This document shows, piece by piece, positions 1 to 64,000 of a DNA stretch of 64,000 nt. The notes under the pieces were generated by a model. That model was given only the letters and a program-made list of their open reading frames with translations. It searched no databases and was not told the DNA's origin. The position numbers and the translations under genes were made by a program. Origin of the DNA: Draconibacterium mangrovi (lineage in GTDB: Bacteria > Bacteroidota > Bacteroidia > Bacteroidales > Prolixibacteraceae); assembly GCF_010586825.1 (NCBI RefSeq), contig NZ_JAAAGB010000006.1, forward strand, positions 248,001 to 312,000, read 5' to 3'. Numbering within the stretch: the first letter of the stretch is position 1; every line of letters begins with the position of its first letter.

Positions 1-13
1 ATTGAGTACTTGG

Positions 14-47
14 AATAATAAAAGCCGGTCCCAAACGGAACCGGCTT
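14..47 (-). terminator. Rho-independent terminator of the mutA-mutB operon
   Basis: The arms AAGCCGGT (22-29) and ACCGGCTT (40-47) form a GC-rich hairpin. On the minus strand it is followed by the T-rich tract TTTATTATT. It lies 45 bases past the mutB stop codon, where transcription of the pair should end. Confidence 0.8.
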
Positions 48-92
48 CGTAGAAGTTATATAGCGACTTCTTATTTAGTCTTGCATTTAAAG

Positions 93-2249
93 CTAGTCTT
101 CTTTATAAGCTTCGATCAAAATTTCAAGGATTTTTTTACCTGCACCTGCAACGCTGGTACCCGGGCCAAAAATGGCAACTGCACCTGCATCGTAGAGGTA
201 TTGGTAATCCTGGTGAGGAATTACACCACCACAAATAACCATGATGTCTTCTCTTCCCAGTTTTTTCAGCTCCTCGATAATGGCAGGAACCAGTGTTTTA
301 TGACCGGCTGCCAGTGAAGAAACACCTACCACGTGCACATCGTTTTCAACGGCTTGTTTAGCACTTTCTTCAGGAGTCTGGAATAATGGTCCCATGTCAA
401 CATCGAAACCAAGGTCGGCATAACCGGTAGCAACAACTTTTGCTCCGCGGTCGTGACCATCCTGACCCATTTTAGCGATCATAATACGTGGCTGACGGCC
501 TTCCATCTCTGCGAATTTCTTCGCTAAAGCCTGAGCTTCCTGGAACTCCGACTTGTCTTGTGCTTCTGCTTTATACACGCCTTCAATAGTTCTGATTACT
601 GCTTTATAACGTCCTGCAACTTTTTCGCAAGCGTCTGAAATTTCACCTAACGAAGCACGTTTTTTAGCGGCTTCAACCGACAAGGCCAACAAGTTGCCTT
701 CGCCTGTTTCGGCAGCTTTTGTAATGGCTGCCAACGCTTTTTGCACGTCTTCTTCGTTACGCTCGGCACGCAGCTTGTTCAATCTTTCGATTTGCGATTT
801 ACGAACTGCAGTGTTGTCGATATCCAGAATGTCGATCGGATCTTCTTTCTCCAAACGGTATTTGTTGATACCCACAATGGTTTGAGTTCCACCATCAATA
901 CGTCCCTGTGCACGCGCTGCGGCTTCTTCAATACGCATTTTTGGCACACCGGTTTCAATAGCTTTGGCCATACCGCCCAGTTTTTCAACCTCTTCGATAT
1001 GTGCCCATGCTTTTTGTGCCAGCTCGTGTGTTAATGCCTCAACGTAGTACGAACCTGCCCAAGGATCTGCCGAACGACAAAGTTCAGTTTCCTGTTGGAT
1101 GTACAACTGCGTATTACGTGCAATACGAGCCGAGAAGTCGGTTGGCAATGCAATCGCCTCATCAAGCGCGTTGGTGTGCAAACTTTGTGTTCCACCCAGT
1201 GTTGCTGCCATTGCTTCAATAGCAGTACGGCCAACGTTGTTAAACGGATCCTGCTCGGTTAACGACCAGCCCGAAGTTTGCGAGTGTGTACGCAATGCCA
1301 TCGATTTTGGATTTTTCGGGTTAAACTGTTTAACCAGTTTTGCCCAAATCATACGAGCAGCACGCATTTTTGCAATTTCCATAAAGTGGTTCATTCCCAC
1401 GGCCCAGAAGAAGGACAAACGTGGCGCAAAAGCATCGATATCCAAACCGGCTTTAACACCTGTGCGCAAGTAGTCCAAACCGTCGGCAAGGGTGTAAGCC
1501 ATTTCAATGTCGGCAGTTGCACCGGCTTCCTGCATGTGGTAACCCGAAATGGAGATCGAGTTGAATTTCGGCATATTTTGAGACGTGAACTCAAAAATGT
1601 CGGCAATAATTTTCATCGAGAATTCCGGTGGGTAAATGTATGTGTTACGCACCATAAATTCTTTCAGAATATCGTTCTGAATTGTTCCTGAAAGTTGCTC
1701 TAAAGTAGCGCCTTGTTCCAAACCTGTAACAATGTAAAATGCCAGCACAGGAAGAACAGCACCGTTCATGGTCATCGATACCGACATTTTATCCAGAGGA
1801 ATCTGATCGAAAAGGATCTTCATATCCAGGATAGAGTCGATAGCCACACCTGCTTTACCAACGTCGCCAACCACACGTTCGTGGTCAGAGTCGTATCCGC
1901 GGTGTGTAGCAAGGTCGAATGCCACTGACAAACCTTTCTGACCGGCCGCAAGGTTACGGCGGTAGAATGCGTTTGATTCTTCGGCAGTTGAGAAACCAGC
2001 GTACTGACGGATTGTCCATGGACGCATGGCGTACATTGCCGAGTAAGGTCCGCGAAGGTAAGGTGCCAAACCTGCTGCATAGTTCAGGTGCTCCATTCCT
2101 TCAAGGTCTTCTTTGGTGTAAACCGGTTTCACAGGAATCTGCTCCGGCGTTACCCAGTCTTTTTTAATGTTATTTTTTGCAGCCCAGTCGGCAACTTTCG
2201 CTTGCTCGGTAGCTGCTTTGATATTTATATCTTTAAAATTCGGTTTCAT
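93..2249 (-). CDS. mutB: Methylmalonyl-CoA mutase large (catalytic) subunit
   Basis: Interconverts succinyl-CoA and methylmalonyl-CoA with adenosylcobalamin, in the cytoplasm, as a heterodimer with the small subunit encoded just upstream. The 718 residues match the family length. The N-terminal two thirds are the substrate-binding barrel, including [11 protein letters not shown] near residue 76. The C-terminal 130 residues are the B12-binding domain with DGHDRG at 597-602; His599 is the expected cobalt ligand of the DxHxxG motif. The start ATG at 2249 follows mutA by 91 bases. In Bacteroidota this enzyme serves the succinate-propionate route. No meaB chaperone or epimerase gene lies in the window. 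Confidence 0.97.
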
Positions 2250-2264
2250 TTTGACTTGATTTTA

Positions 2265-2333
2265 GATACTGGATTCTTGATTCTGGATACTTGATTCTGA
2301 ATATCCAGAATCGAGGATCTGACATCCAGTATC
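2265..2333. repeat. Nested inverted repeats in the mutA-mutB spacer
   Basis: An outer arm pair, GATACTGGAT (2265-2274) and ATCCAGTATC (2324-2333), encloses an inner pair, GATTCTGGATA (2279-2289) and TATCCAGAATC (2302-2312). Both pairs are perfect. The left side also repeats GATACTGGATTCTT-like 14-mers. In the mutAB mRNA this would fold into one long interrupted hairpin between the two cistrons. Confidence 0.7.
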
Positions 2334-2340
2334 ATTTGAT

Positions 2341-4203
2341 TTAGATACCTAGCTTTGTTTGATACGCTTTAAGTTCTTCCAGAATGTTGCTTTTCACGTG
2401 AATGAAGTTTGTGATTCCTTTTGCTTTCAGCTCATCCGCACAAGCAGGAGCTCCGGCAACAACCAAAATTTCTTCACCCAATTGCTCTGCTACTGCAGGA
2501 ACAATCTCAGCATACTCTTCATCCGAACTACAAACCACAACAATGTCGGCGCCTGCTGCTTTTGCTGCGGCAACACCTTCTTCAACTGTTGTGAATCCGT
2601 TATTATCCTGTACCTCGAAACCGGCAACTGCAAAGAAATTACAGCTAAACTGTGCACGTGCCTTGCGGAAAGTAAGGTTACCAATGGTTAGCATAAATGC
2701 CAGCGGGCGTTTGTTCTCGCGTGCGTACATATCGGTTGTGTAACGCAATGTCTCAAATGGTTGAGCACCACGGTAAGGTTTCAGTGTTTCCACTTCAGCA
2801 CCTTCTTCAGTCAGGTCAACCGGTTCGAACAACGAACCGTCGAAATCAGCCTTCATGTTCTCTGTGAAGTTAGGGAACTGGTTGGTTCCTAAAAGATTTT
2901 CACGACGCTGAGCGATCTTTCTGTCACGATCAGCAGCCATTGTTTTAACCTCTGCCTGAACAAATCCATCTTTGAAAGCAGCAATGAAACCACCTTTTTC
3001 CTGAACAGCAAGGAAAAGTTCCCAGGCCTGATCGGCCAACGCTTCAGTAAGTGTTTCAATGTAGTACGAACCTGCTGAAGGATCGGCAATCTTATCGAAG
3101 TGCGATTCTTCTTTTAACAAGATCTGCTGGTTACGTGCAATACGCTCCGAGAATGGAGTAGTTTCTTCGTAAATAGCGTTAAAAGGAAGTACGGTAACCG
3201 AGTGTGCACCACCCAAAGTGGCCGACATCGCTTCGGTTTGTGTACGCAGCATGTTTACATACGGATCGTAAACCGTTTTGTTGAAACGGTTGGTTTCGCT
3301 GTGAACGATCATTTTTGACGAACACTTGCACTCCGGTCCGTAAGCTTCAACAATCTTCGACCATGAAAGTCGGCCGGCACGCAACTTGGCTATTTCCATA
3401 AAATAGTTGTTGCTGATACCCATGTTGAATTTAATCGCTCTGGCTGCATCGTCAACACTAACACCGGCTTCGGTTAGTTGTGTTAAGTACTCAGCACCTT
3501 GTGCCAGCGCGAAGGCCAACTCCTGAACGATAGATGATCCGCTGTTTGCGAAGAATTTTCCGTGAACGCCAATTACGCGGAAATTCTTAACGGCTTTTGC
3601 AGCCTCAACAGCCGGAACCAGTTTTGCTACTGCATCCTCTTCAATTTTACCTTTTAAAGTGAAAGTGCCAATAGGATCGAGTGATGCCGAAGCAATCACT
3701 TTATCGTTGTCCCAGTTGCCTTCCGAAACGTAAGCTGCAAAAGCTTCAGCGCAATGGTTGTTGTCGCAAGGGCAAACCAGGTTAATTTCGGCTGCTTCCA
3801 GACAAATGTCTTTTAGCAACACACCCAGGCTTTCCTTGGTAACCGAACCACATTCGCTGAAAAGGAAACCTAAAGAGGTGATACCTTTTCCAAGCACTTC
3901 TAAAGCTTTCTTGTTAGCTTCTTCAAAATCGGTAACAAAGATGTTTTGACGAATGAACCAATCATTGTTGGTTTTATTGTTTCCCCGCACATATGGAAAT
4001 TCTCCCGGTAAGCTTTCCAGGTATTCTTTTCCTGCAAGGTTTTCCTGACGGTAATACGGGCGAACTTTGAATCCCTCGTAAGTATTCCAAACGAGAGAGC
4101 GCTCGTAGTCTTTGCCTTTTAAATCGGCATTAATTTTTGCTTCCCACTCTTCTGTTGTGATGGGTGCAAAATCGGTGAACAGTTTTTGCTCTTTATCTGC
4201 CAT
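2341..4203 (-). CDS. mutA: Methylmalonyl-CoA mutase small subunit
   Basis: Non-catalytic partner of MutB in the heterodimeric mutase. The 620 residues have the same two-domain layout, but the C-terminal B12-like domain lacks the DxHxxG motif: the matching stretch reads GNLTFRKARAQF. This is usual for the small subunit. I chose ATG 4203 (MADKEQ...), not the upstream in-frame ATG at 4296, because a perfect -7 box sits at 4233-4240, so the transcript should begin after 4296. It is the first gene of a two-gene operon and reads into mutB through a spacer with nested hairpins. Confidence 0.93.
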   Translation of the reverse strand: MADKEQKLFTDFAPITTEEWEAKINADLKGKDYERSLVWNTYEGFKVRPYYRQENLAGKEYLESLPGEFPYVRGNNKTNNDWFIRQNIFVTDFEEANKKALEVLGKGITSLGFLFSECGSVTKESLGVLLKDICLEAAEINLVCPCDNNHCAEAFAAYVSEGNWDNDKVIASASLDPIGTFTLKGKIEEDAVAKLVPAVEAAKAVKNFRVIGVHGKFFANSGSSIVQELAFALAQGAEYLTQLTEAGVSVDDAARAIKFNMGISNNYFMEIAKLRAGRLSWSKIVEAYGPECKCSSKMIVHSETNRFNKTVYDPYVNMLRTQTEAMSATLGGAHSVTVLPFNAIYEETTPFSERIARNQQILLKEESHFDKIADPSAGSYYIETLTEALADQAWELFLAVQEKGGFIAAFKDGFVQAEVKTMAADRDRKIAQRRENLLGTNQFPNFTENMKADFDGSLFEPVDLTEEGAEVETLKPYRGAQPFETLRYTTDMYARENKRPLAFMLTIGNLTFRKARAQFSCNFFAVAGFEVQDNNGFTTVEEGVAAAKAAGADIVVVCSSDEEYAEIVPAVAEQLGEEILVVAGAPACADELKAKGITNFIHVKSNILEELKAYQTKLGI

Positions 4204-4232
4204 GTTGAAAATTGTTATTGAAAATCGAGTGG

Positions 4233-4240
4233 CAAAATTA
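4233..4240 (-). promoter_or_regulatory. Bacteroidota -7 promoter box of mutA
   Basis: The minus strand reads TAATTTTG, a perfect TAnnTTTG, 30 bases before the chosen mutA start. No clear -33 element was found. The box decides the start codon, since the longer reading frame begins upstream of it. Confidence 0.55.
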
Positions 4241-4388
4241 GGGGTTTTAACTGTACGCACCTCAGAATCACTATGGTTTTTGGCTAATGTTAACAAAAAT
4301 CATATTAATCATGGGCTCAAATTAATGTTATGGTAAAACTGAACGAAATTGGGATAAAAAGGTCTTGTTCTTGCCGGGCTTAAATTGT

Positions 4389-4844
4389 TCAGAATGCATC
4401 ATTTCGGGTACTTTTTTCAAAGGAATACCTGATTCCCCATAAATGTCGCAGATTAAGAACTTCGTTATTAAAATAATACTCCGGCGCAACTTCAATTACC
4501 ACAGAAAGTTGTTTAAACGATTGTATCGGGAAAATTTCCAACGATAGAGGAGCCGAAAAGAAGGCATCTTCTCCGGATTCGGGGATAAGACCAAAGCCTA
4601 AACCAACAGAAAACTGATGGTAGGGTTGCGGCACAAATTTATAGCTGCCGCTGAGTTCAATGCTGGTGTTTTCAAGTAGTTGACCTTGATTGGTGAATAC
4701 TTTTATTTCTCCTGAAAACAGATCATTAAAAGGAGCGGAAACTCCAACGGCGTAGATCGAGTAGCTGGTGACTTTTACCTGGCTAAAACATGACAACGAA
4801 AAAAGAATAAAGGCTAATGTGATTAAGGTTTTAACGGATTTCAT
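4389..4844 (-). CDS. Secreted or outer-membrane hypothetical protein
   Basis: Unrecognised 151-residue protein. It starts with a Sec signal peptide of about 21 residues (MKSVKTLITLAFILFSLSCFSQ). The rest alternates polar and hydrophobic residues with many aromatics, such as YSIYAVGVSAPF and HQFSVGLGFGLIP, as in small outer-membrane beta-barrels. It is the last gene of the run of co-directional genes that starts at 9542. It lies 183 bases after the NrfD-type subunit, so it may or may not belong to the same transcript. A periplasmic or outer-membrane location is inferred from the signal peptide alone. Confidence 0.65.
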   Translation of the reverse strand: MKSVKTLITLAFILFSLSCFSQVKVTSYSIYAVGVSAPFNDLFSGEIKVFTNQGQLLENTSIELSGSYKFVPQPYHQFSVGLGFGLIPESGEDAFFSAPLSLEIFPIQSFKQLSVVIEVAPEYYFNNEVLNLRHLWGIRYSFEKSTRNDAF

Positions 4845-5027
4845 AGTAATCTTTTTAATGAATTAAAGGTCTGGATTGTTCCAGAGGTTTATTATTATGT
4901 TCTGTAAAAATATGATTATTATCCAGAAATAAAATAAATATGGAGGGAGTGATTCACCAAATGTATGCACAATCCGGTTTTTAGAATTGGAAAATTTTGT
5001 GTGAATGGTTTAAATAAGAGGGATTCT

Positions 5028-6278
5028 TTAGGTTGTTGGCATTTCGCGAATTAAATGTTTTTCTTTTTTACTAATGTCTGATATTCTGTAATTCTCAAAA
5101 ACAATGGCAATGGCAATTTTTACCAGGAATGTGAAAAGCAAAAATCCCAGCGAGAAGATCATTGCTGCCGTTCTGATTTCAGTCATTGAAGGAGTGTAAA
5201 CGTAAATTTGTCCCAAAACATCCGGTGTAAATCCGGGGATAATCAGGGCAATTCCTTTTTCAACGTAAACACTGGCGTAAATCAGCACAGCTCCAATGTT
5301 TAGTGTCACAAAGTTTTTACGGGTTTTCGGTATCAGGAAGAGCACAAAGGCAATAAATCCCATCGTTATTGAAGACCAACTGTAGGGCACAATTTCTTTT
5401 GAGTCGCCAATTCCGAAAAGGAGATACTTCCAATAAAGGAGGTGTTCGGTTCCTGAATAAAATTCTTTAAACAGTTCGGCAATCGTGAAAAACAAGTAGA
5501 TAAACATGGAATAAACCATTAACTCGGCAATGGTCCAGATTGCTTTGTCTTGTATTTCGAACTTGGTGATTTTTCGAAGTATCTGAAATAGTATAATAAG
5601 TATGGCCGGGCCTGAACAGAACGCGGATGCTAAAAATCGTGGCGCCAGCAGGGCACTGTTCCAAAACGGACGGGCGGGTAAGGCATTGTATAAAAACGCA
5701 GTTACGGTATGAATTCCAACGGCCATTGGAATACTTATCAGCACGATAATCTGCACCATTTTTTTATTGTAGGGTTTCTTGTAAAAAATGGAATACAACA
5801 AATGTGTAACAACAGTGAGGTTGATAATAAGGTAGGCCAGCAGGAAGAAAAAGTCCCACGAGAGCATTGAATATGGGAAGTTCATGGTGCCAACCAGTGG
5901 TAGCATGTGCCAGAAACGAAGCGGATTTCCAATGTCGACAACTATAAACGCAATACACATAATTACTGCGCAAACAGCCAGTAGTTCTCCAAAAATCACG
6001 ATTTCTTTTATGGGTTTCCAGTTGTAAATATATGCCGGAATTACGAGCATAATTGCGGCAGCTGCAATTCCGACCAGAAACGTGAAGTTGCCAATGTAAA
6101 ATGCCCACGAAACGGAATCGCGCATGTTTGTTGTTATCAGGCCTTCGTTTAGCTGATCGGCATAACCAAATGCTCCCCAAAGTGCGAGTGCAATAAGAAA
6201 GAACAACCAGGCGTAATAAGCGTTGGAACCTTTTAGGATTAATTTGATACTCCCGTTTATAAAGCGAATGAAATTCAT
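5028..6278 (-). CDS. NrfD/DsrP-type membrane quinol-interacting subunit
   Basis: Integral membrane protein of 416 residues, about ten hydrophobic segments, of the NrfD/PsrC family. The region MRDSVSWAFYIGNFTFLVG followed by a GELLAVCAVIMC helix resembles the DsrP/HmeB/ActC branch. Such subunits pass electrons between the quinone pool and a periplasmic iron-sulphur partner. That partner is encoded directly upstream (57-base gap), and a tetraheme cytochrome before it. No molybdopterin catalytic subunit is nearby, so the final acceptor is unknown. The C-terminus is charged and probably cytoplasmic. Confidence 0.88.
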   Translation of the reverse strand: MNFIRFINGSIKLILKGSNAYYAWLFFLIALALWGAFGYADQLNEGLITTNMRDSVSWAFYIGNFTFLVGIAAAAIMLVIPAYIYNWKPIKEIVIFGELLAVCAVIMCIAFIVVDIGNPLRFWHMLPLVGTMNFPYSMLSWDFFFLLAYLIINLTVVTHLLYSIFYKKPYNKKMVQIIVLISIPMAVGIHTVTAFLYNALPARPFWNSALLAPRFLASAFCSGPAILIILFQILRKITKFEIQDKAIWTIAELMVYSMFIYLFFTIAELFKEFYSGTEHLLYWKYLLFGIGDSKEIVPYSWSSITMGFIAFVLFLIPKTRKNFVTLNIGAVLIYASVYVEKGIALIIPGFTPDVLGQIYVYTPSMTEIRTAAMIFSLGFLLFTFLVKIAIAIVFENYRISDISKKEKHLIREMPTT

Positions 6279-6335
6279 AGCGAAAATTCTTAGTTATTTC
6301 TTAATTTCTTGTTTAAAGTAGCTTGCAGAAAGGAG

Positions 6336-7226
6336 TTACACACCGAAGAAATAATAAAATCTCGGCTGTGTATTTAACTCTTCTTTAAGCACCAGTACCC
6401 GTTTATTTTCGAGTATATATCTGATCTCACTTTCAGGATCAAGCAGATTTCCGAATTTGCGTGCTCCAACCGGACAAATCTCAACACACGACGGATATTT
6501 CCCTTTTCGTACGCGCTGAATGCAGAAAGTGCATTTTTCAACTACACCTTTTACGCGAGGTCGGTTTCCGAGGTAGTGTAAATCGGTATTGAGGTCCTCT
6601 TCCGGAACTTCGGGTTCGCCCCAGTTAAAGTGCCGTGCTCCATACGGGCAGGCGGCCATACAATAACGACAACCGATACACCAGTTATAATCGATAACTA
6701 CAATTCCATCGGGTTCCTGCCAGGTTGCTTTTACCGGGCAAACGGTTGTGCATTGCGGAGTTCGGCATTGCTGGCAGGCAACAGGCAGATAAAAGTGGCC
6801 TTTCTCAGGAACTTTCTCCGGGTTGTAATGCACATCGGAATGGGCAAAGTCAATTCCTTTTTCCTTTTCCATTTGCAGCACCTGAATCCAGTGAATTTGT
6901 GGCGACCGCGATTGGTTATTTTCATCTACACAGGCATAAACACATTTGCGGCAGCCCACACAACGCGATAAATCGAGTGCATAAGCAAATTCAACCTGCT
7001 CCATGGCCGGTTGTGACGAAACCTGAAACTCTTTGTTGTATTTCTCCTTGTACTTTTGCTCCAGATTCTTAATAATGTCTTCCTTTTCTTTATCTGAAAG
7101 GGTTCTGAAGTTACGCTGGAAAAATTCGTCCAGTTCTTTCATGTTACATCCGGTAGCAGTCAGCGCAGCCATTGAAGCCAGGGATATATTTTTCAGGAAG
7201 GATCTTCTTGATTTATTCTGTTTCAT
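6336..7226 (-). CDS. Tat-exported four-[4Fe-4S] ferredoxin (DsrO/NrfC-like)
   Basis: Periplasmic electron-transfer protein of 296 residues. A twin-arginine motif, SRRSFLKN (residues 6-13), is followed by a hydrophobic stretch and a lipobox-like TATGC (Cys27), suggesting a Tat-dependent lipoprotein. Sixteen cysteines in four groups can bind four cubane clusters: 89/92/95/99, 151/154/159/163, 183/186/189/193 and 232/235/247/251. Its start overlaps the end of the cytochrome gene by 14 bases, which suggests translational coupling. With the downstream NrfD-type subunit it forms a quinone-linked module. TatA is encoded at 56.5 kb. Confidence 0.92.
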   Translation of the reverse strand: MKQNKSRRSFLKNISLASMAALTATGCNMKELDEFFQRNFRTLSDKEKEDIIKNLEQKYKEKYNKEFQVSSQPAMEQVEFAYALDLSRCVGCRKCVYACVDENNQSRSPQIHWIQVLQMEKEKGIDFAHSDVHYNPEKVPEKGHFYLPVACQQCRTPQCTTVCPVKATWQEPDGIVVIDYNWCIGCRYCMAACPYGARHFNWGEPEVPEEDLNTDLHYLGNRPRVKGVVEKCTFCIQRVRKGKYPSCVEICPVGARKFGNLLDPESEIRYILENKRVLVLKEELNTQPRFYYFFGV

Positions 7227-7833
7227 CGTCGTTCACTTTAAGGTTCATATAGCTAATACTCTCCTGCATAACCGGCGGCGGTTCCGGTGTTAGCGACTCA
7301 AATTTTGGCGAATGCGGATTATGGCAATGCACACAAAGCAAATATTCCTTTTTCCCGTTCCATTCGCCTGTTCTTTTGCCGTGAACTCCCACTTTCCAGT
7401 CTCGAAGTTTTAATCCGTGGCACTGTCCGCACAATTTGTACGATTCTTTAAAGTCCAGTAATTGACCACTGGCCAGCCTAAGTGAATCGCGGTTATTAAG
7501 GTCGTGGCAATCTAAACACCACCGGTTATCACTATCGTGGTTAAAGATTGCTGTAATGTCGTCGTGCATGTCAACCAGTTCTCTTCTCTCCGGATTGGCT
7601 TCTATCTCCGAGTGGCAATCGTTACAAGGAAAAATGCCATCGGTTAACGGAGGCGCTTCAACCGCAATTTCTGTAATACCGGCTGTTTTAACTGCGATTT
7701 GTTCCGTCGAATTGTTTATTTCCGGATTGTGATTGTCAGCTTCAGACAGTTGACTTGAACAACCGTAGCCGAAAATGAACAGTACCAGAACCAGGAGGGG
7801 TAATGGGCCTTTCTGAATTTTTTTGAGCTTCAT
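7213..7833 (-). CDS. Tetraheme c-type cytochrome lipoprotein
   Basis: Multiheme cytochrome of 206 residues with a type II signal peptide (LFIFGYGCSS, Cys25), so it should be anchored to a membrane on the periplasmic side. Four CxxCH haem-binding motifs lie at residues 70-74 (CNDCH), 106-110 (CLDCH), 135-139 (CGQCH) and 167-171 (CVHCH). Extra histidines at 90, 99 and 151 could be distal ligands. The gene precedes and overlaps the ferredoxin gene. In the related DsrJOP module the cytochrome is triheme; here four motifs are seen. It probably takes electrons from, or gives them to, the ferredoxin. Confidence 0.92.
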   Translation of the reverse strand: MKLKKIQKGPLPLLVLVLFIFGYGCSSQLSEADNHNPEINNSTEQIAVKTAGITEIAVEAPPLTDGIFPCNDCHSEIEANPERRELVDMHDDITAIFNHDSDNRWCLDCHDLNNRDSLRLASGQLLDFKESYKLCGQCHGLKLRDWKVGVHGKRTGEWNGKKEYLLCVHCHNPHSPKFESLTPEPPPVMQESISYMNLKVNDDETE

Positions 7834-7877
7834 ATTTGTTTGATTAGTCAGTTGCGAATTTCATTCAACAGAAGGAA

Positions 7878-9542
7878 TCAGTCTGTCTCTTCCTTCTTTT
7901 TGATATAGTATTTTGTGTATAAAATGGATACCGTAATCGAAATAATTGCCAGTGCCAGAAATATAAGTACCCGGTATCCAATGTCAACGTTTTTCATGTC
8001 GATGAACAACAGCCGGATGGCCGAAGCAACAAGTGATGCGATAGCCAGCCATCGGTATTTTTTCCGTTTTAGCAGCAGGCTCAGAATAAAGAAAAGCACT
8101 GCGGCAAAAATCCACGAAGCGGTAATGTATGATACGGGGAATAAATAGTAAAAAGTTACCAGTGTCATTACAAAGCCCGAGAGTAGATAGAAGTTACGAA
8201 CCATTTCTGTTTTGATGTTGAGGCGTTCTTTCTTCCAGTTGAGTATACGCGCGGAAACAAAGGCCACAAGCATATACGACAGGTTTATCTGGTTTTGGCT
8301 TTCGTGTTGCGACAGATAAACTGTTAGCAATGTCAGGAAAAGAAGTGTGTTCATAACCACTATAAAACGCGAGCGGTACCACAGGGCCATCGATACTACC
8401 AGCAAACTTTGAAGTGCAAAATAGGCGTGCGATTCGGGTAGCCCGAAAATGCCATAGATGGCAACACTCAGCGATAAAAATCCAAAAAGGACATACATTG
8501 GGGCGGTGATAGTTAACGACGACCAAAGTTTTAGTACCACAGAATAGATGAGGCAGAAAAGTGTTAACAGAACAAATATAGGAACATAATTTTCTGAGAA
8601 ATAGGTAACAACAATCAACCCCAGGATTACGATAAACCCCAATCCGTTCCATACCACCGAGGCAATTACAAATTCGTTTGATATTGCCTCTTTTCGGGGG
8701 AGGAGCGCCAGCATGGAAAAAGCAAACCAGCTAAGAATAAAAAACCAATAACCAAAACCCGGCGATGCAATAAAATCGGGATTATTACCAAGTATCGGAT
8801 TGTTTATCAACCAGTTTACATGCGCCAGGTAGACAAGAAAAATGAAAGCAAAAGTAAGTTTCAGCCAAGTGAAACGGTAATATAAAAACATAGAAATAAC
8901 GGCAACCAATAAAGTAACGCCCGATACAATACTAACGTTCTTCCCTAAAATGCCACAAAACAGCAACATAGTAAGAACGATGCCCGACATTGTTTGCGAT
9001 TGTTTTCTGTAGGAGATGTACAACAAAGAGAAACTCACCAAAAACAAAAGGATCAGTCCAAAAGTCTCGTTTCCGACAACCGGATTTTCCTGGAAGAAGT
9101 GCAGGCGCAGGGTGAAATAGTAGATCAGTAAATGGCCGTTGAATGCGAAAAGTTTTGAAAGAAACGAGTAAGACTGGCGCGTAAACCACGAACTTAAATA
9201 TAATCCTGCTACGGCAACAAATCCAACAAGCGACGAAAGAATTGCCGTGCCGGTGTTTTGAATATATGAACCCAGAAAAGTGATACCAATAAAAAGTACA
9301 ATGTTGCCGAGCCAGGCCATTCCTGATTCTCCAACTCCAAACTCGATGGAGCCTTTTGTGTTGAAAGGAAGGTTTACTTCGAAATCTTCCTCCGGTTGAG
9401 CAGAAATACTCTTTTCGGGTGTAACACCTTGTTTTTGCAGTTCTTCCAGCTTGGTTTCAACGAGATTTAAACGTTGGGTTAAGACAAAAATATCTTTTCT
9501 GAGGAGTTCAATTTCAGGGAAATCAGACTTGTCCTTTTGCAT
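7878..9542 (-). CDS. Polytopic membrane protein, DUF2339-like
   Basis: Protein of 554 residues. The first 45 are charged and predicted to form a coiled coil (FVLTQRLNLVETKLEELQKQ). After a short linker, about fifteen or more hydrophobic segments run to the C-terminus. This layout resembles DUF2339 membrane proteins, but the match is by architecture only and the biochemical role is unknown. It is the first gene before the cytochrome-ferredoxin-NrfD set, 44 bases from the cytochrome gene, so it is probably co-transcribed and may help assembly or anchoring of the redox complex. Confidence 0.7.
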   Translation of the reverse strand: MQKDKSDFPEIELLRKDIFVLTQRLNLVETKLEELQKQGVTPEKSISAQPEEDFEVNLPFNTKGSIEFGVGESGMAWLGNIVLFIGITFLGSYIQNTGTAILSSLVGFVAVAGLYLSSWFTRQSYSFLSKLFAFNGHLLIYYFTLRLHFFQENPVVGNETFGLILLFLVSFSLLYISYRKQSQTMSGIVLTMLLFCGILGKNVSIVSGVTLLVAVISMFLYYRFTWLKLTFAFIFLVYLAHVNWLINNPILGNNPDFIASPGFGYWFFILSWFAFSMLALLPRKEAISNEFVIASVVWNGLGFIVILGLIVVTYFSENYVPIFVLLTLFCLIYSVVLKLWSSLTITAPMYVLFGFLSLSVAIYGIFGLPESHAYFALQSLLVVSMALWYRSRFIVVMNTLLFLTLLTVYLSQHESQNQINLSYMLVAFVSARILNWKKERLNIKTEMVRNFYLLSGFVMTLVTFYYLFPVSYITASWIFAAVLFFILSLLLKRKKYRWLAIASLVASAIRLLFIDMKNVDIGYRVLIFLALAIISITVSILYTKYYIKKKEETD

Positions 9543-9600
9543 GGTCCAAAAATTTCAGGTTATGCAGATAGTGTACTAATAACTCCTAAGAAGTATAAAG

Positions 9601-9632
9601 TGATATTGACAAGGCGTTTTGTCTCAATATCA
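9601..9632. promoter_or_regulatory. 32-bp interrupted palindrome
   Basis: The outer arms TGATATTG (9601-9608) and CAATATCA (9625-9632) are perfect complements. Inside them GACAA (9609-9613 region) faces TTGTC (9619-9623) around GGCGTT. It lies about 60 bases upstream of the DUF2339-like gene, so it could be an operator or an mRNA leader hairpin of the redox operon. Confidence 0.4.
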
Positions 9633-9699
9633 TTTTATTTTTCAGATCATGTCGCCTCTAAATTTATAAGAATTGATTGTATTATCCTACTCTTTTACT

Positions 9700-9713
9700 A
9701 TGATATAAATCAA
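9700..9713. promoter_or_regulatory. Crp/Fnr-family-like binding box 1
   Basis: The sequence ATGATATAAATCAA differs from TTGAT-N4-ATCAA only at its first base. Its centre is exactly 40 bp from that of box 2. Binding is not proven. Confidence 0.4.
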
Positions 9714-9739
9714 TAGTCTGTTGAATATCAAGCATCTCT

Positions 9740-9753
9740 GTGATATATATCAA
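9740..9753. promoter_or_regulatory. Crp/Fnr-family-like binding box 2
   Basis: The sequence GTGATATATATCAA differs from TTGAT-N4-ATCAA only at its first base. Its centre (9746.5) is about 40 bases upstream of the start expected from the -7 box at 9774-9781, which is the usual place for a class II activator. Confidence 0.45.
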
Positions 9754-9773
9754 TTTCAATAAATACAAAATAA

Positions 9774-9781
9774 TAGTTTTG
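9774..9781 (+). promoter_or_regulatory. -7 promoter box toward the fasciclin gene
   Basis: Reads TAGTTTTG, a perfect TAnnTTTG. The predicted leader to the fasciclin ATG is long, about 315 bases. The -33 region overlaps Crp/Fnr-like box 2 and is itself weak. Confidence 0.4.
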
Positions 9782-10101
9782 CGATAGTCGAAATCGCGAG
9801 ATTTTCATCAAATATCCGCAGGTTCATTTGGTCCATTTCAAAATCAGTGGGGAAAATCAGTATCCTTATTGTTTGCTTTCATACTTAATTGAATTTAACA
9901 AAAATTAACAAAACTTCTGTAAGGTATGTATCTATTGGTTTGTGGATATTATTTAGATATAAATGTTTAATAAAAAACTAAAAATAATAAACAAAAAGTG
10001 TTTAAGATTGTATTAGTTGTAGTTAAACAAAATGAAGGCAAGAAAACAATTTCAGAGAACGAAAACAGAAACATTTATTTATCCACTTTTAAACTAGAAT
10101 T

Positions 10102-11883
10102 ATGAAAACGATTGAATTATTAAAAAAGACAAAAAACCGGTTTAGTTTACTACCGGTCCTATTGCTGGTATTGACGCTAAGTTTTACTGCATGTAATGAT
10201 GACGATGATCCGATGCCGGATTCTGAAATGGAAAAAACGATTGTAGACGTGGCTGCTGAAGCGGGCTCGTTTAGTGTATTGATACAGGCAGCCCAAAAAG
10301 CCGGTTTGGCTGAATTTTTAAGTACCGAGCAAAATATTACCGTATTTGCACCAACTGATGCTGCCTTTGCAACTTTGTTAACAGATTTGGGCGCAAGCAG
10401 CCTCGACGATATTGATGCAGCTACTTTAGTAGCCGTGCTTAAATATCATGTAGTGGGCGATTTAGCATACTCGAACAACCTTGAATCGGGTGCAGTGGCA
10501 ACATTAAACACGGGTTCACCCGACGGAACTCCACTTTCACTGCTGGTTAATGTTAATGGCGGTGTAATGATTAACAACGCCAAAGTTACCACTGCCGACG
10601 TAATGGCGTCGAATGGTGTAATTCACGTAATCGACAAAGTGTTGTTGCCACCAACAGTTGTTGATCTAGCCACTTATTCAGATAATTTCTCATCGTTGGT
10701 AAGTGCTGTTGTAAAGGCCGATTTGGCAGGAGCCTTAAGTGCCGACGGGCCTTTTACCGTGTTTGCTCCAACAAACAATGCTTTTGCAGCACTTTTTGCA
10801 GCGCTCGAAATTTCAGGGTTAGATGATGTAAGTGTTGAAGATCTGACATCGATATTAACCTATCACGTGGTTGGTGATAATGTTTTGTCAACCGAACTTT
10901 CGGCCGGAGCAGTTGCGGCAATTTCGGGAGAAGAATTTGAAGTGACCATTGACGGAGACGTAATGCTAAACGGAACTATTAAAGTAGTTGCTACCGATAT
11001 ACAGGGAACAAATGGTGTAATTCACGTAATCGATGCTGTTTTGGTTCCTGAATCACAAATGTCGAATACCATAGCAGACATTGCTGTGGCTAATTCGGAG
11101 TTTTCAATTCTGGTTGAAGCGCTAATGAAAGCTGACTTGGTTGGTGCTGTTGCGGATAGTGAGGCAGAGTTGACTGTTTTTGCGCCAACTAACGATGCTT
11201 TTACGGCGCTTCTATCTGATTTGGGAGCCACTTCGCTCGATGACGTTCCGGTAGAAACGCTGACCTCAATTCTATTGTACCACGTAATTGGCAGCAAAGC
11301 CATGTCAACTGATTTGGCTACCGGATATTTTCCAACGCTGTCAACTTTTAGCGACAACAACATGTCGATGTACATTCAGGTGGGTGAGGGCGTAACCATT
11401 AACGCGAATACAAGTGTTACCACTGCCGATATTGAAGCGGATAACGGTGTAATCCATGTGGTTGATAAGGTTATTCTTCCTCCATCGGTAGTTGATATTG
11501 CCATTGCAAACGAAAATTTCAGCACCCTGGTAAGTGCAGTGGTTAAAGTCGGTTTGGTTGATGCCTTAAGCGCCGAAGGACCGTTTACCGTTTTTGCTCC
11601 AACAAATGCCGCTTTCGATGCATTGTTTGCTGAACTTGAAATTTCAGGAATCGATGATTTGACTGCTGAGCAGTTAACTCCAATTCTTATGTATCACGTG
11701 GTATCCGGAAATGTACTGTCAACCGCTTTGACGAACGGAGAAGTTCCAACCTTAAAAGACGGAAGTAACATTACTGTGGATCTTTCATCGGGTGTAATGA
11801 TAAACCAAAGTAAGGTGGTGGCAGCCGATGTACAGGGAGCCAATGGAGTGGTACATGTGATAGATAAGGTATTAATTCCATAA
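10102..11883 (+). CDS. Four-domain fasciclin (FAS1) lipoprotein
   Basis: Surface or periplasmic adhesion-type protein of 593 residues. The signal peptide ends in a lipobox (LTLSFTAC) followed by NDDDD; the acidic stretch after the cysteine may act as a surface export signal. Four FAS1 domains follow, roughly at residues 45-190, 195-322, 330-462 and 466-593. Each carries FTVFAPTN-type and YHVV.G motifs and ends in GVIHVIDKVLLPP or similar. FAS1 domains mediate cell or polymer contacts; the ligand here is unknown. The first codon follows an AT-rich leader. A single-domain secreted FAS1 gene follows 156 bases downstream. Confidence 0.93.
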   Translation: MKTIELLKKTKNRFSLLPVLLLVLTLSFTACNDDDDPMPDSEMEKTIVDVAAEAGSFSVLIQAAQKAGLAEFLSTEQNITVFAPTDAAFATLLTDLGASSLDDIDAATLVAVLKYHVVGDLAYSNNLESGAVATLNTGSPDGTPLSLLVNVNGGVMINNAKVTTADVMASNGVIHVIDKVLLPPTVVDLATYSDNFSSLVSAVVKADLAGALSADGPFTVFAPTNNAFAALFAALEISGLDDVSVEDLTSILTYHVVGDNVLSTELSAGAVAAISGEEFEVTIDGDVMLNGTIKVVATDIQGTNGVIHVIDAVLVPESQMSNTIADIAVANSEFSILVEALMKADLVGAVADSEAELTVFAPTNDAFTALLSDLGATSLDDVPVETLTSILLYHVIGSKAMSTDLATGYFPTLSTFSDNNMSMYIQVGEGVTINANTSVTTADIEADNGVIHVVDKVILPPSVVDIAIANENFSTLVSAVVKVGLVDALSAEGPFTVFAPTNAAFDALFAELEISGIDDLTAEQLTPILMYHVVSGNVLSTALTNGEVPTLKDGSNITVDLSSGVMINQSKVVAADVQGANGVVHVIDKVLIP

Positions 11884-11935
11884 TTGAATAAAATATTGAT
11901 TGCAATTGAGCCGGTCAGATCTCTGGCTCATCGCA

Positions 11936-11995
11936 ATCGCCCCTCCCCCTCGAGGCCTGCCTGCCGGAAGGCAGGGGAGAACCAAAGAGGGGTGA
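11936..11995. repeat. Palindromic intergenic repeat, family D copy 1
   Basis: Contains the hairpin CCTGCCT (11956-11962) / AGGCAGG (11969-11975). Its right side, read on the minus strand, gives CACCCCTCTTTGGTTCTCCC, nearly identical to the start of the copy at 18420. It lies between the two fasciclin genes. Confidence 0.6.
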
Positions 11996-12039
11996 AATGA
12001 TAAAATTACACGTAGAAATAATTTTTAAAATTAAATATC

Positions 12040-12543
12040 ATGAAAACAGTAAAACAAATTTTTTCGATCGCCCTGGTGGCAGTAATGACTTTCGGTTTGA
12101 CTTTAAACTCAGAAGCCAAGAGTAGTGACGACACATCGTCGTCGACAGTAGTAGAAATTGCCGTTTCAAATCCTGATTTTTCAATCCTGGTAGAAGCGGT
12201 AACAAAAGCCGACCTGGCAGGAGCTTTAAGTGCTGACGGCCCGTTTACCGTATTTGCACCGACCAACGACGCTTTCAAAACATTGTTTGCCACTTTGGGA
12301 GTGAAAGGTGTTGAGGATCTTACAGCTGATCAACTGACCCCAATTTTAACTTATCATGTTGTTTCGGGTAAAGTAATGTCGGGCGATCTGTCGAACACTT
12401 CAGTGAAAACATTAAATGGCGGGAAAATTAAAGTCGACCTTTCGGAAGGAATAAAAATTAACGATAGCAATGTAATTGCAGCCGACATTAAAGGGAAAAA
12501 CGGAGTAATACATGTAATTGATAAAGTGCTTATTCCTGAATAA
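12040..12543 (+). CDS. Secreted single-domain fasciclin (FAS1) protein
   Basis: Protein of 167 residues with a Sec signal peptide (about residues 1-26, ending LNSEA) and one FAS1 domain (about 35-167). It contains GPFTVFAPTNDAF, LTYHVVSG and GVIHVIDKVLIPE. It has no lipobox, unlike its larger neighbour, so it is probably soluble in the periplasm or released. Its domain is close to the fourth domain of the upstream protein (FTVFAPTN, LTPIL.YHVVSG), which suggests origin by domain duplication. It is followed by a clear terminator at 12613. Confidence 0.93.
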   Translation: MKTVKQIFSIALVAVMTFGLTLNSEAKSSDDTSSSTVVEIAVSNPDFSILVEAVTKADLAGALSADGPFTVFAPTNDAFKTLFATLGVKGVEDLTADQLTPILTYHVVSGKVMSGDLSNTSVKTLNGGKIKVDLSEGIKINDSNVIAADIKGKNGVIHVIDKVLIPE

Positions 12544-12612
12544 AAATCAGGCGAATAGATCTTGATTGCAACAATACGCTTTGACATTTAAGTATAGATT
12601 TACCATGACTTT

Positions 12613-12641
12613 GAGCCGGCTTCGAAAGGAGCCGGTTTTTT
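12613..12641 (+). terminator. Terminator after the second fasciclin gene
   Basis: Stem CCGGCT (12616-12621) / AGCCGG (12630-12635), extended by A-T and G-U pairs, followed by six T residues. Confidence 0.85.
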
Positions 12642-12740
12642 CGTTAAAGATTGTAAAAATGAAATGAAGCTGCAGAATTCATTTTAATTATTCCTGCTAA
12701 TTTTTATAAATTGCGTTTCTTGAAACGGAGGATATTTTGA

Positions 12741-13241
12741 ATGGAAGAGCTAAGATGGAGTAAGCAAATATTTGGGACGAAGCTGGAGATCATGCAGGGC
12801 GATGAGAAAGTTGGAAACATTGATTGGGAAAGCATGATTGGTTCACAAGCGCAGGCTATTATTAATGGCCGCTATTTTACGCTTAATCGTGAGTTTTTTC
12901 TTTCGAAACTGGAGATCTACGACGGAAACAGTAAATCGCTGCTGGCCATGGTAATGGTAAATATATTTAACCCGCGTAGCGATGTGTTGATAAACGGTAA
13001 ACGTTTTGAACTGGAAATAAAAAACTTCTGGCAATCGCGCTGGAGCTGGAAATACAACGGACAAGAAATTGTCACTTTTACCTCGCACGAATTCATTTCA
13101 AAAGACAAAGGAACAATTGAACTGGCAACACCAATGAACGAAGAGGTGGAGATTCTTATTCTCTTGGGATTGTTTGTCCGCAACCAGTTCATCCTGTTTA
13201 TGCTGCTTATTTTGGTGGTATTGTTCTTTGTGATTGTCTGA
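12741..13241 (+). CDS. Hypothetical protein with C-terminal membrane anchor
   Basis: Unrecognised 166-residue protein. The first 135 residues are rich in short beta-type strands with paired motifs (LRWSKQIFGTKLEI, FFLSKLEIYDG, WQSRWSWKYNG). This loosely recalls tubby/scramblase-like barrels, but I would not assign that fold from sequence alone. The last 25 residues (FILFMLLILVVLFFVIV) form one strongly hydrophobic helix ending at the C-terminus, so it is probably tail-anchored with the domain in the cytoplasm. It stands alone between the fasciclin terminator and the convergent metG-acetyltransferase pair. Confidence 0.65.
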   Translation: MEELRWSKQIFGTKLEIMQGDEKVGNIDWESMIGSQAQAIINGRYFTLNREFFLSKLEIYDGNSKSLLAMVMVNIFNPRSDVLINGKRFELEIKNFWQSRWSWKYNGQEIVTFTSHEFISKDKGTIELATPMNEEVEILILLGLFVRNQFILFMLLILVVLFFVIV

Positions 13242-13255
13242 TTTCAATTATTCAT

Positions 13256-13286
13256 AAAAAAACCGTTCCTGCGTACAAGAACGGTT
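13256..13286 (-). terminator. Terminator of the metG-acetyltransferase operon
   Basis: Stem AACCGTTC (13261-13268) / GAACGGTT (13279-13286), with a run of T on the minus strand immediately after. It may also slow plus-strand transcription from 12741. Confidence 0.8.
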
Positions 13287-13370
13287 GTATATGTTGAGTA
13301 AGTTGCCGATCTGCGTTAAGCAGTACTGCAGCTTACGGAAGCGCGCCAACAATAGTTGGCACGACTATCT

Positions 13371-13823
13371 TTATCTCATCAGTTGCTTTCTAAAACAAAT
13401 ACTGTTTTCCATTTCAACGTATTGTCCGTAATTTGGGATACGTTCATAACCACTCTTTTGGTACAGCCTAACTGCATCAGGAAGCTTTTTCCCGGTTTCC
13501 AGGATGCAGTAATCGTAGCTCAGTTCTTCGGCCCAGGTTTCCAGTTCGTTTAAAACTTTTGTGGCAAATCCGTTTCCCCGAAATTCGGAACAGGTGAACA
13601 TACGTTTTACTTCCATGGTGTCGGATGTAAATTCTTTTATGGCTCCACAGGCTACAGGATCAGCACCATTGTAAGCAACAACTACATGTTTTATGCTGTC
13701 GATTTTGTTGTACTCATTATAAAAATCATGCTCACGACCATCCATTGCTGCCAGTAATTCATCCAGCTGTTTCACCAGTTGAATGAAGTCTTTGTTTGTT
13801 GAGTCGGTCCTGAGGATTTTCAT
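13371..13823 (-). CDS. GNAT-family N-acetyltransferase
   Basis: Cytoplasmic acetyltransferase of 150 residues; substrate unknown. The acetyl-CoA loop of the GNAT fold is visible around residues 80-92 (FTCSEFRGNGFATKVLNEL, R/Q-x-x-G-x-G/A type), and the late YQKSGYERI strand is typical of the family. It begins 11 bases after metG ends on the same strand, so the two are probably one transcript. A shared function with metG is not implied. A terminator follows about 85 bases downstream. Confidence 0.85.
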   Translation of the reverse strand: MKILRTDSTNKDFIQLVKQLDELLAAMDGREHDFYNEYNKIDSIKHVVVAYNGADPVACGAIKEFTSDTMEVKRMFTCSEFRGNGFATKVLNELETWAEELSYDYCILETGKKLPDAVRLYQKSGYERIPNYGQYVEMENSICFRKQLMR

Positions 13824-13834
13824 CCGGGAATTGG

Positions 13835-15868
13835 TTAGCGTATTTCTGATCCGTTTTTAACAGCCTTATCCGGCGAAACGATTGACAGCGTTCCGTCAGC
13901 ATTTTCAGCACAAAGGATCATTCCCTGCGATTCAATACCACGCAATTTTTTCGGTGCAAGATTTACCAAAATAGAAACCTGTTTTCCAATCAACTCTTCG
14001 GGCTGGTAATACTCGGCAATACCCGAAACAACAGTTCTTTGATCGATTCCGGTGTCGATTTTTAGCTTCAGCAGCTTTTTGGTTTTGGCTACTTTTTCGC
14101 ATTCGATTACGGTTCCGGCACGAACGTCCATTTTTGCAAAATCGTCGAATTCTATGTTTTCTTTTGCTGGCGCTGCTTTGGCTTCTGCTATTTCGTTGGC
14201 TTTTTTGGTGTTGGCCAGTTTTTGCAGTTGTGCCTCGATTACGTTGTCTTCAATCTTTTCGAAAAGTAATTCCGGCTTGTTTACTTTATGGCCTGTTGGT
14301 AACAAATCAGTTTCGCCCAGTTTTACCCAATCCATTTTCTCCAAATTCAGGAAGCCACGTAGTTTATCCATGCTAAACGGAAGGAATGGCTCCAGACAAA
14401 TGGTAAGGTTGGCGGTAATCTGCAAACAGATATTCATAACTGTTTTTACACGCTCAGCATCGGTTTTTATCACTTTCCAGGGCTCTTCGTCGGCCAGGTA
14501 TTTATTACCCAAACGCGCCAGATCCATTGCATTTTTCAGCGATTCGCGAATACGGAAACTGTCGATACTCTTTTCAACCTCGCCTTTAATGTTTGCAATT
14601 TCGGCAAGTGTTTCCTTGTCGTGGTCGGTCAGTTCTCCGCGGGCAGGAACTTCGCCTTCGTAATATTTCTGCGTAAGTACCAGTGCGCGGTTTACAAAGT
14701 TGCCGAGCACAGCTACCAACTCGTTGTTATTTCGGTTCTGGAAATCTTTCCAGGTAAAATCGTTGTCCTTAGTTTCCGGCGCATTGGCAGTCAATACATA
14801 TTTCAGCACATCTTCTTTACCCGGGAATTCTTCCAGGTACTCGTGCAACCAAACCGCCCAGTTTCGTGAAGTTGAAATTTTATCGTTTTCAAGGTTCAGG
14901 AACTCATTGGCCGGCACGTTTTCAGGCAGGTTGAATGTTCCTTCCGCTTTCAACATACTTGGGAAAATGATACAGTGGAAAACAATATTGTCTTTTCCGA
15001 TGAAGTGCAACATGCGGGTTTCCGGATCTTTCCAGTAAGTTTCCCAGTCTTCGGTCAATTCTTTTGTTGCTGAAATATAACCTATAGGTGCATCAAACCA
15101 AACGTAAAGCACTTTGCCTTCAACGCCTTCAACAGGCACAGGCACACCCCAGTCGAGGTCGCGGGTTACGGCACGTGGCATTAAACCACTGTCGATCCAC
15201 GATTTGCACTGACCGTAAACGTTGGTCTTCCACTCTTTATGGCCTTCCAGAATCCATTCTTTTAACCACGGTTCATACTGGTCGAGCGGCAGGTACCAGT
15301 GTGTGGTTTCTTTTAAAACCGGCTGGTTCCCGCTAATGGTTGAAGTTGGATTGATCAGCTCGGTCGGGCTCAAAGAAGTTCCGCAGCTTTCGCACTGGTC
15401 GCCGTAAGCTTTTTCGAAACTACATTTTGGGCAGGTACCAATAATATAACGGTCGGCCAAAAACTGGTTGTTGGCTTCATCGTAATATTGTTCTGATGTT
15501 TTTTCAACAAACTTACCTTCGTCGTACAATTTCTTAAAAAACTCAGAAGCAGTTTCGTGATGAACCGGAGAACTTGTGCGTGAGTAAACGTCAAACGAAA
15601 TACCAAATTTCTCGAACGAATCCTTAATAATTCCGTGAAAGCGGTCAACCACATCCTGTGGTGTAATGCCTTCGTTTTTAGCCTTCAGCGTAATGGGTAC
15701 ACCGTGTTCGTCAGATCCGCCAATCATAATTACATCCTCGTTTTTCAGGCGAAGGTAACGTGCATAAATATCGGCAGGAACATAAACTCCGGCCAGGTGA
15801 CCGATGTGGATCGGACCATTGGCATAAGGTAGTGCTGTGGTAATTAGGGTACGTTTGAACTTACTCAT
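13835..15868 (-). CDS. metG: Methionyl-tRNA synthetase
   Basis: Charges tRNA-Met with methionine. The 677 residues include the HIGH signature at 21-24, a zinc knuckle with cysteines 146, 149, 159 and 162, and the second class I signature as KISTS at 330-334, a common variant of KMSKS. A C-terminal tRNA-binding domain of the Trbp111/EMAP type (about 575-677, with [12 protein letters not shown]) gives the long dimeric form of the enzyme. I start at ATG 15868 ([18 protein letters not shown]) rather than the upstream 15901 ATG, because family members begin just before the first strand. Confidence 0.97.
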
Positions 15869-16062
15869 AATTCTATTTTGGCGGAATCGCGATAAATGCA
15901 AACTTCTTCGTTGTTATAAAATTTTAAAATCCTCATTTACTTCAGTAGACTCCGGTTTTAAAATTTCTCACGCCTCGAATTTTATCATTTCTGGCGATTC
16001 CATTTTTAACTGATTTTAGGGCTGCAAAGATAACAAAATTCAGGGAGCAAATTTAAAACTAT

Positions 16063-16070
16063 TACCTTCG
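16063..16070 (+). promoter_or_regulatory. -7-like box of the HAD phosphatase gene
   Basis: TACCTTCG matches seven of eight positions of TAnnTTTG and lies 17 bases before the ATG at 16087, in the divergent gap to metG. Confidence 0.4.
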
Positions 16071-16086
16071 CAAAAATTTTAGTTGA

Positions 16087-16740
16087 ATGGCACAATTTTC
16101 ACACATTATATTCGATCTCGACGGTACGCTTACCGACAATACGCTGGGCATAAAAAACTCGCTGAAATATGCGCTGGAGCAAATGCAGGTAGACGGTTAC
16201 CACGAGAATATTCTGGATACTTTTATCGGACCTCCGCTGCAGTGGGGGTTTAGCACGCAGTTTGGAATGAACGAACGCGACACAAAACTGGCGGTTGATT
16301 ATTTCCGTGAATATTATGGCGAACACGGTTGGCACCAGAATGATCCGTACGATGGTATTATGGAGTTGCTGGCCGAGTTGGACGCGCAGGGAAAACGAAT
16401 GTATGTGGCCACTGCCAAACTGGAAAAGTATGCCAACAAAATTATCGAGCATTTTGAAATGGATCGCTACATTATTCAGTTGAAGGGGGCGGATTATCAT
16501 GCAAAAAAGGCCACGAAAAATAAGATCATAGCTGATGTACTAACCATGCAACAACTGGTGCCGTCGAAAGAAATTGTAATGGTTGGCGATACGGTTTATG
16601 ATATTGAAGGCGGTAACGAAAACGAAATTTCTACCATTGCAGTGGGTTACGGTTTTGGAAAAGAGGAAGATTTAAGTGCTGCCAATCCTGATTATTTTGT
16701 GGAGGATGTGGACGAACTGTTTGAGCTGTTAACTCTTTAA
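16087..16740 (+). CDS. HAD-superfamily hydrolase, phosphoglycolate-phosphatase-like
   Basis: Cytoplasmic phosphatase of 217 residues. Motif I is FDLDGTLTDN, with nucleophile Asp10 and Asp12. Motif IV is MVGDTVYDIEGG. A conserved lysine region (about 140) lies between them, and a cap domain sits between residues 15 and 85. It resembles Gph-type phosphatases, but the substrate cannot be read from sequence. It is transcribed divergently from metG with a short leader. A -7 box for the next gene starts 21 bases after its stop. Confidence 0.88.
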   Translation: MAQFSHIIFDLDGTLTDNTLGIKNSLKYALEQMQVDGYHENILDTFIGPPLQWGFSTQFGMNERDTKLAVDYFREYYGEHGWHQNDPYDGIMELLAELDAQGKRMYVATAKLEKYANKIIEHFEMDRYIIQLKGADYHAKKATKNKIIADVLTMQQLVPSKEIVMVGDTVYDIEGGNENEISTIAVGYGFGKEEDLSAANPDYFVEDVDELFELLTL

Positions 16741-16761
16741 TGTTGTTTGCCAATTACTTTG

Positions 16762-16769
16762 TATTTTTG
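16762..16769 (+). promoter_or_regulatory. -7 promoter box of the S66 peptidase gene
   Basis: TATTTTTG is a perfect TAnnTTTG. It lies 48 bases before the chosen start at 16810. Confidence 0.45.
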
Positions 16770-16809
16770 ATTGATTTAAATGTCAATCACCTTATTTCAG
16801 ATAAAATTT

Positions 16810-17721
16810 ATGATTACACCACAACCCATACAACCCGGCTCAATAATCCGAATCGTTTCTCCGGCCGGAAAAATTGATGAAAAACATGTTATGCCAGCTG
16901 TTAACTGGTTGGAAGAACAAGGCTACACCGTAAAATTGGGCAAACACGTTTTCGCCCAACATTTCCAGTTTGCCGGAACTGACGAACAACGTGCTGCCGA
17001 TGTGCAGGAAGCACTTGACGATCCCGATTGCGACGCCATCATCTGCTCTCGTGGCGGATACGGAACAGTGCGTATCATCGATCGGCTCGATTTTTCGAAA
17101 TTCCTTAAAAAACCAAAGTGGCTGGTAGGTTTTAGCGACATTACCATTTTGCATTCGCGCCTGCATAATCTTGAAATTCCTACAATCCACGGAGTGATGC
17201 CGCGCTACTTTTTTGATGACAAAGGCGAACCAAAAGAAGATCTCACCTCGATGATGGCGCTGCTAAAAGGCGAGGGGATCAGTTACAATATTGCTTCCAC
17301 TGAGTTTGATCGTCAGGGTAAAGCGTCGGGACAATTGGTTGGTGGAAATTTGTCGATAGTTACCAGTTTAAGCGGCACTAAATATGACATTGATACGGCC
17401 GGTAAAATCCTTTTTCTGGAAGATATTGACGAGTTTTTGTATCATACCGACCGGATGGTTCATCAACTGAAATTAAGTGGCAAACTGGATAATCTGGCCG
17501 GATTGATTTTGGGTGATTATACGGATATGAAAGACAATGAATCGCCTTTTGGGCAAACGGTGCATGAGATTTTTACCGAAGCAGTGAAAGAGTTTGACTA
17601 CCCGGTTTGTTACGGATTTCCGGGAGGACACGATAAAAAGAACCTGGCACTTGCTTTTGGCCGCGATTGGGAACTGGAAGTTGCTGTAAGCGGAACCAGG
17701 TTGAGATTGAAAGGAGATTGA
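16810..17721 (+). CDS. LD-carboxypeptidase (peptidase S66, LdcA/MccF-like)
   Basis: Serine peptidase of 303 residues, probably removing the terminal D-alanine from muropeptide tetrapeptides during cell-wall recycling. The S66 triad is present: Ser109 in VGFSDIT, Glu204 in FLEDIDEF and His274 in GFPGGHDKKN. The conserved SRGGYG loop is at 80-85. I chose ATG 16810 (MITPQPIQPGS) over 16780, since family members begin with a similar MITP.PL.PGD stretch. No signal peptide is seen, which fits a cytoplasmic recycling enzyme. An MccF-like self-immunity role is an alternative. Confidence 0.9.
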   Translation: MITPQPIQPGSIIRIVSPAGKIDEKHVMPAVNWLEEQGYTVKLGKHVFAQHFQFAGTDEQRAADVQEALDDPDCDAIICSRGGYGTVRIIDRLDFSKFLKKPKWLVGFSDITILHSRLHNLEIPTIHGVMPRYFFDDKGEPKEDLTSMMALLKGEGISYNIASTEFDRQGKASGQLVGGNLSIVTSLSGTKYDIDTAGKILFLEDIDEFLYHTDRMVHQLKLSGKLDNLAGLILGDYTDMKDNESPFGQTVHEIFTEAVKEFDYPVCYGFPGGHDKKNLALAFGRDWELEVAVSGTRLRLKGD

Positions 17722-18026
17722 GCACTGAAAGTGTGAGATTATGAGAATCGAACCCGCGAGAGGATAAAGGTGATTACTGAATTGTAAAATTGATAAATTG
17801 TAGCTCAAAACCGTTTGTTTTTTTCCCTCGGTGCAACTCTTTTACTTCTCGGAGTAACTCTGTGGTAAAATCAACTGGATTGAAAAAGATGGATGAGAGA
17901 TTGAGCACTGAGATGGTGAGAGAACCAAAGAATTGACAAACGGCTAAATTGTAAAATTGCTTTTCTCCTTTGTACTTTTGCCTTAATACTATTACCTTGA
18001 ACACTGAACTTTAAACGCAGTATTAC
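17722..18026. other. Intergenic region with a short direct repeat and the yraN promoter
   Basis: No gene is supported. The 15-mer GAGATTGAGCACTGA occurs at 17714-17728 (overlapping the S66 stop codon) and again at 17897-17911. AATTGTAAAATTG also recurs. A perfect -7 box lies at 17973-17980. Confidence 0.5.
17973..17980 (+). promoter_or_regulatory. -7 promoter box of yraN
   Basis: TACTTTTG is a perfect TAnnTTTG. A TTG at 17949-17951 is 21 bases upstream and could be the -33 element. The leader is about 40 bases. Confidence 0.55.
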
Positions 18027-18389
18027 ATGGTATCAACACGCGAATTAGGTGATTTGGCTGAGGGCCTGGCACAGGATTATCTTCGAAAGCTGGGTTACGA
18101 GATTAAAGCCACCAACTGGTACCACGGGCATTTGGAGCTTGATATTGTTGCGCAGGATGGTGACGAGCTGGTTATTGTAGAGGTGAAAGCGCGGTCGGGA
18201 TTACGATACGAACACCCATCGGAAGCAGTAACCAACTCCAAAATTAAACGCATTGTTGAAGCGGCCGATGCCTATATTATCGAACACGAGAGCGAACTGG
18301 ACACCCGTTTCGATGTAATTACTGTTATTTTCTTTCAGCAAGGCCATGAGCTGGAGCATTTTAAAGATGCATTTTATCCGACGATGTAA
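18027..18389 (+). CDS. yraN: YraN family (UPF0102) predicted endonuclease-fold protein
   Basis: Cytoplasmic protein of 120 residues, the usual length for UPF0102. It carries the family start GDLAEGLAQDYLRKLGYEI and the restriction-endonuclease-like active-site pattern: Asp in LELDIVAQDGDELVIVEVKAR, followed by the E-x-K of VEVKAR. The family is widespread and linked to Holliday-junction or recombination processing, but its substrate is not settled. It has its own promoter. A palindromic repeat (18419-18480) follows. Confidence 0.9.
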   Translation: MVSTRELGDLAEGLAQDYLRKLGYEIKATNWYHGHLELDIVAQDGDELVIVEVKARSGLRYEHPSEAVTNSKIKRIVEAADAYIIEHESELDTRFDVITVIFFQQGHELEHFKDAFYPTM

Positions 18390-18418
18390 AGTGGCGAAAA
18401 TTCAGGATTATTCAAAAG

Positions 18419-18480
18419 TCACCCCTCTTTAGTTCTCCCCTCGAGGGGAGATGTCGAACACGGTGAGACAGTGGGGTGAA
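18419..18480. repeat. Palindromic intergenic repeat, family D copy 2
   Basis: Begins CACCCCTCTTTAGTTCTCCC, contains the perfect 16-bp palindrome CTCCCCTCGAGGGGAG (18435-18450) and ends GGGGTG, complementary to its beginning. It resembles the minus-strand reading of the element at 11936-11995. Confidence 0.65.
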
Positions 18481-18574
18481 TGAAGAAAGAATAATTAACA
18501 TTCAATTTTTAACCACCACATCATTTTTATTTCTTCCCGATTCTACTATTTTTAGGCTTTCCAAAGAAGGTATC

Positions 18575-18925
18575 ATGAATATTGAAGAGATCCGCGAGTA
18601 TTGCATCCGGAAAAAGGGAGTTACCGAAAGTTTCCCTTTTAATGAAACCACATTGGTTTTTAAGGTGATGAACAAGATGTTTTGTTTGCTGGGCCTCGAT
18701 GATCACCGGGTAAGCTTAAAAAACGATCCGGATAAAAATATTGAGCTAAGGGCACAATTTCCGGCGATCTACGAGGGCTATCATTTGCACAAACAAATGT
18801 GGAATACCATCGAATTAAACGGAACAGTTCCGTCAAAACTGATGGCTGAAATGATCGACGAATCGTATGATTTGATTGTTGCGAGCCTTACAAAAAAGTT
18901 AAAAGAAGAATTAAAAAATTTATAA
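18575..18925 (+). CDS. MmcQ/YjbR family protein
   Basis: Small cytoplasmic protein of 116 residues of the MmcQ/YjbR (DUF419) family, recognisable from EIREYCIRKKGVTESFPF, TLVFKVMNKMFCLLGL and the late WNTIELNGTVP and YDLIVASLTKK segments. Members have a CyaY-like or double-wing DNA-binding-like fold; the function is not established. I start at ATG 18575, since the family N-terminus is MNIEEIREYC. A near-perfect -7 box, TATTTTTA (18547-18554), lies downstream of the alternative upstream start, which supports this choice. The next gene follows after 8 bases. Confidence 0.88.
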   Translation: MNIEEIREYCIRKKGVTESFPFNETTLVFKVMNKMFCLLGLDDHRVSLKNDPDKNIELRAQFPAIYEGYHLHKQMWNTIELNGTVPSKLMAEMIDESYDLIVASLTKKLKEELKNL

Positions 18926-18933
18926 GCACTATT

Positions 18934-20013
18934 ATGAAATTATTGTCAATGTTAGCAGCGTTACTACTTATGGTTTCAGCTGTTTACGCAGAGGGAGAGA
19001 AAGAAGATTTTACCATCGTAAAAGAGGTGAAGCATACACCGGTTATCAGCCAGGGACGCACAGGAACCTGCTGGAGTTTTGCTACTACCAGTTTTTTGGA
19101 ATCGGAGATTATGCGCAAAGGATTTCCCGAAACCAATTTGTCGGAAATGTTTTTTGTGTATTACAACTATAAAAACAAGGCGTTTCAGTACCTGCTTTAT
19201 CACGGTAAAAACAATTTCGGAGAAGGAAGTTTGTCGCACGATGTTTTAAAAGTGGTGGCCGACCAGGGCGTAATGTTATACGATGAATTTCCCGGAATTC
19301 AGAAGGATGGTAAATACAACCACTCGGCTTTGATTAAAGAGCTTCGCGATGAAACGGATAAAATCGACAAGGAGAAAAGAGGCCAAATGGATGTGTCCGA
19401 TTTAAAAGCATTGAAGTCGGCCTTAAAAAACGAGTTGGGCAAGTTGCCGGAGAAAGTGGAGCTGGAAGGCAAAAAATATTCGGCATTGGAACTTCGCGAT
19501 AAATTTGAAATAAATGCGGATGACTATGTGGAGCTTACTTCGTTCAGTCATCACCCGTTTTACGGACAATGTGTTGTTGAAGTGCCTGATAACTGGGCGC
19601 ACGAATCATACTACAATCTGCCAATCGATGAATTATTGGAGGTTATGTATTATGCACTGAACAACGGTTATAGTATTGCCTGGGACGGCGACACCAGCGA
19701 AGAAACTTTTGTGCACAAAAAGGGAAAAGCCGATGTGCCGAAAAAGTTACAGGGAAAAGTGGATCAGGAAGAACGCCAGAAAACGTTTTACGACCGCACA
19801 ACAACCGACGACCACCTGATGCACCTGGTAGGTTTATCGAAAGATGCCGATGGAAAAGATTGTTTCTACACCAAAAACTCGTGGGGTGCCGAAAGTAACG
19901 CTTATGGTGGTTACCTGCATATGACCGAAGATTACGTGCGCCTGAAAACCATCGGAATTATGGTGCATAAAGATGCCATTCCTGATGCGGTAAAATCAAA
20001 ACTTGGAATATAA
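18934..20013 (+). CDS. Exported C1-family cysteine peptidase (aminopeptidase C/bleomycin hydrolase-like)
   Basis: Papain-fold peptidase of 359 residues. A signal peptide (1-19, ending VYA) sends it to the periplasm, unlike classical cytoplasmic PepC. The catalytic triad is visible: Cys46 in GRTGTCWSF, His297 in HLMHLVGL and Asn315 in YTKNSWG. The long insert between residues 75 and 230 matches the bleomycin-hydrolase branch. The enzyme probably trims peptides from their N-terminus. Its stop codon overlaps the start of an S4-domain gene (TAATG), so the two are translationally coupled, an odd pairing of an exported peptidase with an RNA-binding protein. Confidence 0.9.
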   Translation: MKLLSMLAALLLMVSAVYAEGEKEDFTIVKEVKHTPVISQGRTGTCWSFATTSFLESEIMRKGFPETNLSEMFFVYYNYKNKAFQYLLYHGKNNFGEGSLSHDVLKVVADQGVMLYDEFPGIQKDGKYNHSALIKELRDETDKIDKEKRGQMDVSDLKALKSALKNELGKLPEKVELEGKKYSALELRDKFEINADDYVELTSFSHHPFYGQCVVEVPDNWAHESYYNLPIDELLEVMYYALNNGYSIAWDGDTSEETFVHKKGKADVPKKLQGKVDQEERQKTFYDRTTTDDHLMHLVGLSKDADGKDCFYTKNSWGAESNAYGGYLHMTEDYVRLKTIGIMVHKDAIPDAVKSKLGI

Positions 20014-20219
20014 TGCGCGAATTTCAGCTGAGCACCGAATATATTGAACTGGTAAAACTGTTAAAGCTTTTGCGATTTGCGCAAACGGGCGGCCATGCAA
20101 AAATCATTGTCGAAGATGGCGAAGTTATCCGCAACGGTGAGCCCGAGTTCAGAAAAAGAGCCAAACTGGTGAAAGGCGATGTGCTCGAAATAATGGGAGA
20201 AACCATTAAAATTGTATAG
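20013..20219 (+). CDS. S4-domain RNA-binding protein, YbcJ-like
   Basis: Protein of 68 residues made of little more than one S4 domain: LVKLLKLLRFAQTGGHAKIIVEDGEVIRNG followed by a basic FRKRAKLVKGDVLEI segment. Such stand-alone domains bind structured RNA, often ribosomal. It shares one base with the peptidase stop codon. A terminator follows at 20279. The length is normal for YbcJ/YaaA-type S4 proteins. Confidence 0.9.
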   Translation: MREFQLSTEYIELVKLLKLLRFAQTGGHAKIIVEDGEVIRNGEPEFRKRAKLVKGDVLEIMGETIKIV

Positions 20220-20278
20220 CCAAAAAGCTGCTGTTAAATAAAGAAGACGAAATCACAGCTTGAAAAAGATATTCGAGA

Positions 20279-20316
20279 TAAGCGCTTAGCGGATTTAAGC
20301 GCTTAGCGCTTTTTTT
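20279..20316 (+). terminator. Terminator built from repeated TAAGCGCTTA palindromes
   Basis: The perfect palindrome TAAGCGCTTA occurs at 20279-20288 and 20296-20305, and is followed by GCGC and a run of seven T. The arms can pair to form a terminator for the peptidase-S4 transcript. Confidence 0.75.
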
Positions 20317-20471
20317 GTAGAGCGTATTTCTTTGGTTTCCAATCTGCGCGTGTCAGTTAAATCAGCGTTGTTAGCGTTCGTTTTATATGAATTCTCTCCG
20401 CGCTGAGATTTCTAAAGTAAATGATGTTCAAAATATTCAATACATTAGTCAATCTAAATAACCGTTCGCCC

Positions 20472-21365
20472 ATGTTTAAAAAGATTTTAGCACTGTTGTT
20501 GATAAGCCTTGTTTGTAATGCATTTGTGTCGGCGCATTCCGGCAAACCCAAATACCACGTAATAATTGATACCGATGGTGCGATTGACGACATGCGGGCG
20601 ATTTCAATGTTTCTGGCGCAAAATGATACGCGCGTTTTAGCCATCACCTGCTCGCAGGGAACACTGGCTCCCGATACCATTTTTGTTAAGGTGCACCAAT
20701 TGCTTGCGGCTTTGCATTACGAGGGAATTCCGGTTGGATTGGATAAAAGACTGGATAAAGATTTGCCGTCCTGGGCTGCGTACACACAAAAAATAAAATG
20801 GGCATCGGAGGAAAGAGAGTCATCTACTTCACCTAAAATCCGTTCGACAGAATTGATTTCATCGGTGTTGAAGGATTGTCCCGAAAAAATTACTTTGGTG
20901 GCACTGGGTTCACTTAAGACTTATGCCGAATTGGTAGAACAACATCCGGAATATGTTGACAAAATCGAACGAATTGTTTGGTACAATAATCCGTATATCG
21001 ATACCGATTTTAATGAATCGGTGTCGCCGGAGAGTTACACTTATTTCAAGCAAAAGAACATTCCGCTGGAAGTGGTAGGGAATAACACCGATCATTACAA
21101 TGTTGATGAGGCATACCTAAAAACGATCAAAAACGCAAACTCCAAGTATGCACAACAGATTGCCTGGGTGCACCAACATCCGGAGATTGTTTCGCGAATG
21201 CAAGCAGAGCATCTGCAGCTCTGGGATGATCTGGTGGCGCTTTATGTGGCGGTGCCCAATCTATTTCAAACTGAAAAGGCGGGAGGTGAAGTGCGTTATG
21301 TAACCGTGCAAAACGATCTGCCCGATGAAGTGGTTAACACAGCCATAGCTAACATGTTGGAATAG
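20472..21365 (+). CDS. Exported nucleoside-hydrolase-like protein
   Basis: Protein of 297 residues with a signal peptide (1-21, ending FVSA), so it acts outside the cytoplasm. The calcium-binding N-terminal motif of inosine/uridine hydrolases is present as DTDGAIDD (33-40), with Gly-Ala in place of the usual Pro-Gly. A late segment (TEKAGGEVRYVTVQNDLPDEV) resembles the family C-terminus. Substrate preference is unknown; it could salvage extracellular nucleosides or act on another ribosyl compound. I start at ATG 20472, because the signal peptide begins there. Confidence 0.82.
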   Translation: MFKKILALLLISLVCNAFVSAHSGKPKYHVIIDTDGAIDDMRAISMFLAQNDTRVLAITCSQGTLAPDTIFVKVHQLLAALHYEGIPVGLDKRLDKDLPSWAAYTQKIKWASEERESSTSPKIRSTELISSVLKDCPEKITLVALGSLKTYAELVEQHPEYVDKIERIVWYNNPYIDTDFNESVSPESYTYFKQKNIPLEVVGNNTDHYNVDEAYLKTIKNANSKYAQQIAWVHQHPEIVSRMQAEHLQLWDDLVALYVAVPNLFQTEKAGGEVRYVTVQNDLPDEVVNTAIANMLE

Positions 21366-21525
21366 GACAACAATCCGGGAGTTTAACAACTTTCCTTTTT
21401 GAAGTTGATTTGTAAATAAATTCTATTGGCGCTACAGCCAAAACCATTTGTTTCCCGAAAGCTACTCCGGGAATTGTTTCGGATGCTTCAAGCGTATTCG
21501 TTTGGGGAATGTTTTCTGCAACTGA

Positions 21526-21735
21526 TTAGTTTTCGTACTTAAACGATACTTTTAGTTTTACACGATAACATTCAATTTCACCTTCGGTAATATGAATGTC
21601 CATTTGGCACACTTCTGCAATTCGTAAATCGCGCAATGATTTTGATGCCGTGCTTATGGCATTTTGTGCTGCTTGCTCCCACGAAACGGGACTGCTTCCA
21701 ATCAGCTCGACAATTTTGTAAACGCTGTTAGGCAT
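21526..21735 (-). CDS. Dodecin family flavin-binding protein
   Basis: Protein of 69 residues, the typical dodecin size. It reads MPNSVYKIVELIGSSPVSWE and later QNAISTASKSLRDLRIAEV; the SW pair corresponds to the flavin-stacking Trp region of bacterial dodecins. Dodecins form hollow dodecamers that store riboflavin, FMN or FAD. I use ATG 21735, not the upstream in-frame ATG at 21816, because family members begin with MP-x(3)-YK. It is a single gene on the minus strand between unrelated neighbours. Confidence 0.92.
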   Translation of the reverse strand: MPNSVYKIVELIGSSPVSWEQAAQNAISTASKSLRDLRIAEVCQMDIHITEGEIECYRVKLKVSFKYEN

Positions 21736-21879
21736 AACTTTCGTTTTTTTGGTTATTACTATGTTCAAAATGGTTTCATTATGTACGAAGCGTAACCATA
21801 ATAGTTTAATGCGCACAGCTTTAAATTTAGCTGAACGATAAAATCAAAAAAAAGAATAAGTAAGAATCAGGGAAGTGTG

Positions 21880-22251
21880 CTATAGTCTAACCAGAAATAA
21901 TCGGCCGGCAACAACAAGCAAGAGCAGAACCAAAACGATGATATTAAATATCAGGTCTTTTGTTTCTTTTCTTTTTGAATGCACAAAGGTGGCCATAACC
22001 ATAATAATGGTAAGCCCTATGGCCGCTATCGGGATTAAAATTTCGAGAGTAGAATAAACGCCTGGCAGGAAAAGTCCTAAGCCGCCCAGCACCTCGAACG
22101 CACCAATTAATCGCAGTCGTTGTTCAGTGAAATCTTCGATCCATTCGAAAACTTTTATTAGGCTGTCTTTAGTCAAAACAAGTTTCAGTGAACCTGTAGT
22201 AAGAAAGAGAGCTGCAATAATAATTTGGATAATCCAGAGCGCTATATTCAT
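21880..22251 (-). CDS. DoxX-like integral membrane protein
   Basis: Protein of 123 residues with four hydrophobic segments (about 4-22, 44-62, 67-87 and 97-117). It has the DoxX-type pattern: a first helix ending FLTTGSLKL, then RLIGAFEVLGGLGLFLPG. DoxX-like proteins are small membrane proteins sometimes tied to redox or quinone-linked processes; no specific role can be read here. The gene appears to stand alone. The 150 bases upstream are AT-rich and show no clear -7 box. Confidence 0.82.
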   Translation of the reverse strand: MNIALWIIQIIIAALFLTTGSLKLVLTKDSLIKVFEWIEDFTEQRLRLIGAFEVLGGLGLFLPGVYSTLEILIPIAAIGLTIIMVMATFVHSKRKETKDLIFNIIVLVLLLLVVAGRLFLVRL

Positions 22252-22402
22252 AATTACAGTTTTTAATTAGCGTTGAGTCTTTTATTATTTTAATGGATTA
22301 ACTGTTAAATAGTAACCCAATATTAATTAAATTGTTGCTTTGTTCTAACAATCCATTACTTTTTTTTAGTCTTTTACAATTATTTGAGATAAGTGTAAAA
22401 GT

Positions 22403-23524
22403 TTATTTTTTGTAAACCCAAACTTCCGACCCCGGATTGTCTTCCATATATTTCACCTTAGCAGCATCGGCCTCGCTAAAAGTTTTATAGCCGGCAATAC
22501 CTACAATAAAGAAACGACCTTTTTTCCCAACATGAAAAGCTTCGTACCCTTTTTGCTGCAACTCGAGCAAATAATTATCGGCATTTTCTTTTACCGAAAA
22601 ACTTCCGCCAACCAGGTAATACTTAATCGAGTCCTGTTCTTCAGGCAGCATTTCAACAACTTCGGGAATATTTTGTGTGGTGTCGGCAGCCAAAGCTGTT
22701 TCTTCTTCGGTCATGGATAAGGTGTCGGTTGCGACCGTATCAACAACGGCTGTCTCCATTGCGGCCTTCGATTCTTCGATAGTATATGTTGGAGGCAGCA
22801 TTTCTTCTTCGTCTCCATTGGTGTTGTTAAATCCTTTCAAATAAATAAAAACAGAAACGGCAAGTAAAGGAATAATTATGAGCAGAAACAGCCACGGCTT
22901 TCTCTTTTTTACTTCTTTTTCCTTTGTTAGAACTGCTTGTTTTTCTTCTTTAATCTCCGGCTCTAAAACCACCGGCTCTTCCGCAACGGGTTCATCTTGT
23001 GGTTCAGGTTCTGTTACTTCTGGCTCATTTTCCGGTTCTTCTTCTGCATCAACAGATGTTTCTTCTTCTGGTATTTCTTCTGTTTCTTCTTCCGGTTCTT
23101 CAACAGGCTCCGGTTCGCTTATCGACATGGCACCAAGGCCAAACGAATCGAGCAGCATATTTTCTTCTTCCGATGCTTCAAAAACAATTTCTCCCTGTTC
23201 GTTGTGCGAAAGTGTACCCACTCCTTCAACAAAAACCTTGTCGCCTTTGTCGAGTTTAAAAAGCATCTCGTCGCGTTCTTTTTCAATACGAACCAATGCA
23301 TTAAAATGCGATATATGCAGTTTCTCGGCAATATGGCCAACCAGTAATCCGTCGTTGTTTTTTAGTTGCCCGTTAAACGAAATGGTTTTCGACGGAGGTT
23401 TAATCTCGTCGCTCTCATCGCTAATCTCTGCCGGCTTGTATTCCGAAACAAAAGCACCCAACCCGGGAATGATTACAATATCGTGCTGTAACAGAAGTGT
23501 GTATATTTCTTTTCCGAAGCTCAC
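22403..23524 (-). CDS. HU-like/SPOR-domain envelope protein
   Basis: Protein of 373 residues in four parts. An N-terminal HU/CCDC81-like domain (about 1-115, with LLQHDIVIIPGLGAFVSEY) comes first. A very acidic Glu/Pro-rich linker (about 120-200), one transmembrane helix (about 209-231, WLFLLIIIPLLAVSVFIYL) and a C-terminal SPOR domain (about 299-372, YYLVGGSFSVKENADNYL) follow. SPOR domains bind denuded septal peptidoglycan, so the protein probably links a cytoplasmic nucleoid- or polymer-binding domain to the division site. No ATG fits the start. I chose GTG 23524 (SFGKEIY...) over an upstream TTG at 23572. Confidence 0.85.
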   Translation of the reverse strand: MSFGKEIYTLLLQHDIVIIPGLGAFVSEYKPAEISDESDEIKPPSKTISFNGQLKNNDGLLVGHIAEKLHISHFNALVRIEKERDEMLFKLDKGDKVFVEGVGTLSHNEQGEIVFEASEEENMLLDSFGLGAMSISEPEPVEEPEEETEEIPEEETSVDAEEEPENEPEVTEPEPQDEPVAEEPVVLEPEIKEEKQAVLTKEKEVKKRKPWLFLLIIIPLLAVSVFIYLKGFNNTNGDEEEMLPPTYTIEESKAAMETAVVDTVATDTLSMTEEETALAADTTQNIPEVVEMLPEEQDSIKYYLVGGSFSVKENADNYLLELQQKGYEAFHVGKKGRFFIVGIAGYKTFSEADAAKVKYMEDNPGSEVWVYKK

Positions 23525-23647
23525 TTGAATGAATTTAGACGGTAAAATTACAAAACATAAAGTAAACTCCAACTGCCCAAAAATTAAGTTTTTACAAAAG
23601 CCTGCTCCTTAAGCAGGTAAACGATAGATTTCTGCATTGTTTTTTTC

Positions 23648-23655
23648 TACTTTTG
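23648..23655 (+). promoter_or_regulatory. -7 promoter box of galE
   Basis: TACTTTTG is a perfect TAnnTTTG, 21 bases before the galE ATG at 23677. It excludes the earlier in-frame start at 23653, which lies inside the box. Confidence 0.65.
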
Positions 23656-23676
23656 CTGGCTAAATCAATAAAAGTA

Positions 23677-24705
23677 ATGGCAAAAAAGATTTTAGTTACA
23701 GGCGGAACCGGGTACATTGGTTCGCATACCGTTGTTGAATTACAGGATTCGGGCTACGATGTTGTAATTGTCGACGACCTTTCAAATTCAAGTATTGAGG
23801 TACTGGATAACATCGAAAAAATTTCAGGAATAAAACCGGCATTCGAACAGTTTGATTTGGCCGATGCTGCAAAAACCGACGAATTTTTTAGCCGTAATTC
23901 CAATATCGAGGCAATTATTCATTTTGCAGCCTCGAAAGCAGTTGGCGAATCGGTGCAAAAACCTTTGTTGTACTACCGCAACAACCTGGTGTCGTTGATG
24001 AACCTGCTGGATTGCCAGTTAAAATACAATGTGGCAAATATTGTATTCTCGTCGTCGTGTACAGTTTACGGCCAGCCTGATGTGTTGCCTGTTACCGAAG
24101 ATACGCCACGCAAAGATGCCGAGTCGCCATACGGAAACACCAAACGTGTGAACGAAGATATTTTAAGCGACAGCATTGCCGCTTTCCCGCAATTAAAAGG
24201 AATTGCACTGCGCTACTTTAACCCGATTGGGGCACATCCAACAGCACTGATTGGTGAATTGCCGCTGGGCGTACCACAAAACCTGGTGCCCTTTATTACT
24301 CAAACAGCTGCCGGATTACGCGACGAGCTAAAAGTTTTTGGCGATGATTATGATACGGTGGACGGATCGGCCGTTCGCGATTACATTAACGTGGTTGATT
24401 TGGCCAAAGCGCACGTTGTTGCTATTGAGCGACTGCTGGAAGGCAAAAACAAAAAGAATTACGAAATTTTTAACCTGGGTACCGGAAACGGACTTTCAGT
24501 GCTGGAAATAATAAACGCTTTTGAAAAAGCAACCGGTGTTAAACTGAATTACAAAATTGTTGGTCGTCGTGCAGGCGATATCGAAAAGATTTGGGCCGAC
24601 ACTACTTTTGCAAACGAAGAACTGGGCTGGAAAGCTGAAAAAGGAACAGAAGAAACGCTACTTTCGGCCTGGAACTGGGAGAAAAAAGTGCGTGGAATAA
24701 AGTAA
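23677..24705 (+). CDS. galE: UDP-glucose 4-epimerase
   Basis: Interconverts UDP-glucose and UDP-galactose for surface polysaccharide and galactose metabolism. It has 342 residues of an extended short-chain dehydrogenase. The NAD-binding glycine motif is GGTGYIGSH (9-17). The catalytic pair is Tyr152-x3-Lys156 in PYGNTKR, with SSSCTVYG before it. The GalE-type insert GVPQNLVPFITQTAAG is present. The start is fixed by the -7 box just upstream. A terminator and a 166-bp repeat element follow. Confidence 0.96.
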   Translation: MAKKILVTGGTGYIGSHTVVELQDSGYDVVIVDDLSNSSIEVLDNIEKISGIKPAFEQFDLADAAKTDEFFSRNSNIEAIIHFAASKAVGESVQKPLLYYRNNLVSLMNLLDCQLKYNVANIVFSSSCTVYGQPDVLPVTEDTPRKDAESPYGNTKRVNEDILSDSIAAFPQLKGIALRYFNPIGAHPTALIGELPLGVPQNLVPFITQTAAGLRDELKVFGDDYDTVDGSAVRDYINVVDLAKAHVVAIERLLEGKNKKNYEIFNLGTGNGLSVLEIINAFEKATGVKLNYKIVGRRAGDIEKIWADTTFANEELGWKAEKGTEETLLSAWNWEKKVRGIK

Positions 24706-24727
24706 GACAATCATAATTGCATACATT

Positions 24728-24775
24728 TCGCCGGGCGACTTGCAGCTTATGCAGCGTTACCCGGCGATTTTATTT
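24728..24775 (+). terminator. Terminator of galE
   Basis: Stem TCGCCGGG (24728-24735) / CCCGGCGA (24760-24767) with TTTTATTT after it. Confidence 0.8.
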
Positions 24776-24941
24776 AGTGAGACCCAAAGTACAGGAGAGA
24801 AACGAACTGTAATTTGATGGTCGAACTAATCCCGGTAGCGGAGCGTATCGGGATAAATGAGATAATACTCCGATGCTTTCATCGTTATTAAACTACGCTC
24901 CGTATTGATACCTCAATAGCTTGCTGCGAGGTAGTTCATTT
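24776..24941 (+). repeat. 166-bp intergenic repeat element, copy A
   Basis: About 85 percent identical by hand alignment to 44314-44478, in the same orientation. It starts AGTGAGAC and ends GTTCATTT. It contains the inner hairpin ATCCCGGTA..TATCGGGAT and a conserved stem TACCTC..GAGGTA near its right end. Both copies begin directly after the terminator of the preceding plus-strand gene. No convincing open frame is seen. Confidence 0.85.
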
Positions 24942-24950
24942 TCCGTTTGT

Positions 24951-26222
24951 TTATTCCGACTGTGGCAGTTCTATGTAAAAGGTACTTCCTTTTCCGGTAG
25001 CTGATTCAACATAAATATTACCCTTAAGTTTTTCGGTAAAATCTTTGCATATTTTTAGTCCAAGGCCTGTCCCTTTTTCATTCCCGGTTCCCGGCAGCGT
25101 TTCGGCAGTGTCTTCTTTAAAAATATTCTTCAACTGATCCGGGTTCATTCCTGTTCCTTCATCTTTAACCGAAATTACTGGTGTACCGTTTTCGTTTATT
25201 TGGCAATCAACATAAATATTCCCCTTTTCAAACGAAAATTTAATAGCATTGGCCATTAGGTTGCGCAGAATGGGCTGTAGGAATCTTTTATCCGTATAAA
25301 TCGAAAGATCGTCAGGTACCTGATTGATAATATTCACACCTTTTAACTCGGCTCTGCTAGAAACCTGTTGGCTTACGACCTCAATAATCTTATTCAGCGA
25401 TACACGAACAGGATTAAATTTAATCTGGTTGGTTTCGAGCGTAGCCCAGTCGAGTATATTCAGAAGCAGTTCATCGGCTTGCTTCGCCGATTGCTGAATA
25501 TGCGAAATAAATTCTTGATCTTTCTCTTTTCCCAATCCCGAGTCGGAAAGTAATATGTCCGAAAGACCAAAGATATTGGCGTAAAAGCCTCTCAGATCGT
25601 GCCCGATAACCGAAAACAATTTGTTTTTTGAGGCGATAAGCTCTCTCAGTTCATTCTCTGCTTTTTTCCTCTCGGTGATGTCTCTTACATAAACGATCAA
25701 ACGTTTATCTCCGTTAAGGTTAATAAATTTGGTGTTTATCTCGGTCGGGAAAATCGTCCCGTCCTTTTTTTTGTTTACACGTTCCACATACACCTCACCC
25801 GTTGCCATTTCTTCCGGAATTATATCGGGCAGCATTTTAGCAAATTCATCCGGAACCAGATCTCTTATCGACAGCTGTAGCATCTCTTCGCGGGAGTAAC
25901 CAAACATTTTGTGCCCCATGGTATTACAATCCAAAATTTCCCCACGCTCATTCTCCACATATATTCCATCGAGCGACAAATCAATCAGTGTTCTGAATTT
26001 AATTTCACTTTCCTGTATGCTTCTGTTTTTTTTCTGGTTCTTGTTAATCAGAAGCGCAATAAAAAATCCGGTAATTCCACCAAACACGATGGATAGTGCC
26101 AGGGTTGGAAAAGTAAAAGGATTAATTTTTAAGAATAAGAATTGAATGAAAGATAACAGAAAGATTATTGATATACCGCTTGTAATCCCTGTAAAAAGTT
26201 CCGGTTTAGATTTAAATCTCAT
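24951..26222 (-). CDS. PAS-domain sensor histidine kinase
   Basis: Membrane kinase of 423 residues. Two transmembrane helices (about 10-31 and 37-60) with almost no periplasmic loop are followed by a PAS domain (about 75-190). The dimerisation region has phospho-acceptor His208 in VIGHDLRGF. The ATPase domain (about 300-422) shows NLMANAIKFS, VKDEGTGM and GTGLGLKI. The lack of a periplasmic sensor suggests that the PAS domain senses a cytoplasmic or membrane signal. No response regulator gene is adjacent, so it is an orphan kinase here. Confidence 0.93.
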   Translation of the reverse strand: MRFKSKPELFTGITSGISIIFLLSFIQFLFLKINPFTFPTLALSIVFGGITGFFIALLINKNQKKNRSIQESEIKFRTLIDLSLDGIYVENERGEILDCNTMGHKMFGYSREEMLQLSIRDLVPDEFAKMLPDIIPEEMATGEVYVERVNKKKDGTIFPTEINTKFINLNGDKRLIVYVRDITERKKAENELRELIASKNKLFSVIGHDLRGFYANIFGLSDILLSDSGLGKEKDQEFISHIQQSAKQADELLLNILDWATLETNQIKFNPVRVSLNKIIEVVSQQVSSRAELKGVNIINQVPDDLSIYTDKRFLQPILRNLMANAIKFSFEKGNIYVDCQINENGTPVISVKDEGTGMNPDQLKNIFKEDTAETLPGTGNEKGTGLGLKICKDFTEKLKGNIYVESATGKGSTFYIELPQSE

Positions 26223-26325
26223 TAATTTTTTAATTTAGGTGACATAAATATAGAATTTTTATTGACTACATTTATAAGCTGATACTTCTCAAATTTACAC
26301 GATGTAAAACCCAAAATCAATAAGA

Positions 26326-26646
26326 ATGGCCTACATTACCGACGCACGTAAACGCGATTTTGTTAAACAAATCACCATTTTCACCGAAACTAACAAAGAT
26401 GTTTTGATAGCTGCAGGATTCGATCCAAGCGAGCGGATTGAAGAATTAAAAGCCAGCTATGCCGAAGCTATGATGAATAAAGAAAAACAGATTGAAGCGA
26501 TGGCTCAGGCGAAGGATGCAACAAAAAAAGCGCAGCTATCATTGCTTGAGTCTTATTCCCTGGCTTCGAAAACGGTGGAATTGTTTACCGGTTTGCTGGG
26601 AAAGGATGCTACTTTGGTGACACAAATTAAAAAGCTGCGGAAATAG
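26326..26646 (+). CDS. Hypothetical coiled-coil protein
   Basis: Unrecognised 106-residue soluble protein. It has no signal peptide or membrane helix and is almost wholly helical. Residues 35-105 are rich in Ala, Lys, Glu and Leu (ERIEELKASYAEAMMNKEKQ, TKKAQLSLLESY) and could form coiled coils. It is transcribed toward, and ends 13 bases before, the first recognisable unit of the 21-bp array at 26660. No function can be assigned. Confidence 0.75.
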   Translation: MAYITDARKRDFVKQITIFTETNKDVLIAAGFDPSERIEELKASYAEAMMNKEKQIEAMAQAKDATKKAQLSLLESYSLASKTVELFTGLLGKDATLVTQIKKLRK

Positions 26647-26659
26647 TTTAAGAAGACAA

Positions 26660-26916
26660 TCCCTGGGGTTGAAAGTCTTCCAACTCTGGTTGATTGCTTG
26701 CCTACATTAGTTGGAGGCTTGCCAACTTAGGTTGATTTCTTATCAACCTAAGATGATTATATATCAACCATGGTTGATTGCCTGCCAACCATAGTTGATA
26801 GCCTTCCATCCTAAGTAAATTCCATGACAACCTTAGTTGGTTGCTTTCCAACCAAGGTTGATTGCGAACCAACCAAAGTTGATTGAGAGTCAACCTTGGT
26901 ATGTGCCGCGTCATCC
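26660..26916. repeat. 21-bp-period tandem array 1 (core CAACCwwrGTTG)
   Basis: Eleven units in strict 21-bp register, starting at 26681, 26702, 26723, 26744, 26765, 26786, 26807, 26828, 26849, 26870 and 26891. A degenerate unit precedes them (26660) and a partial one (CATCC, 26912) follows. Each unit begins with a 12-base pseudo-palindromic core such as CAACCATGGTTG, and the next nine bases vary. Position 1 (C), position 4 (C) and position 9 (G) are invariant in the eleven. The array fills the gap between 26646 and the rfbB promoter. Open frames across it arise because 21 is a multiple of three. Confidence 0.9.
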
Positions 26917-26963
26917 TTTATCTTTTTCTTGTTGAAGTGTTTTTCTATATCTGGCGAAAAGTC

Positions 26964-26971
26964 TACTTTTG
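26964..26971 (+). promoter_or_regulatory. -7 promoter box of rfbB
   Basis: TACTTTTG is a perfect TAnnTTTG. It lies 20 bases before the rfbB ATG and 48 bases after the end of array 1. Confidence 0.65.
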
Positions 26972-26990
26972 ATTTTCAAAACAATTAAAG

Positions 26991-28046
26991 ATGAGCAAGA
27001 CAATACTTATAACTGGTGGAGCTGGTTTTATCGGATCTCACGTGGTTCGTTTATTTGTAAATAACTACCCCTATTACAAAATTGTAAACCTCGATAAACT
27101 AACCTATGCCGGTAATCTTAATAATTTAAAAGATATTGAAGACCAGCCCAATTACGAATTTGTAAAGGGCGATATTGTTGACAGTGAGTTTATTCAGCAA
27201 CTGTTTGAAGAACGTCAGTTCGACGGGGTGATTCACCTGGCTGCCGAATCGCATGTTGATCGTTCGATTTCGAACCCGACCGAGTTTGTTTTCACCAACG
27301 TTATTGGCACGGTTAATTTGCTGAATGCTGCAAAACATATCTGGAAGGATAATTTTGAAGGCAAACGTTTCTACCACATTTCAACCGATGAGGTTTACGG
27401 CTCGTTGGGCGAGGAAGGAATGTTTACCGAAAAAACAGCTTACGATCCGCACAGTCCGTACTCGGCATCAAAGGCCAGTTCCGATCATTTTGTACGTGCC
27501 TATAACGATACTTTTGGTGTGCCGGCGGTAATTTCTAACTGCTCGAATAACTATGGTTCGTTTCAGTTTCCCGAAAAATTGATTCCGCTTTTTATTCACA
27601 ACATTAAAAACAGCAAACCGCTGCCGGTTTACGGTAAAGGTGAAAACGTGCGCGACTGGCTTTGGGTGGTTGATCATGCCCGCGCCATCGATGTAATTTA
27701 CCATAAAGGCGTAACTGGCGAAACCTACAATATTGGTGGTTTTAACGAATGGACCAACATTGACCTGATTCGGGTAATGTGCCGCAAAATGGATGAAAAG
27801 CTGGGCCGTCCTGAAGGCGAATCGGAAAAACTGATCACTTATGTGAAAGACCGCGCCGGGCACGATTTACGATACGCTATTGATGCCACAAAGATTAAAA
27901 ACGAACTGGGCTGGGAGCCATCGCTACAGTTTGAAGAAGGTATTGAGCGTACCATCGACTGGTACCTCGAAAATACCGCGTGGCTCGAGAATGTAACTTC
28001 GGGCGACTACCAGAAATACTACGAGCAGCAGTATGTAAAAAGATAA
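26991..28046 (+). CDS. rfbB: dTDP-glucose 4,6-dehydratase
   Basis: Second step of dTDP-L-rhamnose and related sugar synthesis, for surface glycans. It has 351 residues. The NAD motif is GGAGFIGSH (9-17), the dehydratase signature STDEVYG has Thr132, Asp133 and Glu134, and the catalytic pair is Tyr157-x3-Lys161 in PYSASKAS. The sugar-binding GENVRDWLWV follows. No rfbA, rfbC or rfbD is adjacent, so the pathway genes are scattered or the product feeds another sugar. The gene has its own promoter and two terminators in tandem. Confidence 0.96.
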   Translation: MSKTILITGGAGFIGSHVVRLFVNNYPYYKIVNLDKLTYAGNLNNLKDIEDQPNYEFVKGDIVDSEFIQQLFEERQFDGVIHLAAESHVDRSISNPTEFVFTNVIGTVNLLNAAKHIWKDNFEGKRFYHISTDEVYGSLGEEGMFTEKTAYDPHSPYSASKASSDHFVRAYNDTFGVPAVISNCSNNYGSFQFPEKLIPLFIHNIKNSKPLPVYGKGENVRDWLWVVDHARAIDVIYHKGVTGETYNIGGFNEWTNIDLIRVMCRKMDEKLGRPEGESEKLITYVKDRAGHDLRYAIDATKIKNELGWEPSLQFEEGIERTIDWYLENTAWLENVTSGDYQKYYEQQYVKR

Positions 28047-28058
28047 TTTAAACCAACC

Positions 28059-28098
28059 AGTGATACGATCACTCCGGGTGATAGTATCACTAATTTTT
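28059..28098 (+). terminator. First terminator of rfbB
   Basis: A long hairpin, AGTGATAC.GATCAC / GTGATA.GTATCACT around TCCGG (28059-28091), is followed by AATTTTT. The stem also splits into two perfect small palindromes, AGTGATACGATCACT and GTGATAGTATCAC. Confidence 0.75.
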
Positions 28099-28104
28099 CA
28101 TAAA

Positions 28105-28148
28105 AAAACAGAAAAGGAGATACAACAATGTGTCTCCTTTTCTGTTTT
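28105..28148. terminator. Second, bidirectional-looking terminator of rfbB
   Basis: A perfect 16-bp stem, AAAACAGAAAAGGAGA (28105-28120) / TCTCCTTTTCTGTTTT (28133-28148). It is T-rich on the 3' side and A-rich on the 5' side. Confidence 0.8.
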
Positions 28149-28222
28149 AGAAATGATTATTGTAACTTGTACGAACACAAAAATTCCGTTCTCAAAAACA
28201 AACAAAATTTAAAAGAATAAAC

Positions 28223-28693
28223 ATGAAACAAACATTTCTATTGCTGGCGCTTGTGGCTTTATTGGCGGCGTGCACCACTACAAAACAAGTAAGGAGTTCG
28301 CAGAAAGGTTTAAAAGGCAACTGGACATTGTCGTCGATTACAACCGACCAGGGAAACAAAGTGGAAATTAAAGAGCTGTTTAACCAGGCATCGCCCGATT
28401 GTTTCGAGGGTAGCGAATGGACCTTCGTTAGCAATAACAATTCCGGCACCTACTCGTTTATGGACGTGGCCTGCGTGAACTCCACCCATTCGATTAAATG
28501 GTTTATGGAAGAAGATGGCCAGGACATTTACTTTTTATGGAAATTTATTCCCGATGGAGTGAAGCCAAAAGATGTAACTGCCGGTTATAAGCTTAAATTA
28601 ATTTCTGAATCGGAGACCGAATTTGTTTTGGCACAGGATGCTTCGTTCGAGGGCAGCATCATTTCAATTTATTATCAATTCGTAAAAAATTAA
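28223..28693 (+). CDS. Lipocalin-like lipoprotein
   Basis: Lipoprotein of 156 residues. The signal peptide MKQTFLLLALVALLAAC is followed by an N-terminal Cys17. The mature part resembles lipocalin-like domains of Bacteroidota: LKGNWTLSSI at the start of the barrel, then alternating strands such as SEWTFVSNNNSGTYSF and a late YYQFVKN. The ligand is unknown. An OmpA-type lipoprotein gene starts 10 bases after its stop, so both are probably on one transcript and in the outer membrane. Confidence 0.85.
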   Translation: MKQTFLLLALVALLAACTTTKQVRSSQKGLKGNWTLSSITTDQGNKVEIKELFNQASPDCFEGSEWTFVSNNNSGTYSFMDVACVNSTHSIKWFMEEDGQDIYFLWKFIPDGVKPKDVTAGYKLKLISESETEFVLAQDASFEGSIISIYYQFVKN

Positions 28694-28703
28694 GATCACA
28701 GTT

Positions 28704-29390
28704 ATGAAGAATAAAACATTATTGGTACTTGTCCTTTTTGTGGCAGGAATACTTTTGAATAGTTGCAGCTCGTTGCAAAATGCCAACAGCTCGCAAAAAG
28801 GTGCAGGAATCGGTGTAGCTGCTGGAGCTGCTTTAGGTGCCTTAATTGGCGGAAAAGATAACCGTGCGGCAGGCGCTTTAGTTGGTGCTGCCGTTGGTGG
28901 TGGTGCCGGTGCAATTATTGGTAAACAAATGGATAAACAGGCCGAAGAAATTGAAACAACAATGCCCGGTGCCGAGGTGGTTCGCAGCGAAGAAGGAATT
29001 CAGTTAATTCTGGATGAAAATGCTGATGTGCGTTTTGGTTTTGATAGTTCTGATCTTACAGCTGATTCAAAGGCAAATGTTGGCAAACTGGTTGAGATAT
29101 TTAATAAATACCCGGATACCGATATTCTGGTAATTGGGCATACCGACAGCGACGGTGCCGAAACGTACAATCAAACCTTATCGGAAAAGCGTGCGGCATC
29201 GGTTGTTAGTTTCCTCAAATCAAATGGGATTGTGGCTTCGCGTTTGAGTTCGGTAGGAATGGGCGAATCGCAACCACGGGCAACCAACGATACCAAAGAG
29301 GGAAAAGCTCAAAACCGCAGGGTAGAGTTTACCATTACGGCTAACGAAGACATGGTAGATGCTGCAAAAGCACAGGCTGGCGAGAATTAA
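28704..29390 (+). CDS. OmpA-family lipoprotein with glycine zipper
   Basis: Outer-membrane lipoprotein of 228 residues. The signal peptide ends LLNSC. A glycine-zipper region (about 33-72, GVAAGAALGALIGG and GALVGAAVGGGAGAIIG) probably inserts in the membrane. A C-terminal OmpA domain (about 105-215) carries the peptidoglycan-binding pattern VIGHTDSDGAETYNQTLSEK and later QNRRVEF. It should tether the outer membrane to the cell wall. It follows the lipocalin-like gene by 10 bases. Confidence 0.92.
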   Translation: MKNKTLLVLVLFVAGILLNSCSSLQNANSSQKGAGIGVAAGAALGALIGGKDNRAAGALVGAAVGGGAGAIIGKQMDKQAEEIETTMPGAEVVRSEEGIQLILDENADVRFGFDSSDLTADSKANVGKLVEIFNKYPDTDILVIGHTDSDGAETYNQTLSEKRAASVVSFLKSNGIVASRLSSVGMGESQPRATNDTKEGKAQNRRVEFTITANEDMVDAAKAQAGEN

Positions 29391-29479
29391 TTTTGGTGTC
29401 GTTTTCTGAGTTCAGATGTTAAGAAATGAAACGACTATGAAAATTGTATTGCAAAAGTTTCAGGAACAGAAATTTATAC

Positions 29480-29487
29480 TATCTTTG
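29480..29487 (+). promoter_or_regulatory. -7 promoter box of rpsP
   Basis: TATCTTTG is a perfect TAnnTTTG. TTTC (29458-29461) lies 18 bases upstream as a possible -33 element. The leader is about 27 bases. Confidence 0.65.
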
Positions 29488-29519
29488 CGCCACATTTTTC
29501 AAAATTTAAAAATAGAATT

Positions 29520-30143
29520 ATGCCAGTAAAAATGAGATTAGCGCGACACGGTCGCAAACGCTACGCATACTACCACATTGTAGTAGCTGATAGCAGGGCG
29601 CCACGAGATGGCAGGTACATTGAAAGAATTGGCACGTACAATCCTAACACTGATCCTGCTACTATCGATCTCGATTTTGACAAAGCTTACGACTGGCTTG
29701 TTAAAGGCGCACAACCAACCGACACTGTAAGAGCAATTTTGTCTTACAAAGGTGTATTGTACAAAAAACACCTGATGGGTGGAGTTAAAAAAGGAGCTTT
29801 CGATGAAGCTGAAGCTGAAAAACGTTTAGAAAGCTGGATTGCAGCAAAGGATGCTAAAATTCAGGCAAAAATCGACCGTTTGGCCGGTGATGCCGCTGCA
29901 GAAGCTGAAAAACAACTGGACGCTGAGAAGAAAGTCAACGAAGAAAGAGCTGCCGCTATTGCTGCAAGAGAAGCAGAATTAGCCGCTGAAGTTGCCGCTG
30001 CCGCTGCTGCTGAAAAAGCAGAAGCAGAAGCAGAAGTAGCTGAAGAGGAAGAAGTAGTTGCTGAAGTTGAAGAAACTCCTGAAGCTGAAGCACCTGCTGT
30101 TGAAGAGGAAGCTTCGGAAGAAGAAAAAGGTGCGGAATCTTAA
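29520..30143 (+). CDS. rpsP: Ribosomal protein bS16 with long acidic C-terminal extension
   Basis: Small-subunit ribosomal protein. Residues 1-80 are the conserved bS16 core ([34 protein letters not shown]). The remaining 127 residues are an Ala/Glu/Lys-rich tail: a helical part to about 165, then a strongly acidic end ([20 protein letters not shown]). The core is of normal size, so the tail more than doubles the protein. Such extensions occur in Bacteroidota. It has its own promoter and terminator. rimM, usually in the same operon elsewhere, follows 346 bases on with a separate promoter. Confidence 0.96.
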
Positions 30144-30170
30144 GAAAGACAACTCATCTTATTATAGAAA

Positions 30171-30202
30171 ACCATCCGTCGGCTGACGGATGGTTTTTTT
30201 TT
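30171..30202 (+). terminator. Terminator of rpsP
   Basis: Stem ACCATCCGTC (30171-30180) / GACGGATGGT (30185-30194) with GGCT loop and nine T. Confidence 0.9.
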
Positions 30203-30489
30203 GAAAGTACAATAACAATTTATAGCAAAATCTGCTTCAAAATTTGTAGACTCACCCTGATTGTGCCTTCGACACAATCGTCCCACTCTTCGGGAGAAGA
30301 GAGGGAATGAGGGAGAGTTCGCTGAAAATTTGCATTGCTTTCATCACAGTTGTTGATTCACAGGAATCACGATTGTTTTTTGTGTTTATAGTCTTCGTTT
30401 CACCTCTTTCGAAAAAAATTATGTTGCAAATTTTTGGAACTTTCTACTTATAACTACCGTTTCAAGTGAAAATGCTTTACTTTTGAAGT
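30203..30489. repeat. rpsP-rimM intergenic region with family C repeat
   Basis: No gene is supported. The stretch 30294-30350, containing AGAGAGGGAATGAG and later CTTTCATCA, recurs in diverged form near 32411-32465 after the GIN-domain gene. CACCCTGATTGTGCC followed by the hairpin GATTGTG..CACAATC lies just upstream. The rimM -7 box is at the end. Confidence 0.5.
30478..30485 (+). promoter_or_regulatory. -7 promoter box of rimM
   Basis: TACTTTTG is a perfect TAnnTTTG that ends only four bases before the rimM ATG, so the transcript may be leaderless. Confidence 0.6.
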
Positions 30490-31017
30490 ATGGAAACGAT
30501 ACCAAAAACCGATTGCCAAAAAGTTGGATTCTTCAGAAAAACGCATGGCGTGCATGGCGAAGTAGTCCTGGAGTTTGACGAACAGTTTGAATATTCAGTG
30601 GAAGATAGCGACCGCTTTTTTGTCGAACTTGATGGTTTGCTCGTTCCTTTTTTCATTGAACAAGATGGTTTCCGATTCCGTTCATCCAAAACGGCAATTG
30701 TAAAGTTTGATTGGGTTGACGACGAAAAATACGCCAAACGCCTGATCGGAGCCAGTGCCTACCTGTTTCATTCCGAGATTATTGATGAGCAGGAAGAAAA
30801 CGAATCGATGTTTGAAGGCCTGATGTTAATTGACAGCAAACTAGGCGAAATTGGCATAATCGATCAAGTTGATGACTACTCAGGAAATATTGTTTTTACG
30901 GTTTCGTACAGGGGCGAGGAGTTGTTAATCCCGTTTCACGAAGAGATGTTGGTTTCATATAGCGAAAATGAAAGTACGCTAACCTTAAACTTACCCGACG
31001 GACTGATCGACGTTTAA
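30490..31017 (+). CDS. rimM: 16S rRNA processing/ribosome maturation factor RimM
   Basis: Assists assembly of the 30S head domain around bS19. It has 175 residues. The N-terminal barrel (about 1-95) starts with CQKVGFFRKTHGVHGEV, the usual RimM G-x(5)-GxxGE element. A C-terminal PRC-barrel (about 100-172) contains LGEIGIIDQVDDYSGNIV and ends LNLPDGLIDV. The gene lies after rpsP as in many bacteria, but with a separate promoter. Its 3' end overlaps the convergent thioesterase gene by 27 bases. Confidence 0.93.
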   Translation: METIPKTDCQKVGFFRKTHGVHGEVVLEFDEQFEYSVEDSDRFFVELDGLLVPFFIEQDGFRFRSSKTAIVKFDWVDDEKYAKRLIGASAYLFHSEIIDEQEENESMFEGLMLIDSKLGEIGIIDQVDDYSGNIVFTVSYRGEELLIPFHEEMLVSYSENESTLTLNLPDGLIDV

Positions 31018-31425
31018 GTCAGGCTCAAAATCTGCAAATTTCTTTCTCCAAACATCCGGGATCGGTTCCGAAACCCTGGCTTTCATATCAAAACAAACCA
31101 TTACCGATTTACATATTGCCACCGGCTCTGTACTGTCTTGTTTGTATACAGCTTGTGTCATCTCAAGGCTTTTTTCACCCAATGATGACACCGAAGTAAG
31201 CACATGGATGGTATCCTCAAGAAAGGTTGGTTGCATGTAATCTACTTTTACCGAGGCAATTATCAATCCTTTGTGTGTCCAGCTAATAAGGTCGCCTAAA
31301 ACTGTTCCGAAATATTTTAGACGGGCCAGATCAAAAAATTCCTGGTATTTGGCATTGTAAACATGGCCCATCAGGTCGATGTCGTTAAACCGGATCTGTA
31401 CCGGTACACTATGTTCCTGTTTCAT
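30991..31425 (-). CDS. Acyl-CoA thioesterase (4HBT, hotdog fold)
   Basis: Cytoplasmic thioesterase of 144 residues. It has the family start VQIRFNDIDLMGHVYNAKYQEFFDLARLKYF. The Asp of FNDIDLMGHVYN corresponds to the catalytic Asp of 4-hydroxybenzoyl-CoA thioesterases. The acyl substrate is not evident. The gene is convergent with rimM and shares 27 bases with it. Confidence 0.88.
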   Translation of the reverse strand: MKQEHSVPVQIRFNDIDLMGHVYNAKYQEFFDLARLKYFGTVLGDLISWTHKGLIIASVKVDYMQPTFLEDTIHVLTSVSSLGEKSLEMTQAVYKQDSTEPVAICKSVMVCFDMKARVSEPIPDVWRKKFADFEPDLNVDQSVG

Positions 31426-31612
31426 AAAATGCTTGCTTTATGAATTTAAAAGTGCAATTATTTTGTTGCGTGTGCAACTTTATTCCAATTGTCGCGTCAT
31501 TAAAACGTAATAATAATATTGGCCGGAAAGATCATTGGAATTAGCCAATTATATGCACCAATTTTATTCCGGGTATTGAAAAATAAGAATTAGAAATTTA
31601 AATAGTAAAAGC

Positions 31613-32317
31613 ATGAAAACCAGAATTTTAGTATTGAGCCTTTTTGTAATGGGTCTATTTATGGCCTCAACCGTTCAGGCCGAAGAAGAAACACGTGATG
31701 TGTCAAGTTTCTCGGAGATCAGTTTGCGAATTCCGGCAACTGTACATCTACAGCAGGGTAGTCCGCAAAGTGTACGGATAGAAGCAAAGCAGTCGACTCT
31801 TGAAGAAATAATTACCGAAGTAAACGGAAGTAAATTGATAATTCGTTTTCCGGGAAAAAGCATTTTTCAGCGCAATTACAAACCCGGCAGAATAGATATT
31901 TATATCACTGTGCCGGATGTAAATGGATTGGGTGTTTCGGGCTCGGGAGATATTTTAGCCGATGAGATTAAAGCACGAATTATCGACCTGGCTGTTAGTG
32001 GCAGCGGAAATATTGAAATTGAAGACCTGACATCTGATAAAGTAAAAGGAGCCATCTCAGGATCGGGTAATATTCAAATTGAAAGCGATGGAGTTGCCGA
32101 TGAACTTTCTGTTTCAATTTCGGGATCAGGTAACTTTAAAGCCGATGGATTTGAAGCCAAAGATGTAACTGTTAGTACGTCAGGATCGGGCAATTGTAAT
32201 GTTCGATCAAACGGTTCGCTAAAAGCACGAATCGCCGGATCGGGAAGTGTATATTACAAAGGCAATCCCAGAGTTGATGCGTCGGTAGCCGGCTCAGGCA
32301 GAGTAAAAAGTATGTAA
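31613..32317 (+). CDS. GIN-domain (DUF2807) secreted protein
   Basis: Exported protein of 234 residues. The signal peptide is about residues 1-23 (ending TVQA). The rest is a DUF2807 (GIN, putative auto-transporter adhesin head) domain. It shows the repeating Gly-Ser-Gly turns of a right-handed beta-solenoid: VSGSGDI, VSGSGNIEI, ISGSGNIQI, ISGSGNFK, TSGSGNCN, IAGSGSVYY and VAGSGRVKS. Function is unknown; surface attachment is often proposed. It has its own terminator. Confidence 0.92.
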   Translation: MKTRILVLSLFVMGLFMASTVQAEEETRDVSSFSEISLRIPATVHLQQGSPQSVRIEAKQSTLEEIITEVNGSKLIIRFPGKSIFQRNYKPGRIDIYITVPDVNGLGVSGSGDILADEIKARIIDLAVSGSGNIEIEDLTSDKVKGAISGSGNIQIESDGVADELSVSISGSGNFKADGFEAKDVTVSTSGSGNCNVRSNGSLKARIAGSGSVYYKGNPRVDASVAGSGRVKSM

Positions 32318-32340
32318 TCTAAGTGGATTAAAAATATTAC

Positions 32341-32371
32341 AGGCCATCTGTTTATCAGGTGGCCTTTTTTT
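32341..32371 (+). terminator. Terminator of the GIN-domain gene
   Basis: Stem AGGCCA-CTG (32341-32350) / CAG-TGGCCT (32356-32365) with a seven-T run. Confidence 0.85.
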
Positions 32372-32495
32372 CTGAAAGTCCATCAAAAGATATCTTCGCA
32401 AATCTAAGGTTCTCAAAGAGAGGGAATGAGAGAGAGCTAGCTGAAAGTTTGTAATACTTTCATCATTGTTGGTAACTCCCGTGAATATGTATGTT

Positions 32496-33059
32496 TTATT
32501 TTCTAAGGATTTCGATTTGCCCGCCCGGCCCCAGTTTTATTACGCTTGATGGTTTCGATGGCATACGATCATCCTGCCGGTATTCCACAATATAATCAAC
32601 TGCTTCTTTTATTTCCTCCGAAATTTCATCAAAAAATACCGACGATTTTTCGCCACTTTTATTGGCTGAAGTTGATACGATAGGCCGGCGAAAACGTTGC
32701 AACAGCTGACGCGTAAACTCTTCTTTGGTAAACCGAATACCGATACTGCCGTCTTCGGCAATTAAATTGGCAGCCAGGTTTTTTGCTCCGGGATAAATTA
32801 CAGTGAGTGGGGTTGTGCTTACGTCAACCAAATCCCAGGCTACCTCCGGAACTTCATCGATATAACGATCGAGCAAAGCCGGATTCTCCATTAAAACCAG
32901 CATGCTTTTCGAGTCTTCGCGTTTTTTTATATCGTAAATGCGTTGTACAGCTTCAGCATTGGTGGCATCGCAGCCAATGCCCCAAATGGTATCGGTTGGG
33001 TAAAGAATGATACCCCCGCTTTTTAAAACTTCAACCGCCTTTTTTAAATCGTTGTGCAT
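32496..33059 (-). CDS. tsaC: L-threonylcarbamoyladenylate synthase (Sua5/YciO/YrdC)
   Basis: Makes threonylcarbamoyl-AMP for t6A37 tRNA modification. The 187 residues form the single YrdC domain without the extra Sua5 domain. It has GGIILYPTDTIWGIGCDATN, the KKREDSKSMLVLM ATP/threonine-site region, PLTVIYPG and a late STSANKSGE. It could be the paralogue YciO, but the KR-x-x-SK-MLVLM pattern favours TsaC. The gene is minus strand, 114 bases downstream of the glycosyltransferase, with a palindromic repeat in between. Confidence 0.88.
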   Translation of the reverse strand: MHNDLKKAVEVLKSGGIILYPTDTIWGIGCDATNAEAVQRIYDIKKREDSKSMLVLMENPALLDRYIDEVPEVAWDLVDVSTTPLTVIYPGAKNLAANLIAEDGSIGIRFTKEEFTRQLLQRFRRPIVSTSANKSGEKSSVFFDEISEEIKEAVDYIVEYRQDDRMPSKPSSVIKLGPGGQIEILRK

Positions 33060-33083
33060 GTAATATACTTTTTTCTTTCATTT

Positions 33084-33162
33084 GACCCCCTATCTTCGCT
33101 TCGTTTCGATTGTCTCCGTCAGCTGACGGAGGACAGGCGCTTTGAAGAAGCGACAGAGGGGA
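33084..33162. repeat. Palindromic repeat, family E copy 1
   Basis: The arms ACCCCCTATCTTCGCTTCG and GAAGAAGCGACAGAGGGG enclose the perfect 18-bp palindrome CTCCGTCAGCTGACGGAG (33114-33131). The arms match those of the copy at 41589-41663, but the central palindrome differs. Confidence 0.7.
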
Positions 33163-33173
33163 ATCTGAATCCC

Positions 33174-34283
33174 TTACTTTATTAATTCGGCGTACAAAGA
33201 AATCAATTTTTCAACATATTTTTTGGGTTGAAACTCATTGGCTCTGACTCGCCCTTTCATAATTAATTCCTTACGGAAATTGGTGTCGGTAAGTATCTTT
33301 TCAATGTTGTTGCCCAATTCTTCAATGTTGTGTGGCGAACAGAGTACAGCTGCATCGCCGGCGGTTTCCGGCAAACAAGAAGCGTTTGATGTAATTACCG
33401 GGCAGCCACAAGCCATCGATTCGATTACCGGAAGCCCAAAGCCTTCGAATACCGAAATATAAATGGATAATTGTGCCAGTTGATAAATGCCTGCCAAATC
33501 TGCTTCCGGAATATTTTTAAGGAAAATTACCCGGTTATGAAGTTGCTTTTCGGCAATGTATTTATGAATATCATTACAATACGAGGTTGGATTACCTACC
33601 AAAACCAGCGGTAACTTGATGTTTTTTTCGACCAGTGCTTTAATTATCGAAAGCTGATTTTTTCGCTCTTCAACTGTACCAACGGCCAAAATAAATTCGT
33701 TGGGGAGTTTATATTTTTCCTTGATCTTTCCGGTATTGGCATTCTCAAAAAACAGCGGCGAAATTGCTTGATGGAGAATTTCAATCTTTTCCGGGTCAAC
33801 ATCTACAAAATCGATAATATCGTCTTTGGTTTGCTGGCTGATGGCCAAAATTTTGGTAGCAGCATTACAGGCATATTTGGTTTTGTGGAAATAAATGGCG
33901 CGGTCGAGTGTTTTGTAAAACTCAGGATAACGAATAAAAATAAGGTCGTGAATAGTTACCAGTGTAGGGATGGAGGTTTTGTGAATTCCCTTGGGAAGTT
34001 CGTTGCTTAGCCCATGAAACAGATCGAGATTGTGATCCTTAATTTCGTCGCTCAGTTGCATCGAACGCCAGATTGCTTTTACAAATCCGGAATGCGCATT
34101 TTCCGGAACTACCACCTCAAATTTATTTTGCTCTTCCAGCATTGCGGCTTTAACTTCAGGGGAGAATAAAGTGTAATGGTGATCGGGGAAATATTTCTGA
34201 AGGGCATTCAAAGTATTCCGGCTGTAGTTGCCTAATCCGGAGGTATTCAGAAATGCTCGTTTTGCGTCGTATCCTATCTTCAT
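33174..34283 (-). CDS. Glycosyltransferase family 4 (GT-B fold)
   Basis: Cytoplasmic or membrane-associated glycosyltransferase of 369 residues. The C-terminal nucleotide-sugar domain has GTVEERKNQLSIIKAL and the E-x7-E region of EGFGLPVIESMACGCPVITS. The N-terminal domain contains LGNYSRNTLNALQKYF and the DLFHGLSNELP loop. Donor and acceptor are unknown; a role in surface polysaccharide synthesis is plausible given galE and rfbB in the window. It is minus strand, downstream of lysA but separated by a terminator. Confidence 0.9.
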   Translation of the reverse strand: MKIGYDAKRAFLNTSGLGNYSRNTLNALQKYFPDHHYTLFSPEVKAAMLEEQNKFEVVVPENAHSGFVKAIWRSMQLSDEIKDHNLDLFHGLSNELPKGIHKTSIPTLVTIHDLIFIRYPEFYKTLDRAIYFHKTKYACNAATKILAISQQTKDDIIDFVDVDPEKIEILHQAISPLFFENANTGKIKEKYKLPNEFILAVGTVEERKNQLSIIKALVEKNIKLPLVLVGNPTSYCNDIHKYIAEKQLHNRVIFLKNIPEADLAGIYQLAQLSIYISVFEGFGLPVIESMACGCPVITSNASCLPETAGDAAVLCSPHNIEELGNNIEKILTDTNFRKELIMKGRVRANEFQPKKYVEKLISLYAELIK

Positions 34284-34309
34284 CGTTTGTTGTTTAGTGT
34301 GCTTTTAAA

Positions 34310-34342
34310 AATACAAAAAAGGCCGGGTTTTGTCGCCCGGCC
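34310..34342 (-). terminator. Terminator of lysA
   Basis: Stem GGCCGGG (34321-34327) / CCCGGCC (34336-34342), followed on the minus strand by six T. Confidence 0.85.
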
Positions 34343-34370
34343 TCATTAATTTATTGTGAAGTATGAATTT

Positions 34371-35630
34371 TTAAAAGTCTTTCACGCCATCGAAGTCGAG
34401 CGTTGCAAAATAATCCTCGAGCGTTTCTGCACGTCGAATCTCTGCCACATCGCCATTTTCGCGAAGTAATAATTCGGCAGATTTAAGTTTTCCGTTGTAG
34501 TTAAATCCCATTGAATGGCCGTGTGCTCCGGTGTCGTGAATAACCACAATATCATCCTGCTCAATTTCCGGCAACATGCGGTCGATGGCAAATTTGTCGT
34601 TGTTTTCGCACAACGAACCGGTTACGTCGTATTTTATATTCGCCTCGTCGTTTTCTTTTCCCATTACTGTAATGTGATGGTAAGCACCGTAAAGTGCAGG
34701 GCGCATCAGGTTGGTCATACAGGCATCCAAACCGGCGTAGGTTTTATATGTTTTTTTAATGTGACGAACTTTGGTTACCAAATAACCGTAAGGGCCGGTA
34801 ATGGCACGTCCCGATTCAAAGAATATTTTCAACGGAGCAAGTCCCGCTTTAACAATAATATCATCATAGCATTTTTTCACACCAGCACTTACAAATTCCA
34901 TGTCAACCGGTTTTTCGCCCGGTTTGTAAGGAATTCCAATACCGCCACCCAGGTTCGCAAATTCAATTTTCACGCCTGTTTTTTCGGAAACCTCAACGAT
35001 CAAGTTAAACAGCAACTCGGCAGTTTCCACAAAATAGGCCGACTCCAGTTCGTTTGAAGCCACCATGGTGTGAATACCAAAATGTTTTACACCCTTTTCT
35101 TTCAGGATTTTATAACCTTCAATCATTTGGTCGCGGGTAAAACCGTATTTGGCTTCCTCAGGATGTCCGATAATTACATTACCTTCTTTCAAACTGCCTG
35201 GATTGTAACGCATACAAATCGTATCCGGCAATCCTACATGCTTATCAACAAAGTCGATGTGCGAAATATCATCAAGATTGATAATGGCGCCCAAATCTTT
35301 AGCCAGCTGAAACTCGTATGCCGGCGTATCGTTTGAAGTCAGCATAATTTCATCGCCGCTCATTCCAATACGTTTGGCCAGTTCCAGCTCAGCAACAGAA
35401 CTACAGTCAATTCCAAAACCTTCCTCTCTCAGAATCTTCATCAGGTATGGATTTGGCGCGGCTTTAATTGCATAATATTCCTTAAAACCTTCGTTCCACG
35501 AAAATGCTTTTTTGAAATTACGTGCATTTTCAATCATTGCTTTCTCATCGTAAATATGAAACGGAGTAGGGTGGTTTTCAATAATGCTTTCAAGCTGTTC
35601 TTTGCTAAAAGGTAGATTTTTTTCTGCCAT
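34371..35630 (-). CDS. lysA: Diaminopimelate decarboxylase family (fold-III PLP decarboxylase)
   Basis: Probable last step of lysine synthesis, meso-diaminopimelate to lysine. It has 419 residues of the alanine-racemase-like barrel plus beta domain. The PLP lysine is in YYAIKAAPNP. The glycine-rich phosphate loop is NLGGGIGIPYKPGEKP. The second active-site motif is SLCENNDKF (C-E-x2-D), and FESGRAITGPYG precedes it. The usual HIGS motif is replaced by HTMVAS, so another substrate such as carboxynorspermidine is possible. I start at ATG 35630; the longer start at 35657 falls inside a -7 box. Confidence 0.85.
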   Translation of the reverse strand: MAEKNLPFSKEQLESIIENHPTPFHIYDEKAMIENARNFKKAFSWNEGFKEYYAIKAAPNPYLMKILREEGFGIDCSSVAELELAKRIGMSGDEIMLTSNDTPAYEFQLAKDLGAIINLDDISHIDFVDKHVGLPDTICMRYNPGSLKEGNVIIGHPEEAKYGFTRDQMIEGYKILKEKGVKHFGIHTMVASNELESAYFVETAELLFNLIVEVSEKTGVKIEFANLGGGIGIPYKPGEKPVDMEFVSAGVKKCYDDIIVKAGLAPLKIFFESGRAITGPYGYLVTKVRHIKKTYKTYAGLDACMTNLMRPALYGAYHHITVMGKENDEANIKYDVTGSLCENNDKFAIDRMLPEIEQDDIVVIHDTGAHGHSMGFNYNGKLKSAELLLRENGDVAEIRRAETLEDYFATLDFDGVKDF

Positions 35631-35654
35631 GTTTTTCGTATTATTTAAGGACAA

Positions 35655-35662
35655 CAAAATTA
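35655..35662 (-). promoter_or_regulatory. -7 promoter box of lysA
   Basis: The minus strand reads TAATTTTG, a perfect TAnnTTTG, 25 bases before the chosen ATG. It overlaps the alternative upstream start, which it therefore rules out. Confidence 0.6.
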
Positions 35663-35728
35663 ACTAATTTTTCGATCTTGTAGAATCAATCTAAATAAAG
35701 GACGTTCTAATTAACCGGAAGTTTACAA

Positions 35729-37264
35729 TTATGCTTGTTCGATGAAATGCATGGCCGCTTTAATGCCATCGGCGGCACTCGAAATAATTCCGCCGGCATA
35801 GCCGCTGCCTTCGCCAACAATGTAGATATTATCGAATCCTTCGCATAAACCACTGCTATCGCGAATTACCTGAACCGGTGATGAAGTTTTACTTTCGAAA
35901 CCTAAAAGGCTGCCATTCTCAAAACCACGCATTTTACGTATAAATTCCTGCAAACCAACCTGCATCGACTCAACAACCGGTTTGGGCAACAGGTCCCATA
36001 GCGGAGCCGGTTTTAAACCCAGCGGGTAACTGGTTTCAAACTGCGTGCCTTTTCCTTTCTGTTTCAGGAAGTCGTTGATAGAACATGCAGGCGCAGCATA
36101 ACCTTCGGAATATTGATAAAAACTCTCTTCCAGTTTTTGCAGGTTGTCCAGCGCTTCAATGGGCGAAACTGTTTTGCCTGCCAGCTCATCAGGATGAATG
36201 GCGGCTACGCAGGCAGCATTGGCAAAATTGCCGTTGCGTTTGTAGTAGCTCATGCCGTTTACGATGTTGGTATTTTCGTAAGCAGCTGCCGGAACAATCA
36301 TGCCTCCCGGGCACATACAAAACGAAAAAACCGAATGTTTACCGTCGGCTTGCGAAGTGAGACGGTATTCGGCGGCTTTCACGCCCGGAAGTTGCGGTTT
36401 TCCCCACTGTGCCCGGTTGATGATTTCCTGTGTGTGTTCCATCCGGCTGCCAATGGCAAAGTTTTTAGTGCGGAAAGGAATGCCTTTTATGATCAACATT
36501 TTATAGGTTTCGAAAGCAGAATGACCGGGAGCAATAAAAAGCGCATCAGCCGGCAAGTTTCCTTTGGATGTAATAACCTCTTTTACTTTAGAATTAGCAA
36601 TTAGCACATCTTTCAGCATTGTTTCAAAGAGAAATTTGCCTCCCAGATTTTCAAAAGCTTCGCGGAGGTTCTGCACAATTTTTCTGAGGTTGTCGGTTCC
36701 CAGGTGCGGGTGAGTCATGTATAAAATCTCTTCCGGTGCACCGGCTTCCACGTAACTGGTTAGGATAAACTGTTTTTCTTTAGATATGCGTTTCGAGCGC
36801 GAAGTGAGTTTACCATCAGAGAAAGTTCCGGCACCACCTTCGCCAAAGGCGTAATTGTTTCGTGCGTTGAAAGTTCCGGTTCGTTCAAAGTTGGAAATGG
36901 CTTTGCCACGTGTTGTAACATCCGAGCCACGTTCGATCAGTGTAACATCAAAACCGGCTTTCTGTAATACAAAAGCATTAAAGAAACCGGCTGGTCCGCT
37001 ACCAACAACCACGATTTTTTTGTTGCTTTTCCTGTAAGGTATTTCAAGCTTTTCTTTTTCAACCTGTTCATCGCCTTTAATTTCAGGCGATGATACAACG
37101 GCTTTTACCAACCAGTGGATGTTCGATTTGTTCCGGGCATCCAGACTTTTTGTCTCCAGCTCGTACGAAAAGTTCTTAATCCGAAGTGTTTTGGCAATTT
37201 GGCCTTGCAGCAATTCGGGGCTGTAGTTGGTGGGTAATTTAAATGAAACTGATTTTGTTCCCAT
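35729..37264 (-). CDS. FAD-dependent oxidoreductase (NAD(FAD)-utilising dehydrogenase type)
   Basis: Cytoplasmic flavoprotein of 511 residues. After a 95-residue N-terminal domain there is a dinucleotide-binding motif, VVGSGPAGFFNAFVLQKAGF, followed by IERGSDV. The middle has YAFGEGGAGTFSDGKLTSRS. The C-terminus has the second flavin contact YIVGEGSGYAGGIISSAADG. It belongs to a widespread family of uncharacterised FAD-dependent dehydrogenases, so substrate and partner are unknown. It is a single gene with its own promoter, upstream of lysA on the same strand. Confidence 0.88.
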   Translation of the reverse strand: MGTKSVSFKLPTNYSPELLQGQIAKTLRIKNFSYELETKSLDARNKSNIHWLVKAVVSSPEIKGDEQVEKEKLEIPYRKSNKKIVVVGSGPAGFFNAFVLQKAGFDVTLIERGSDVTTRGKAISNFERTGTFNARNNYAFGEGGAGTFSDGKLTSRSKRISKEKQFILTSYVEAGAPEEILYMTHPHLGTDNLRKIVQNLREAFENLGGKFLFETMLKDVLIANSKVKEVITSKGNLPADALFIAPGHSAFETYKMLIIKGIPFRTKNFAIGSRMEHTQEIINRAQWGKPQLPGVKAAEYRLTSQADGKHSVFSFCMCPGGMIVPAAAYENTNIVNGMSYYKRNGNFANAACVAAIHPDELAGKTVSPIEALDNLQKLEESFYQYSEGYAAPACSINDFLKQKGKGTQFETSYPLGLKPAPLWDLLPKPVVESMQVGLQEFIRKMRGFENGSLLGFESKTSSPVQVIRDSSGLCEGFDNIYIVGEGSGYAGGIISSAADGIKAAMHFIEQA

Positions 37265-38201
37265 GTACTGAAATATTAGAAGCCAAAAATACGGAAAGAT
37301 TGGAATCGTAAGAAATTTCTAGTGAAGCAAGGTAAATAAAATCTGCAGATCCAAATGGGGCTATATTAAATTAGGCCAAATTAATGTGGGCAAAATGTTT
37401 TTTGAGTAGCTACAGATTGGTAAGGAGTTTACTATTAACAAAGAGTCTTTGCCTTATCAGGCCGATTTTACTCTTTGGCTTAGCCCAAAGAGTAAACAGA
37501 AAACCCAAGGCTGCGCCCGCTTCACTCGGAAAAGCTACGCGGCGCCAGCTAAAATTCCTGAAACTCGTCGTACCTCCTCAAACATCAGTAATTTTTCTAC
37601 GCTGTCACCGCTTGTTTTCCGGCTCACCGGCCAAGGCCGAAGCTTCGAACGCTTTCCCAATTATATTGATATTTGCAGAAGTGGAACGGCCTCTTTTGGT
37701 GTTTACCTGTAGTTGAAATAGAACCTTAATGAGAGCGGGAAGCTCCGAGTGATCGAGGAGATCACCCGCCCGAATTTAGGTTATATGAAAACGGAGGGTG
37801 AATATCAAAAGCAGCCTTGACTTTTTTGTGTCGTTTTTGTGTCAAGACAAAAATGACAGCCTCCGGCAGGAAATTCGTCAAAATGAGTGTTGTTTTTGTC
37901 CGTGAAATTTTGATCCGTTAGCTTGAACAAATGATTTTAAGATCGCAGGTTTCTGAACACCATATCAAAAAAACAAAAATTCATTGTAACGTATCAAAAA
38001 GTTGTGCGTCACATAACTGAAAAAACAAGCAAGCTTTAAATGCTATAAAAACAAAAAACGTTCAAAAATATTTTTTTACATGCCCAAATAGGTCGTTCGT
38101 CGAAAAAAGACCTCGGGTAAGCCTTTTTTTCATCAACTTTAGTTCGAAAACAAAAATCAACGGCTTTTAATAGTCGGATAAACAGAAAACAAGTTCAAGC
38201 C
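37265..38201. other. Long gene-poor region (937 bp)
   Basis: I see no gene I can support. 37480-37700 is richer in G and C than its surroundings and open in two overlapping plus frames, but the translations have no recognisable domain or signal, so it may be a decayed or repeated element. 37800-38200 is AT-rich and has small hairpins, e.g. TTTTTGTGTC..GACAAAAA near 37842 and AGGTC..GACCT (38090-38113) before a T run. It probably includes the leader of the efflux operon. Confidence 0.5.
37284..37291 (-). promoter_or_regulatory. -7 promoter box of the FAD oxidoreductase gene
   Basis: The minus strand reads TATTTTTG, a perfect TAnnTTTG, 20 bases before the ATG at 37264. Confidence 0.55.
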
Positions 38202-38927
38202 ATGATTAGTCTAAACAATGTTCACAAATCGTACATAACGGGTAGTAACTCGTTGCATGTATTAAAAGGAATCGACCTCGAAATCAAATCCGGAGAGTTC
38301 GTCTCCATTATGGGGTCATCGGGTTCCGGGAAATCAACTTTACTTAACATCCTTGGAATTTTGGATAACTACGATGAAGGATCGTATTATCTGAACGGAT
38401 CGTTGGTAAAAGATATGTCGGAAAAGAAAGCCGCCAAACTCCGCAACGAGTTAGTAGGTTTTGTATTCCAGTCGTTTAACCTGATTTCTTTTAAAAACGC
38501 CCTTGAAAATGTGGCGCTTCCGCTGTATTATCAGGGAGTGAATCGGAAAAAGCGAAACAAAATTGCAGAAGAATACCTCGATAAAGTTGGTTTGCTGGAT
38601 TGGGCGACGCACTTACCCAGCGAAATGTCGGGCGGACAAAAACAACGTGTAGCGATTGCTCGTTCACTTATCTCTCAGCCAAAAATTATTTTTGCCGATG
38701 AGCCAACCGGTGCACTCGACACCAGCACATCGTACGAGGTAATGGATATTCTGAAAGAAATTAACGATGACGGAATTACAGTTATTCTGGTAACACACGA
38801 GCACGATATTGCTTCGATGACCCAGAAAATTGTCCGATTGAAAGATGGCCGGATCGATGAGATCATTAAAAATGGTGATTTGAAAAACTTTCAGCATCGT
38901 TACGCCAAAGAACTGGAAACAGCCTAG
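38202..38927 (+). CDS. MacB-type ABC transporter ATP-binding protein
   Basis: ATPase of 241 residues of the LolD/MacB class, powering the two permeases encoded next. Walker A is GSSGSGKST (38-46), the signature is MSGGQKQRVAIARSL, Walker B is IIFADEPTGALD, and the H-loop is LVTHEHD. The last 20 residues form a short extra tail. It is the first gene of a five-gene plus-strand set (ATPase, two permeases, adaptor, TolC) that makes a tripartite efflux or secretion pump. The substrate is unknown. Confidence 0.94.
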   Translation: MISLNNVHKSYITGSNSLHVLKGIDLEIKSGEFVSIMGSSGSGKSTLLNILGILDNYDEGSYYLNGSLVKDMSEKKAAKLRNELVGFVFQSFNLISFKNALENVALPLYYQGVNRKKRNKIAEEYLDKVGLLDWATHLPSEMSGGQKQRVAIARSLISQPKIIFADEPTGALDTSTSYEVMDILKEINDDGITVILVTHEHDIASMTQKIVRLKDGRIDEIIKNGDLKNFQHRYAKELETA

Positions 38928-39003
38928 AGAAGTCTGCAGTCGCAGTTTTCAGTCTCAGCAGGCACTTTTGCCTTTTTACTTTTCACTTTAAACTTAAGCT
39001 ATC

Positions 39004-40266
39004 ATGTTCGATATTGATAAATGGCAGGAGATCTTTGCCACCATCAAAAAAAATAAAATGCGCACTTTCCTTACCGGATTTAGCGTTGCCTGGGGGATTT
39101 TTATGTTGATGATCCTTCTTGGGGCCGGTAATGGATTAAGCAATGGCGTGTCGGAAAACTTTATGCGCGATGCCGTTAACGCCATGTGGTTGTGGAGTGG
39201 CCGTACCAGTATACCTTACAAAGGCATGCAGGAAAACAGGGAAATCCGTTTTACCAATGCCGATTACGATATCCTGAAAGATTTGGAAGGAATTGAGCAC
39301 ACCTCGGGCCGTTATTATATTGGCGGAAACTTATTCTCTTACGGAAGCGAATACGGCGAATATTCTGCTATAACTTGTCATCCTGATTTAAAAGATGTTG
39401 AGTCGATTGAAATTGTAGAAGGTCGTTTTGTGAACCAGGTTGACATTGATCAGACCCGAAAATCGGTGGTGTTGGGGAAAGATATTTACGATGCACTTTT
39501 TGATGGTAAAGAGGCCGTTGGAGAGTATGTTCGTGTAAATAACATTCCGTTTAAAGTGGTTGGAATTTGTAAAGAAGGCGGTGGCACACGTCACCGAAAT
39601 GCATACATACCGGTTACTACGGGGCAAAAAGTATTTAACGGATCAAACCGCCTGCATAATTTTGCATTAACCATTAACGCCGAAACAATAGAAGAAAGCC
39701 AGGCCATTGAAAACCGTGTTCGGGAGAGACTGGCGCGCAAACATAAGTTTGATGCATCTGATGAATCGGCCATGGGATCGTACAGTAAACTGGAAGATGT
39801 AATTCAAACCATGAAGATCTTCCAGGCGATCGATATTTTCATTTGGATTATTGGAATAGGAACCCTGATTGCCGGTGTGGTTGGCGTAAGCAACATCATG
39901 CTAATCGTAGTAAAAGAACGCACAAAAGAAATTGGCATCCGAAAAGCCATTGGTGCCAGTCCTGCTTCGGTAATTGGATTAATCCTTTTGGAAGCAGTAA
40001 TGATCACAACAATTGCAGGATACATCGGACTGGTGTTGGGAACCGGATTGATGGAAGGTTTGAATTTTATCGTAGAGAAACAATTTGAAGCTTCAGCGGC
40101 AACTAACGGCGGAAACGGAGAAACCTTGTTCCGCAACCCGACCGTTGACCTGGGAATTGCCCTATCGGCAACATTATTACTGGTGATAGCCGGAGCCATT
40201 GCCGGGTATATTCCTGCAAAACGAGCTGCAAAAATCAAACCTATTGAAGCTTTACGCGACGAATAA
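39004..40266 (+). CDS. MacB-type ABC transporter permease 1
   Basis: Inner-membrane permease of 420 residues. Transmembrane helix 1 (about 20-42) is followed by a large periplasmic MacB core domain (about 43-285). Three helices in the FtsX domain (about 285-315, 335-365 and 380-405) then end in AAKIKPIEALRDE. The segment IGIRKAIGASPASVIGLIL is the coupling region to the ATPase. With the second permease (40294) it probably forms a heterodimer, in contrast to homodimeric MacB. A periplasmic adaptor and TolC follow in the operon. Confidence 0.92.
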   Translation: MFDIDKWQEIFATIKKNKMRTFLTGFSVAWGIFMLMILLGAGNGLSNGVSENFMRDAVNAMWLWSGRTSIPYKGMQENREIRFTNADYDILKDLEGIEHTSGRYYIGGNLFSYGSEYGEYSAITCHPDLKDVESIEIVEGRFVNQVDIDQTRKSVVLGKDIYDALFDGKEAVGEYVRVNNIPFKVVGICKEGGGTRHRNAYIPVTTGQKVFNGSNRLHNFALTINAETIEESQAIENRVRERLARKHKFDASDESAMGSYSKLEDVIQTMKIFQAIDIFIWIIGIGTLIAGVVGVSNIMLIVVKERTKEIGIRKAIGASPASVIGLILLEAVMITTIAGYIGLVLGTGLMEGLNFIVEKQFEASAATNGGNGETLFRNPTVDLGIALSATLLLVIAGAIAGYIPAKRAAKIKPIEALRDE

Positions 40267-40293
40267 CAGAAACGAAAACAAAAGCAGAAAACA

Positions 40294-41565
40294 ATGTTCG
40301 ACTTAGACCTTTGGAAAGAAATATTAAGCGCTTTAAAGAAAAACCGGATGCGCAGTTTTATGACCGCTTTCGGTGTGTTCTGGGGAATATTTATGCTGAT
40401 AATTATGTCGGGAGCCGGTCGTGCCCTTGAAAATGGGGTGATGGACGGAATTAAAGCTTTCGCATCAAACTCGGCATTCTTCTGGACCGAGCGCACCAGC
40501 GTGCCATATAAAGGATTTCAACGGGGACGACGCTGGAACTACAAGAATACAGATATTGAATACATAAAAGCCAACATCAGCGATATAGAATACCTGTCGC
40601 CACGATTGTTCGGACCAAGCAGCGGAGGCGGAGATAATGTAATTCGCGGTAAAAAAACAGGCGCTTTTAATATTTATGGCGATTATCCCGAGTTTTTCAA
40701 AATCGATCCGTGGACACCGCTGCAGGGACGACTGATCAATACCATCGATATTCAACATTCGCGAAAAGTGGTAAACATTGGCGAACGTGTTGTGGAAGTC
40801 ATGTTCGACAAGGACGAAGATCCGATTGGACAATACCTGAAAATTAACGGTGTTTACTTCCAGGTGGTTGGTGTGGTAAAAGGCGAAACCCGCGTAAATA
40901 TTGGTAATGGCCGGAAAAATGAAACCATAATAATGCCGTTCACAACCATGCAAAAGACCTATAACATGGGCGACGATGTGCACTTTTTCTCGGTAACATC
41001 GCAACCCGGAGTGCCGGTGAGTAAAGTGGAAAGCCGCTTAAAAGAATTGATGAAAGAACGCCACAGTGTTGCACCCGACGATCAACAGGCAGTTGGGTCG
41101 TTTAACATCGAGGTGGAGTGGAAAAAATATATGGGACTTTTCACCGGAATTCAGATCCTAACCTGGATCGTGGGAATTGGAACTTTGCTGGCCGGTGTAA
41201 TTGGCGTAAGCAATATTATGCTGGTAATTATTAAAGAACGCACGCAGGAAATTGGTATCCAGCGCGCCATTGGTGCCACTCCGGGGAAAGTGATTCTTCA
41301 CATTGTTGCCGAAAGTGTTTTCCTAACCGTACTTGCCGGATACCTTGGTTTGGCACTGGGTGTCGGCCTGCTTGAGCTGCTGAATATGGCGTTGGAAATG
41401 AATGCCGGTAGCGGAGATGATATTTTCTTCCGCCGCCCTGAAATCAGTTTCCAAATGGCAGTTGGAGCGCTCTCAGTACTGGTGGTTTCCGGAATTTTTG
41501 CCGGATTAATTCCGGCGCGGCGGGCGGTAAGTATTAAACCGATTGATGCTTTGCGCGACGAGTAA
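40294..41565 (+). CDS. MacB-type ABC transporter permease 2
   Basis: Inner-membrane permease of 423 residues and the same layout as the preceding one, clearly a paralogue. Both start MFD(I/L)D.W.EI and end (S/K)IKPI(D/E)ALRDE. The periplasmic domain lies at about 43-285 and the FtsX helices at 285-315, 330-360 and 385-405. The coupling segment is IGIQRAIGATPGKVILHIV. It starts 27 bases after permease 1, so the two are co-translated and probably pair. The spacer to the adaptor gene carries a family E palindromic repeat. Confidence 0.92.
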   Translation: MFDLDLWKEILSALKKNRMRSFMTAFGVFWGIFMLIIMSGAGRALENGVMDGIKAFASNSAFFWTERTSVPYKGFQRGRRWNYKNTDIEYIKANISDIEYLSPRLFGPSSGGGDNVIRGKKTGAFNIYGDYPEFFKIDPWTPLQGRLINTIDIQHSRKVVNIGERVVEVMFDKDEDPIGQYLKINGVYFQVVGVVKGETRVNIGNGRKNETIIMPFTTMQKTYNMGDDVHFFSVTSQPGVPVSKVESRLKELMKERHSVAPDDQQAVGSFNIEVEWKKYMGLFTGIQILTWIVGIGTLLAGVIGVSNIMLVIIKERTQEIGIQRAIGATPGKVILHIVAESVFLTVLAGYLGLALGVGLLELLNMALEMNAGSGDDIFFRRPEISFQMAVGALSVLVVSGIFAGLIPARRAVSIKPIDALRDE

Positions 41566-41588
41566 AATGCGGGATTGGGAGTTACATT

Positions 41589-41663
41589 CACCCCCTATCT
41601 CCACTGCGTTCCGATTGTCCCCCTGCAGGGGGACAGGAGCGACGAAGAAGCGACAGGGGGTAA
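41589..41663. repeat. Palindromic repeat, family E copy 2
   Basis: The arms CACCCCCTATCTCCACTGCG and GAAGAAGCGACAGGGGG enclose the perfect 18-bp palindrome GTCCCCCTGCAGGGGGAC (41617-41634). It sits inside the efflux operon, between the second permease and the adaptor gene. Confidence 0.7.
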
Positions 41664-41725
41664 AAAAGTAGAGTGTTAAAAAGAAAAATAAAATTGAAAC
41701 AAAAAACAATAAAAGCAAATTAGCC

Positions 41726-42856
41726 ATGAAGAAAGTATTTAAAATTTTAGGAGTTGTAGTATTGGTTGCAATATTTGGAGGAACGCTTTTCTTCCTGTAC
41801 AACAAATCGAAAAAGAAAACCGATTTTTTTGAAAACAAGAACCCGTTTTATAGCGAGGTAGTAATGAAAACGGTGGCTACCGGTTCGGTGGTACCACGTT
41901 TTGAAATTGAGATCGTTCCGCAGGTTTCAGGAATTATTGATGAATTGTTTGTTGAAGCCGGCGATAAAATTACAAAGGGGCAGGTGGTTGCACGTATCAA
42001 AATTATTCCTGATATGGTGACGCTAAACTCAGCAGAAACACGTGTGAACCGTGCAAAAATTGGTTTTGATGATGCCCAGATCGATTACGATCGTCAGCAG
42101 AAATTATTTGATAAAGAAGTGATCTCGTACGAAGAGTTTAAAGCTGCAAAAGTGGCCTACGACTCAGCAAAAGAAGAATTAACCGCTGCCGAAAATAATC
42201 TGGAATTAATTAAAAACGGTGTAACAAAAAAGGCTGAAACGGCTACTAATACGCTTGTGCGCTCAACCATCGACGGTATGGTGCTGGATGTTCCGGTTGA
42301 AGAAGGTAACTCGGTAATTCAGGCAAATACCTTTAACGCAGGAACTACCATTGCGTCGGTTGCCGATATGAGCGATATGATATTTGAAGGAAATGTTGAC
42401 GAAACAGAGGTGGGTAAAATCCGCGAAGGAATGCCAATTGAACTTGAAATTGGTGCTATCGACAAAGAAAAATTTGCTGCCGTTCTGGAATATATTTCGC
42501 CAAAAGGTGTGGAAGAAAACGGCGCTATTCAGTTTGAAATTAAAGCAAATGTGAAACTTAAGGAAGGCCAGTTTATCCGTGCCGGATACAGTGCAAACGC
42601 CAATATCGTTCTGGAGCGCAAAGACAATGTGATGGTTATTCCCGAAGGTTTGCTTCAATTTGAAAACGACTCGTCGTTTGTTGAGGTGAATGTTGGTACG
42701 GCCGAAGAACCAAACTACGAAAAACGTTGGGTACATACCGGCCTTTCTGACGGGATAAATATTGAAATTACCGAAGGATTGAATGTGGAGGATAAAGTTA
42801 AAGGCGAAAAGATTGATCCAAAGAAAGTTCAGGAAGCACAAGCCAATAATGGCTAA
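41726..42856 (+). CDS. Periplasmic adaptor (HlyD/MacA family) of the efflux operon
   Basis: Membrane-fusion protein of 376 residues. An N-terminal membrane anchor (about 7-27) is followed by the lipoyl half-motif IVPQVSGIIDELFVEAGDKI. A helical hairpin spans about 95-175 (YDRQQKLFDKEVISYEEFKA), with the second lipoyl half STIDGMVLDVPVEEGNSV and then the beta-barrel and membrane-proximal domains. It should bridge the two permeases and the TolC-like channel encoded next. The gene starts 160 bases after the permease; the spacer holds a palindromic repeat that could adjust relative expression. Confidence 0.92.
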   Translation: MKKVFKILGVVVLVAIFGGTLFFLYNKSKKKTDFFENKNPFYSEVVMKTVATGSVVPRFEIEIVPQVSGIIDELFVEAGDKITKGQVVARIKIIPDMVTLNSAETRVNRAKIGFDDAQIDYDRQQKLFDKEVISYEEFKAAKVAYDSAKEELTAAENNLELIKNGVTKKAETATNTLVRSTIDGMVLDVPVEEGNSVIQANTFNAGTTIASVADMSDMIFEGNVDETEVGKIREGMPIELEIGAIDKEKFAAVLEYISPKGVEENGAIQFEIKANVKLKEGQFIRAGYSANANIVLERKDNVMVIPEGLLQFENDSSFVEVNVGTAEEPNYEKRWVHTGLSDGINIEITEGLNVEDKVKGEKIDPKKVQEAQANNG

Positions 42857-42911
42857 CAGTAGGTAATTCACATTGCTTTATGTAAATTAGTGGCAAAACA
42901 AAAAACAATAC

Positions 42912-44252
42912 ATGATGAAGAATCTTTTAACCTTATTTTTGGGAATATTACTGTCGGCCGGAGCCTTTAACCTGCAGGCGCAAAACGAATGGGATTTACA
43001 GACCTGTTTCGATTACGCCATTCAAAACAACCTTCAGGTAAAACGACAGGAGATAAATACACGTTACAACGAAACGCTGGTTAAGCAGGCAAAAGATGAT
43101 AAGCTGCCTAACCTGAATGGCCAGGTGAGCAACGATTTTAGTTTTGGCCGTTCGTTAACTTACGACAATACTTACGACAATATTAACTCGGCAAGTGTAG
43201 CCGGAGGGTTAAATACCAACATGACACTGTTTAACGGAATGACGCTGAGCAACACCGTTAAAATGCGTGAGATCGATTTGCAGGCAACATTGGCCGATCT
43301 GCAAAAAACAAAAGACGATATTATGCTGGCTATTGCAGCCGAGTACCTCGAAATTCTTTTTGCACAGGAGGTGCAACTGGTTGCCGAGGCTACCATTGAG
43401 GTAACCAAACAACAAATTAATCGCACCCGTCAGCTTGTTGATGCAGGAAGTGAAGCACGTGGAGCTTTGCTTGAAATTGAAGCGCAGCTGGCTCGCGAAG
43501 AGCTGGATTTGGTAAATGCACAAAACCGTGTTCAGTTGGCTTACCTGAATTTGTACCAGTTTTTGGAATTACCCATGGCCGAAAGTTTTAAGATTAAAGA
43601 GCCCGTATTGCCCGAAGTTCAGGCCAACCTTACCATGATAAACGCTTACGATGTGTTTCGCAACGCAATTAATGTACGCCCCGAAATAAAAGCGGCACAG
43701 TTGCGTGTTGAAAGTGCCATGAAACAGTTGGAAATTGCCAAGGGATATCGTTATCCGAGTTTGAGTTTTGGCGCCAACTATTACAACCAGTACAACAACC
43801 AGTACAAAGACTTTGAAGGAAACCGCATTGATTTGGGCGAACAGCTGAAAAACAACAGCCGCTCGAGCCTGGGCTTAACGTTGAGTATCCCGATTTTCAA
43901 TCGTTTCCAGGTGAAGAACAATATTTCGAACTCAGAGTTTCAAATTGCCGATTACGAGTACCAGTTACAACAAAACCGCAATGTTTTGCGCAGAGACATT
44001 GAGCAGGTGTACACCAATGCGCTGGCTGCATTTAATCGTTACATTTCAACCGATAAAGCGGTGGCTTCAATGAAAGAAGCTTTCCGTTACACCGAAGAAA
44101 AATTTAACGTGGGAATGATCAACTCTGTGGAATACAACCAAAGTAAAACAAATCTGACCAATGCTCAGTCGGATCTGATACAAGCAAAATACGAATACAT
44201 TTTCCGCACGAAAATACTTGATTTCTACAACGGTGTAGCAATCACCTTGTAG
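42912..44252 (+). CDS. TolC-family outer-membrane efflux channel
   Basis: Outer-membrane factor of 446 residues. The signal peptide is about residues 1-23 (ending NLQA). Two OEP repeats follow: the first about 30-225 (CFDYAIQNNLQVKRQEIN, DAGSEARGALLEIEAQLA), the second about 235-445 (AINVRPEIKAAQLRVESA, VGMINSVEYNQSKTNLTNAQ). It completes the tripartite export pump with the ABC and adaptor proteins. Two adjacent ATG codons (42912 and 42915) are possible starts. A strong terminator follows, then copy B of the 166-bp element. Confidence 0.93.
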   Translation: MMKNLLTLFLGILLSAGAFNLQAQNEWDLQTCFDYAIQNNLQVKRQEINTRYNETLVKQAKDDKLPNLNGQVSNDFSFGRSLTYDNTYDNINSASVAGGLNTNMTLFNGMTLSNTVKMREIDLQATLADLQKTKDDIMLAIAAEYLEILFAQEVQLVAEATIEVTKQQINRTRQLVDAGSEARGALLEIEAQLAREELDLVNAQNRVQLAYLNLYQFLELPMAESFKIKEPVLPEVQANLTMINAYDVFRNAINVRPEIKAAQLRVESAMKQLEIAKGYRYPSLSFGANYYNQYNNQYKDFEGNRIDLGEQLKNNSRSSLGLTLSIPIFNRFQVKNNISNSEFQIADYEYQLQQNRNVLRRDIEQVYTNALAAFNRYISTDKAVASMKEAFRYTEEKFNVGMINSVEYNQSKTNLTNAQSDLIQAKYEYIFRTKILDFYNGVAITL

Positions 44253-44280
44253 CAGATCTTGCTTGAACATTGTTTTTTGT

Positions 44281-44309
44281 GCCTCCGGCTGAAAAGTCGG
44301 AGGCTTTTT
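44281..44309 (+). terminator. Terminator of the efflux operon
   Basis: Stem GCCTCCG (44281-44287) / CGGAGGC (44298-44304) with five T after it. Confidence 0.85.
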
Positions 44310-44313
44310 GTTC

Positions 44314-44478
44314 AGTGAGACTCAGATTACAGGAGAGAATCGAACTGTAATCTGATAGTCGAACTAATCCCGATAGCGGAGCGTATCGGGATGAATGATT
44401 TAATACTCCAATGCTTGCATCGTTTTTAACTAAATTCCATATTGATACCTCCTTAGTGTGCTGCGAGGTGGTTCATTT
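44314..44478 (+). repeat. 166-bp intergenic repeat element, copy B
   Basis: Aligned by hand with 24776-24941: about 23 differences and one single-base gap. The central ATCCCGATAGCGGAGCGTAT block and the right-end stem ACCTC..GAGGT are kept. It starts five bases after a terminator, as copy A does. Confidence 0.85.
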
Positions 44479-44799
44479 GATGGCTGAACCCCAATCCCTA
44501 ACCACATAAGGCACATAGACCACATTAGATTTTGCCTATTGCTGTTTGCCAATTGTCAATTCTTTCACCAGTTTTTTTCCCTTTTGCCTTGTATCCTGAA
44601 CCACATCAGGCACATAGAATACATTCGGTTTTGCTCTCTGTGGCACTCCGTGTCTTCTTTGTGTTATCTCTGTGGTTTATTTTTTTTCAAAGACACGAAG
44701 GTGACATTTGCCTACCGGCGTTTGCCATTTGCCTACTCCTTCTAAAATCTTCAATCGTTAATCATCATTCTATAATCATCTTTATTAAAGGGGGTACTT

Positions 44800-45177
44800 C
44801 CGAAGGTGTCGATCGACCTTCCGAAGCTATCCGTTGACCTTCCGAAGGTATCCTTTCTGCTTCCGAAGCTGAACGTCTGTGTTCCGAAGGTCGAGCTCCG
44901 GCTTCAAAAGTTAAAATTTGTGCTTCAGAAGGTATCGATCCGACTTCAAAAGTTAAAATTTGAGCTTCCGAAGGTGTCACTCCGGCTTCAGAAGCTCAAG
45001 TTCGGGCTTCCGAAGGTATCAATTTGAGTTCCGAAGCTATTGTTTGAGCTTCCGAAGGTATAATTAATACTTCCGAAGGTATCCTTTTAGCTTCAGAAGC
45101 TATAATTAATACCTCGGAACTTAAAGTCAGAGCCTGCGATCCTTAAGGGATGAGCTCCGAAAATCTAACTTCAGCTG
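44800..45177. repeat. 21-bp-period tandem array 2 (core CTTCCGAAG)
   Basis: Sixteen good units start every 21 bases from 44800 to 45115, and two degenerate units follow (45136 and 45157), with no indel. The conserved part spans the unit junction: ..CTT then CCGAAG(G/C)T, with CAGAAG and CAAAAG variants. The remaining ten or so bases vary. Units tend to alternate between CGAAGG and CGAAGC or AAAAGT. Units starting at 44905 and 44947 differ at one base only. The array ends about 99 bases before the -7-like box of the next gene. Confidence 0.92.
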
Positions 45178-45253
45178 AATTTTTGGATATTCCTGTTAAT
45201 TTGTTTCTCGCAAAGAGTGTTAAATAAACTTCTTCAAAGGATAGATTTGTCAC

Positions 45254-45283
45254 TTTGTGGTTATTACAATTTAAATATCTTTA
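45254..45283 (+). promoter_or_regulatory. Promoter of the DUF5916 gene
   Basis: TTTG (45254-45257), an 18-base spacer and TATCTTTA (45276-45283, seven of eight) match the Bacteroidota -33/-7 pattern. The box lies downstream of the upstream in-frame start at 45217, so the start at 45325 is preferred. Confidence 0.6.
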
Positions 45284-45324
45284 CAGGCAATTTATTATAC
45301 CTAAATCAATTAAAGCTGTTTCTT

Positions 45325-47499
45325 ATGAAGTTGCCTTTGGTCTTATTTCTCTGTGTATGTTTGGCATATACTGCTGTTGCCAACAATTATAGCTCAAAAT
45401 CGGATACAACGATAAATACCTTCAATAAAGCCTATGTTTATCGCGTAAAGAAATTGCAGGGGCTAATAAATATTGATGGTGTAATTGATGAAAGCGACTG
45501 GCAAAGCGCGCAAAAAGCAGATAAATTTTACCGGGTGCTACCTGTTGATACCGGTTTTGCCACGCAGCCTTCAACAATGATGATGGCATACGACGACAAA
45601 GCCTTGTACGTAGCACAAATATTTTACGATACTATTCCCGGCGATCGTGTGATGGAATCGTTCCGCCGTGATTTTAGCTTTGGAAATAACGATAACCTGC
45701 TCATATTTTTCGATACATTTTTGGATCAGACAAACGGTTTTTCATTTGGAGTTTCGGCCTCGGGAGCCAAGTGGGACGGAACCATGAGTAACGGACACAG
45801 TATTTCGTTGGATTGGGATTGCAAATGGGAGATGAAAACCAAACATTACGACAACCGATGGGTAAGCGAAATGCGTATTCCGTTTAAATCGGTTCGGTAT
45901 CCGAAAGGTAGCAAAGAGTGGAACGTAAACTTTAGCCGATTGGATTTGAAATCGAACGAAAAGTCGGCATGGGCGCCTGTGCCAAGGCAGTTTCCAACGG
46001 CATCGCTGGCTTACACCGGACGTATGCAGTTTGAAGAGCCACTGCCAAAATCAAAAATGCAGTTTTCAGTAATTCCTTATTTATTGGGTGGCGCATCAAA
46101 AGATTTTGAGGCCGGCACAAGTACCGATTACCGTACCGATGTTGGTTTTGATGCCAAAGTTGGTATCTCGTCATCGATGACACTCGACCTGACGTATAAT
46201 CCCGATTTTGCGCAGGTTGAAGTTGATCAGCAGGTAACCAATATTGATCGTTTCGAATTGTTCTTCCCCGAAAAACGACAGTTCTTCCTCGAGAACAGCG
46301 ACCTTTTTTCAAGTTATGGATACTCGCATACTTTAACTCCGTTTTTCTCGCGCCGTATTGGTTTGGATGCGCCGGTACTTGCCGGGGCCCGATTGAGTGG
46401 GAAAATTGGCAAAGACTGGCGGGTAGGTTTTATGAATATGGCCACCGAAGAAACCAGCGAAAACCTGGCCCGGAATTTTACTGTGGCTTCCGTTCAGAAG
46501 AAAATGTTTACGCGGTCGAGCCTTGGATTTATTGCCGTTAACAAAGAATATTTTGATGAACCATCGGACACCAGCATGTTTAACCGCGTGATTGGTTTCG
46601 ACTATAACCTGGCCAGCAAAGACAATGTGTGGGATGGTAAGTTCTTTTACCACCGCTCGTTTCAACCCGATAATCCCGATAAACAATATGCACAGGGAGC
46701 CATGTTAAATTACAGCACTCCGCATCTACACCTGGGGATTTATGAAACTTCGGTTGGCGAAAATTACCGTGCCGAGGCCGGCTATGTGCGCCGAACAGGA
46801 TATAACTTTATTGGTGCATCGGCCGGTTATACTTTTGTGCCCAATAGAAAAGTGGTAAATCACGGGCCGAGTATAAAACTTGATAACTATTTCAATCCTG
46901 ATAAGGATTTGATTGAACATGAGTATGAGTTCGAATATGAGTTAACCTTTGCAAACCGGGCAGAACTGAGTTTTGGTTATGCCGATCATTTTGTGCAACT
47001 ACGAAACGATTTTAACCCAACACAGGATCCTGACAATTATTTACCCGAAGGTTCGGAATATGATTTTGGACTTTTTTCTGTTAAGTACCAGTCAACACGT
47101 AAATCGTTGTTTACCTGGGAAGCCGAGGCCTCAAAAGGCAGTTTCTATAGTGGCGACATTCAGTACATACAGGGAGAAATTGGTTACCGCTTTCAACCCT
47201 ATGTAAACCTTACCATGAATTTTAACTACACCGATATGGATTTGGGTGATCCGTTCAACCGCGAAAAGTTTTGGCTGGTGGGCCCGAAAATGGATATCAC
47301 TTTCACCGATAAAATATTCTGGTCGACTTTTGTGCAGTACAACGAACAAATCGACAATCTGAATATCAACTCTCGCTTTCAGTGGCGTTATCAACCGGTT
47401 TCGGATATTTACCTGGTTTACACCGACAACTATTTTACCGGCAACTGGAACTCGAGAAACAGGGCAGTGGTTTTAAAAATGACTTACTGGTTTAATTAG
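45325..47499 (+). CDS. DUF5916 outer-membrane protein with CBM9-like N-terminal domain
   Basis: Exported protein of 724 residues. The signal peptide is about residues 1-19 (MKLPLVLFLCVCLAYTAVA). A carbohydrate-binding family 9-like beta-sandwich (about 40-235) has INIDGVIDESDWQSA at its start. The rest is the DUF5916 region, predicted to be a beta-barrel. It contains LTYNPDFAQVEVDQQVTNID, then FFPEKRQFFLENSDLF, and ends with the outer-membrane-type C-terminal aromatic LKMTYWFN. Function is unknown; sugar or polymer handling at the surface is suggested by the N-terminal domain. The start was set by the promoter and signal peptide. Confidence 0.88.
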   Translation: MKLPLVLFLCVCLAYTAVANNYSSKSDTTINTFNKAYVYRVKKLQGLINIDGVIDESDWQSAQKADKFYRVLPVDTGFATQPSTMMMAYDDKALYVAQIFYDTIPGDRVMESFRRDFSFGNNDNLLIFFDTFLDQTNGFSFGVSASGAKWDGTMSNGHSISLDWDCKWEMKTKHYDNRWVSEMRIPFKSVRYPKGSKEWNVNFSRLDLKSNEKSAWAPVPRQFPTASLAYTGRMQFEEPLPKSKMQFSVIPYLLGGASKDFEAGTSTDYRTDVGFDAKVGISSSMTLDLTYNPDFAQVEVDQQVTNIDRFELFFPEKRQFFLENSDLFSSYGYSHTLTPFFSRRIGLDAPVLAGARLSGKIGKDWRVGFMNMATEETSENLARNFTVASVQKKMFTRSSLGFIAVNKEYFDEPSDTSMFNRVIGFDYNLASKDNVWDGKFFYHRSFQPDNPDKQYAQGAMLNYSTPHLHLGIYETSVGENYRAEAGYVRRTGYNFIGASAGYTFVPNRKVVNHGPSIKLDNYFNPDKDLIEHEYEFEYELTFANRAELSFGYADHFVQLRNDFNPTQDPDNYLPEGSEYDFGLFSVKYQSTRKSLFTWEAEASKGSFYSGDIQYIQGEIGYRFQPYVNLTMNFNYTDMDLGDPFNREKFWLVGPKMDITFTDKIFWSTFVQYNEQIDNLNINSRFQWRYQPVSDIYLVYTDNYFTGNWNSRNRAVVLKMTYWFN

Positions 47500-47668
47500 G
47501 GATTTTGCACATCGCAATAATTCGCCGAACCATTCCGCCCCGGATTCGTAAAAATCAAACATAAGTGACTAAAATCACTTCGGATTAGAGTGGTAAATCG
47601 TATGTTTTACCAATTTGTTAAACCGATTTTGGGGGCTCTGAATTATTTCTGACATCGCGAAAAAAAAT

Positions 47669-47676
47669 TAACTTTG
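47669..47676 (+). promoter_or_regulatory. -7 promoter box of mdh
   Basis: TAACTTTG is a perfect TAnnTTTG. TTTC (47646-47649) lies 19 bases upstream as a possible -33 element. The leader is about 70 bases. Confidence 0.6.
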
Positions 47677-47749
47677 CGTGCCTTAAAACAATTTGACAGA
47701 CAATTGTTTAAGATAACACGATTTTATAATTATAAAACTCACTAGTAAA

Positions 47750-48670
47750 ATGAAAGTAACAGTAGTTGGAGCAGGTGCAGTAGGTGCAAGTTGTGCCGAG
47801 TATATCGCAATTAAAGATTTTGCAGATGAAATAGTATTGATTGACATCAAAGAAGGTTTTGCTGAAGGTAAAGCAATGGATTTGATGCAAACTGCTTCGT
47901 TAAACGGTTTTGACTCAACTATCGTTGGTGCCACTAACGATTACACAAAAACAGCTGGTAGCGATGTTGCAGTAATTACCAGTGGTATTCCACGTAAACC
48001 GGGAATGACTCGTGAAGAGTTGATCGGTATTAATGCCGGAATTGTAAAAGACGTTGCTGAAAAATTGATCGCTGAGTCGCCAAGCGTAATCATTATTGTG
48101 GTTAGTAACCCAATGGATACAATGGCTTACCTGGCACACAAAGCTACAGGTCTTCCTAAAAACCGCATTATCGGTATGGGTGGTGCATTAGATAGCGCAC
48201 GTTTTAAATACAGATTGGCTGAAGCATTGGAATGTGCACAGTCAGATATTTCTGCAATGGTAATTGGTGGACACAGCGATACCGGTATGGTTCCGTTAAT
48301 CGACAAAGCTGTTCGAAACAGTGTTCCTGTTACTGAATTTTTAAGTGAAGAGAAACAAGCCGAAGTTGTTGAAGCAACTAAAGTTGGTGGTGCTACTTTA
48401 ACAAAATTGCTGGGAACCAGCGCATGGTATGCTCCCGGTGCTGCAGTATCAGAATTGGTTCGTGCCATTGCATTGGATTCTAAAAAAATGTTCCCATGTT
48501 CAGCTCTTCTAGAAGGCGAGTACGGTTTAAGCGACATTTCAATCGGTGTTCCTTGTATCATCGGTAAAAACGGTATCGAGAAAATCGTTGAAATCGAATT
48601 GACTGATGCTGAAAAAGAAAAATTGGCTGCAAGTGCAGAAGGTGTTTCAGCTGTGAACGCTTTACTATAA
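47750..48670 (+). CDS. mdh: Malate dehydrogenase (LDH-like type)
   Basis: Interconverts malate and oxaloacetate with NAD. It has 306 residues. The NAD-binding motif is VVGAGAVGASCAEYIA (5-20), with Asp32 after the second strand selecting NAD. The substrate arginines are Arg82 and Arg88 in IPRKPGMTRE and Arg151. The catalytic pair is Asp148 and His175 in GGHSDTGMVP. The presence of Arg82, rather than Gln, marks malate rather than lactate specificity. It is a single gene with its own promoter and terminator, part of central carbon flow toward fumarate and succinate. Confidence 0.96.
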   Translation: MKVTVVGAGAVGASCAEYIAIKDFADEIVLIDIKEGFAEGKAMDLMQTASLNGFDSTIVGATNDYTKTAGSDVAVITSGIPRKPGMTREELIGINAGIVKDVAEKLIAESPSVIIIVVSNPMDTMAYLAHKATGLPKNRIIGMGGALDSARFKYRLAEALECAQSDISAMVIGGHSDTGMVPLIDKAVRNSVPVTEFLSEEKQAEVVEATKVGGATLTKLLGTSAWYAPGAAVSELVRAIALDSKKMFPCSALLEGEYGLSDISIGVPCIIGKNGIEKIVEIELTDAEKEKLAASAEGVSAVNALL

Positions 48671-48696
48671 TTCGAAAGATTAAAAACAGCATACAG

Positions 48697-48725
48697 AGGC
48701 TCGCAATTTTTGCGGGCCTTTTTTT
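48697..48725 (+). terminator. Terminator of mdh
   Basis: Stem AGGCTCGCA (48697-48705) / TGCGGGCCT (48711-48719) with a T run. Confidence 0.85.
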
Positions 48726-48838
48726 GTGAAAGTCTCTCCCCATCTTTTTATGTGTATTGCCGTTTGAGTTTCGTCCGGGAGAATCACCTGGCTTCGATCG
48801 GCTTTCTTCGCCGGACGATTTCCCTTTGGTCATTTCAT

Positions 48839-48998
48839 CCCGGTGCTACGCACCGGGTTATTCACATTCGACGCTTCCAGCGTCATGAAAAGTTTGCAAT
48901 TCCGACATAATTGGTCAATAAACTCGTCCTAACTTTGTAATTCAGTTCAATATCCCGAAGGGATAAAATGTGACTAACCTCGGGTGAAACCCGAGGTT
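48839..48998. repeat. Four-hairpin palindromic cassette
   Basis: Four perfect short hairpins with three-base loops occur in a row: CCCGGTGC-TAC-GCACCGGG (48839-48857), GACGCT-TCC-AGCGTC (48870-48884), TATCCC-GAA-GGGATA (48951-48965) and AACCTCGGGT-GAA-ACCCGAGGTT (48976-48998). It lies in the 502-base gap between mdh and the protease gene. No gene is supported in that gap. Confidence 0.75.
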
Positions 48999-49172
48999 GA
49001 TGTGCGGTAATTTAAAGGTGCAATCAATAAGATATTCAAAGCACAATCGTTTTATGCGCCTGGTAATCTGACTATTTTTATGAAATGCTGTCGACAGGTC
49101 TTACTTTCATTCCTGCTGGTAATTTCCGGGAATGTAGAATATTTTGTACTAATTTGATTTAAATTTGAAGCC

Positions 49173-49598
49173 ATGCGAACGAAAATACCTATTGACATTA
49201 TAGAGCTGGAATCGTCGAACTATCATTTAATTCTTCCCACGCAATTCGAAGGAAGCGAAACCGCCTATTGGGTGATTGATACCGGGGCCTCAAAATCGGT
49301 ATTTGATAAAAACCAGGCTGAATTTATTTTGTCGGAAGAGGAAGGTACAGAAGATCTCCATGCGGCAAACATGAGTGAGGAACCGTTAAAAACGTCGCTG
49401 GGTATTTTAAAACCATTGTCTTTTGGCAAGCTAAAAGTCGACAACATGAAAGTTGCCCTGATGGATATGAACCACATTAACGAACTCTACCAAAAAGTTA
49501 GCGACTATAAAATCTGCGGTTTGCTGGGAAGCGATTTCCTGTTGAAATATAATGCCGTTATTGATTATAAACGACGGGTACTGAAGTTGTCAGAGTAA
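49173..49598 (+). CDS. Retropepsin-like aspartic protease
   Basis: Protein of 141 residues made of one retropepsin-type domain. The catalytic motif DTGAS is at 36-40 (YWVIDTGASKSVF). The later ICGLLGSDFLLKYNAVIDYKRRVLKL is the matching glycine-rich strand of single-domain aspartic proteases. It should act as a homodimer, since only one active-site Asp is present. No signal peptide or membrane helix is seen, so it is probably cytoplasmic. The substrate is unknown. It is convergent with the following lipoprotein gene. Confidence 0.88.
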   Translation: MRTKIPIDIIELESSNYHLILPTQFEGSETAYWVIDTGASKSVFDKNQAEFILSEEEGTEDLHAANMSEEPLKTSLGILKPLSFGKLKVDNMKVALMDMNHINELYQKVSDYKICGLLGSDFLLKYNAVIDYKRRVLKLSE

Positions 49599-49630
49599 AT
49601 AATCCGGATCTTAAAGGATTACGCATGGAG

Positions 49631-50227
49631 TTAATTTAGTTTTAACGAATTTACAATTGCCTCCAATTCTTGCTTTTGTTTCTCTGTTTGATACGTGATC
49701 GTGATATCGATATAAAAATCATTCCTTTTCAAGGCGAAATGAGTTTGATTCATTGTCATCTGCTGAATCGTCATGGTAAGATCGAAAGTGAAACACTCAA
49801 TATTGTTTTTCAGAAACGTTTTCTCAATCTCGGAAGTGATAGGATTTAAATTAGCGTATTGCTTTTTTACATGCACTAAATATTCGTTTTCGTTTTTAAG
49901 CTCCGGGTAAAGAGTGCTCCTTTCTGCTATCATCGACAGATTGGGTTTAAATTCCTCCTTTTCAATTTCCTGATAAATGGTGAGCAAGTTGGCCACTAAA
50001 ACAGTATCCTTTTTATCCGCCTCTGCTGCTGTTGCCTTCTTTTCAATTTTACCCAAAGTGTCAACTGTCCAGCTTTCAGGAACATTCATACTTAATTTGA
50101 AATAGTTGCTGGAATAAATCTCATTCTCCAGCTTTCCTTCTTCAACCGGACTGCGGTTAATATTCGTGCACCCCAAGCCAAGTAGTAACAGAATTAAAGC
50201 GAAGAAAAGAACATGTGTTTTTAGCAT
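49631..50227 (-). CDS. Lipoprotein, DcrB/PsbP-like (DUF1795 type)
   Basis: Lipoprotein of 198 residues. The signal peptide ends LLLGLGC (Cys20). The mature part starts with a linker and then YFKLSMNVPESWTVD, a stretch seen in PsbP/DcrB-like domains, and ends with ITYQTEKQKQELEAIVNSLK, the usual closing helix of this fold. The assignment is by pattern and only moderately secure; the role is unknown. The gene follows the TolB-like gene by 33 bases on the same strand, so it is probably co-transcribed. Confidence 0.72.
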   Translation of the reverse strand: MLKTHVLFFALILLLLGLGCTNINRSPVEEGKLENEIYSSNYFKLSMNVPESWTVDTLGKIEKKATAAEADKKDTVLVANLLTIYQEIEKEEFKPNLSMIAERSTLYPELKNENEYLVHVKKQYANLNPITSEIEKTFLKNNIECFTFDLTMTIQQMTMNQTHFALKRNDFYIDITITYQTEKQKQELEAIVNSLKLN

Positions 50228-50260
50228 GATATATAAGTTTTTATCTGGTTTGGGTAATAC

Positions 50261-51775
50261 TTAATCGCTGTTCGAAACAAATGCAATCTTCTTGCTGTCG
50301 GGCGACCAGCTAGGAACATTTATCGATCCCTGTCCGCCGTAAATGTAGGCTATAATTCGCGGTTGGCCACCTTCGTATGGCATTAAGCGAATCAGACAAT
50401 GTTTGTAAAACGGATGATCAGCAGGATCAATATCTTCAGGAAATGAAATGAATACGATCCACTTTTTGTCCGGGCTTACATGCGGGAACCAGTCGTTGTA
50501 TTTGTCGTCGGTCAGCTGAACCTGATTTTTGCCATCAGCATCCATTCGCCACAATTGCATTTTTCCGCTTCTGGTTGAATTGAAGAAAATGTATTTCCCA
50601 TCGGGGCTGTATTCCGGTCCGTCATCAAGCGTTTTTTCGTTGGTCAGTTGTGTTTCTTCGCCAGTGGCAACATCAACACCGAAAATATCGTATTGGCCGT
50701 TTCGTTCGCCGGTAAAGACCATCGTTTTTTTATCGGGCGACCACCCATGAAAATACGAAGCGCCAAGTCCTGTTTTTGTAACTCTAACGGGAGTAGAATC
50801 GCCTTTTGCAGGCAAATAATAAATGGTGGAACTTCCGTTGTTATCGACGCTGTGGTGCGAAATGCCCAGCAAACCTCCATCGAAAGTTAAAACATGGTCG
50901 TTGTTGTTATTGGTAGCAAATCCGGTATTCAACGGTTTGATTTCGCCGATAGCCAGTTTGTAGGTGAATAAATGCCCTTTTGAATTGTAGATCAGCTTTT
51001 CATTATCAGGCGTCCAGTTAGGTGCCTGAATCGAATGTGCCGAATGGTGGATCACTTTGCGCAATCCGCTTTCAATATCCAGTATTTCAAGGTTGCTTCC
51101 AATGTAATCCCGGTAAGGTACATAGTCTTCTTTCTCGGGACGAATAATGCGTACATTCCGGTAAACTGCACTTTCCATAACATCGGCATTGTGTGCACAA
51201 ACATAAATTCCCACATAAACTTCGTTATCCAGCGGCAGGTTATCGAGTTGAACCACTTTAAAAGGCTCGCCAAACTTAGCTGTCGACATAATAAAAGAGG
51301 AGCCTTTTCTTTCCAGCTGAATTACATCCGGCGCCTGATCTTCCGATTTTACTTCTTCTGTATCTGCTCCTGCAGTTTTCCTGTATTGTAACGATGTAAG
51401 CCCATCGCCATGAACGGTTGCATTTGCATGTGGCGAATTGCTGTCGAGATTATTCCGAACCATCCAACCAACTTTGCGGTGCGGATCAACGCCATCGCCC
51501 AAAAGTTTTACTTCGGCGCGCAAAATAAAATCGCCCTGAAGTGTTGTCCACAAGTAATGAAACTGGTCGTCGGCAAACCACATGTTAAATCCCGATCCAC
51601 CGATTGTGTATGTTTGGTCGATTGCATTAAACGAAGCAAAACCCTGGTGTTTGCAGGCTCCAATATCGGTGTGGTTATCGAAAATACCCAGTTTGTTTTG
51701 TGCCGATGTAAAATTCATAATGATTAATAAGAAGGAAAGTACAGTAAATAAACGAATGAAAGCAGATTTGATCAT
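50261..51775 (-). CDS. Exported TolB-like beta-propeller protein with N-terminal lectin-type domain
   Basis: Exported protein of 504 residues. The signal peptide is about residues 1-25 (ending FTSA). A DUF1349/concanavalin-like beta-sandwich spans about 28-215 (GFNMWFADDQFHYLWTTLQG and VGWMVRNNLD). The C-terminal half is a WD40-like TolB propeller with repeated PD40 motifs: APNWTPDNEKLIYNS, HGWSPDKKTMVFTGE, PEYSPDGKYIFFNS, PHVSPDKKWIVFIS and PSWSPDSKKIAFVS. It probably binds carbohydrate or protein in the periplasm. It leads a two-gene unit with the lipoprotein downstream. Confidence 0.88.
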   Translation of the reverse strand: MIKSAFIRLFTVLSFLLIIMNFTSAQNKLGIFDNHTDIGACKHQGFASFNAIDQTYTIGGSGFNMWFADDQFHYLWTTLQGDFILRAEVKLLGDGVDPHRKVGWMVRNNLDSNSPHANATVHGDGLTSLQYRKTAGADTEEVKSEDQAPDVIQLERKGSSFIMSTAKFGEPFKVVQLDNLPLDNEVYVGIYVCAHNADVMESAVYRNVRIIRPEKEDYVPYRDYIGSNLEILDIESGLRKVIHHSAHSIQAPNWTPDNEKLIYNSKGHLFTYKLAIGEIKPLNTGFATNNNNDHVLTFDGGLLGISHHSVDNNGSSTIYYLPAKGDSTPVRVTKTGLGASYFHGWSPDKKTMVFTGERNGQYDIFGVDVATGEETQLTNEKTLDDGPEYSPDGKYIFFNSTRSGKMQLWRMDADGKNQVQLTDDKYNDWFPHVSPDKKWIVFISFPEDIDPADHPFYKHCLIRLMPYEGGQPRIIAYIYGGQGSINVPSWSPDSKKIAFVSNSD

Positions 51776-51879
51776 GACGTTTTAATTTAGTTGGTTAGTG
51801 TTGCAAGGCCAGTAAAATTAAGGAGTTTTCATTCAACTCAAAGAATGTTGGGCCTATTGTTGAACATATTCTGCAAATA

Positions 51880-52305
51880 TTAGTTTCGTCTGTAATATTC
51901 AATTCGTGTTGCCGGAACAATCTCATCGCGATAAAATGCCAGCGATTCTGATTCAAATTGATCTTCGTCCCAGTCAAAGTCTTCCAGAAATTCATTTCCG
52001 GCCATCCAAACAAAAGCTATAGCATCAATAATTCCGGAACTTGTTTCAACTTTAACCGGTGCCATCCCATAATCATCCCCTTCGTAGAAAGTCAGCAGGT
52101 AAATCGCATTTTCATCGAGGTTAAGTAGAACTTTCCCTTTTACTGTTGAGTTATTTTTTTTGATAATTGCCGGGTAATCGGCCTCTTTTAACGCAAAGCG
52201 TGAGTAACCATTTAAAGTTGCTTCTTCCGATTTTAACTTTTCCCCGCACAAACCCTCAGCAATTTCAGGAAATAACAGTGAACCATATACAAATACATTC
52301 ATCAT
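51880..52305 (-). CDS. Gamma-glutamylcyclotransferase-like (AIG2/GGCT fold) protein
   Basis: Cytoplasmic protein of 141 residues. The substrate loop FVYGSLLFPEI is at 4-14 (family signature YGSL), and the catalytic-type Glu sits in LTFYEGDDYG near residue 75. The fold acts on gamma-glutamyl amines or peptides, but substrates differ widely. No operon partner is seen. Two adjacent ATG codons at the start make the exact first residue uncertain by one. Confidence 0.88.
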   Translation of the reverse strand: MMNVFVYGSLLFPEIAEGLCGEKLKSEEATLNGYSRFALKEADYPAIIKKNNSTVKGKVLLNLDENAIYLLTFYEGDDYGMAPVKVETSSGIIDAIAFVWMAGNEFLEDFDWDEDQFESESLAFYRDEIVPATRIEYYRRN

Positions 52306-52351
52306 AAATTGTTGGCGTTAAACCAAATACTTCAAAATAACCGCTGTCGTT

Positions 52352-52382
52352 TTTGGAAAGCTGGACTATTTCGGTATATTTG
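52352..52382 (+). promoter_or_regulatory. Canonical Bacteroidota promoter of the 52472 gene
   Basis: TTTG (52352-52355), a 19-base spacer and TATATTTG (52375-52382). Both elements are perfect. This is the clearest full promoter in the window. Confidence 0.7.
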
Positions 52383-52401
52383 CTCCGCTTAAAAATAGGG
52401 T

Positions 52402-52428
52402 GAAAAAACTTGTGTAAAAAGTTTTTTC
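52402..52428 (+). promoter_or_regulatory. Leader hairpin with T-run (possible attenuator)
   Basis: Perfect stem GAAAAAACTT (52402-52411) / AAGTTTTTTC (52419-52428). It lies between the promoter and the ATG at 52472, so it is transcribed as leader. The six T residues are in the 3' arm, so its strength as a terminator is uncertain. Confidence 0.4.
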
Positions 52429-52471
52429 GGTAACAAATATTTTAAGTAGTTGCAGACGAGAAGTTTAAAGT

Positions 52472-52879
52472 ATGATTTCTAAAATAAAAATAACCAGAAG
52501 AATTGTAGTTCGTTTGGCCATGTTTATGGCAATTATTGCGGCTGCCTTGGTTTTGGATAATTATTTTGGGAATAATCCTGAGGAGGTTAAAAAGATTCAG
52601 GCTGAATCGCAGGAGCAGAGTAATGAGCAGGGTGCTGTTTACCTGATTGCTCAAACCTCTACAAATACAATAAAAACCTTCGAAGATCGTGTGTATTCAA
52701 AGCATACGAAACCTCAGTTGCACGACAAATTCTTACGCAATTATCACTCTATTCGCAATTACCAGGTTTTTAAAGCAGAGCTTGTTAAACAAACCACTCC
52801 GCTTATCTCATCCTATCATTACCTGGTTTTTCAAAATCACGTCTTTTCCCCCGAAGAAGACTCCGTAGCTTTATCGTAA
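52472..52879 (+). CDS. Hypothetical membrane-anchored protein
   Basis: Unrecognised 135-residue protein. A basic start (MISKIKITRRIVVR) is followed by one membrane helix (about 15-31, LAMFMAIIAAALVLDNYF). The rest is polar and probably periplasmic, with no motif I know. There is no lipobox or obvious cleavage site, so it is probably a signal-anchored protein. It lies 102 bases upstream of secDF on the same strand and might be co-transcribed with it, which would suggest an envelope role. The promoter is canonical and the leader carries a hairpin. Confidence 0.72.
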   Translation: MISKIKITRRIVVRLAMFMAIIAAALVLDNYFGNNPEEVKKIQAESQEQSNEQGAVYLIAQTSTNTIKTFEDRVYSKHTKPQLHDKFLRNYHSIRNYQVFKAELVKQTTPLISSYHYLVFQNHVFSPEEDSVALS

Positions 52880-52981
52880 TTCTTTTATCTGTTTAAAAGA
52901 ATATCAGGTGCAATGTATACCTGAATGAACTTGAATTCAATCAAATAAAAAATATCAATAAACATTTAAATTCAAATTAAA

Positions 52982-55978
52982 ATGCAAAACAAAGGTGCAA
53001 TTTTAACATTTGCAATTCTGTTGGCAGCGGTATGTTTTTACCAACTATCATTTACCTGGGTATCGAACAAGGTAAAAGATGATGCCATTGAATATGCACA
53101 AGGTGATGAAATGAAAGAGTTTCAATACCTTGATTCAATGAAAAGTGAAGTGGTTTACAACTTCCTTGGATTGAAAAAATTTACGTACAAAGATGTTCAG
53201 GAGCTGGAAATAAACCTGGGTCTTGACCTTAAAGGTGGTATGAACGTAACACTTCAGGTTGAAGTGCAGGATATCATCCGTGCGATGTCGAATTACAGCG
53301 ATGATGAAACATTCAACGCCGCTTTGGCACTGGCAACGAAAAACCAGCAAAACAGTACAAAAGACTACGTAACACTGTTTGGCGAGGCTTTCGAAGAAAT
53401 TGATCCGAATGCTCGACTGGCTTCAGTTTTCAATACTTTGGAACTTCGCGATCAGGTAAACTTTAACACCAGCAACGCTGATGTATTAAAAATAATCAAA
53501 GAGCAAACTGAGGCTGCTATCGCCAATGCTTTTAATATCATCCGTACGCGTATCGACCGTTTTGGTGTAGCGCAACCAAATATTCAAAACCTGCAAACAA
53601 GCGGTAGAATTTTGGTTGAATTACCGGGTGTAAAAGATCAGAACCGTGTGCGTAGCCTGTTGCAGGGAACTGCAAACCTTGAGTTCTGGGAAACTTACGA
53701 AAACCAGGAAGTTTATCAATACATGCTTCAAGCCAACGAGCGCATTAAAGAAATGCAAGTGCTTGAATCAGAAAAAAGCGGCAAAGAAGCTACTGCTGAT
53801 ACAACAACAGAAACTACTGCTGACGACACTGAAGAGAACTCTTTACTTTCGGAACTGGAAGCCGGTGCAGCCGGTGACACAACAGCAACACCTGATAACT
53901 TATCCGCTTTTAAAGAGCAGTATCCACTGTTTGCTATTTTGAATCCAAGTACCGATCAAAATGGTCAGCTATACGGTGGCCCGATTGTAGGTATTGCACA
54001 TGCAAAAGATACAGCACAGATTAATACATATCTTCATAATGCACAAATCAAAAGTGTATTCCCACGCGATATGATATTTGCGTGGACAGCCAAGTCGATG
54101 GATGAAGCTGGTAATTTTTACCGTTTAATTGCATTAAAAGTTACTACCCGCGACGGAAAAGCACCTCTTGATGGTGGTGTAATTACCGATGCTCGTCAGG
54201 ACTTCGACCAATTTGGTTCAAACCCTGAAGTAGCAATGCAAATGAATGCTGAAGGTGCAAAAGTTTGGCAACGTATGACCAAAGAAAACGTTGGTAAATC
54301 AATTGCAATTGTTCTTGATGGTTATGTTCGTTCATTCCCAAATGTAAATGGCGAGATTCCAGGAGGTCGTTCAAGCATCAGCGGTTTGGAAAGTATTGAA
54401 GAGGCACAAGACCTTGCAAACGTACTGAAGTCGGGTAAAATGCCGGCTCCTGCACGTATCATTCAGGAAGACATTGTTGGTCCTTCACTGGGTCAGAAAG
54501 CAATTAACAGCGGTTTACTTTCATTTGTAATCGCTTTTGCGCTAGTGCTTGTTTACATGTTGTTCTTCTACAGTAAAAATGCAGGTTTGGCTGCAAACGT
54601 CGCACTGGTTGCCAACATGTTCTTTATTTTCGGTATTCTTGCTTCGTTAGGTGCAGTACTAACACTGCCTGGTATTGCAGGTATTGTACTTACAATCGGT
54701 ATGTCGGTTGATGCTAACGTGCTGATTTACGAACGTATTCAGGAAGAAATGCGCGCCGGTAAAGGTGTGAAACTGGCCATTGCCGATGGTTATAAAAATG
54801 CTTACTCAGCAATTATCGACGGTCAGGTTACTACATTATTAACCGGTATCGTACTTTACCTGTTTGGTTCAGGTCCGATCAAAGGTTTTGCTACAACGCT
54901 GATCATTGGTATTCTTACCTCACTGTTCTCTGCAATTTTCTTAACCCGTTTGATTTTCGAATGGCAATTGAAAAAAGGTGGCCGCATCTTGTTTGCTTCT
55001 ACAGCAACAGAAGGTTGGTTGCGTAACATGAAAATTAAATTCCTCGAGAAAAGAAAAATGTTCTACGTTATTTCAGGCGTATTCATTGTTCTCTCAATTG
55101 GTTCGTTCTTTGTTCGCGGCTTGAATTACGGTATCGACTTTAAAGGTGGTCGTTCGTACATCATCGAATTCCAGAAAGATGTTGAAGTAGGAGAAGTTCG
55201 TGCAGCACTGGCCGATGTGTTCGGAACAGCGCCGGAAGTAAAAACTTCAGGGGAAGACATTAAAATTACTACCGACTATAAAATTGACGACCATAGCGAA
55301 AACATCGATAACGAAGTTGAAGCGTTGTTAATGAAAGGTTTGCAGGATGCCGACCTGATCGACAAAACAGTATCTCTTGAAGAATTTACTCAGGATTATC
55401 AGCAGAGTTCGCAAAAAGTTGGTCCTACTATTTCAGATGATATCCGTAAGGATGCAGCTATTGCAATCGCTTTCTCGCTGATCATTATCTTCCTTTATAT
55501 TCTGGTTCGTTTCCGCGACTGGCAATATGGTTTGGGAGCAGTTGCTGCATTGGCACACGACTCGTTAATTGTATTGGGTATCTTCTCATTACTATCAGGA
55601 GTACTGCCATTCTCCCTGGAGATCGACCAGGCGTTTATCGCGGCTATTCTTACCGTGGTGGGTTATTCGATTAACGACACCGTGGTTGTATTCGACCGTA
55701 TCAGGGAATATCTGGGCTTGCACCCAAAACGCGACATTGTTGAAAACGTAGATGATGCACTGAACAGCACACTGCGTCGTACCTTTAGTACATCGCTGTC
55801 AACTTTTGTGGTATTGTTAGCTATCTTCTTATTCGGAGGAGCTACCATTCGCGGCTTTACGTTTGCCTTGTTGGTGGGTGTGGTTGTAGGTACCTACTCG
55901 TCGATATTTATTGCAACACCAATTGCTTACGATACACGTAACCGTGTAGCCAAAGTAGTTGCAAAACGTAAAAAATAA
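52982..55978 (+). CDS. secDF: Protein translocase SecDF fusion
   Basis: Proton-driven accessory of the Sec translocon, of 998 residues. The N-terminal SecD half (about 1-660) has a first helix, LGLDLKGGMNVTLQV, the periplasmic P1 region and six-helix membrane part with DANVLIYERIQEEMRAGKG. The SecF half (about 685-998) starts FYVISGVFIVLSIGSF, has NYGIDFKGGRSYI and ends with helices containing SINDTVVVFDRIRE. The fused order is usual in Bacteroidota. A Thr/Glu-rich low-complexity insert near 265-310 lies in the periplasmic part. Terminator and array 3 follow. Confidence 0.97.
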   Translation: MQNKGAILTFAILLAAVCFYQLSFTWVSNKVKDDAIEYAQGDEMKEFQYLDSMKSEVVYNFLGLKKFTYKDVQELEINLGLDLKGGMNVTLQVEVQDIIRAMSNYSDDETFNAALALATKNQQNSTKDYVTLFGEAFEEIDPNARLASVFNTLELRDQVNFNTSNADVLKIIKEQTEAAIANAFNIIRTRIDRFGVAQPNIQNLQTSGRILVELPGVKDQNRVRSLLQGTANLEFWETYENQEVYQYMLQANERIKEMQVLESEKSGKEATADTTTETTADDTEENSLLSELEAGAAGDTTATPDNLSAFKEQYPLFAILNPSTDQNGQLYGGPIVGIAHAKDTAQINTYLHNAQIKSVFPRDMIFAWTAKSMDEAGNFYRLIALKVTTRDGKAPLDGGVITDARQDFDQFGSNPEVAMQMNAEGAKVWQRMTKENVGKSIAIVLDGYVRSFPNVNGEIPGGRSSISGLESIEEAQDLANVLKSGKMPAPARIIQEDIVGPSLGQKAINSGLLSFVIAFALVLVYMLFFYSKNAGLAANVALVANMFFIFGILASLGAVLTLPGIAGIVLTIGMSVDANVLIYERIQEEMRAGKGVKLAIADGYKNAYSAIIDGQVTTLLTGIVLYLFGSGPIKGFATTLIIGILTSLFSAIFLTRLIFEWQLKKGGRILFASTATEGWLRNMKIKFLEKRKMFYVISGVFIVLSIGSFFVRGLNYGIDFKGGRSYIIEFQKDVEVGEVRAALADVFGTAPEVKTSGEDIKITTDYKIDDHSENIDNEVEALLMKGLQDADLIDKTVSLEEFTQDYQQSSQKVGPTISDDIRKDAAIAIAFSLIIIFLYILVRFRDWQYGLGAVAALAHDSLIVLGIFSLLSGVLPFSLEIDQAFIAAILTVVGYSINDTVVVFDRIREYLGLHPKRDIVENVDDALNSTLRRTFSTSLSTFVVLLAIFLFGGATIRGFTFALLVGVVVGTYSSIFIATPIAYDTRNRVAKVVAKRKK

Positions 55979-56026
55979 TTTGAAGATCGAAGTCAGAAGT
56001 CGGAAGACGGAAGACTAAATTTATAC

Positions 56027-56067
56027 AAAGGATGTCATCGCTTAATTGGGGTGACATCCTTTTTTTG
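56027..56067 (+). terminator. Terminator of secDF
   Basis: Perfect 11-bp stem AAAGGATGTCA (56027-56037) / TGACATCCTTT (56052-56062), then T residues. Confidence 0.9.
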
Positions 56068-56152
56068 TGATTAATGTGTGAGTTTATTTCATTAAAAGCG
56101 ATTAAACGAGCAAAAAAAGTGTTTATCACTGTCGTTTTGTAAAATCTCTCCG

Positions 56153-56320
56153 GTGATAACCGACACTTCGTATCGGAGAACATACTTTTTATGGGTGATA
56201 AGACCCTTTGGGCAAGTGATAAGGCATCTTTTACGGTTGATAAGCCTTTTCTGGCAGGAGATAAGAGCCGGGAGCCGGGTGATAATTGGCTAAAATGTAG
56301 TGATAACAGGAAAATGCGGA
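56153..56320. repeat. 21-bp-period tandem array 3 (core GTGATAA)
   Basis: Eight units start at 56153, 56174, 56195, 56216, 56237, 56258, 56279 and 56300, in exact register. Five begin with a perfect GTGATAA; 56237 (TTGATAA) and 56258 (GAGATAA) vary by one base, and 56174 is degenerate (CGGAGAAC). The other 14 bases vary. An inverted core, TTTATCAC, lies just upstream at 56122-56129. The array ends 140 bases before the tatA promoter box. Confidence 0.85.
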
Positions 56321-56459
56321 TGTAATGTTTACATTCTGTAAAGCCATTCATCGGTTTCTGATATGATCTCTGATTGGCTTCAGGTTAGTACATGTCCGAT
56401 CATCATTTAAACTTGTTAAACTATCTTCCGTCATCGGTCTTCTGACTTCCAACTTTTTA

Positions 56460-56467
56460 TATATTTG
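56460..56467 (+). promoter_or_regulatory. -7 promoter box of tatA
   Basis: TATATTTG is a perfect TAnnTTTG, 20 bases before the tatA ATG. Confidence 0.6.
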
Positions 56468-56487
56468 TGGTCTAAATCAATTTGACG

Positions 56488-56754
56488 ATGCAGTATTTAT
56501 TATTTATAAGTGGTGGCGAGATAGTTTTGGTGATGCTGTTGGCATTGTTGTTTTTCGGGTCGAAAGCGATACCTGATATTGCCAAAACACTGGGGAAGGG
56601 AATGCGTGAGTTTAAGAAAGCCACAAACGAAATAAAACGCGAACTCGACAACCATACTTCTGATATTCAAAAAGATATTAAAGATGTTACTTCAACCGTA
56701 ACAAAAGATACCAACGACATTAAAAAAGGTATCACCGATAAGTTGAAGGACTAA
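56488..56754 (+). CDS. tatA: Sec-independent translocase subunit TatA
   Basis: Pore-forming component of twin-arginine export, of 88 residues. A short periplasmic start is followed by one membrane helix (about 8-22, GGEIVLVMLLALLFF), the conserved FGSKAIPDIAKTLGKGMREFKKA amphipathic helix, and a charged tail rich in Asp and Lys. I use ATG 56488, since only a TTG lies upstream in frame. No tatC is adjacent. One clear client in the window is the ferredoxin at 6336. The Ca2+/Na+ antiporter gene starts 12 bases downstream. Confidence 0.93.
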   Translation: MQYLLFISGGEIVLVMLLALLFFGSKAIPDIAKTLGKGMREFKKATNEIKRELDNHTSDIQKDIKDVTSTVTKDTNDIKKGITDKLKD

Positions 56755-56766
56755 TTCCAAAAATTA

Positions 56767-57822
56767 ATGTTATTGATTCTACCCTATATTTTGGCTTTGC
56801 TGGCTAGCTTCGTTTTGTTGGCCCGCATTGTCGATTTGTTTTTTATATCGTCTTTGGATAAAATTTCGAAAGACCTGCGTTTATCGGACGATGCCGCCGG
56901 AGCTACTTTAATGGCCGTTGGGTCGAGCGCTCCCGAGTTATTCGTGGCTTTGTTTGCCGTTATAAAACCCGGCGAACACCAGGCAATTGGTATCGGTAGC
57001 ATTGTGGGTAGTGCCATTTTTAACCTGCTGGTAATTGTTGGTGCTGCGGTGTATGTAAAAAAGACAAAGCTCACCTGGCAGCCTATGGTTCGCGATTTGT
57101 TTTTTTATTCGCTATCGGTAGTATTACTGGTATGGTTTATCTGGGATGGTCGGTTAACATTAAACGAAACCATAATCTTTTTAGGTGTTTACGTTTTATA
57201 TGTTGTAGCGGTTATTTACTGGAGAAAGTGGTTGCCATACAACGATATGGAAGCTACTGAACTGGAAGATACGCATGGCGAGCACAGTAAGATCAGCCGA
57301 CCGGTGGATCAACTTTTACGTTTTATTTTCCCGAACGAAAAACATTACTACCGCGTTTTTATTCTTTCAATAGTTTTAATTGCTGCCCTGAGTTATGTTT
57401 TGGTAGAAGTTGCGGTTGCTTCGGCGCATATTCTTAACATCCCTGAAGCAATTATTGCATTAACGGTACTCGCTGTCGGAACCTCAATTCCTGATTTGTT
57501 TTCATCGGTTATTGTGGCTCGTCAGGGAAGAGGAGATATGGCTGTTAGTAACGCTATAGGATCAAATATTTTTGATATTCTGGTTGGATTGGGATTACCA
57601 TTTCTTCTTGTAATGATTTTTTCAGGAGGAGTAATCGAATCGGGAGGCGATGTATTTAGCTCAACCCTGATTTTGTCGGGATCAGTCGTCTTGCTGATGC
57701 TTCTTTTATTGGTAAAAAAATGGAATGCAGGGAAGTTTACCGGAATAGTGTTGATCGCTGCTTATGTATTATATGTGCTCAATGAAATACTAAAACTTTA
57801 CGGATTAGGTTTTATCCTATAA
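56767..57822 (+). CDS. Calcium/sodium antiporter (CaCA family, YrbG/CaxA-like)
   Basis: Inner-membrane cation exchanger of 351 residues with about ten helices. The two alpha-repeats are visible: AVGSSAPELFVALFA (about 52-66) with IGSIVGSAIFNLLVI after it, and AVGTSIPDLFSSVIVA (about 237-252) with SNAIGSNIFDILVGLG. The acidic residues of these repeats bind the ion. A charged cytoplasmic loop lies at about 155-190. It follows tatA by 12 bases and precedes lolD by 9, so the three genes are probably one transcript although unrelated in function. Confidence 0.93.
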   Translation: MLLILPYILALLASFVLLARIVDLFFISSLDKISKDLRLSDDAAGATLMAVGSSAPELFVALFAVIKPGEHQAIGIGSIVGSAIFNLLVIVGAAVYVKKTKLTWQPMVRDLFFYSLSVVLLVWFIWDGRLTLNETIIFLGVYVLYVVAVIYWRKWLPYNDMEATELEDTHGEHSKISRPVDQLLRFIFPNEKHYYRVFILSIVLIAALSYVLVEVAVASAHILNIPEAIIALTVLAVGTSIPDLFSSVIVARQGRGDMAVSNAIGSNIFDILVGLGLPFLLVMIFSGGVIESGGDVFSSTLILSGSVVLLMLLLLVKKWNAGKFTGIVLIAAYVLYVLNEILKLYGLGFIL

Positions 57823-57831
57823 ATAATTGCA

Positions 57832-58482
57832 TTGATAAGAGCTGAAAACATAACAAAATCGTTCGGAGCACTTGAGGTGCTGAAGGGAATTGACCTGGAT
57901 ATTCCAAAAGGGAAACTGTATTCTATTGTTGGAGCCAGCGGGGCAGGGAAAACCACTTTACTGCAAATTCTCGGGACACTGAGTAAACCTGATAGCGGAG
58001 ATCTGTTTTTTAACGACACAAAAATTTCAGATCTCAGCGATAATAAGCTGGCAGAATTTCGGAACCGCGAAATTGGTTTTGTATTTCAGTTTCATCATTT
58101 GCTGCCCGAGTTTACAGCCTTGGAAAATGTTTGTATTCCTGCCTTTATTGCAAAAACACCAAAAGCAAAAGCCGAAGCCCGCGCAATAAAACTGATCGAT
58201 TATTTGGGACTGGCCGATCGTATGACACATAAACCATCTGAATTGTCGGGTGGCGAAAAACAACGGGTGGCGATGGCTCGTGCGCTAATAAACAGCCCGT
58301 CGGTGGTGATGGCCGATGAACCATCGGGAAACCTCGATTCCACCAACCGCGACGAATTGCACGACCTGCTTTTTAAATTACGCGACGATTTGGGGCAAAC
58401 TTTTATTATTGTTACGCACGATGATCATTTTGCCGAACAATCCGACCGGATCATCCACATCAAAGACGGAATTATCGAGTGA
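57832..58482 (+). CDS. lolD: Lipoprotein-releasing ABC transporter ATP-binding protein LolD
   Basis: ATPase of 216 residues that would drive release of lipoproteins from the inner membrane with LolC/E permeases, which are not in the window. Walker A is GASGAGKTT (34-42), the signature is [15 protein letters not shown], Walker B is [13 protein letters not shown], and the H-loop is [11 protein letters not shown]. The only workable start is TTG at 57832, with no ATG in frame before the conserved [13 protein letters not shown] related role in export of other substrates (MacB-like) cannot be excluded. Confidence 0.88.
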
Positions 58483-58544
58483 AAAAAGTCGCCAGTGAGC
58501 AGTCGCAGTATCCAGTTGAGCGAAGCGAATTGAAAATCGGCCAC

Positions 58545-58575
58545 AGCCAAATCCCGACCGAAAGCGTCGGGGGAT
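58545..58575. repeat. Small palindromic repeat before the TIGR02757 gene
   Basis: ATCCCGACCGAAAGCGTCGG can fold on itself through CCCGAC..GTCGGG. A run of CAGT-rich words precedes it. It is a single copy in the window, in a 123-base gap. Confidence 0.4.
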
Positions 58576-58605
58576 CCAGTATCAATCTTCTCATAAAATT
58601 GAAGA

Positions 58606-59373
58606 ATGGAGAAAATAGCTGATCTAAAAGATTTCCTCGACGAAAAAGTTGAAAAGTACAATCAACCCGAATTTATTGAAACCGACCCGATTCAGGTTCC
58701 CAAGCAGTTTGCCGAAAAAGAAAATATTGAGGTTGCCGGTTTTCTGGCAGCAACCATTGCCTGGGGAAACCGGGCGGCTATTATAAAAAATGCCTTGCGT
58801 TTAATGGCTTTGCTCGAGAATCAACCACACGACTTTGTGTTAAACGCCTCGGAAAAGGAGCTTGAACGGCTGCAAAAATTTGTACACCGCACTTTTAATG
58901 GCGACGATTGTATTTATTTTATTCGATCATTACGAAATATATACAAAAATTACGGGGGCTTACAAACGGTTTTCGAAGACGGTTATAAAAACGAACAATC
59001 TGTAAAAGCGGCCTTGGCACGCTTCCATTCTGTATTTTTCGAAACGGAAGGCGAACGAACACGCAAACATATTTCGAATGTTACCAAAGGGGCGTCGGCC
59101 AAACGCCTGAATATGTATTTGCGCTGGATGTGTCGTAACGATAAATCGGGAGTGGATTTTGGTTTATGGAAAGGAATTCCGCAATCGGCCTTGATGTTAC
59201 CGCTTGATGTGCACACCGGAAATGTGGGACGTAAGCTAGGGCTGCTACAACGAAAATCCAACGACTGTAAAGCGGTGGAAGAAATTACCAGCACTTTGCG
59301 TGAATTCGATCCGGACGACCCGATTAAATATGATTTTGCCTTGTTTGGATTGGGTGTTTTCGAAAAATTTTAA
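58606..59373 (+). CDS. TIGR02757 (DUF2400) family protein
   Basis: Cytoplasmic protein of 255 residues, belonging to a Bacteroidota-rich uncharacterised family. Recognisable stretches are PRQF-like DPIQVPKQF, the FLAATIAWGNRAAIIKNALRLM helix, and MYLRWMCRNDKSGVDFGLWKGIPQSALMLPLDVHTGNV. The helical pattern recalls endonuclease III/HhH-type DNA glycosylases, but catalytic residues are not evident. It ends in a short FALFGLGVFEKF. A GxxExxY gene lies between it and trmN6. Confidence 0.88.
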   Translation: MEKIADLKDFLDEKVEKYNQPEFIETDPIQVPKQFAEKENIEVAGFLAATIAWGNRAAIIKNALRLMALLENQPHDFVLNASEKELERLQKFVHRTFNGDDCIYFIRSLRNIYKNYGGLQTVFEDGYKNEQSVKAALARFHSVFFETEGERTRKHISNVTKGASAKRLNMYLRWMCRNDKSGVDFGLWKGIPQSALMLPLDVHTGNVGRKLGLLQRKSNDCKAVEEITSTLREFDPDDPIKYDFALFGLGVFEKF

Positions 59374-59387
59374 CCTTTGTATCTTTA

Positions 59388-59506
59388 TTACACAGAGAAC
59401 TCGAAGGAGGCTCAGAGATTCACAAAGTAAAATAAACTTTGTGGTTCTTTGTGTGGTCTTGGTGAATCTTTGTGTAACTTTATTTTTTCACCAAAACACG
59501 AAGGAG
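59388..59506 (+). promoter_or_regulatory. Repeated leader of the GxxExxY gene
   Basis: It is rich in CTTTGTG and CACAGAG words. It contains the perfect hairpin CACAAAGT (59421-59428) / ACTTTGTG (59436-59443). The right part (59437-59506) resembles 44636-44702, where no gene follows. It ends AAGGAG directly against the ATG. Confidence 0.6.
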
Positions 59507-59878
59507 ATGGATACAAATGAATTATCTAGTTTAATTATTGGTAAAGCTATTGAAGTTCATAAGGCACTTGGTCCGGGCCTCCTGGAGTCCACTTACAAGG
59601 AATGTCTTTCTTATGAGTTGACAGCATTAGGTTTGAATGTTGAGAAGGAAAAGCCACTACCTATTATTTATAAAGATATAAAACTAGATCATGGTTATCG
59701 GATCGATCTGTTAGTAGAAAACAAAATTGTAATTGAGCTAAAAGCAGTTGAAACATTTACAGATGTTCATTTTGCACAGGTACTTACCTATTTGAAGGTT
59801 GGGGATTTTAAGCTAGGATTGTTGTTGAATTTTAATGTGCTGCGGTTAAAAGATGGCATTAAGCGATTTATAATGTAA
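59507..59878 (+). CDS. GxxExxY protein (PD-(D/E)XK-like)
   Basis: Protein of 123 residues from a family named for the motif G24-x2-E27-x2-Y30 (GPGLLESTY). A nuclease-fold pattern follows: Asp67 in YRIDLLVENK and E77-x-K79 in VIELKAVE. The molecular function is not established. I start at ATG 59507, where the family begins (MDTNELSSLIIG); the longer upstream frame is leader sequence. Its stop overlaps the trmN6 start (TAATG). Its position, between two unrelated housekeeping genes with a repeat-type leader, suggests insertion or horizontal gain. Confidence 0.9.
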   Translation: MDTNELSSLIIGKAIEVHKALGPGLLESTYKECLSYELTALGLNVEKEKPLPIIYKDIKLDHGYRIDLLVENKIVIELKAVETFTDVHFAQVLTYLKVGDFKLGLLLNFNVLRLKDGIKRFIM

Positions 59879-60591
59879 TGGGCAGAAACAATTATTTCCA
59901 GTTCAAACAATTCCGTATCGAACAACAACGTTCGGCAATGAAGGTGGGGATCGATGGGATTCTGCTGGGTGCGTGGGCCAATGTTCGCAGTTGCAGTACT
60001 ATTCTTGATATTGGTACCGGAACCGGATTAATTGCCCTGATGCTGGCACAGCGCTCGCAAGCCCAAATCACTGCCATCGAAATTGAAAAAAATGCTGCCG
60101 AAGAAGCTGCTGAAAATGTGGCTGCATCGCCCTGGAAAGATAGGGTAGAAGTAGCGAATGTTTCGTTACAAAAGTTTGCAGCCGAAACTGCTCAGCAATT
60201 CGATTTAATTGTATCAAATCCTCCTTTTTTCCAGAATGTGTTAAAAGCTGGTAACGAAAGCCGTTCGCTGGCACGGCATACCGATAGTTTATCTTACGAA
60301 ACGCTATTACAGTGTACTTCGCAGTTGTTATCGGACGAGGGGCGATGTGCATTTATCTTGCCCGAACCGGCAGTAAAGGAAATAGAAAAGTTGGCACAGC
60401 AACACCATCTCTATTTAAAGCGAATTACAATGATAGCTCCCAATGAGAATAAACCGGCGAACCGGGTTTTAATGGAGATGAGTAAGAAGGAAACAGCGAC
60501 CGTAACCGAGCACCTTACAATTTATAATAATGACGGATCGTGGAACGAAAAATTTAAAATGTTAACGCGCGATTATTACCTGAACTTCTAA
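59878..60591 (+). CDS. trmN6: tRNA1(Val) (adenine37-N6)-methyltransferase TrmN6 (YfiC)
   Basis: SAM-dependent methyltransferase of 237 residues. The SAM loop is DIGTGTGLIALMLAQ (about 41-55), followed by AIEIEKNAAEEAAENV, and the base-flipping motif is SNPPFF (about 114-119). The start FQFKQFRIEQQRSAMKVGIDGILLGAWA is typical of TrmN6. It should methylate A37 of tRNA-Val. Its start codon overlaps the GxxExxY stop codon. Its 3' end overlaps the convergent flavodoxin gene by four bases. Confidence 0.92.
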   Translation: MGRNNYFQFKQFRIEQQRSAMKVGIDGILLGAWANVRSCSTILDIGTGTGLIALMLAQRSQAQITAIEIEKNAAEEAAENVAASPWKDRVEVANVSLQKFAAETAQQFDLIVSNPPFFQNVLKAGNESRSLARHTDSLSYETLLQCTSQLLSDEGRCAFILPEPAVKEIEKLAQQHHLYLKRITMIAPNENKPANRVLMEMSKKETATVTEHLTIYNNDGSWNEKFKMLTRDYYLNF

Positions 60592-61091
60592 ACAAAAAAC
60601 ATAAAAGGATTAAAAATCTGGTTCATTTGCTGCGAGAAACGTTTGATGGCATCGTGGTTAAGGTGCGAAACACTGTTTTCTACCTTCGACACTTTTTTTA
60701 CGATAAGTTTCTGAAAGAAATTCATTTTATTAAAATCGAACTCTCCGCCCAGGCATGCTGTTGCTTTGGCACTTAGTAACAACCCTTCGGGGAAAGCGTC
60801 GTGTAACTGAATTTCCGCTTTTTCGCCTTCCTCCATACAACAAATAAACAAGCCGAGTTCTTTGTTTTTCAGCGTTTCATAATGTTCGTTGCAAAACTCT
60901 TTAATTTTTTTCTGAATCTGGCCCGCATGAATGGAGCCGCCAACAATTATCCGGTCAAAGGAAGAAAGGTCATTAACCGCTTCTTTTTTTAGGTTAATCA
61001 ATAAAACTTCGCCTCCCAAAAACTGTTTTAGTTCGGTAGCTGTTTTTTCGGTACATCCATGTGTGGTGCAGTAGGTGATTAATGTTTTCAT
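60588..61091 (-). CDS. Flavodoxin-domain protein (HemG-like)
   Basis: FMN-binding protein of 167 residues. The phosphate loop is TYCTTHGCTEKTA (6-18), the second contact region is IIVGGSIHAGQIQKKI and the third is GLFICCMEE. Similarity to protoporphyrinogen oxidase HemG is suggested by the HAGQIQKKIKEF stretch, but a general flavodoxin role is equally possible. I start at ATG 61091 (MKTLITYCTT), not the upstream ATG at 61160. It is convergent with trmN6, sharing four bases. The 263-base upstream gap is shared with the divergent ferredoxin reductase gene. Confidence 0.85.
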   Translation of the reverse strand: MKTLITYCTTHGCTEKTATELKQFLGGEVLLINLKKEAVNDLSSFDRIIVGGSIHAGQIQKKIKEFCNEHYETLKNKELGLFICCMEEGEKAEIQLHDAFPEGLLLSAKATACLGGEFDFNKMNFFQKLIVKKVSKVENSVSHLNHDAIKRFSQQMNQIFNPFMFFV

Positions 61092-61321
61092 TGGTTTCTT
61101 ATTGTTTGTTTTCAATGGTATAAGATTTGACTCGTCCCGATTAATCGGGACTCCTTTCATTTTTTCTGCTTACTTGGTTTTTAAGAAATTGAAATCGATA
61201 TTCGAAAATTTCTATCCAAAATTATGGCACACTATTGAACATTCGTGTTAATAATCGGTTAATTCTCTAAAACTATCGGTGAAATAGAATACCAAAAAGT
61301 CTTTAAATCAATAATTGCACA

Positions 61322-61329
61322 TATTTTTG
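61322..61329 (+). promoter_or_regulatory. -7 promoter box of the ferredoxin reductase gene
   Basis: TATTTTTG is a perfect TAnnTTTG, 25 bases before the ATG. No clear -33 element was seen. Confidence 0.55.
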
Positions 61330-61354
61330 TGTCGAAGAAAAAATTAGATACATC

Positions 61355-62035
61355 ATGACAATTGATATGAAACCAGAAGTACAGCTTGATACAAATTATT
61401 ATAAGGTTGTTGGAATCAGGAAATTAACAGAACACACTTTTGTGTTGTCTTTACCAAAAAGTCGCTTCGAATTTGTTGCCGGACAACATGTGTCCCTGTC
61501 GATTACAGGCGACTATCAAAGCCGCGAATACTCGATTTACAGTGCCGAAAAAGGGGAAAACCTGGAGGTGTTGGTAAAAGAAGTTGAAGGTGGTTACTTC
61601 TCACCAAAACTAAAGCACCTGAAAGTTGGCGACATGGTAGAAGTACACGGCCCTTTCGGAAAATTTGGTTTGGATGTGAAAAATAAAGATACACACAAGC
61701 ATATTTTTATTGCCAGCGGAACAGGAATTGCACCGTTTCATAGCATGGTAAAAAGTAATCCGGGTTTGAATTACCAGTTAATTCACGGAGTTCGTTATGC
61801 CGAGGAAGGCTACGAGCAGGAAGATTACAATAAAGAAAATTACACACTTTGCACATCGCGCGATAAAAGCGGCGATTTTAACGGCAGGGTGACCGATTAC
61901 CTGAAAAAGACAGATTTTGATAAAAATACCTCCTTTTACCTGTGCGGAAACAGCGATATGATCTTCGACTCGATGGAGATTTTGAGCGACAAAGGATTTG
62001 GAAGAGAGAATATTACCGTTGAGGTATATTTTTAA
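61355..62035 (+). CDS. Ferredoxin-NADP reductase-type FAD/NAD-binding protein
   Basis: Soluble flavoprotein reductase of 226 residues. The FAD-binding barrel (about 12-105) has the REYSIYS motif and GGYFSPKLKHLKVGD, and HGPFGKFGL follows. The NAD(P) domain has IASGTGIAPFHSMV, LIHGVRYAEE and FYLCGNSDMIFDSMEIL. It would move electrons between NAD(P)H and a one-electron carrier. The divergent flavodoxin at 60588 is one possible partner. A terminator follows at 62076. Confidence 0.9.
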   Translation: MTIDMKPEVQLDTNYYKVVGIRKLTEHTFVLSLPKSRFEFVAGQHVSLSITGDYQSREYSIYSAEKGENLEVLVKEVEGGYFSPKLKHLKVGDMVEVHGPFGKFGLDVKNKDTHKHIFIASGTGIAPFHSMVKSNPGLNYQLIHGVRYAEEGYEQEDYNKENYTLCTSRDKSGDFNGRVTDYLKKTDFDKNTSFYLCGNSDMIFDSMEILSDKGFGRENITVEVYF

Positions 62036-62075
62036 GATAGAATTACTAAGAATAGTTTGAGAGAGTTTTTCAAGA

Positions 62076-62107
62076 AATGCCAGTCCTGTAAAGGGCTGGC
62101 ATTCTTG
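62076..62107. terminator. Terminator between the reductase gene and upp
   Basis: Stem AATGCCAG (62076-62083) / CTGGCATT (62096-62103), with extra inner CC/GG pairs and a T-rich end. It lies between convergent genes and may serve both. Confidence 0.8.
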
Positions 62108-62113
62108 TTTATT

Positions 62114-62776
62114 CTATTTTGAATCGATTTTTTCGCCAAATGCCAAATCTCCGGCATCGCCAAGTCCCGGGACGATGTATGATTTTGGAGTCATTTCAGG
62201 ATCAACAGCACCAAGCCATAAAGTCACATTTTTGTCTTTTATAGCATTTTGCACATATTCAACACCTTCTTCGCTGGCAATAATCGCCACCAGGTGAATA
62301 TGAGCCGGTTTTCCTTTGCTGAATAATGCTTCGTATCCAATTTCCATCGATTTTCCCGAGGCCAGCATCGGATCTGAAAGTATAACCACTTTATCGTCAA
62401 GCGAAGGCGAGGCCATGTATTCAAATTCAATTTCAAAGCCCCCCCCTTCGGTGTATTTTCTGAAGGCTGAAATAAAACAGTTTTCTGCCCGGTCGAAAAT
62501 ACGCAGCAGACCATTGTGCATGGCTAACCCGGCACGTAAAATAGTTGCTAAAACCGGTTGTTGGCATAATTTCGGAACTTTTGCAACGCCCAGTGGAGTT
62601 ATAACGTCATTCACTTCAAACTGCATTTCTTTGCTTATTTCGTATGCAAAAATTTCACCAATACGGTTAAGGTTATCGCGAAAACGAAGTGGGTCGGTTT
62701 GAATGCCTGTATCCCGAATTTCTGCCAGATACTGATCTAAAATGGAGTGGGTGTTGCCTAAAACTCGAACGTTCAT
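62114..62776 (-). CDS. upp: Uracil phosphoribosyltransferase
   Basis: Salvages uracil to UMP using PRPP. It has 220 residues. The PRPP-binding loop is VILSDPMLASGKSMEIGYE, and the uracil-binding end is YIVPGLGDAGDLAFG, the family signature. The early VRVLGNTHSILDQYLAEIRD and ILRAGLAMHNGLL are also characteristic. I use ATG 62776 (MNVRVLGNTHS), not the upstream in-frame ATG at 62815, which lies inside the preceding gene. It follows the acetyltransferase by 10 bases, so they form one transcript. Confidence 0.94.
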   Translation of the reverse strand: MNVRVLGNTHSILDQYLAEIRDTGIQTDPLRFRDNLNRIGEIFAYEISKEMQFEVNDVITPLGVAKVPKLCQQPVLATILRAGLAMHNGLLRIFDRAENCFISAFRKYTEGGGFEIEFEYMASPSLDDKVVILSDPMLASGKSMEIGYEALFSKGKPAHIHLVAIIASEEGVEYVQNAIKDKNVTLWLGAVDPEMTPKSYIVPGLGDAGDLAFGEKIDSK

Positions 62777-62786
62777 AATTTTTTTT

Positions 62787-63872
62787 TTAGGTGAAGAAGA
62801 GATCTCCGTCACCATCCTGAAATGTATGTTGCTTTTTATTTGATACCTGAAAAGTACTGTATATTTTTTGCCCGTATCTTTTCGCGTACAAAAATGGGAA
62901 TTTTCTGCTTAAAAGCTGGTCTGTCAGCTCCTTTTTATAAATAGTTATGTACTCAATTTTATTACTAAGGCAATATTTTTTTAAAAAGGCGGAAATTTCT
63001 TTTGTGCAATCTTCGGGGAGGTTAAAATAAAGCGTTTTTAAATGTCCTTCACGTACCGAGAAAATAAAAAGGCCCAGCAGTTTATTGGCTCTATTCACTT
63101 TTACAGTTCTGTAGTAAAAATTTCCCGAAAAAGATGAAAAAGGGTAGCGGGAGCTTTCATCATTTTTTTGCTGTGTCAGCCAGGGATACTCAAAAATCCA
63201 TTTTAATTCGGCTTCTCTCCGCTTGAAAACACTGGTAGCCGGGTTGGATTTTATAAACTGATAACAGGCTTCATCCGGTTTTTCAATTTCTGAGAATAAA
63301 ACCGTAGAGTTTGTCTTTGACTTATAGAAGAAGCCGGATACATTAACGATTAGCTCAATAAAAAAATCGGTTATTTTGAATAGAACTGCAGCAACTGGAT
63401 TTATTCTGGCCTGAAAAATTTTGGTTGTTTTTGCATACAAATACAAACGCGCTCCTTCAAACTGGTGAATCGTGTGAAACAGTCCGGTTTTTAAATACAG
63501 TTTTTCCGAATTGGGAGCATAATTGGTGAATACCAGTTTTTTGTTCCAGTCGTTATATGCTTCGCGCAGAAGTTGTTCGGAATAACCTAAGCGGCGGTGT
63601 TGTTCGTGTACCCAGTTTCCGCTGCACCACCCAAAACGAATCAGTTGATCTTCAGAAATGAGCGTGTCGGCAAAAATGCTTCGGAAAGCCACCAACTTGT
63701 CAGCAATAAAACCAAGATAAAGTACAATGTCATCGGGTAGTGCATGTGGATTGGCTAGATACGATTGGGCGCGAATTGTAGAAATGGGAATCACTTCGTA
63801 GTTCTGAAATTCTTTGCTTTTCACAAATTTTTCAAGCTCGTTGAGTCGTATTTTTTTTACCTGGAAAGTCAA
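62787..63872 (-). CDS. GNAT-like acyltransferase of unknown substrate
   Basis: Protein of 361 residues without a signal peptide. The N-terminal 145 residues look like a GNAT domain (VLYLGFIADKLVAFRSIFAD, then CSGNWVHEQHRRLGYSEQLL, an acetyl-CoA-loop-like stretch). The rest may hold a second GNAT-like half (KLLGLFIFSVREGHLKTLYF). The substrate is unknown. Its ATG overlaps the TGA stop of the next upstream gene (ATGA) and it lies 10 bases before upp, so it is inside an operon. Confidence 0.75.
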   Translation of the reverse strand: MTFQVKKIRLNELEKFVKSKEFQNYEVIPISTIRAQSYLANPHALPDDIVLYLGFIADKLVAFRSIFADTLISEDQLIRFGWCSGNWVHEQHRRLGYSEQLLREAYNDWNKKLVFTNYAPNSEKLYLKTGLFHTIHQFEGARLYLYAKTTKIFQARINPVAAVLFKITDFFIELIVNVSGFFYKSKTNSTVLFSEIEKPDEACYQFIKSNPATSVFKRREAELKWIFEYPWLTQQKNDESSRYPFSSFSGNFYYRTVKVNRANKLLGLFIFSVREGHLKTLYFNLPEDCTKEISAFLKKYCLSNKIEYITIYKKELTDQLLSRKFPFLYAKRYGQKIYSTFQVSNKKQHTFQDGDGDLFFT

Positions 63873-64000
63873 TGTTTTACTGTTACTTTGCCAATTGTTT
63901 TGCGGAGTTTAAAATAAAGAAATTCCGCTTTTACATTCAATTCAAAATCACCCGGTTGTTCAGCCGGGTAGCGTTGAAAATGTTTGGAGATTTCATCGTA
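63869..64000 (-). CDS. Partial gene at the right window edge (C-terminal 43 residues)
   Basis: On the minus strand a reading frame is open from the window end to a TGA at 63869-63871. Its last residues are YDEISKHFQRYPAEQPGDF, then a basic stretch ending TVKH. The stop codon overlaps the ATG of the acetyltransferase gene (ATGA), a common sign of a real upstream operon gene. The visible part is too short to name; a sugar- or envelope-related enzyme is possible but unsupported. Confidence 0.6.
   Translation of the reverse strand, partial: YDEISKHFQRYPAEQPGDFELNVKAEFLYFKLRKTIGKVTVKH

What the first reader, a model, noticed from the sequence alone, without database searches (positions are those of the whole stretch)
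26660..56320. Three unrelated tandem arrays share one exact 21-bp period
The arrays at 26660-26916, 44800-45177 and 56153-56320 each keep a different short core and vary in the rest of the unit. All keep exactly 21 bp per unit over 8 to 18 units, with no indel. Slippage duplication would give near-identical copies, not a conserved core with variable filler. Random drift would not hold the phase. Twenty-one bp is two helical turns, so all cores in an array face the same side of the DNA. All three arrays lie between co-directional genes, upstream of a Bacteroidota-type promoter (two perfect -7 boxes, one seven-of-eight). This suggests a common mechanism, such as multivalent protein binding or a repeat RNA, with array-specific recognition. 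I know of no named feature class that fits.
Basis: partly seen in the sequence, partly recalled or inferred. Interest (0 to 1): 0.92.

Follow-up and report, generated by a model that had tools for sequence, protein, structure and literature searches.

The report
Phased palindrome arrays with partner genes
Some bacteria of the Bacteroidota phylum carry rows of short, often mirror-symmetric DNA words spaced two (or four) turns of the double helix apart, and many of these rows sit right beside genes of three families of uncharacterised small proteins, which looks like an undescribed kind of protein-and-address system.

Summary
The three arrays are real and keep a 21-bp phase. In a 14% sample of this genome (relatives named Draconibacterium) intergenic periods cluster at 21 and 40-42 bp, which extrapolates to about a hundred arrays. 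Most cores tested are palindromes. Flanking genes have every orientation. At one orthologous site related species carry three unrelated arrays or none.

Arrays are tied to three families of small, uncharacterised proteins. A 106-aa family has a 21-bp array downstream in 20 of 27 loci (upstream 0 of 27). DUF6261 has a 40-42-bp array upstream in 6 of 6 own genes, 15 of 20 in the genus sample and 13 of 20 (10 genomes) across the phylum. A ~160-aa family has a two-turn array downstream in 10 of 10 fetched loci. Background is about 4%. Array 1 follows a 106-aa gene. Array 2 shares its core with an array lying between two ~160-aa genes elsewhere. No partner was found for array 3.

Best reading: duplex-DNA address arrays read by the partner protein or its complex. 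The gene-array link is shown; binding is inferred. Arms do not covary, against RNA hairpins; the proteins are acidic, against direct binding. No structure model was obtained. The papers searched hold no description.

The parts
26326..26646 (+). gene of the 106-aa protein family, partner of array 1 (no significant Pfam or NCBIfam family)
26681..26911 (.). array 1: 11 full units of 21 bp, palindromic core CAACCNNGGTTG (degenerate edges on both sides)
26991..28046 (+). nucleotide-sugar dehydratase-like gene (rmlB-like by recalled motif ITGGAGFIGSH) downstream of array 1; the array is kept here in four other species
44797..45174 (.). array 2: 18 units of 21 bp, core CTTCNGAAG; orphan copy of the core that lies between two ~160-aa genes at G000:C23
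45217..47499 (+). DUF5916 / CBM9-like gene downstream of array 2 (its true start may be near 45325)
52982..55978 (+). SecDF gene upstream of the array-3 site
56123..56129 (.). inverted copy of the array-3 core (TTATCAC) just before the array
56153..56320 (.). array 3: 8 units of 21 bp, core GTGATAA; partner gene not found; the site holds other arrays or none in related species
56482..56754 (+). TatA/B/E-family gene downstream of array 3

Best explanation
The arrays are duplex-DNA address arrays. Each core is a short, mostly two-fold symmetric site, repeated every two helical turns (about 21 bp) or four (40-42 bp), so that all sites face the same side of the DNA. An array belongs to a small protein encoded beside it: a 106-aa or ~160-aa protein with a 21-bp array downstream, or a DUF6261 protein (~240 aa) with a 40-42-bp array upstream. 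The protein, or a complex that contains it, reads its own core along one face of the DNA. Orphan arrays with the same core elsewhere in the genome put other loci under the same protein. Paralogues diverge together with their cores, which gives many private protein-address pairs in one genome. Shown: phase, core constraint, gene-array linkage, sharing of cores between linked and orphan arrays. Inferred: binding, cooperativity, effect on neighbouring genes or on chromosome structure.
For: Periods cluster at 21 and 40-42 bp in own noncoding DNA, in syntenic blocks of relatives and beside the partner genes phylum-wide. Gene-array linkage far above background: of 554 own ORFs 24 have such an array downstream and 19 upstream; 106-aa family 20/27 down, 0/27 up; DUF6261 6/6 own up and 0/6 down, genus sample 15/20, phylum sample 11/20 at z>=8 and 13/20 at z>=7; ~160-aa family 10/10 down, 0/10 up. 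A Prevotella nigrescens DUF6261 gene also has a 41-bp array. Dyad symmetry p<=0.05 in 47 of 71 linked arrays. Core versus filler identity between species: 95.8 vs 79.5% (5 species), 93.3 vs 74.4% (3 species) (core columns were picked by the motif in one species, which favours the core somewhat). Three of six 42-bp orphans match one of the genome's own six DUF6261-linked cores (0.75-0.82; 95% of own-far comparisons <=0.57, largest 0.81). CTTCNGAAG arrays (>=8 pattern hits, gene-linked arrays included) occur in 6 of 7 genomes with a close ~160-aa orthologue and 0 of 30 without; orphans with more than 3 hits in 4 of those 7 and 0 of 30 (thresholds chosen after seeing the data).
Against: The proteins are acidic (median pI 5.45, 5.01, 5.34) and have no recognised DNA-binding domain. 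No structure model was obtained. Linkage could reflect co-inheritance rather than recognition. G024 keeps a CAACC array with no 106-aa hit; G012 has the ~160-aa pair but no CTTCNGAAG hit. Seven of 27, 5 of 20 and 7 of 20 genes lack an array. Three of six 42-bp orphans match no own DUF6261 core, and arrays 3, L079:3240 and L083 have no clear partner. Beside secDF in 80 related records the only noncoding 21-bp array was in a Draconibacterium record, and 326 kb from five other genomes of the order gave no peak at lag 21 or 40-42, so arrays are not everywhere. One orphan array (L352) lies about 0.6 kb from a LytTR response regulator gene, a DNA-binding rival reader. The 106-aa and DUF6261 families show no detectable common ancestry.
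Confidence: 0.43

Rival explanations
1. Mobile or selfish satellite: gene plus array is an autonomous unit and orphan arrays are its non-autonomous copies, as REPs are to RAYTs or MITEs to transposases. The core is conserved because the mobilising machinery reads it.
For: Site 3 holds GTGATAA arrays in G000, G008 and (decayed) G012, CTGCGGA arrays in five species, a 41-bp array in G013 and none in G002, G005, G051. Cores recur at several loci; DUF6261 genes vary from 0 to 10 per genome.
Against: No transposase or nuclease family hit in any of the three families. I saw no target-site duplication by eye at sites 2 and 3; this was not tested by script. Helical phase and core-only constraint are not needed for mobility.
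Confidence: 0.22
2. Ordinary transcription-factor site arrays for diverse regulators (for example LytTR-type, recalled to bind direct repeats about 21 bp apart), with the partner genes merely being neighbours or targets.
For: Dyad cores; the site-1 array kept upstream of one rmlB-like gene in five species; orphan array L352 about 0.6 kb from a LytTR response regulator gene.
Against: For two families the array lies downstream of the gene, 0 of 27 and 0 of 10 upstream; arrays also lie between convergent genes. The same two pitches recur with many different cores beside the same three families.
Confidence: 0.17
3. RNA-level element: transcripts of the array fold into repeated hairpins (core arms as stems, filler as loops) bound by the partner protein.
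For: Position beside the gene; some 42-bp cores (e.g. CTTTCCGCnnnnGCGGAAAG) could form hairpins.
Against: No compensatory change in 21-bp arrays: z -1.63 within a unit and -1.84 across the filler (27 entries, 281 units; array 1 entered twice; without the repeat about -1.5 and -1.9 from the same rows). Terminator-like hairpins between gene and array in 17 of 29 gaps vs 7.0 expected. No Rfam match to an array in the five stretches searched. 42-bp arrays were not tested for covariation.
Confidence: 0.1
4. Neutral minisatellite decay after slippage.
For: Whole-unit copy-number change between orthologues, near-identical array L085, higher-order repeat L020.
Against: Filler randomised while core and phase are kept; periods mostly 21 and 40-42; linkage to three gene families.
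Confidence: 0.03

Closest known systems
REP/REPIN palindromes with RAYT genes (PMC3116915, PMC3733652: search listing and start of abstract seen only)
   Same: intergenic palindromes dispersed in the genome; one gene that owns the palindrome type (RAYT details recalled)
   Different: here tandem arrays at helical pitch, many cores per genome, partner proteins with no transposase hit
BrickBuilt minisatellite/MITE of Porphyromonas gingivalis (PMC4596501: abstract, outline and search passages seen)
   Same: Bacteroidota, intergenic, tandem units of 23 nt, 19 copies in strain ATCC 33277
   Different: one sequence family with leader and tail subunits; the abstract names no partner protein; I did not check it for a partner gene
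TAACTGA heptamer arrays in Beggiatoaceae, Cyanobacteria and Bacteroidetes (PMC4679880: abstract and outline seen)
   Same: short direct repeats in intergenic DNA, long arrays in several Bacteroidetes and Cyanobacteria, repeat-binding proteins proposed
   Different: a single heptamer with a proposed translational role; the abstract names no linked gene family
LytTR operator pairs (recalled: 9-bp direct repeats about 21 bp apart) and iteron or partition-site arrays (recalled)
   Same: two-turn spacing of binding sites on one helix face
   Different: no LytTR hit among the nine flanking or linked proteins; one LytTR regulator near one orphan array; many cores in one genome

Membership tests
REP/RAYT | partner gene is a Y1-type transposase (recalled) | tested here: not met
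   Pfam, NCBIfam, PHROGs: 106-aa and ~160-aa proteins nothing significant, DUF6261 only itself
REP/RAYT | GTAG or CGTC tag at one end of the palindrome | not tested
   tag known from the title and abstract start of PMC3733652 only
CRISPR array | near-identical repeats with unrelated spacers | tested here: not met
   core columns vary, and in arrays 1 and 2 filler columns are partly shared between units
CRISPR array | cas genes beside the array | tested here: not met
   none among the nine flanking or linked proteins or the four; other flanking genes were not scanned
Known structured RNA | match to an Rfam family | tested here: not met
   window, L010, L013, L014, L018: only two cobalamin riboswitches, not on arrays
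Base-paired RNA hairpin array | compensatory changes between arms | tested here: not met
   21-bp class only: z -1.63 and -1.84
LytTR operator | LytTR protein encoded beside the array | tested here: inconclusive
   none among nine proteins; one LytTR response regulator about 0.6 kb from orphan array L352
DUF6261-linked array system (proposed here) | 40-42-bp array directly upstream of a DUF6261 gene | tested here: met
   6/6 own, 15/20 genus sample, 13/20 phylum sample at z>=7, one Prevotella gene
BrickBuilt MITE | leader and tail subunits with small inverted-repeat ends | not tested
   array ends were not searched for shared leader or tail units

The most novel reading that the evidence does not exclude
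A phylum-wide class of protein-addressed DNA arrays: three families of small proteins, many of whose genes lie beside an array of their own dyad word at two- or four-turn pitch, with orphan arrays spreading the address to other loci. Protein and word diversify together, so one genome holds many private, possibly mutually blind, address systems that could organise or regulate the chromosome like bacterial satellites with cognate binders.
Probability: 0.4. Interest if true: 0.94.

Novelty: categorically new. Interest (0 to 1): 0.86.

Why it matters
It links an unnamed class of noncoding DNA to three protein families without any assigned function (one known only as DUF6261), across a major phylum that includes a human oral species (Prevotella nigrescens). 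If the proteins read the arrays, it offers a large natural set of protein-address pairs and a direct route to the function of DUF6261. It also gives a bacterial parallel to satellites that change sequence fast while their architecture is kept.

Tried and rejected
Coding repeat (21 bp = 7 codons): rejected; periods 20, 22, 40 and 41 break the frame, and arrays 1 and 2 have stops in all six frames. Known structured RNA: no Rfam match in five stretches (L020 left out for the size limit). RNA hairpins: no covariation in the 21-bp class. LytTR regulators as the general reader: none among nine flanking or linked proteins, though one lies near orphan array L352. Promoter element as a general rule: rejected, arrays also lie between convergent genes. 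Common ancestry of the 106-aa and DUF6261 families: no support (hhalign probability 0.3%); the ~160-aa family was not compared. PDB sequence search: no credible relative. PHROGs and PADLOC: nothing significant. Viral contigs: no 106-aa relative. Plasmids: no ~160-aa relative, one DUF6261. A CTTCNGAAG core shared by the whole ~160-aa family: only L370 of 10 shares it clearly. Array 3 core against linked 21-bp arrays: no match (best 0.51). One search failed on a file name and was rerun; one search failed on a coordinate and was rerun.

Full report
WHAT WAS CHECKED. The three arrays were read in 21-bp rows. Array 1 has 11 full units at 26681-26911 (CAACCNNGGTTGAT), array 2 has 18 at 44797-45174 (CTTCNGAAGnT) and array 3 has 8 at 56153-56320 (GTGATAA, one unit degenerate). 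There is no indel inside. Lag-21 identity is 0.60, 0.53 and 0.44 while lags 15-20 and 22-29 stay at 0.13-0.38. Conservation is uneven between columns (p 0.005, <0.0001, 0.034). Arrays 1 and 2 have stops in all six frames.

GENOME-WIDE. The window lies at G000:C24:248001-312000 of a 5.9-Mb genome. I sampled 827 kb of it, in long stretches rather than at random. A column-profile scan of 293 noncoding segments (117 kb) found 21 segments over threshold. Sixteen have a best period of 21 or 40-42, one of which (L014:2058) is a period-7 word repeat; the other five have periods 10, 13, 14, 15 and 24. One dinucleotide shuffle per segment gave none. Fifteen arrays in 827 kb extrapolate to about a hundred per genome. 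Many have different, often palindromic cores, and some flip from direct to inverted half-way, such as L083. Flanking genes are co-directional, convergent or divergent. In syntenic 40-60-kb blocks of 13 relatives plus the window, periods were again mostly 21 (14 segments), 42 (13) and 63 (7), with no shuffle over threshold; four of the blocks (G005, G008, G003, G009) had none at 20-22 or 40-42. NEGATIVES: 120 kb of G012 and 326 kb from five genomes of other families of the order gave no noncoding peak at lag 21 or 40-42. Beside secDF in 80 related records (73 kb noncoding) the only noncoding 21-bp array was in a Draconibacterium record, L173; the other 21- and 33-bp signals look like the small tatA reading frame.

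TURNOVER. Between secDF and tatA (array-3 site) G000, G008 and decayed G012 (z 4.3) hold GTGATAA arrays. G024, G052, G003, G049 and G042 hold a CTGCGGA 21-bp array. G013 holds a 41-bp array. G002, G005 and G051 hold no 21- or 41-bp array, nor do the more distant genus genomes with a readable gap. G006 holds another insert. At the array-2 site the same core is kept in G000 (18 units), G051 (18-20 by eye) and G008 (3-4 by eye, z 4.7), and absent in G024, G002, G012, G006, G052, G005 and G013. The array-1 site keeps its core in G000, G002, G012, G024 and G006. Between species the core is kept better than the filler: 95.8 vs 79.5% and 93.3 vs 74.4%, with core columns picked by the motif in one species, which favours the core somewhat. 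G000 and G008 differ by one whole 21-bp unit, and G008 also lacks 1 bp.

PARTNER GENES. The gene just before array 1 encodes a 106-aa protein with no significant Pfam family. Of its 27 homologous loci (14 genomes; one is a truncated gene), 20 have a 21/42-bp array within 900 bp downstream and none upstream. By eye the cores differ by clade: CAACCNNGGTTG, TTACCNNGGTAA, GCCCCAAGGGG, AAGAT/ATCTT, TATCCNNGGATA. In a 295-genome sample of the order the profile hit 4 genomes including the own one; all five loci from the other three were fetched and have arrays after the gene, z 7.4 to 23.8, periods 21-22 or 42. Two arrays found in the sample lay beside DUF6261 genes, so all six DUF6261 genes of the genome were examined: all six have a 40-42-bp array directly upstream, each with a different core. 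One DUF6261 gene from each of 20 of the other 25 genus genomes that have one: 15 of 20. A 395-genome phylum sample has the family in 11 genomes including the own one; all 20 other hits, from 10 genomes, were fetched: 11 of 20 at z>=8, 13 of 20 at z>=7, in 6 of the 10 genomes; two of the 13 (L333, L334) are near-copies. The starts of L314, L332 and L346 are uncertain; L314 and L332 count as misses. A Prevotella nigrescens DUF6261 gene has a 41-bp array too; the annotated start (1839 in L360) lies inside the array, and I place the start near 1977 because the protein match begins at 2001.

ARRAY 2 LED TO A THIRD FAMILY. Its core recurs at G000:C23 and C27 and in relatives; the control pattern gave 0-1 per genome. 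Of six such loci read, three (G000:C23, G049:C5, G052) have the array between two paralogous genes of ~160 aa with no Pfam or NCBIfam family; the other three (L350, L351, L352) show no such gene nearby, and L352 has a LytTR response regulator gene about 0.6 kb away. The family occurs in 27 of 395 phylum genomes, own included. I fetched 10 of its 40 non-own hits, one per genome and chosen among the best E-values, not at random: 10 of 10 have a phased array within 500 bp downstream (nine at 21/42 bp, L367 at 43) and 0 of 10 upstream. Background over 554 own ORFs: 24 downstream, 19 upstream; at periods 23-39 and 44-47, 4 and 6.

TRANS LINK. Orphan 42-bp arrays L014, L090 and L079b match the cores of DUF6261 genes L307, L303 and L308 of the same genome (0.82, 0.81, 0.75; 95% of own-far comparisons are at or below 0.57, the largest is 0.81); L013, L020 and L085 match none. 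L018 shares the array-1 core. CTTCNGAAG arrays (>=8 hits, gene-linked ones included) are in 6 of 7 genomes with a >=79% orthologue of the ~160-aa gene and 0 of 30 without (Fisher 3e-6; thresholds set after seeing the data). Orphans of more than 3 hits are in 4 of the 7 (G000, G049, G051, G052) and 0 of the 30. Exceptions: G012 has the gene pair without the core; G024 has the CAACC core without a 106-aa hit. No partner was found for array 3 (best similarity 0.51).

DNA OR RNA. Dyad symmetry is significant (p<=0.05) in 47 of 71 linked arrays, some of them from related loci. Arms of 21-bp arrays show no compensatory change within a unit or across the filler (z -1.63, -1.84; 27 entries with array 1 entered twice). 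A terminator-like hairpin separates gene and array in 17 of 29 downstream gaps, 7.0 expected from shuffles; 12 gaps, among them all four of the CAACC clade, have none. With the helical pitch this favours a duplex-DNA element. The proteins are acidic (median pI 5.45, 5.01, 5.34), so a partner or adaptor may do the binding.

LITERATURE. One paper in the library holds the string DUF6261, unrelated by its title (listing only). Searches for 21-bp, palindromic or minisatellite arrays in Bacteroidetes (listings and abstract starts) showed no description of this; the closest is BrickBuilt in P. gingivalis. The library lacks most subscription journals.

VERDICT. The link between arrays and three gene families is solid. 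That the proteins read the arrays is the most likely reading and is untested.

Noticed in passing
window 15939-16060: weak 24-bp array (z 6.3); a 24-bp array of the same z lies at the corresponding place in G002
   Followed up: no
window 2252-2340; L014:2164; both edges of site 3: word-like repeats of period 7/14 in both orientations (e.g. GATTCTGGATACTT, GAAGTCGGAAGACGGAAG), another dispersed repeat kind that brackets the hypervariable array-3 site
   Followed up: no
L111 (G006), array-3 site: an insert beginning like a group II intron (recalled motif) sits where other species carry arrays
   Followed up: no
L085:1-310 and L020:3900-4300: near-identical 42-bp copies, and a higher-order repeat of three diverged 41-bp units: arrays seem to grow by unit and multi-unit duplication
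   Followed up: partly
L352 (G049:C7), array near 1191 and ORF 1961-2600: a response regulator with a LytTR domain lies about 0.6 kb from an orphan CTTCNGAAG array
   Followed up: partly
L349:1129-1491 (-), L352:1225-1443 (+): mechanical ORFs run through 21-bp arrays as heptad peptides because 21 bp is 7 codons; annotation pipelines may call such ORFs
   Followed up: no
G004:C6:753941, G043:C222:624881, G017:C55:90288, G044:C127:8880: a nearly invariant element (two CTTCNGAAG words around a C- or G-rich run) recurs in four genomes; in G004 it lies about 360 bp after a ~160-aa gene
   Followed up: no
L087:4933: 13-bp-period intergenic array (z 11.6) unlike the others
   Followed up: no
L018:6112-6305 and 9264-9481: two cobalamin riboswitches in the stretch where an array with the array-1 core lies just before a CobS gene
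   Followed up: no
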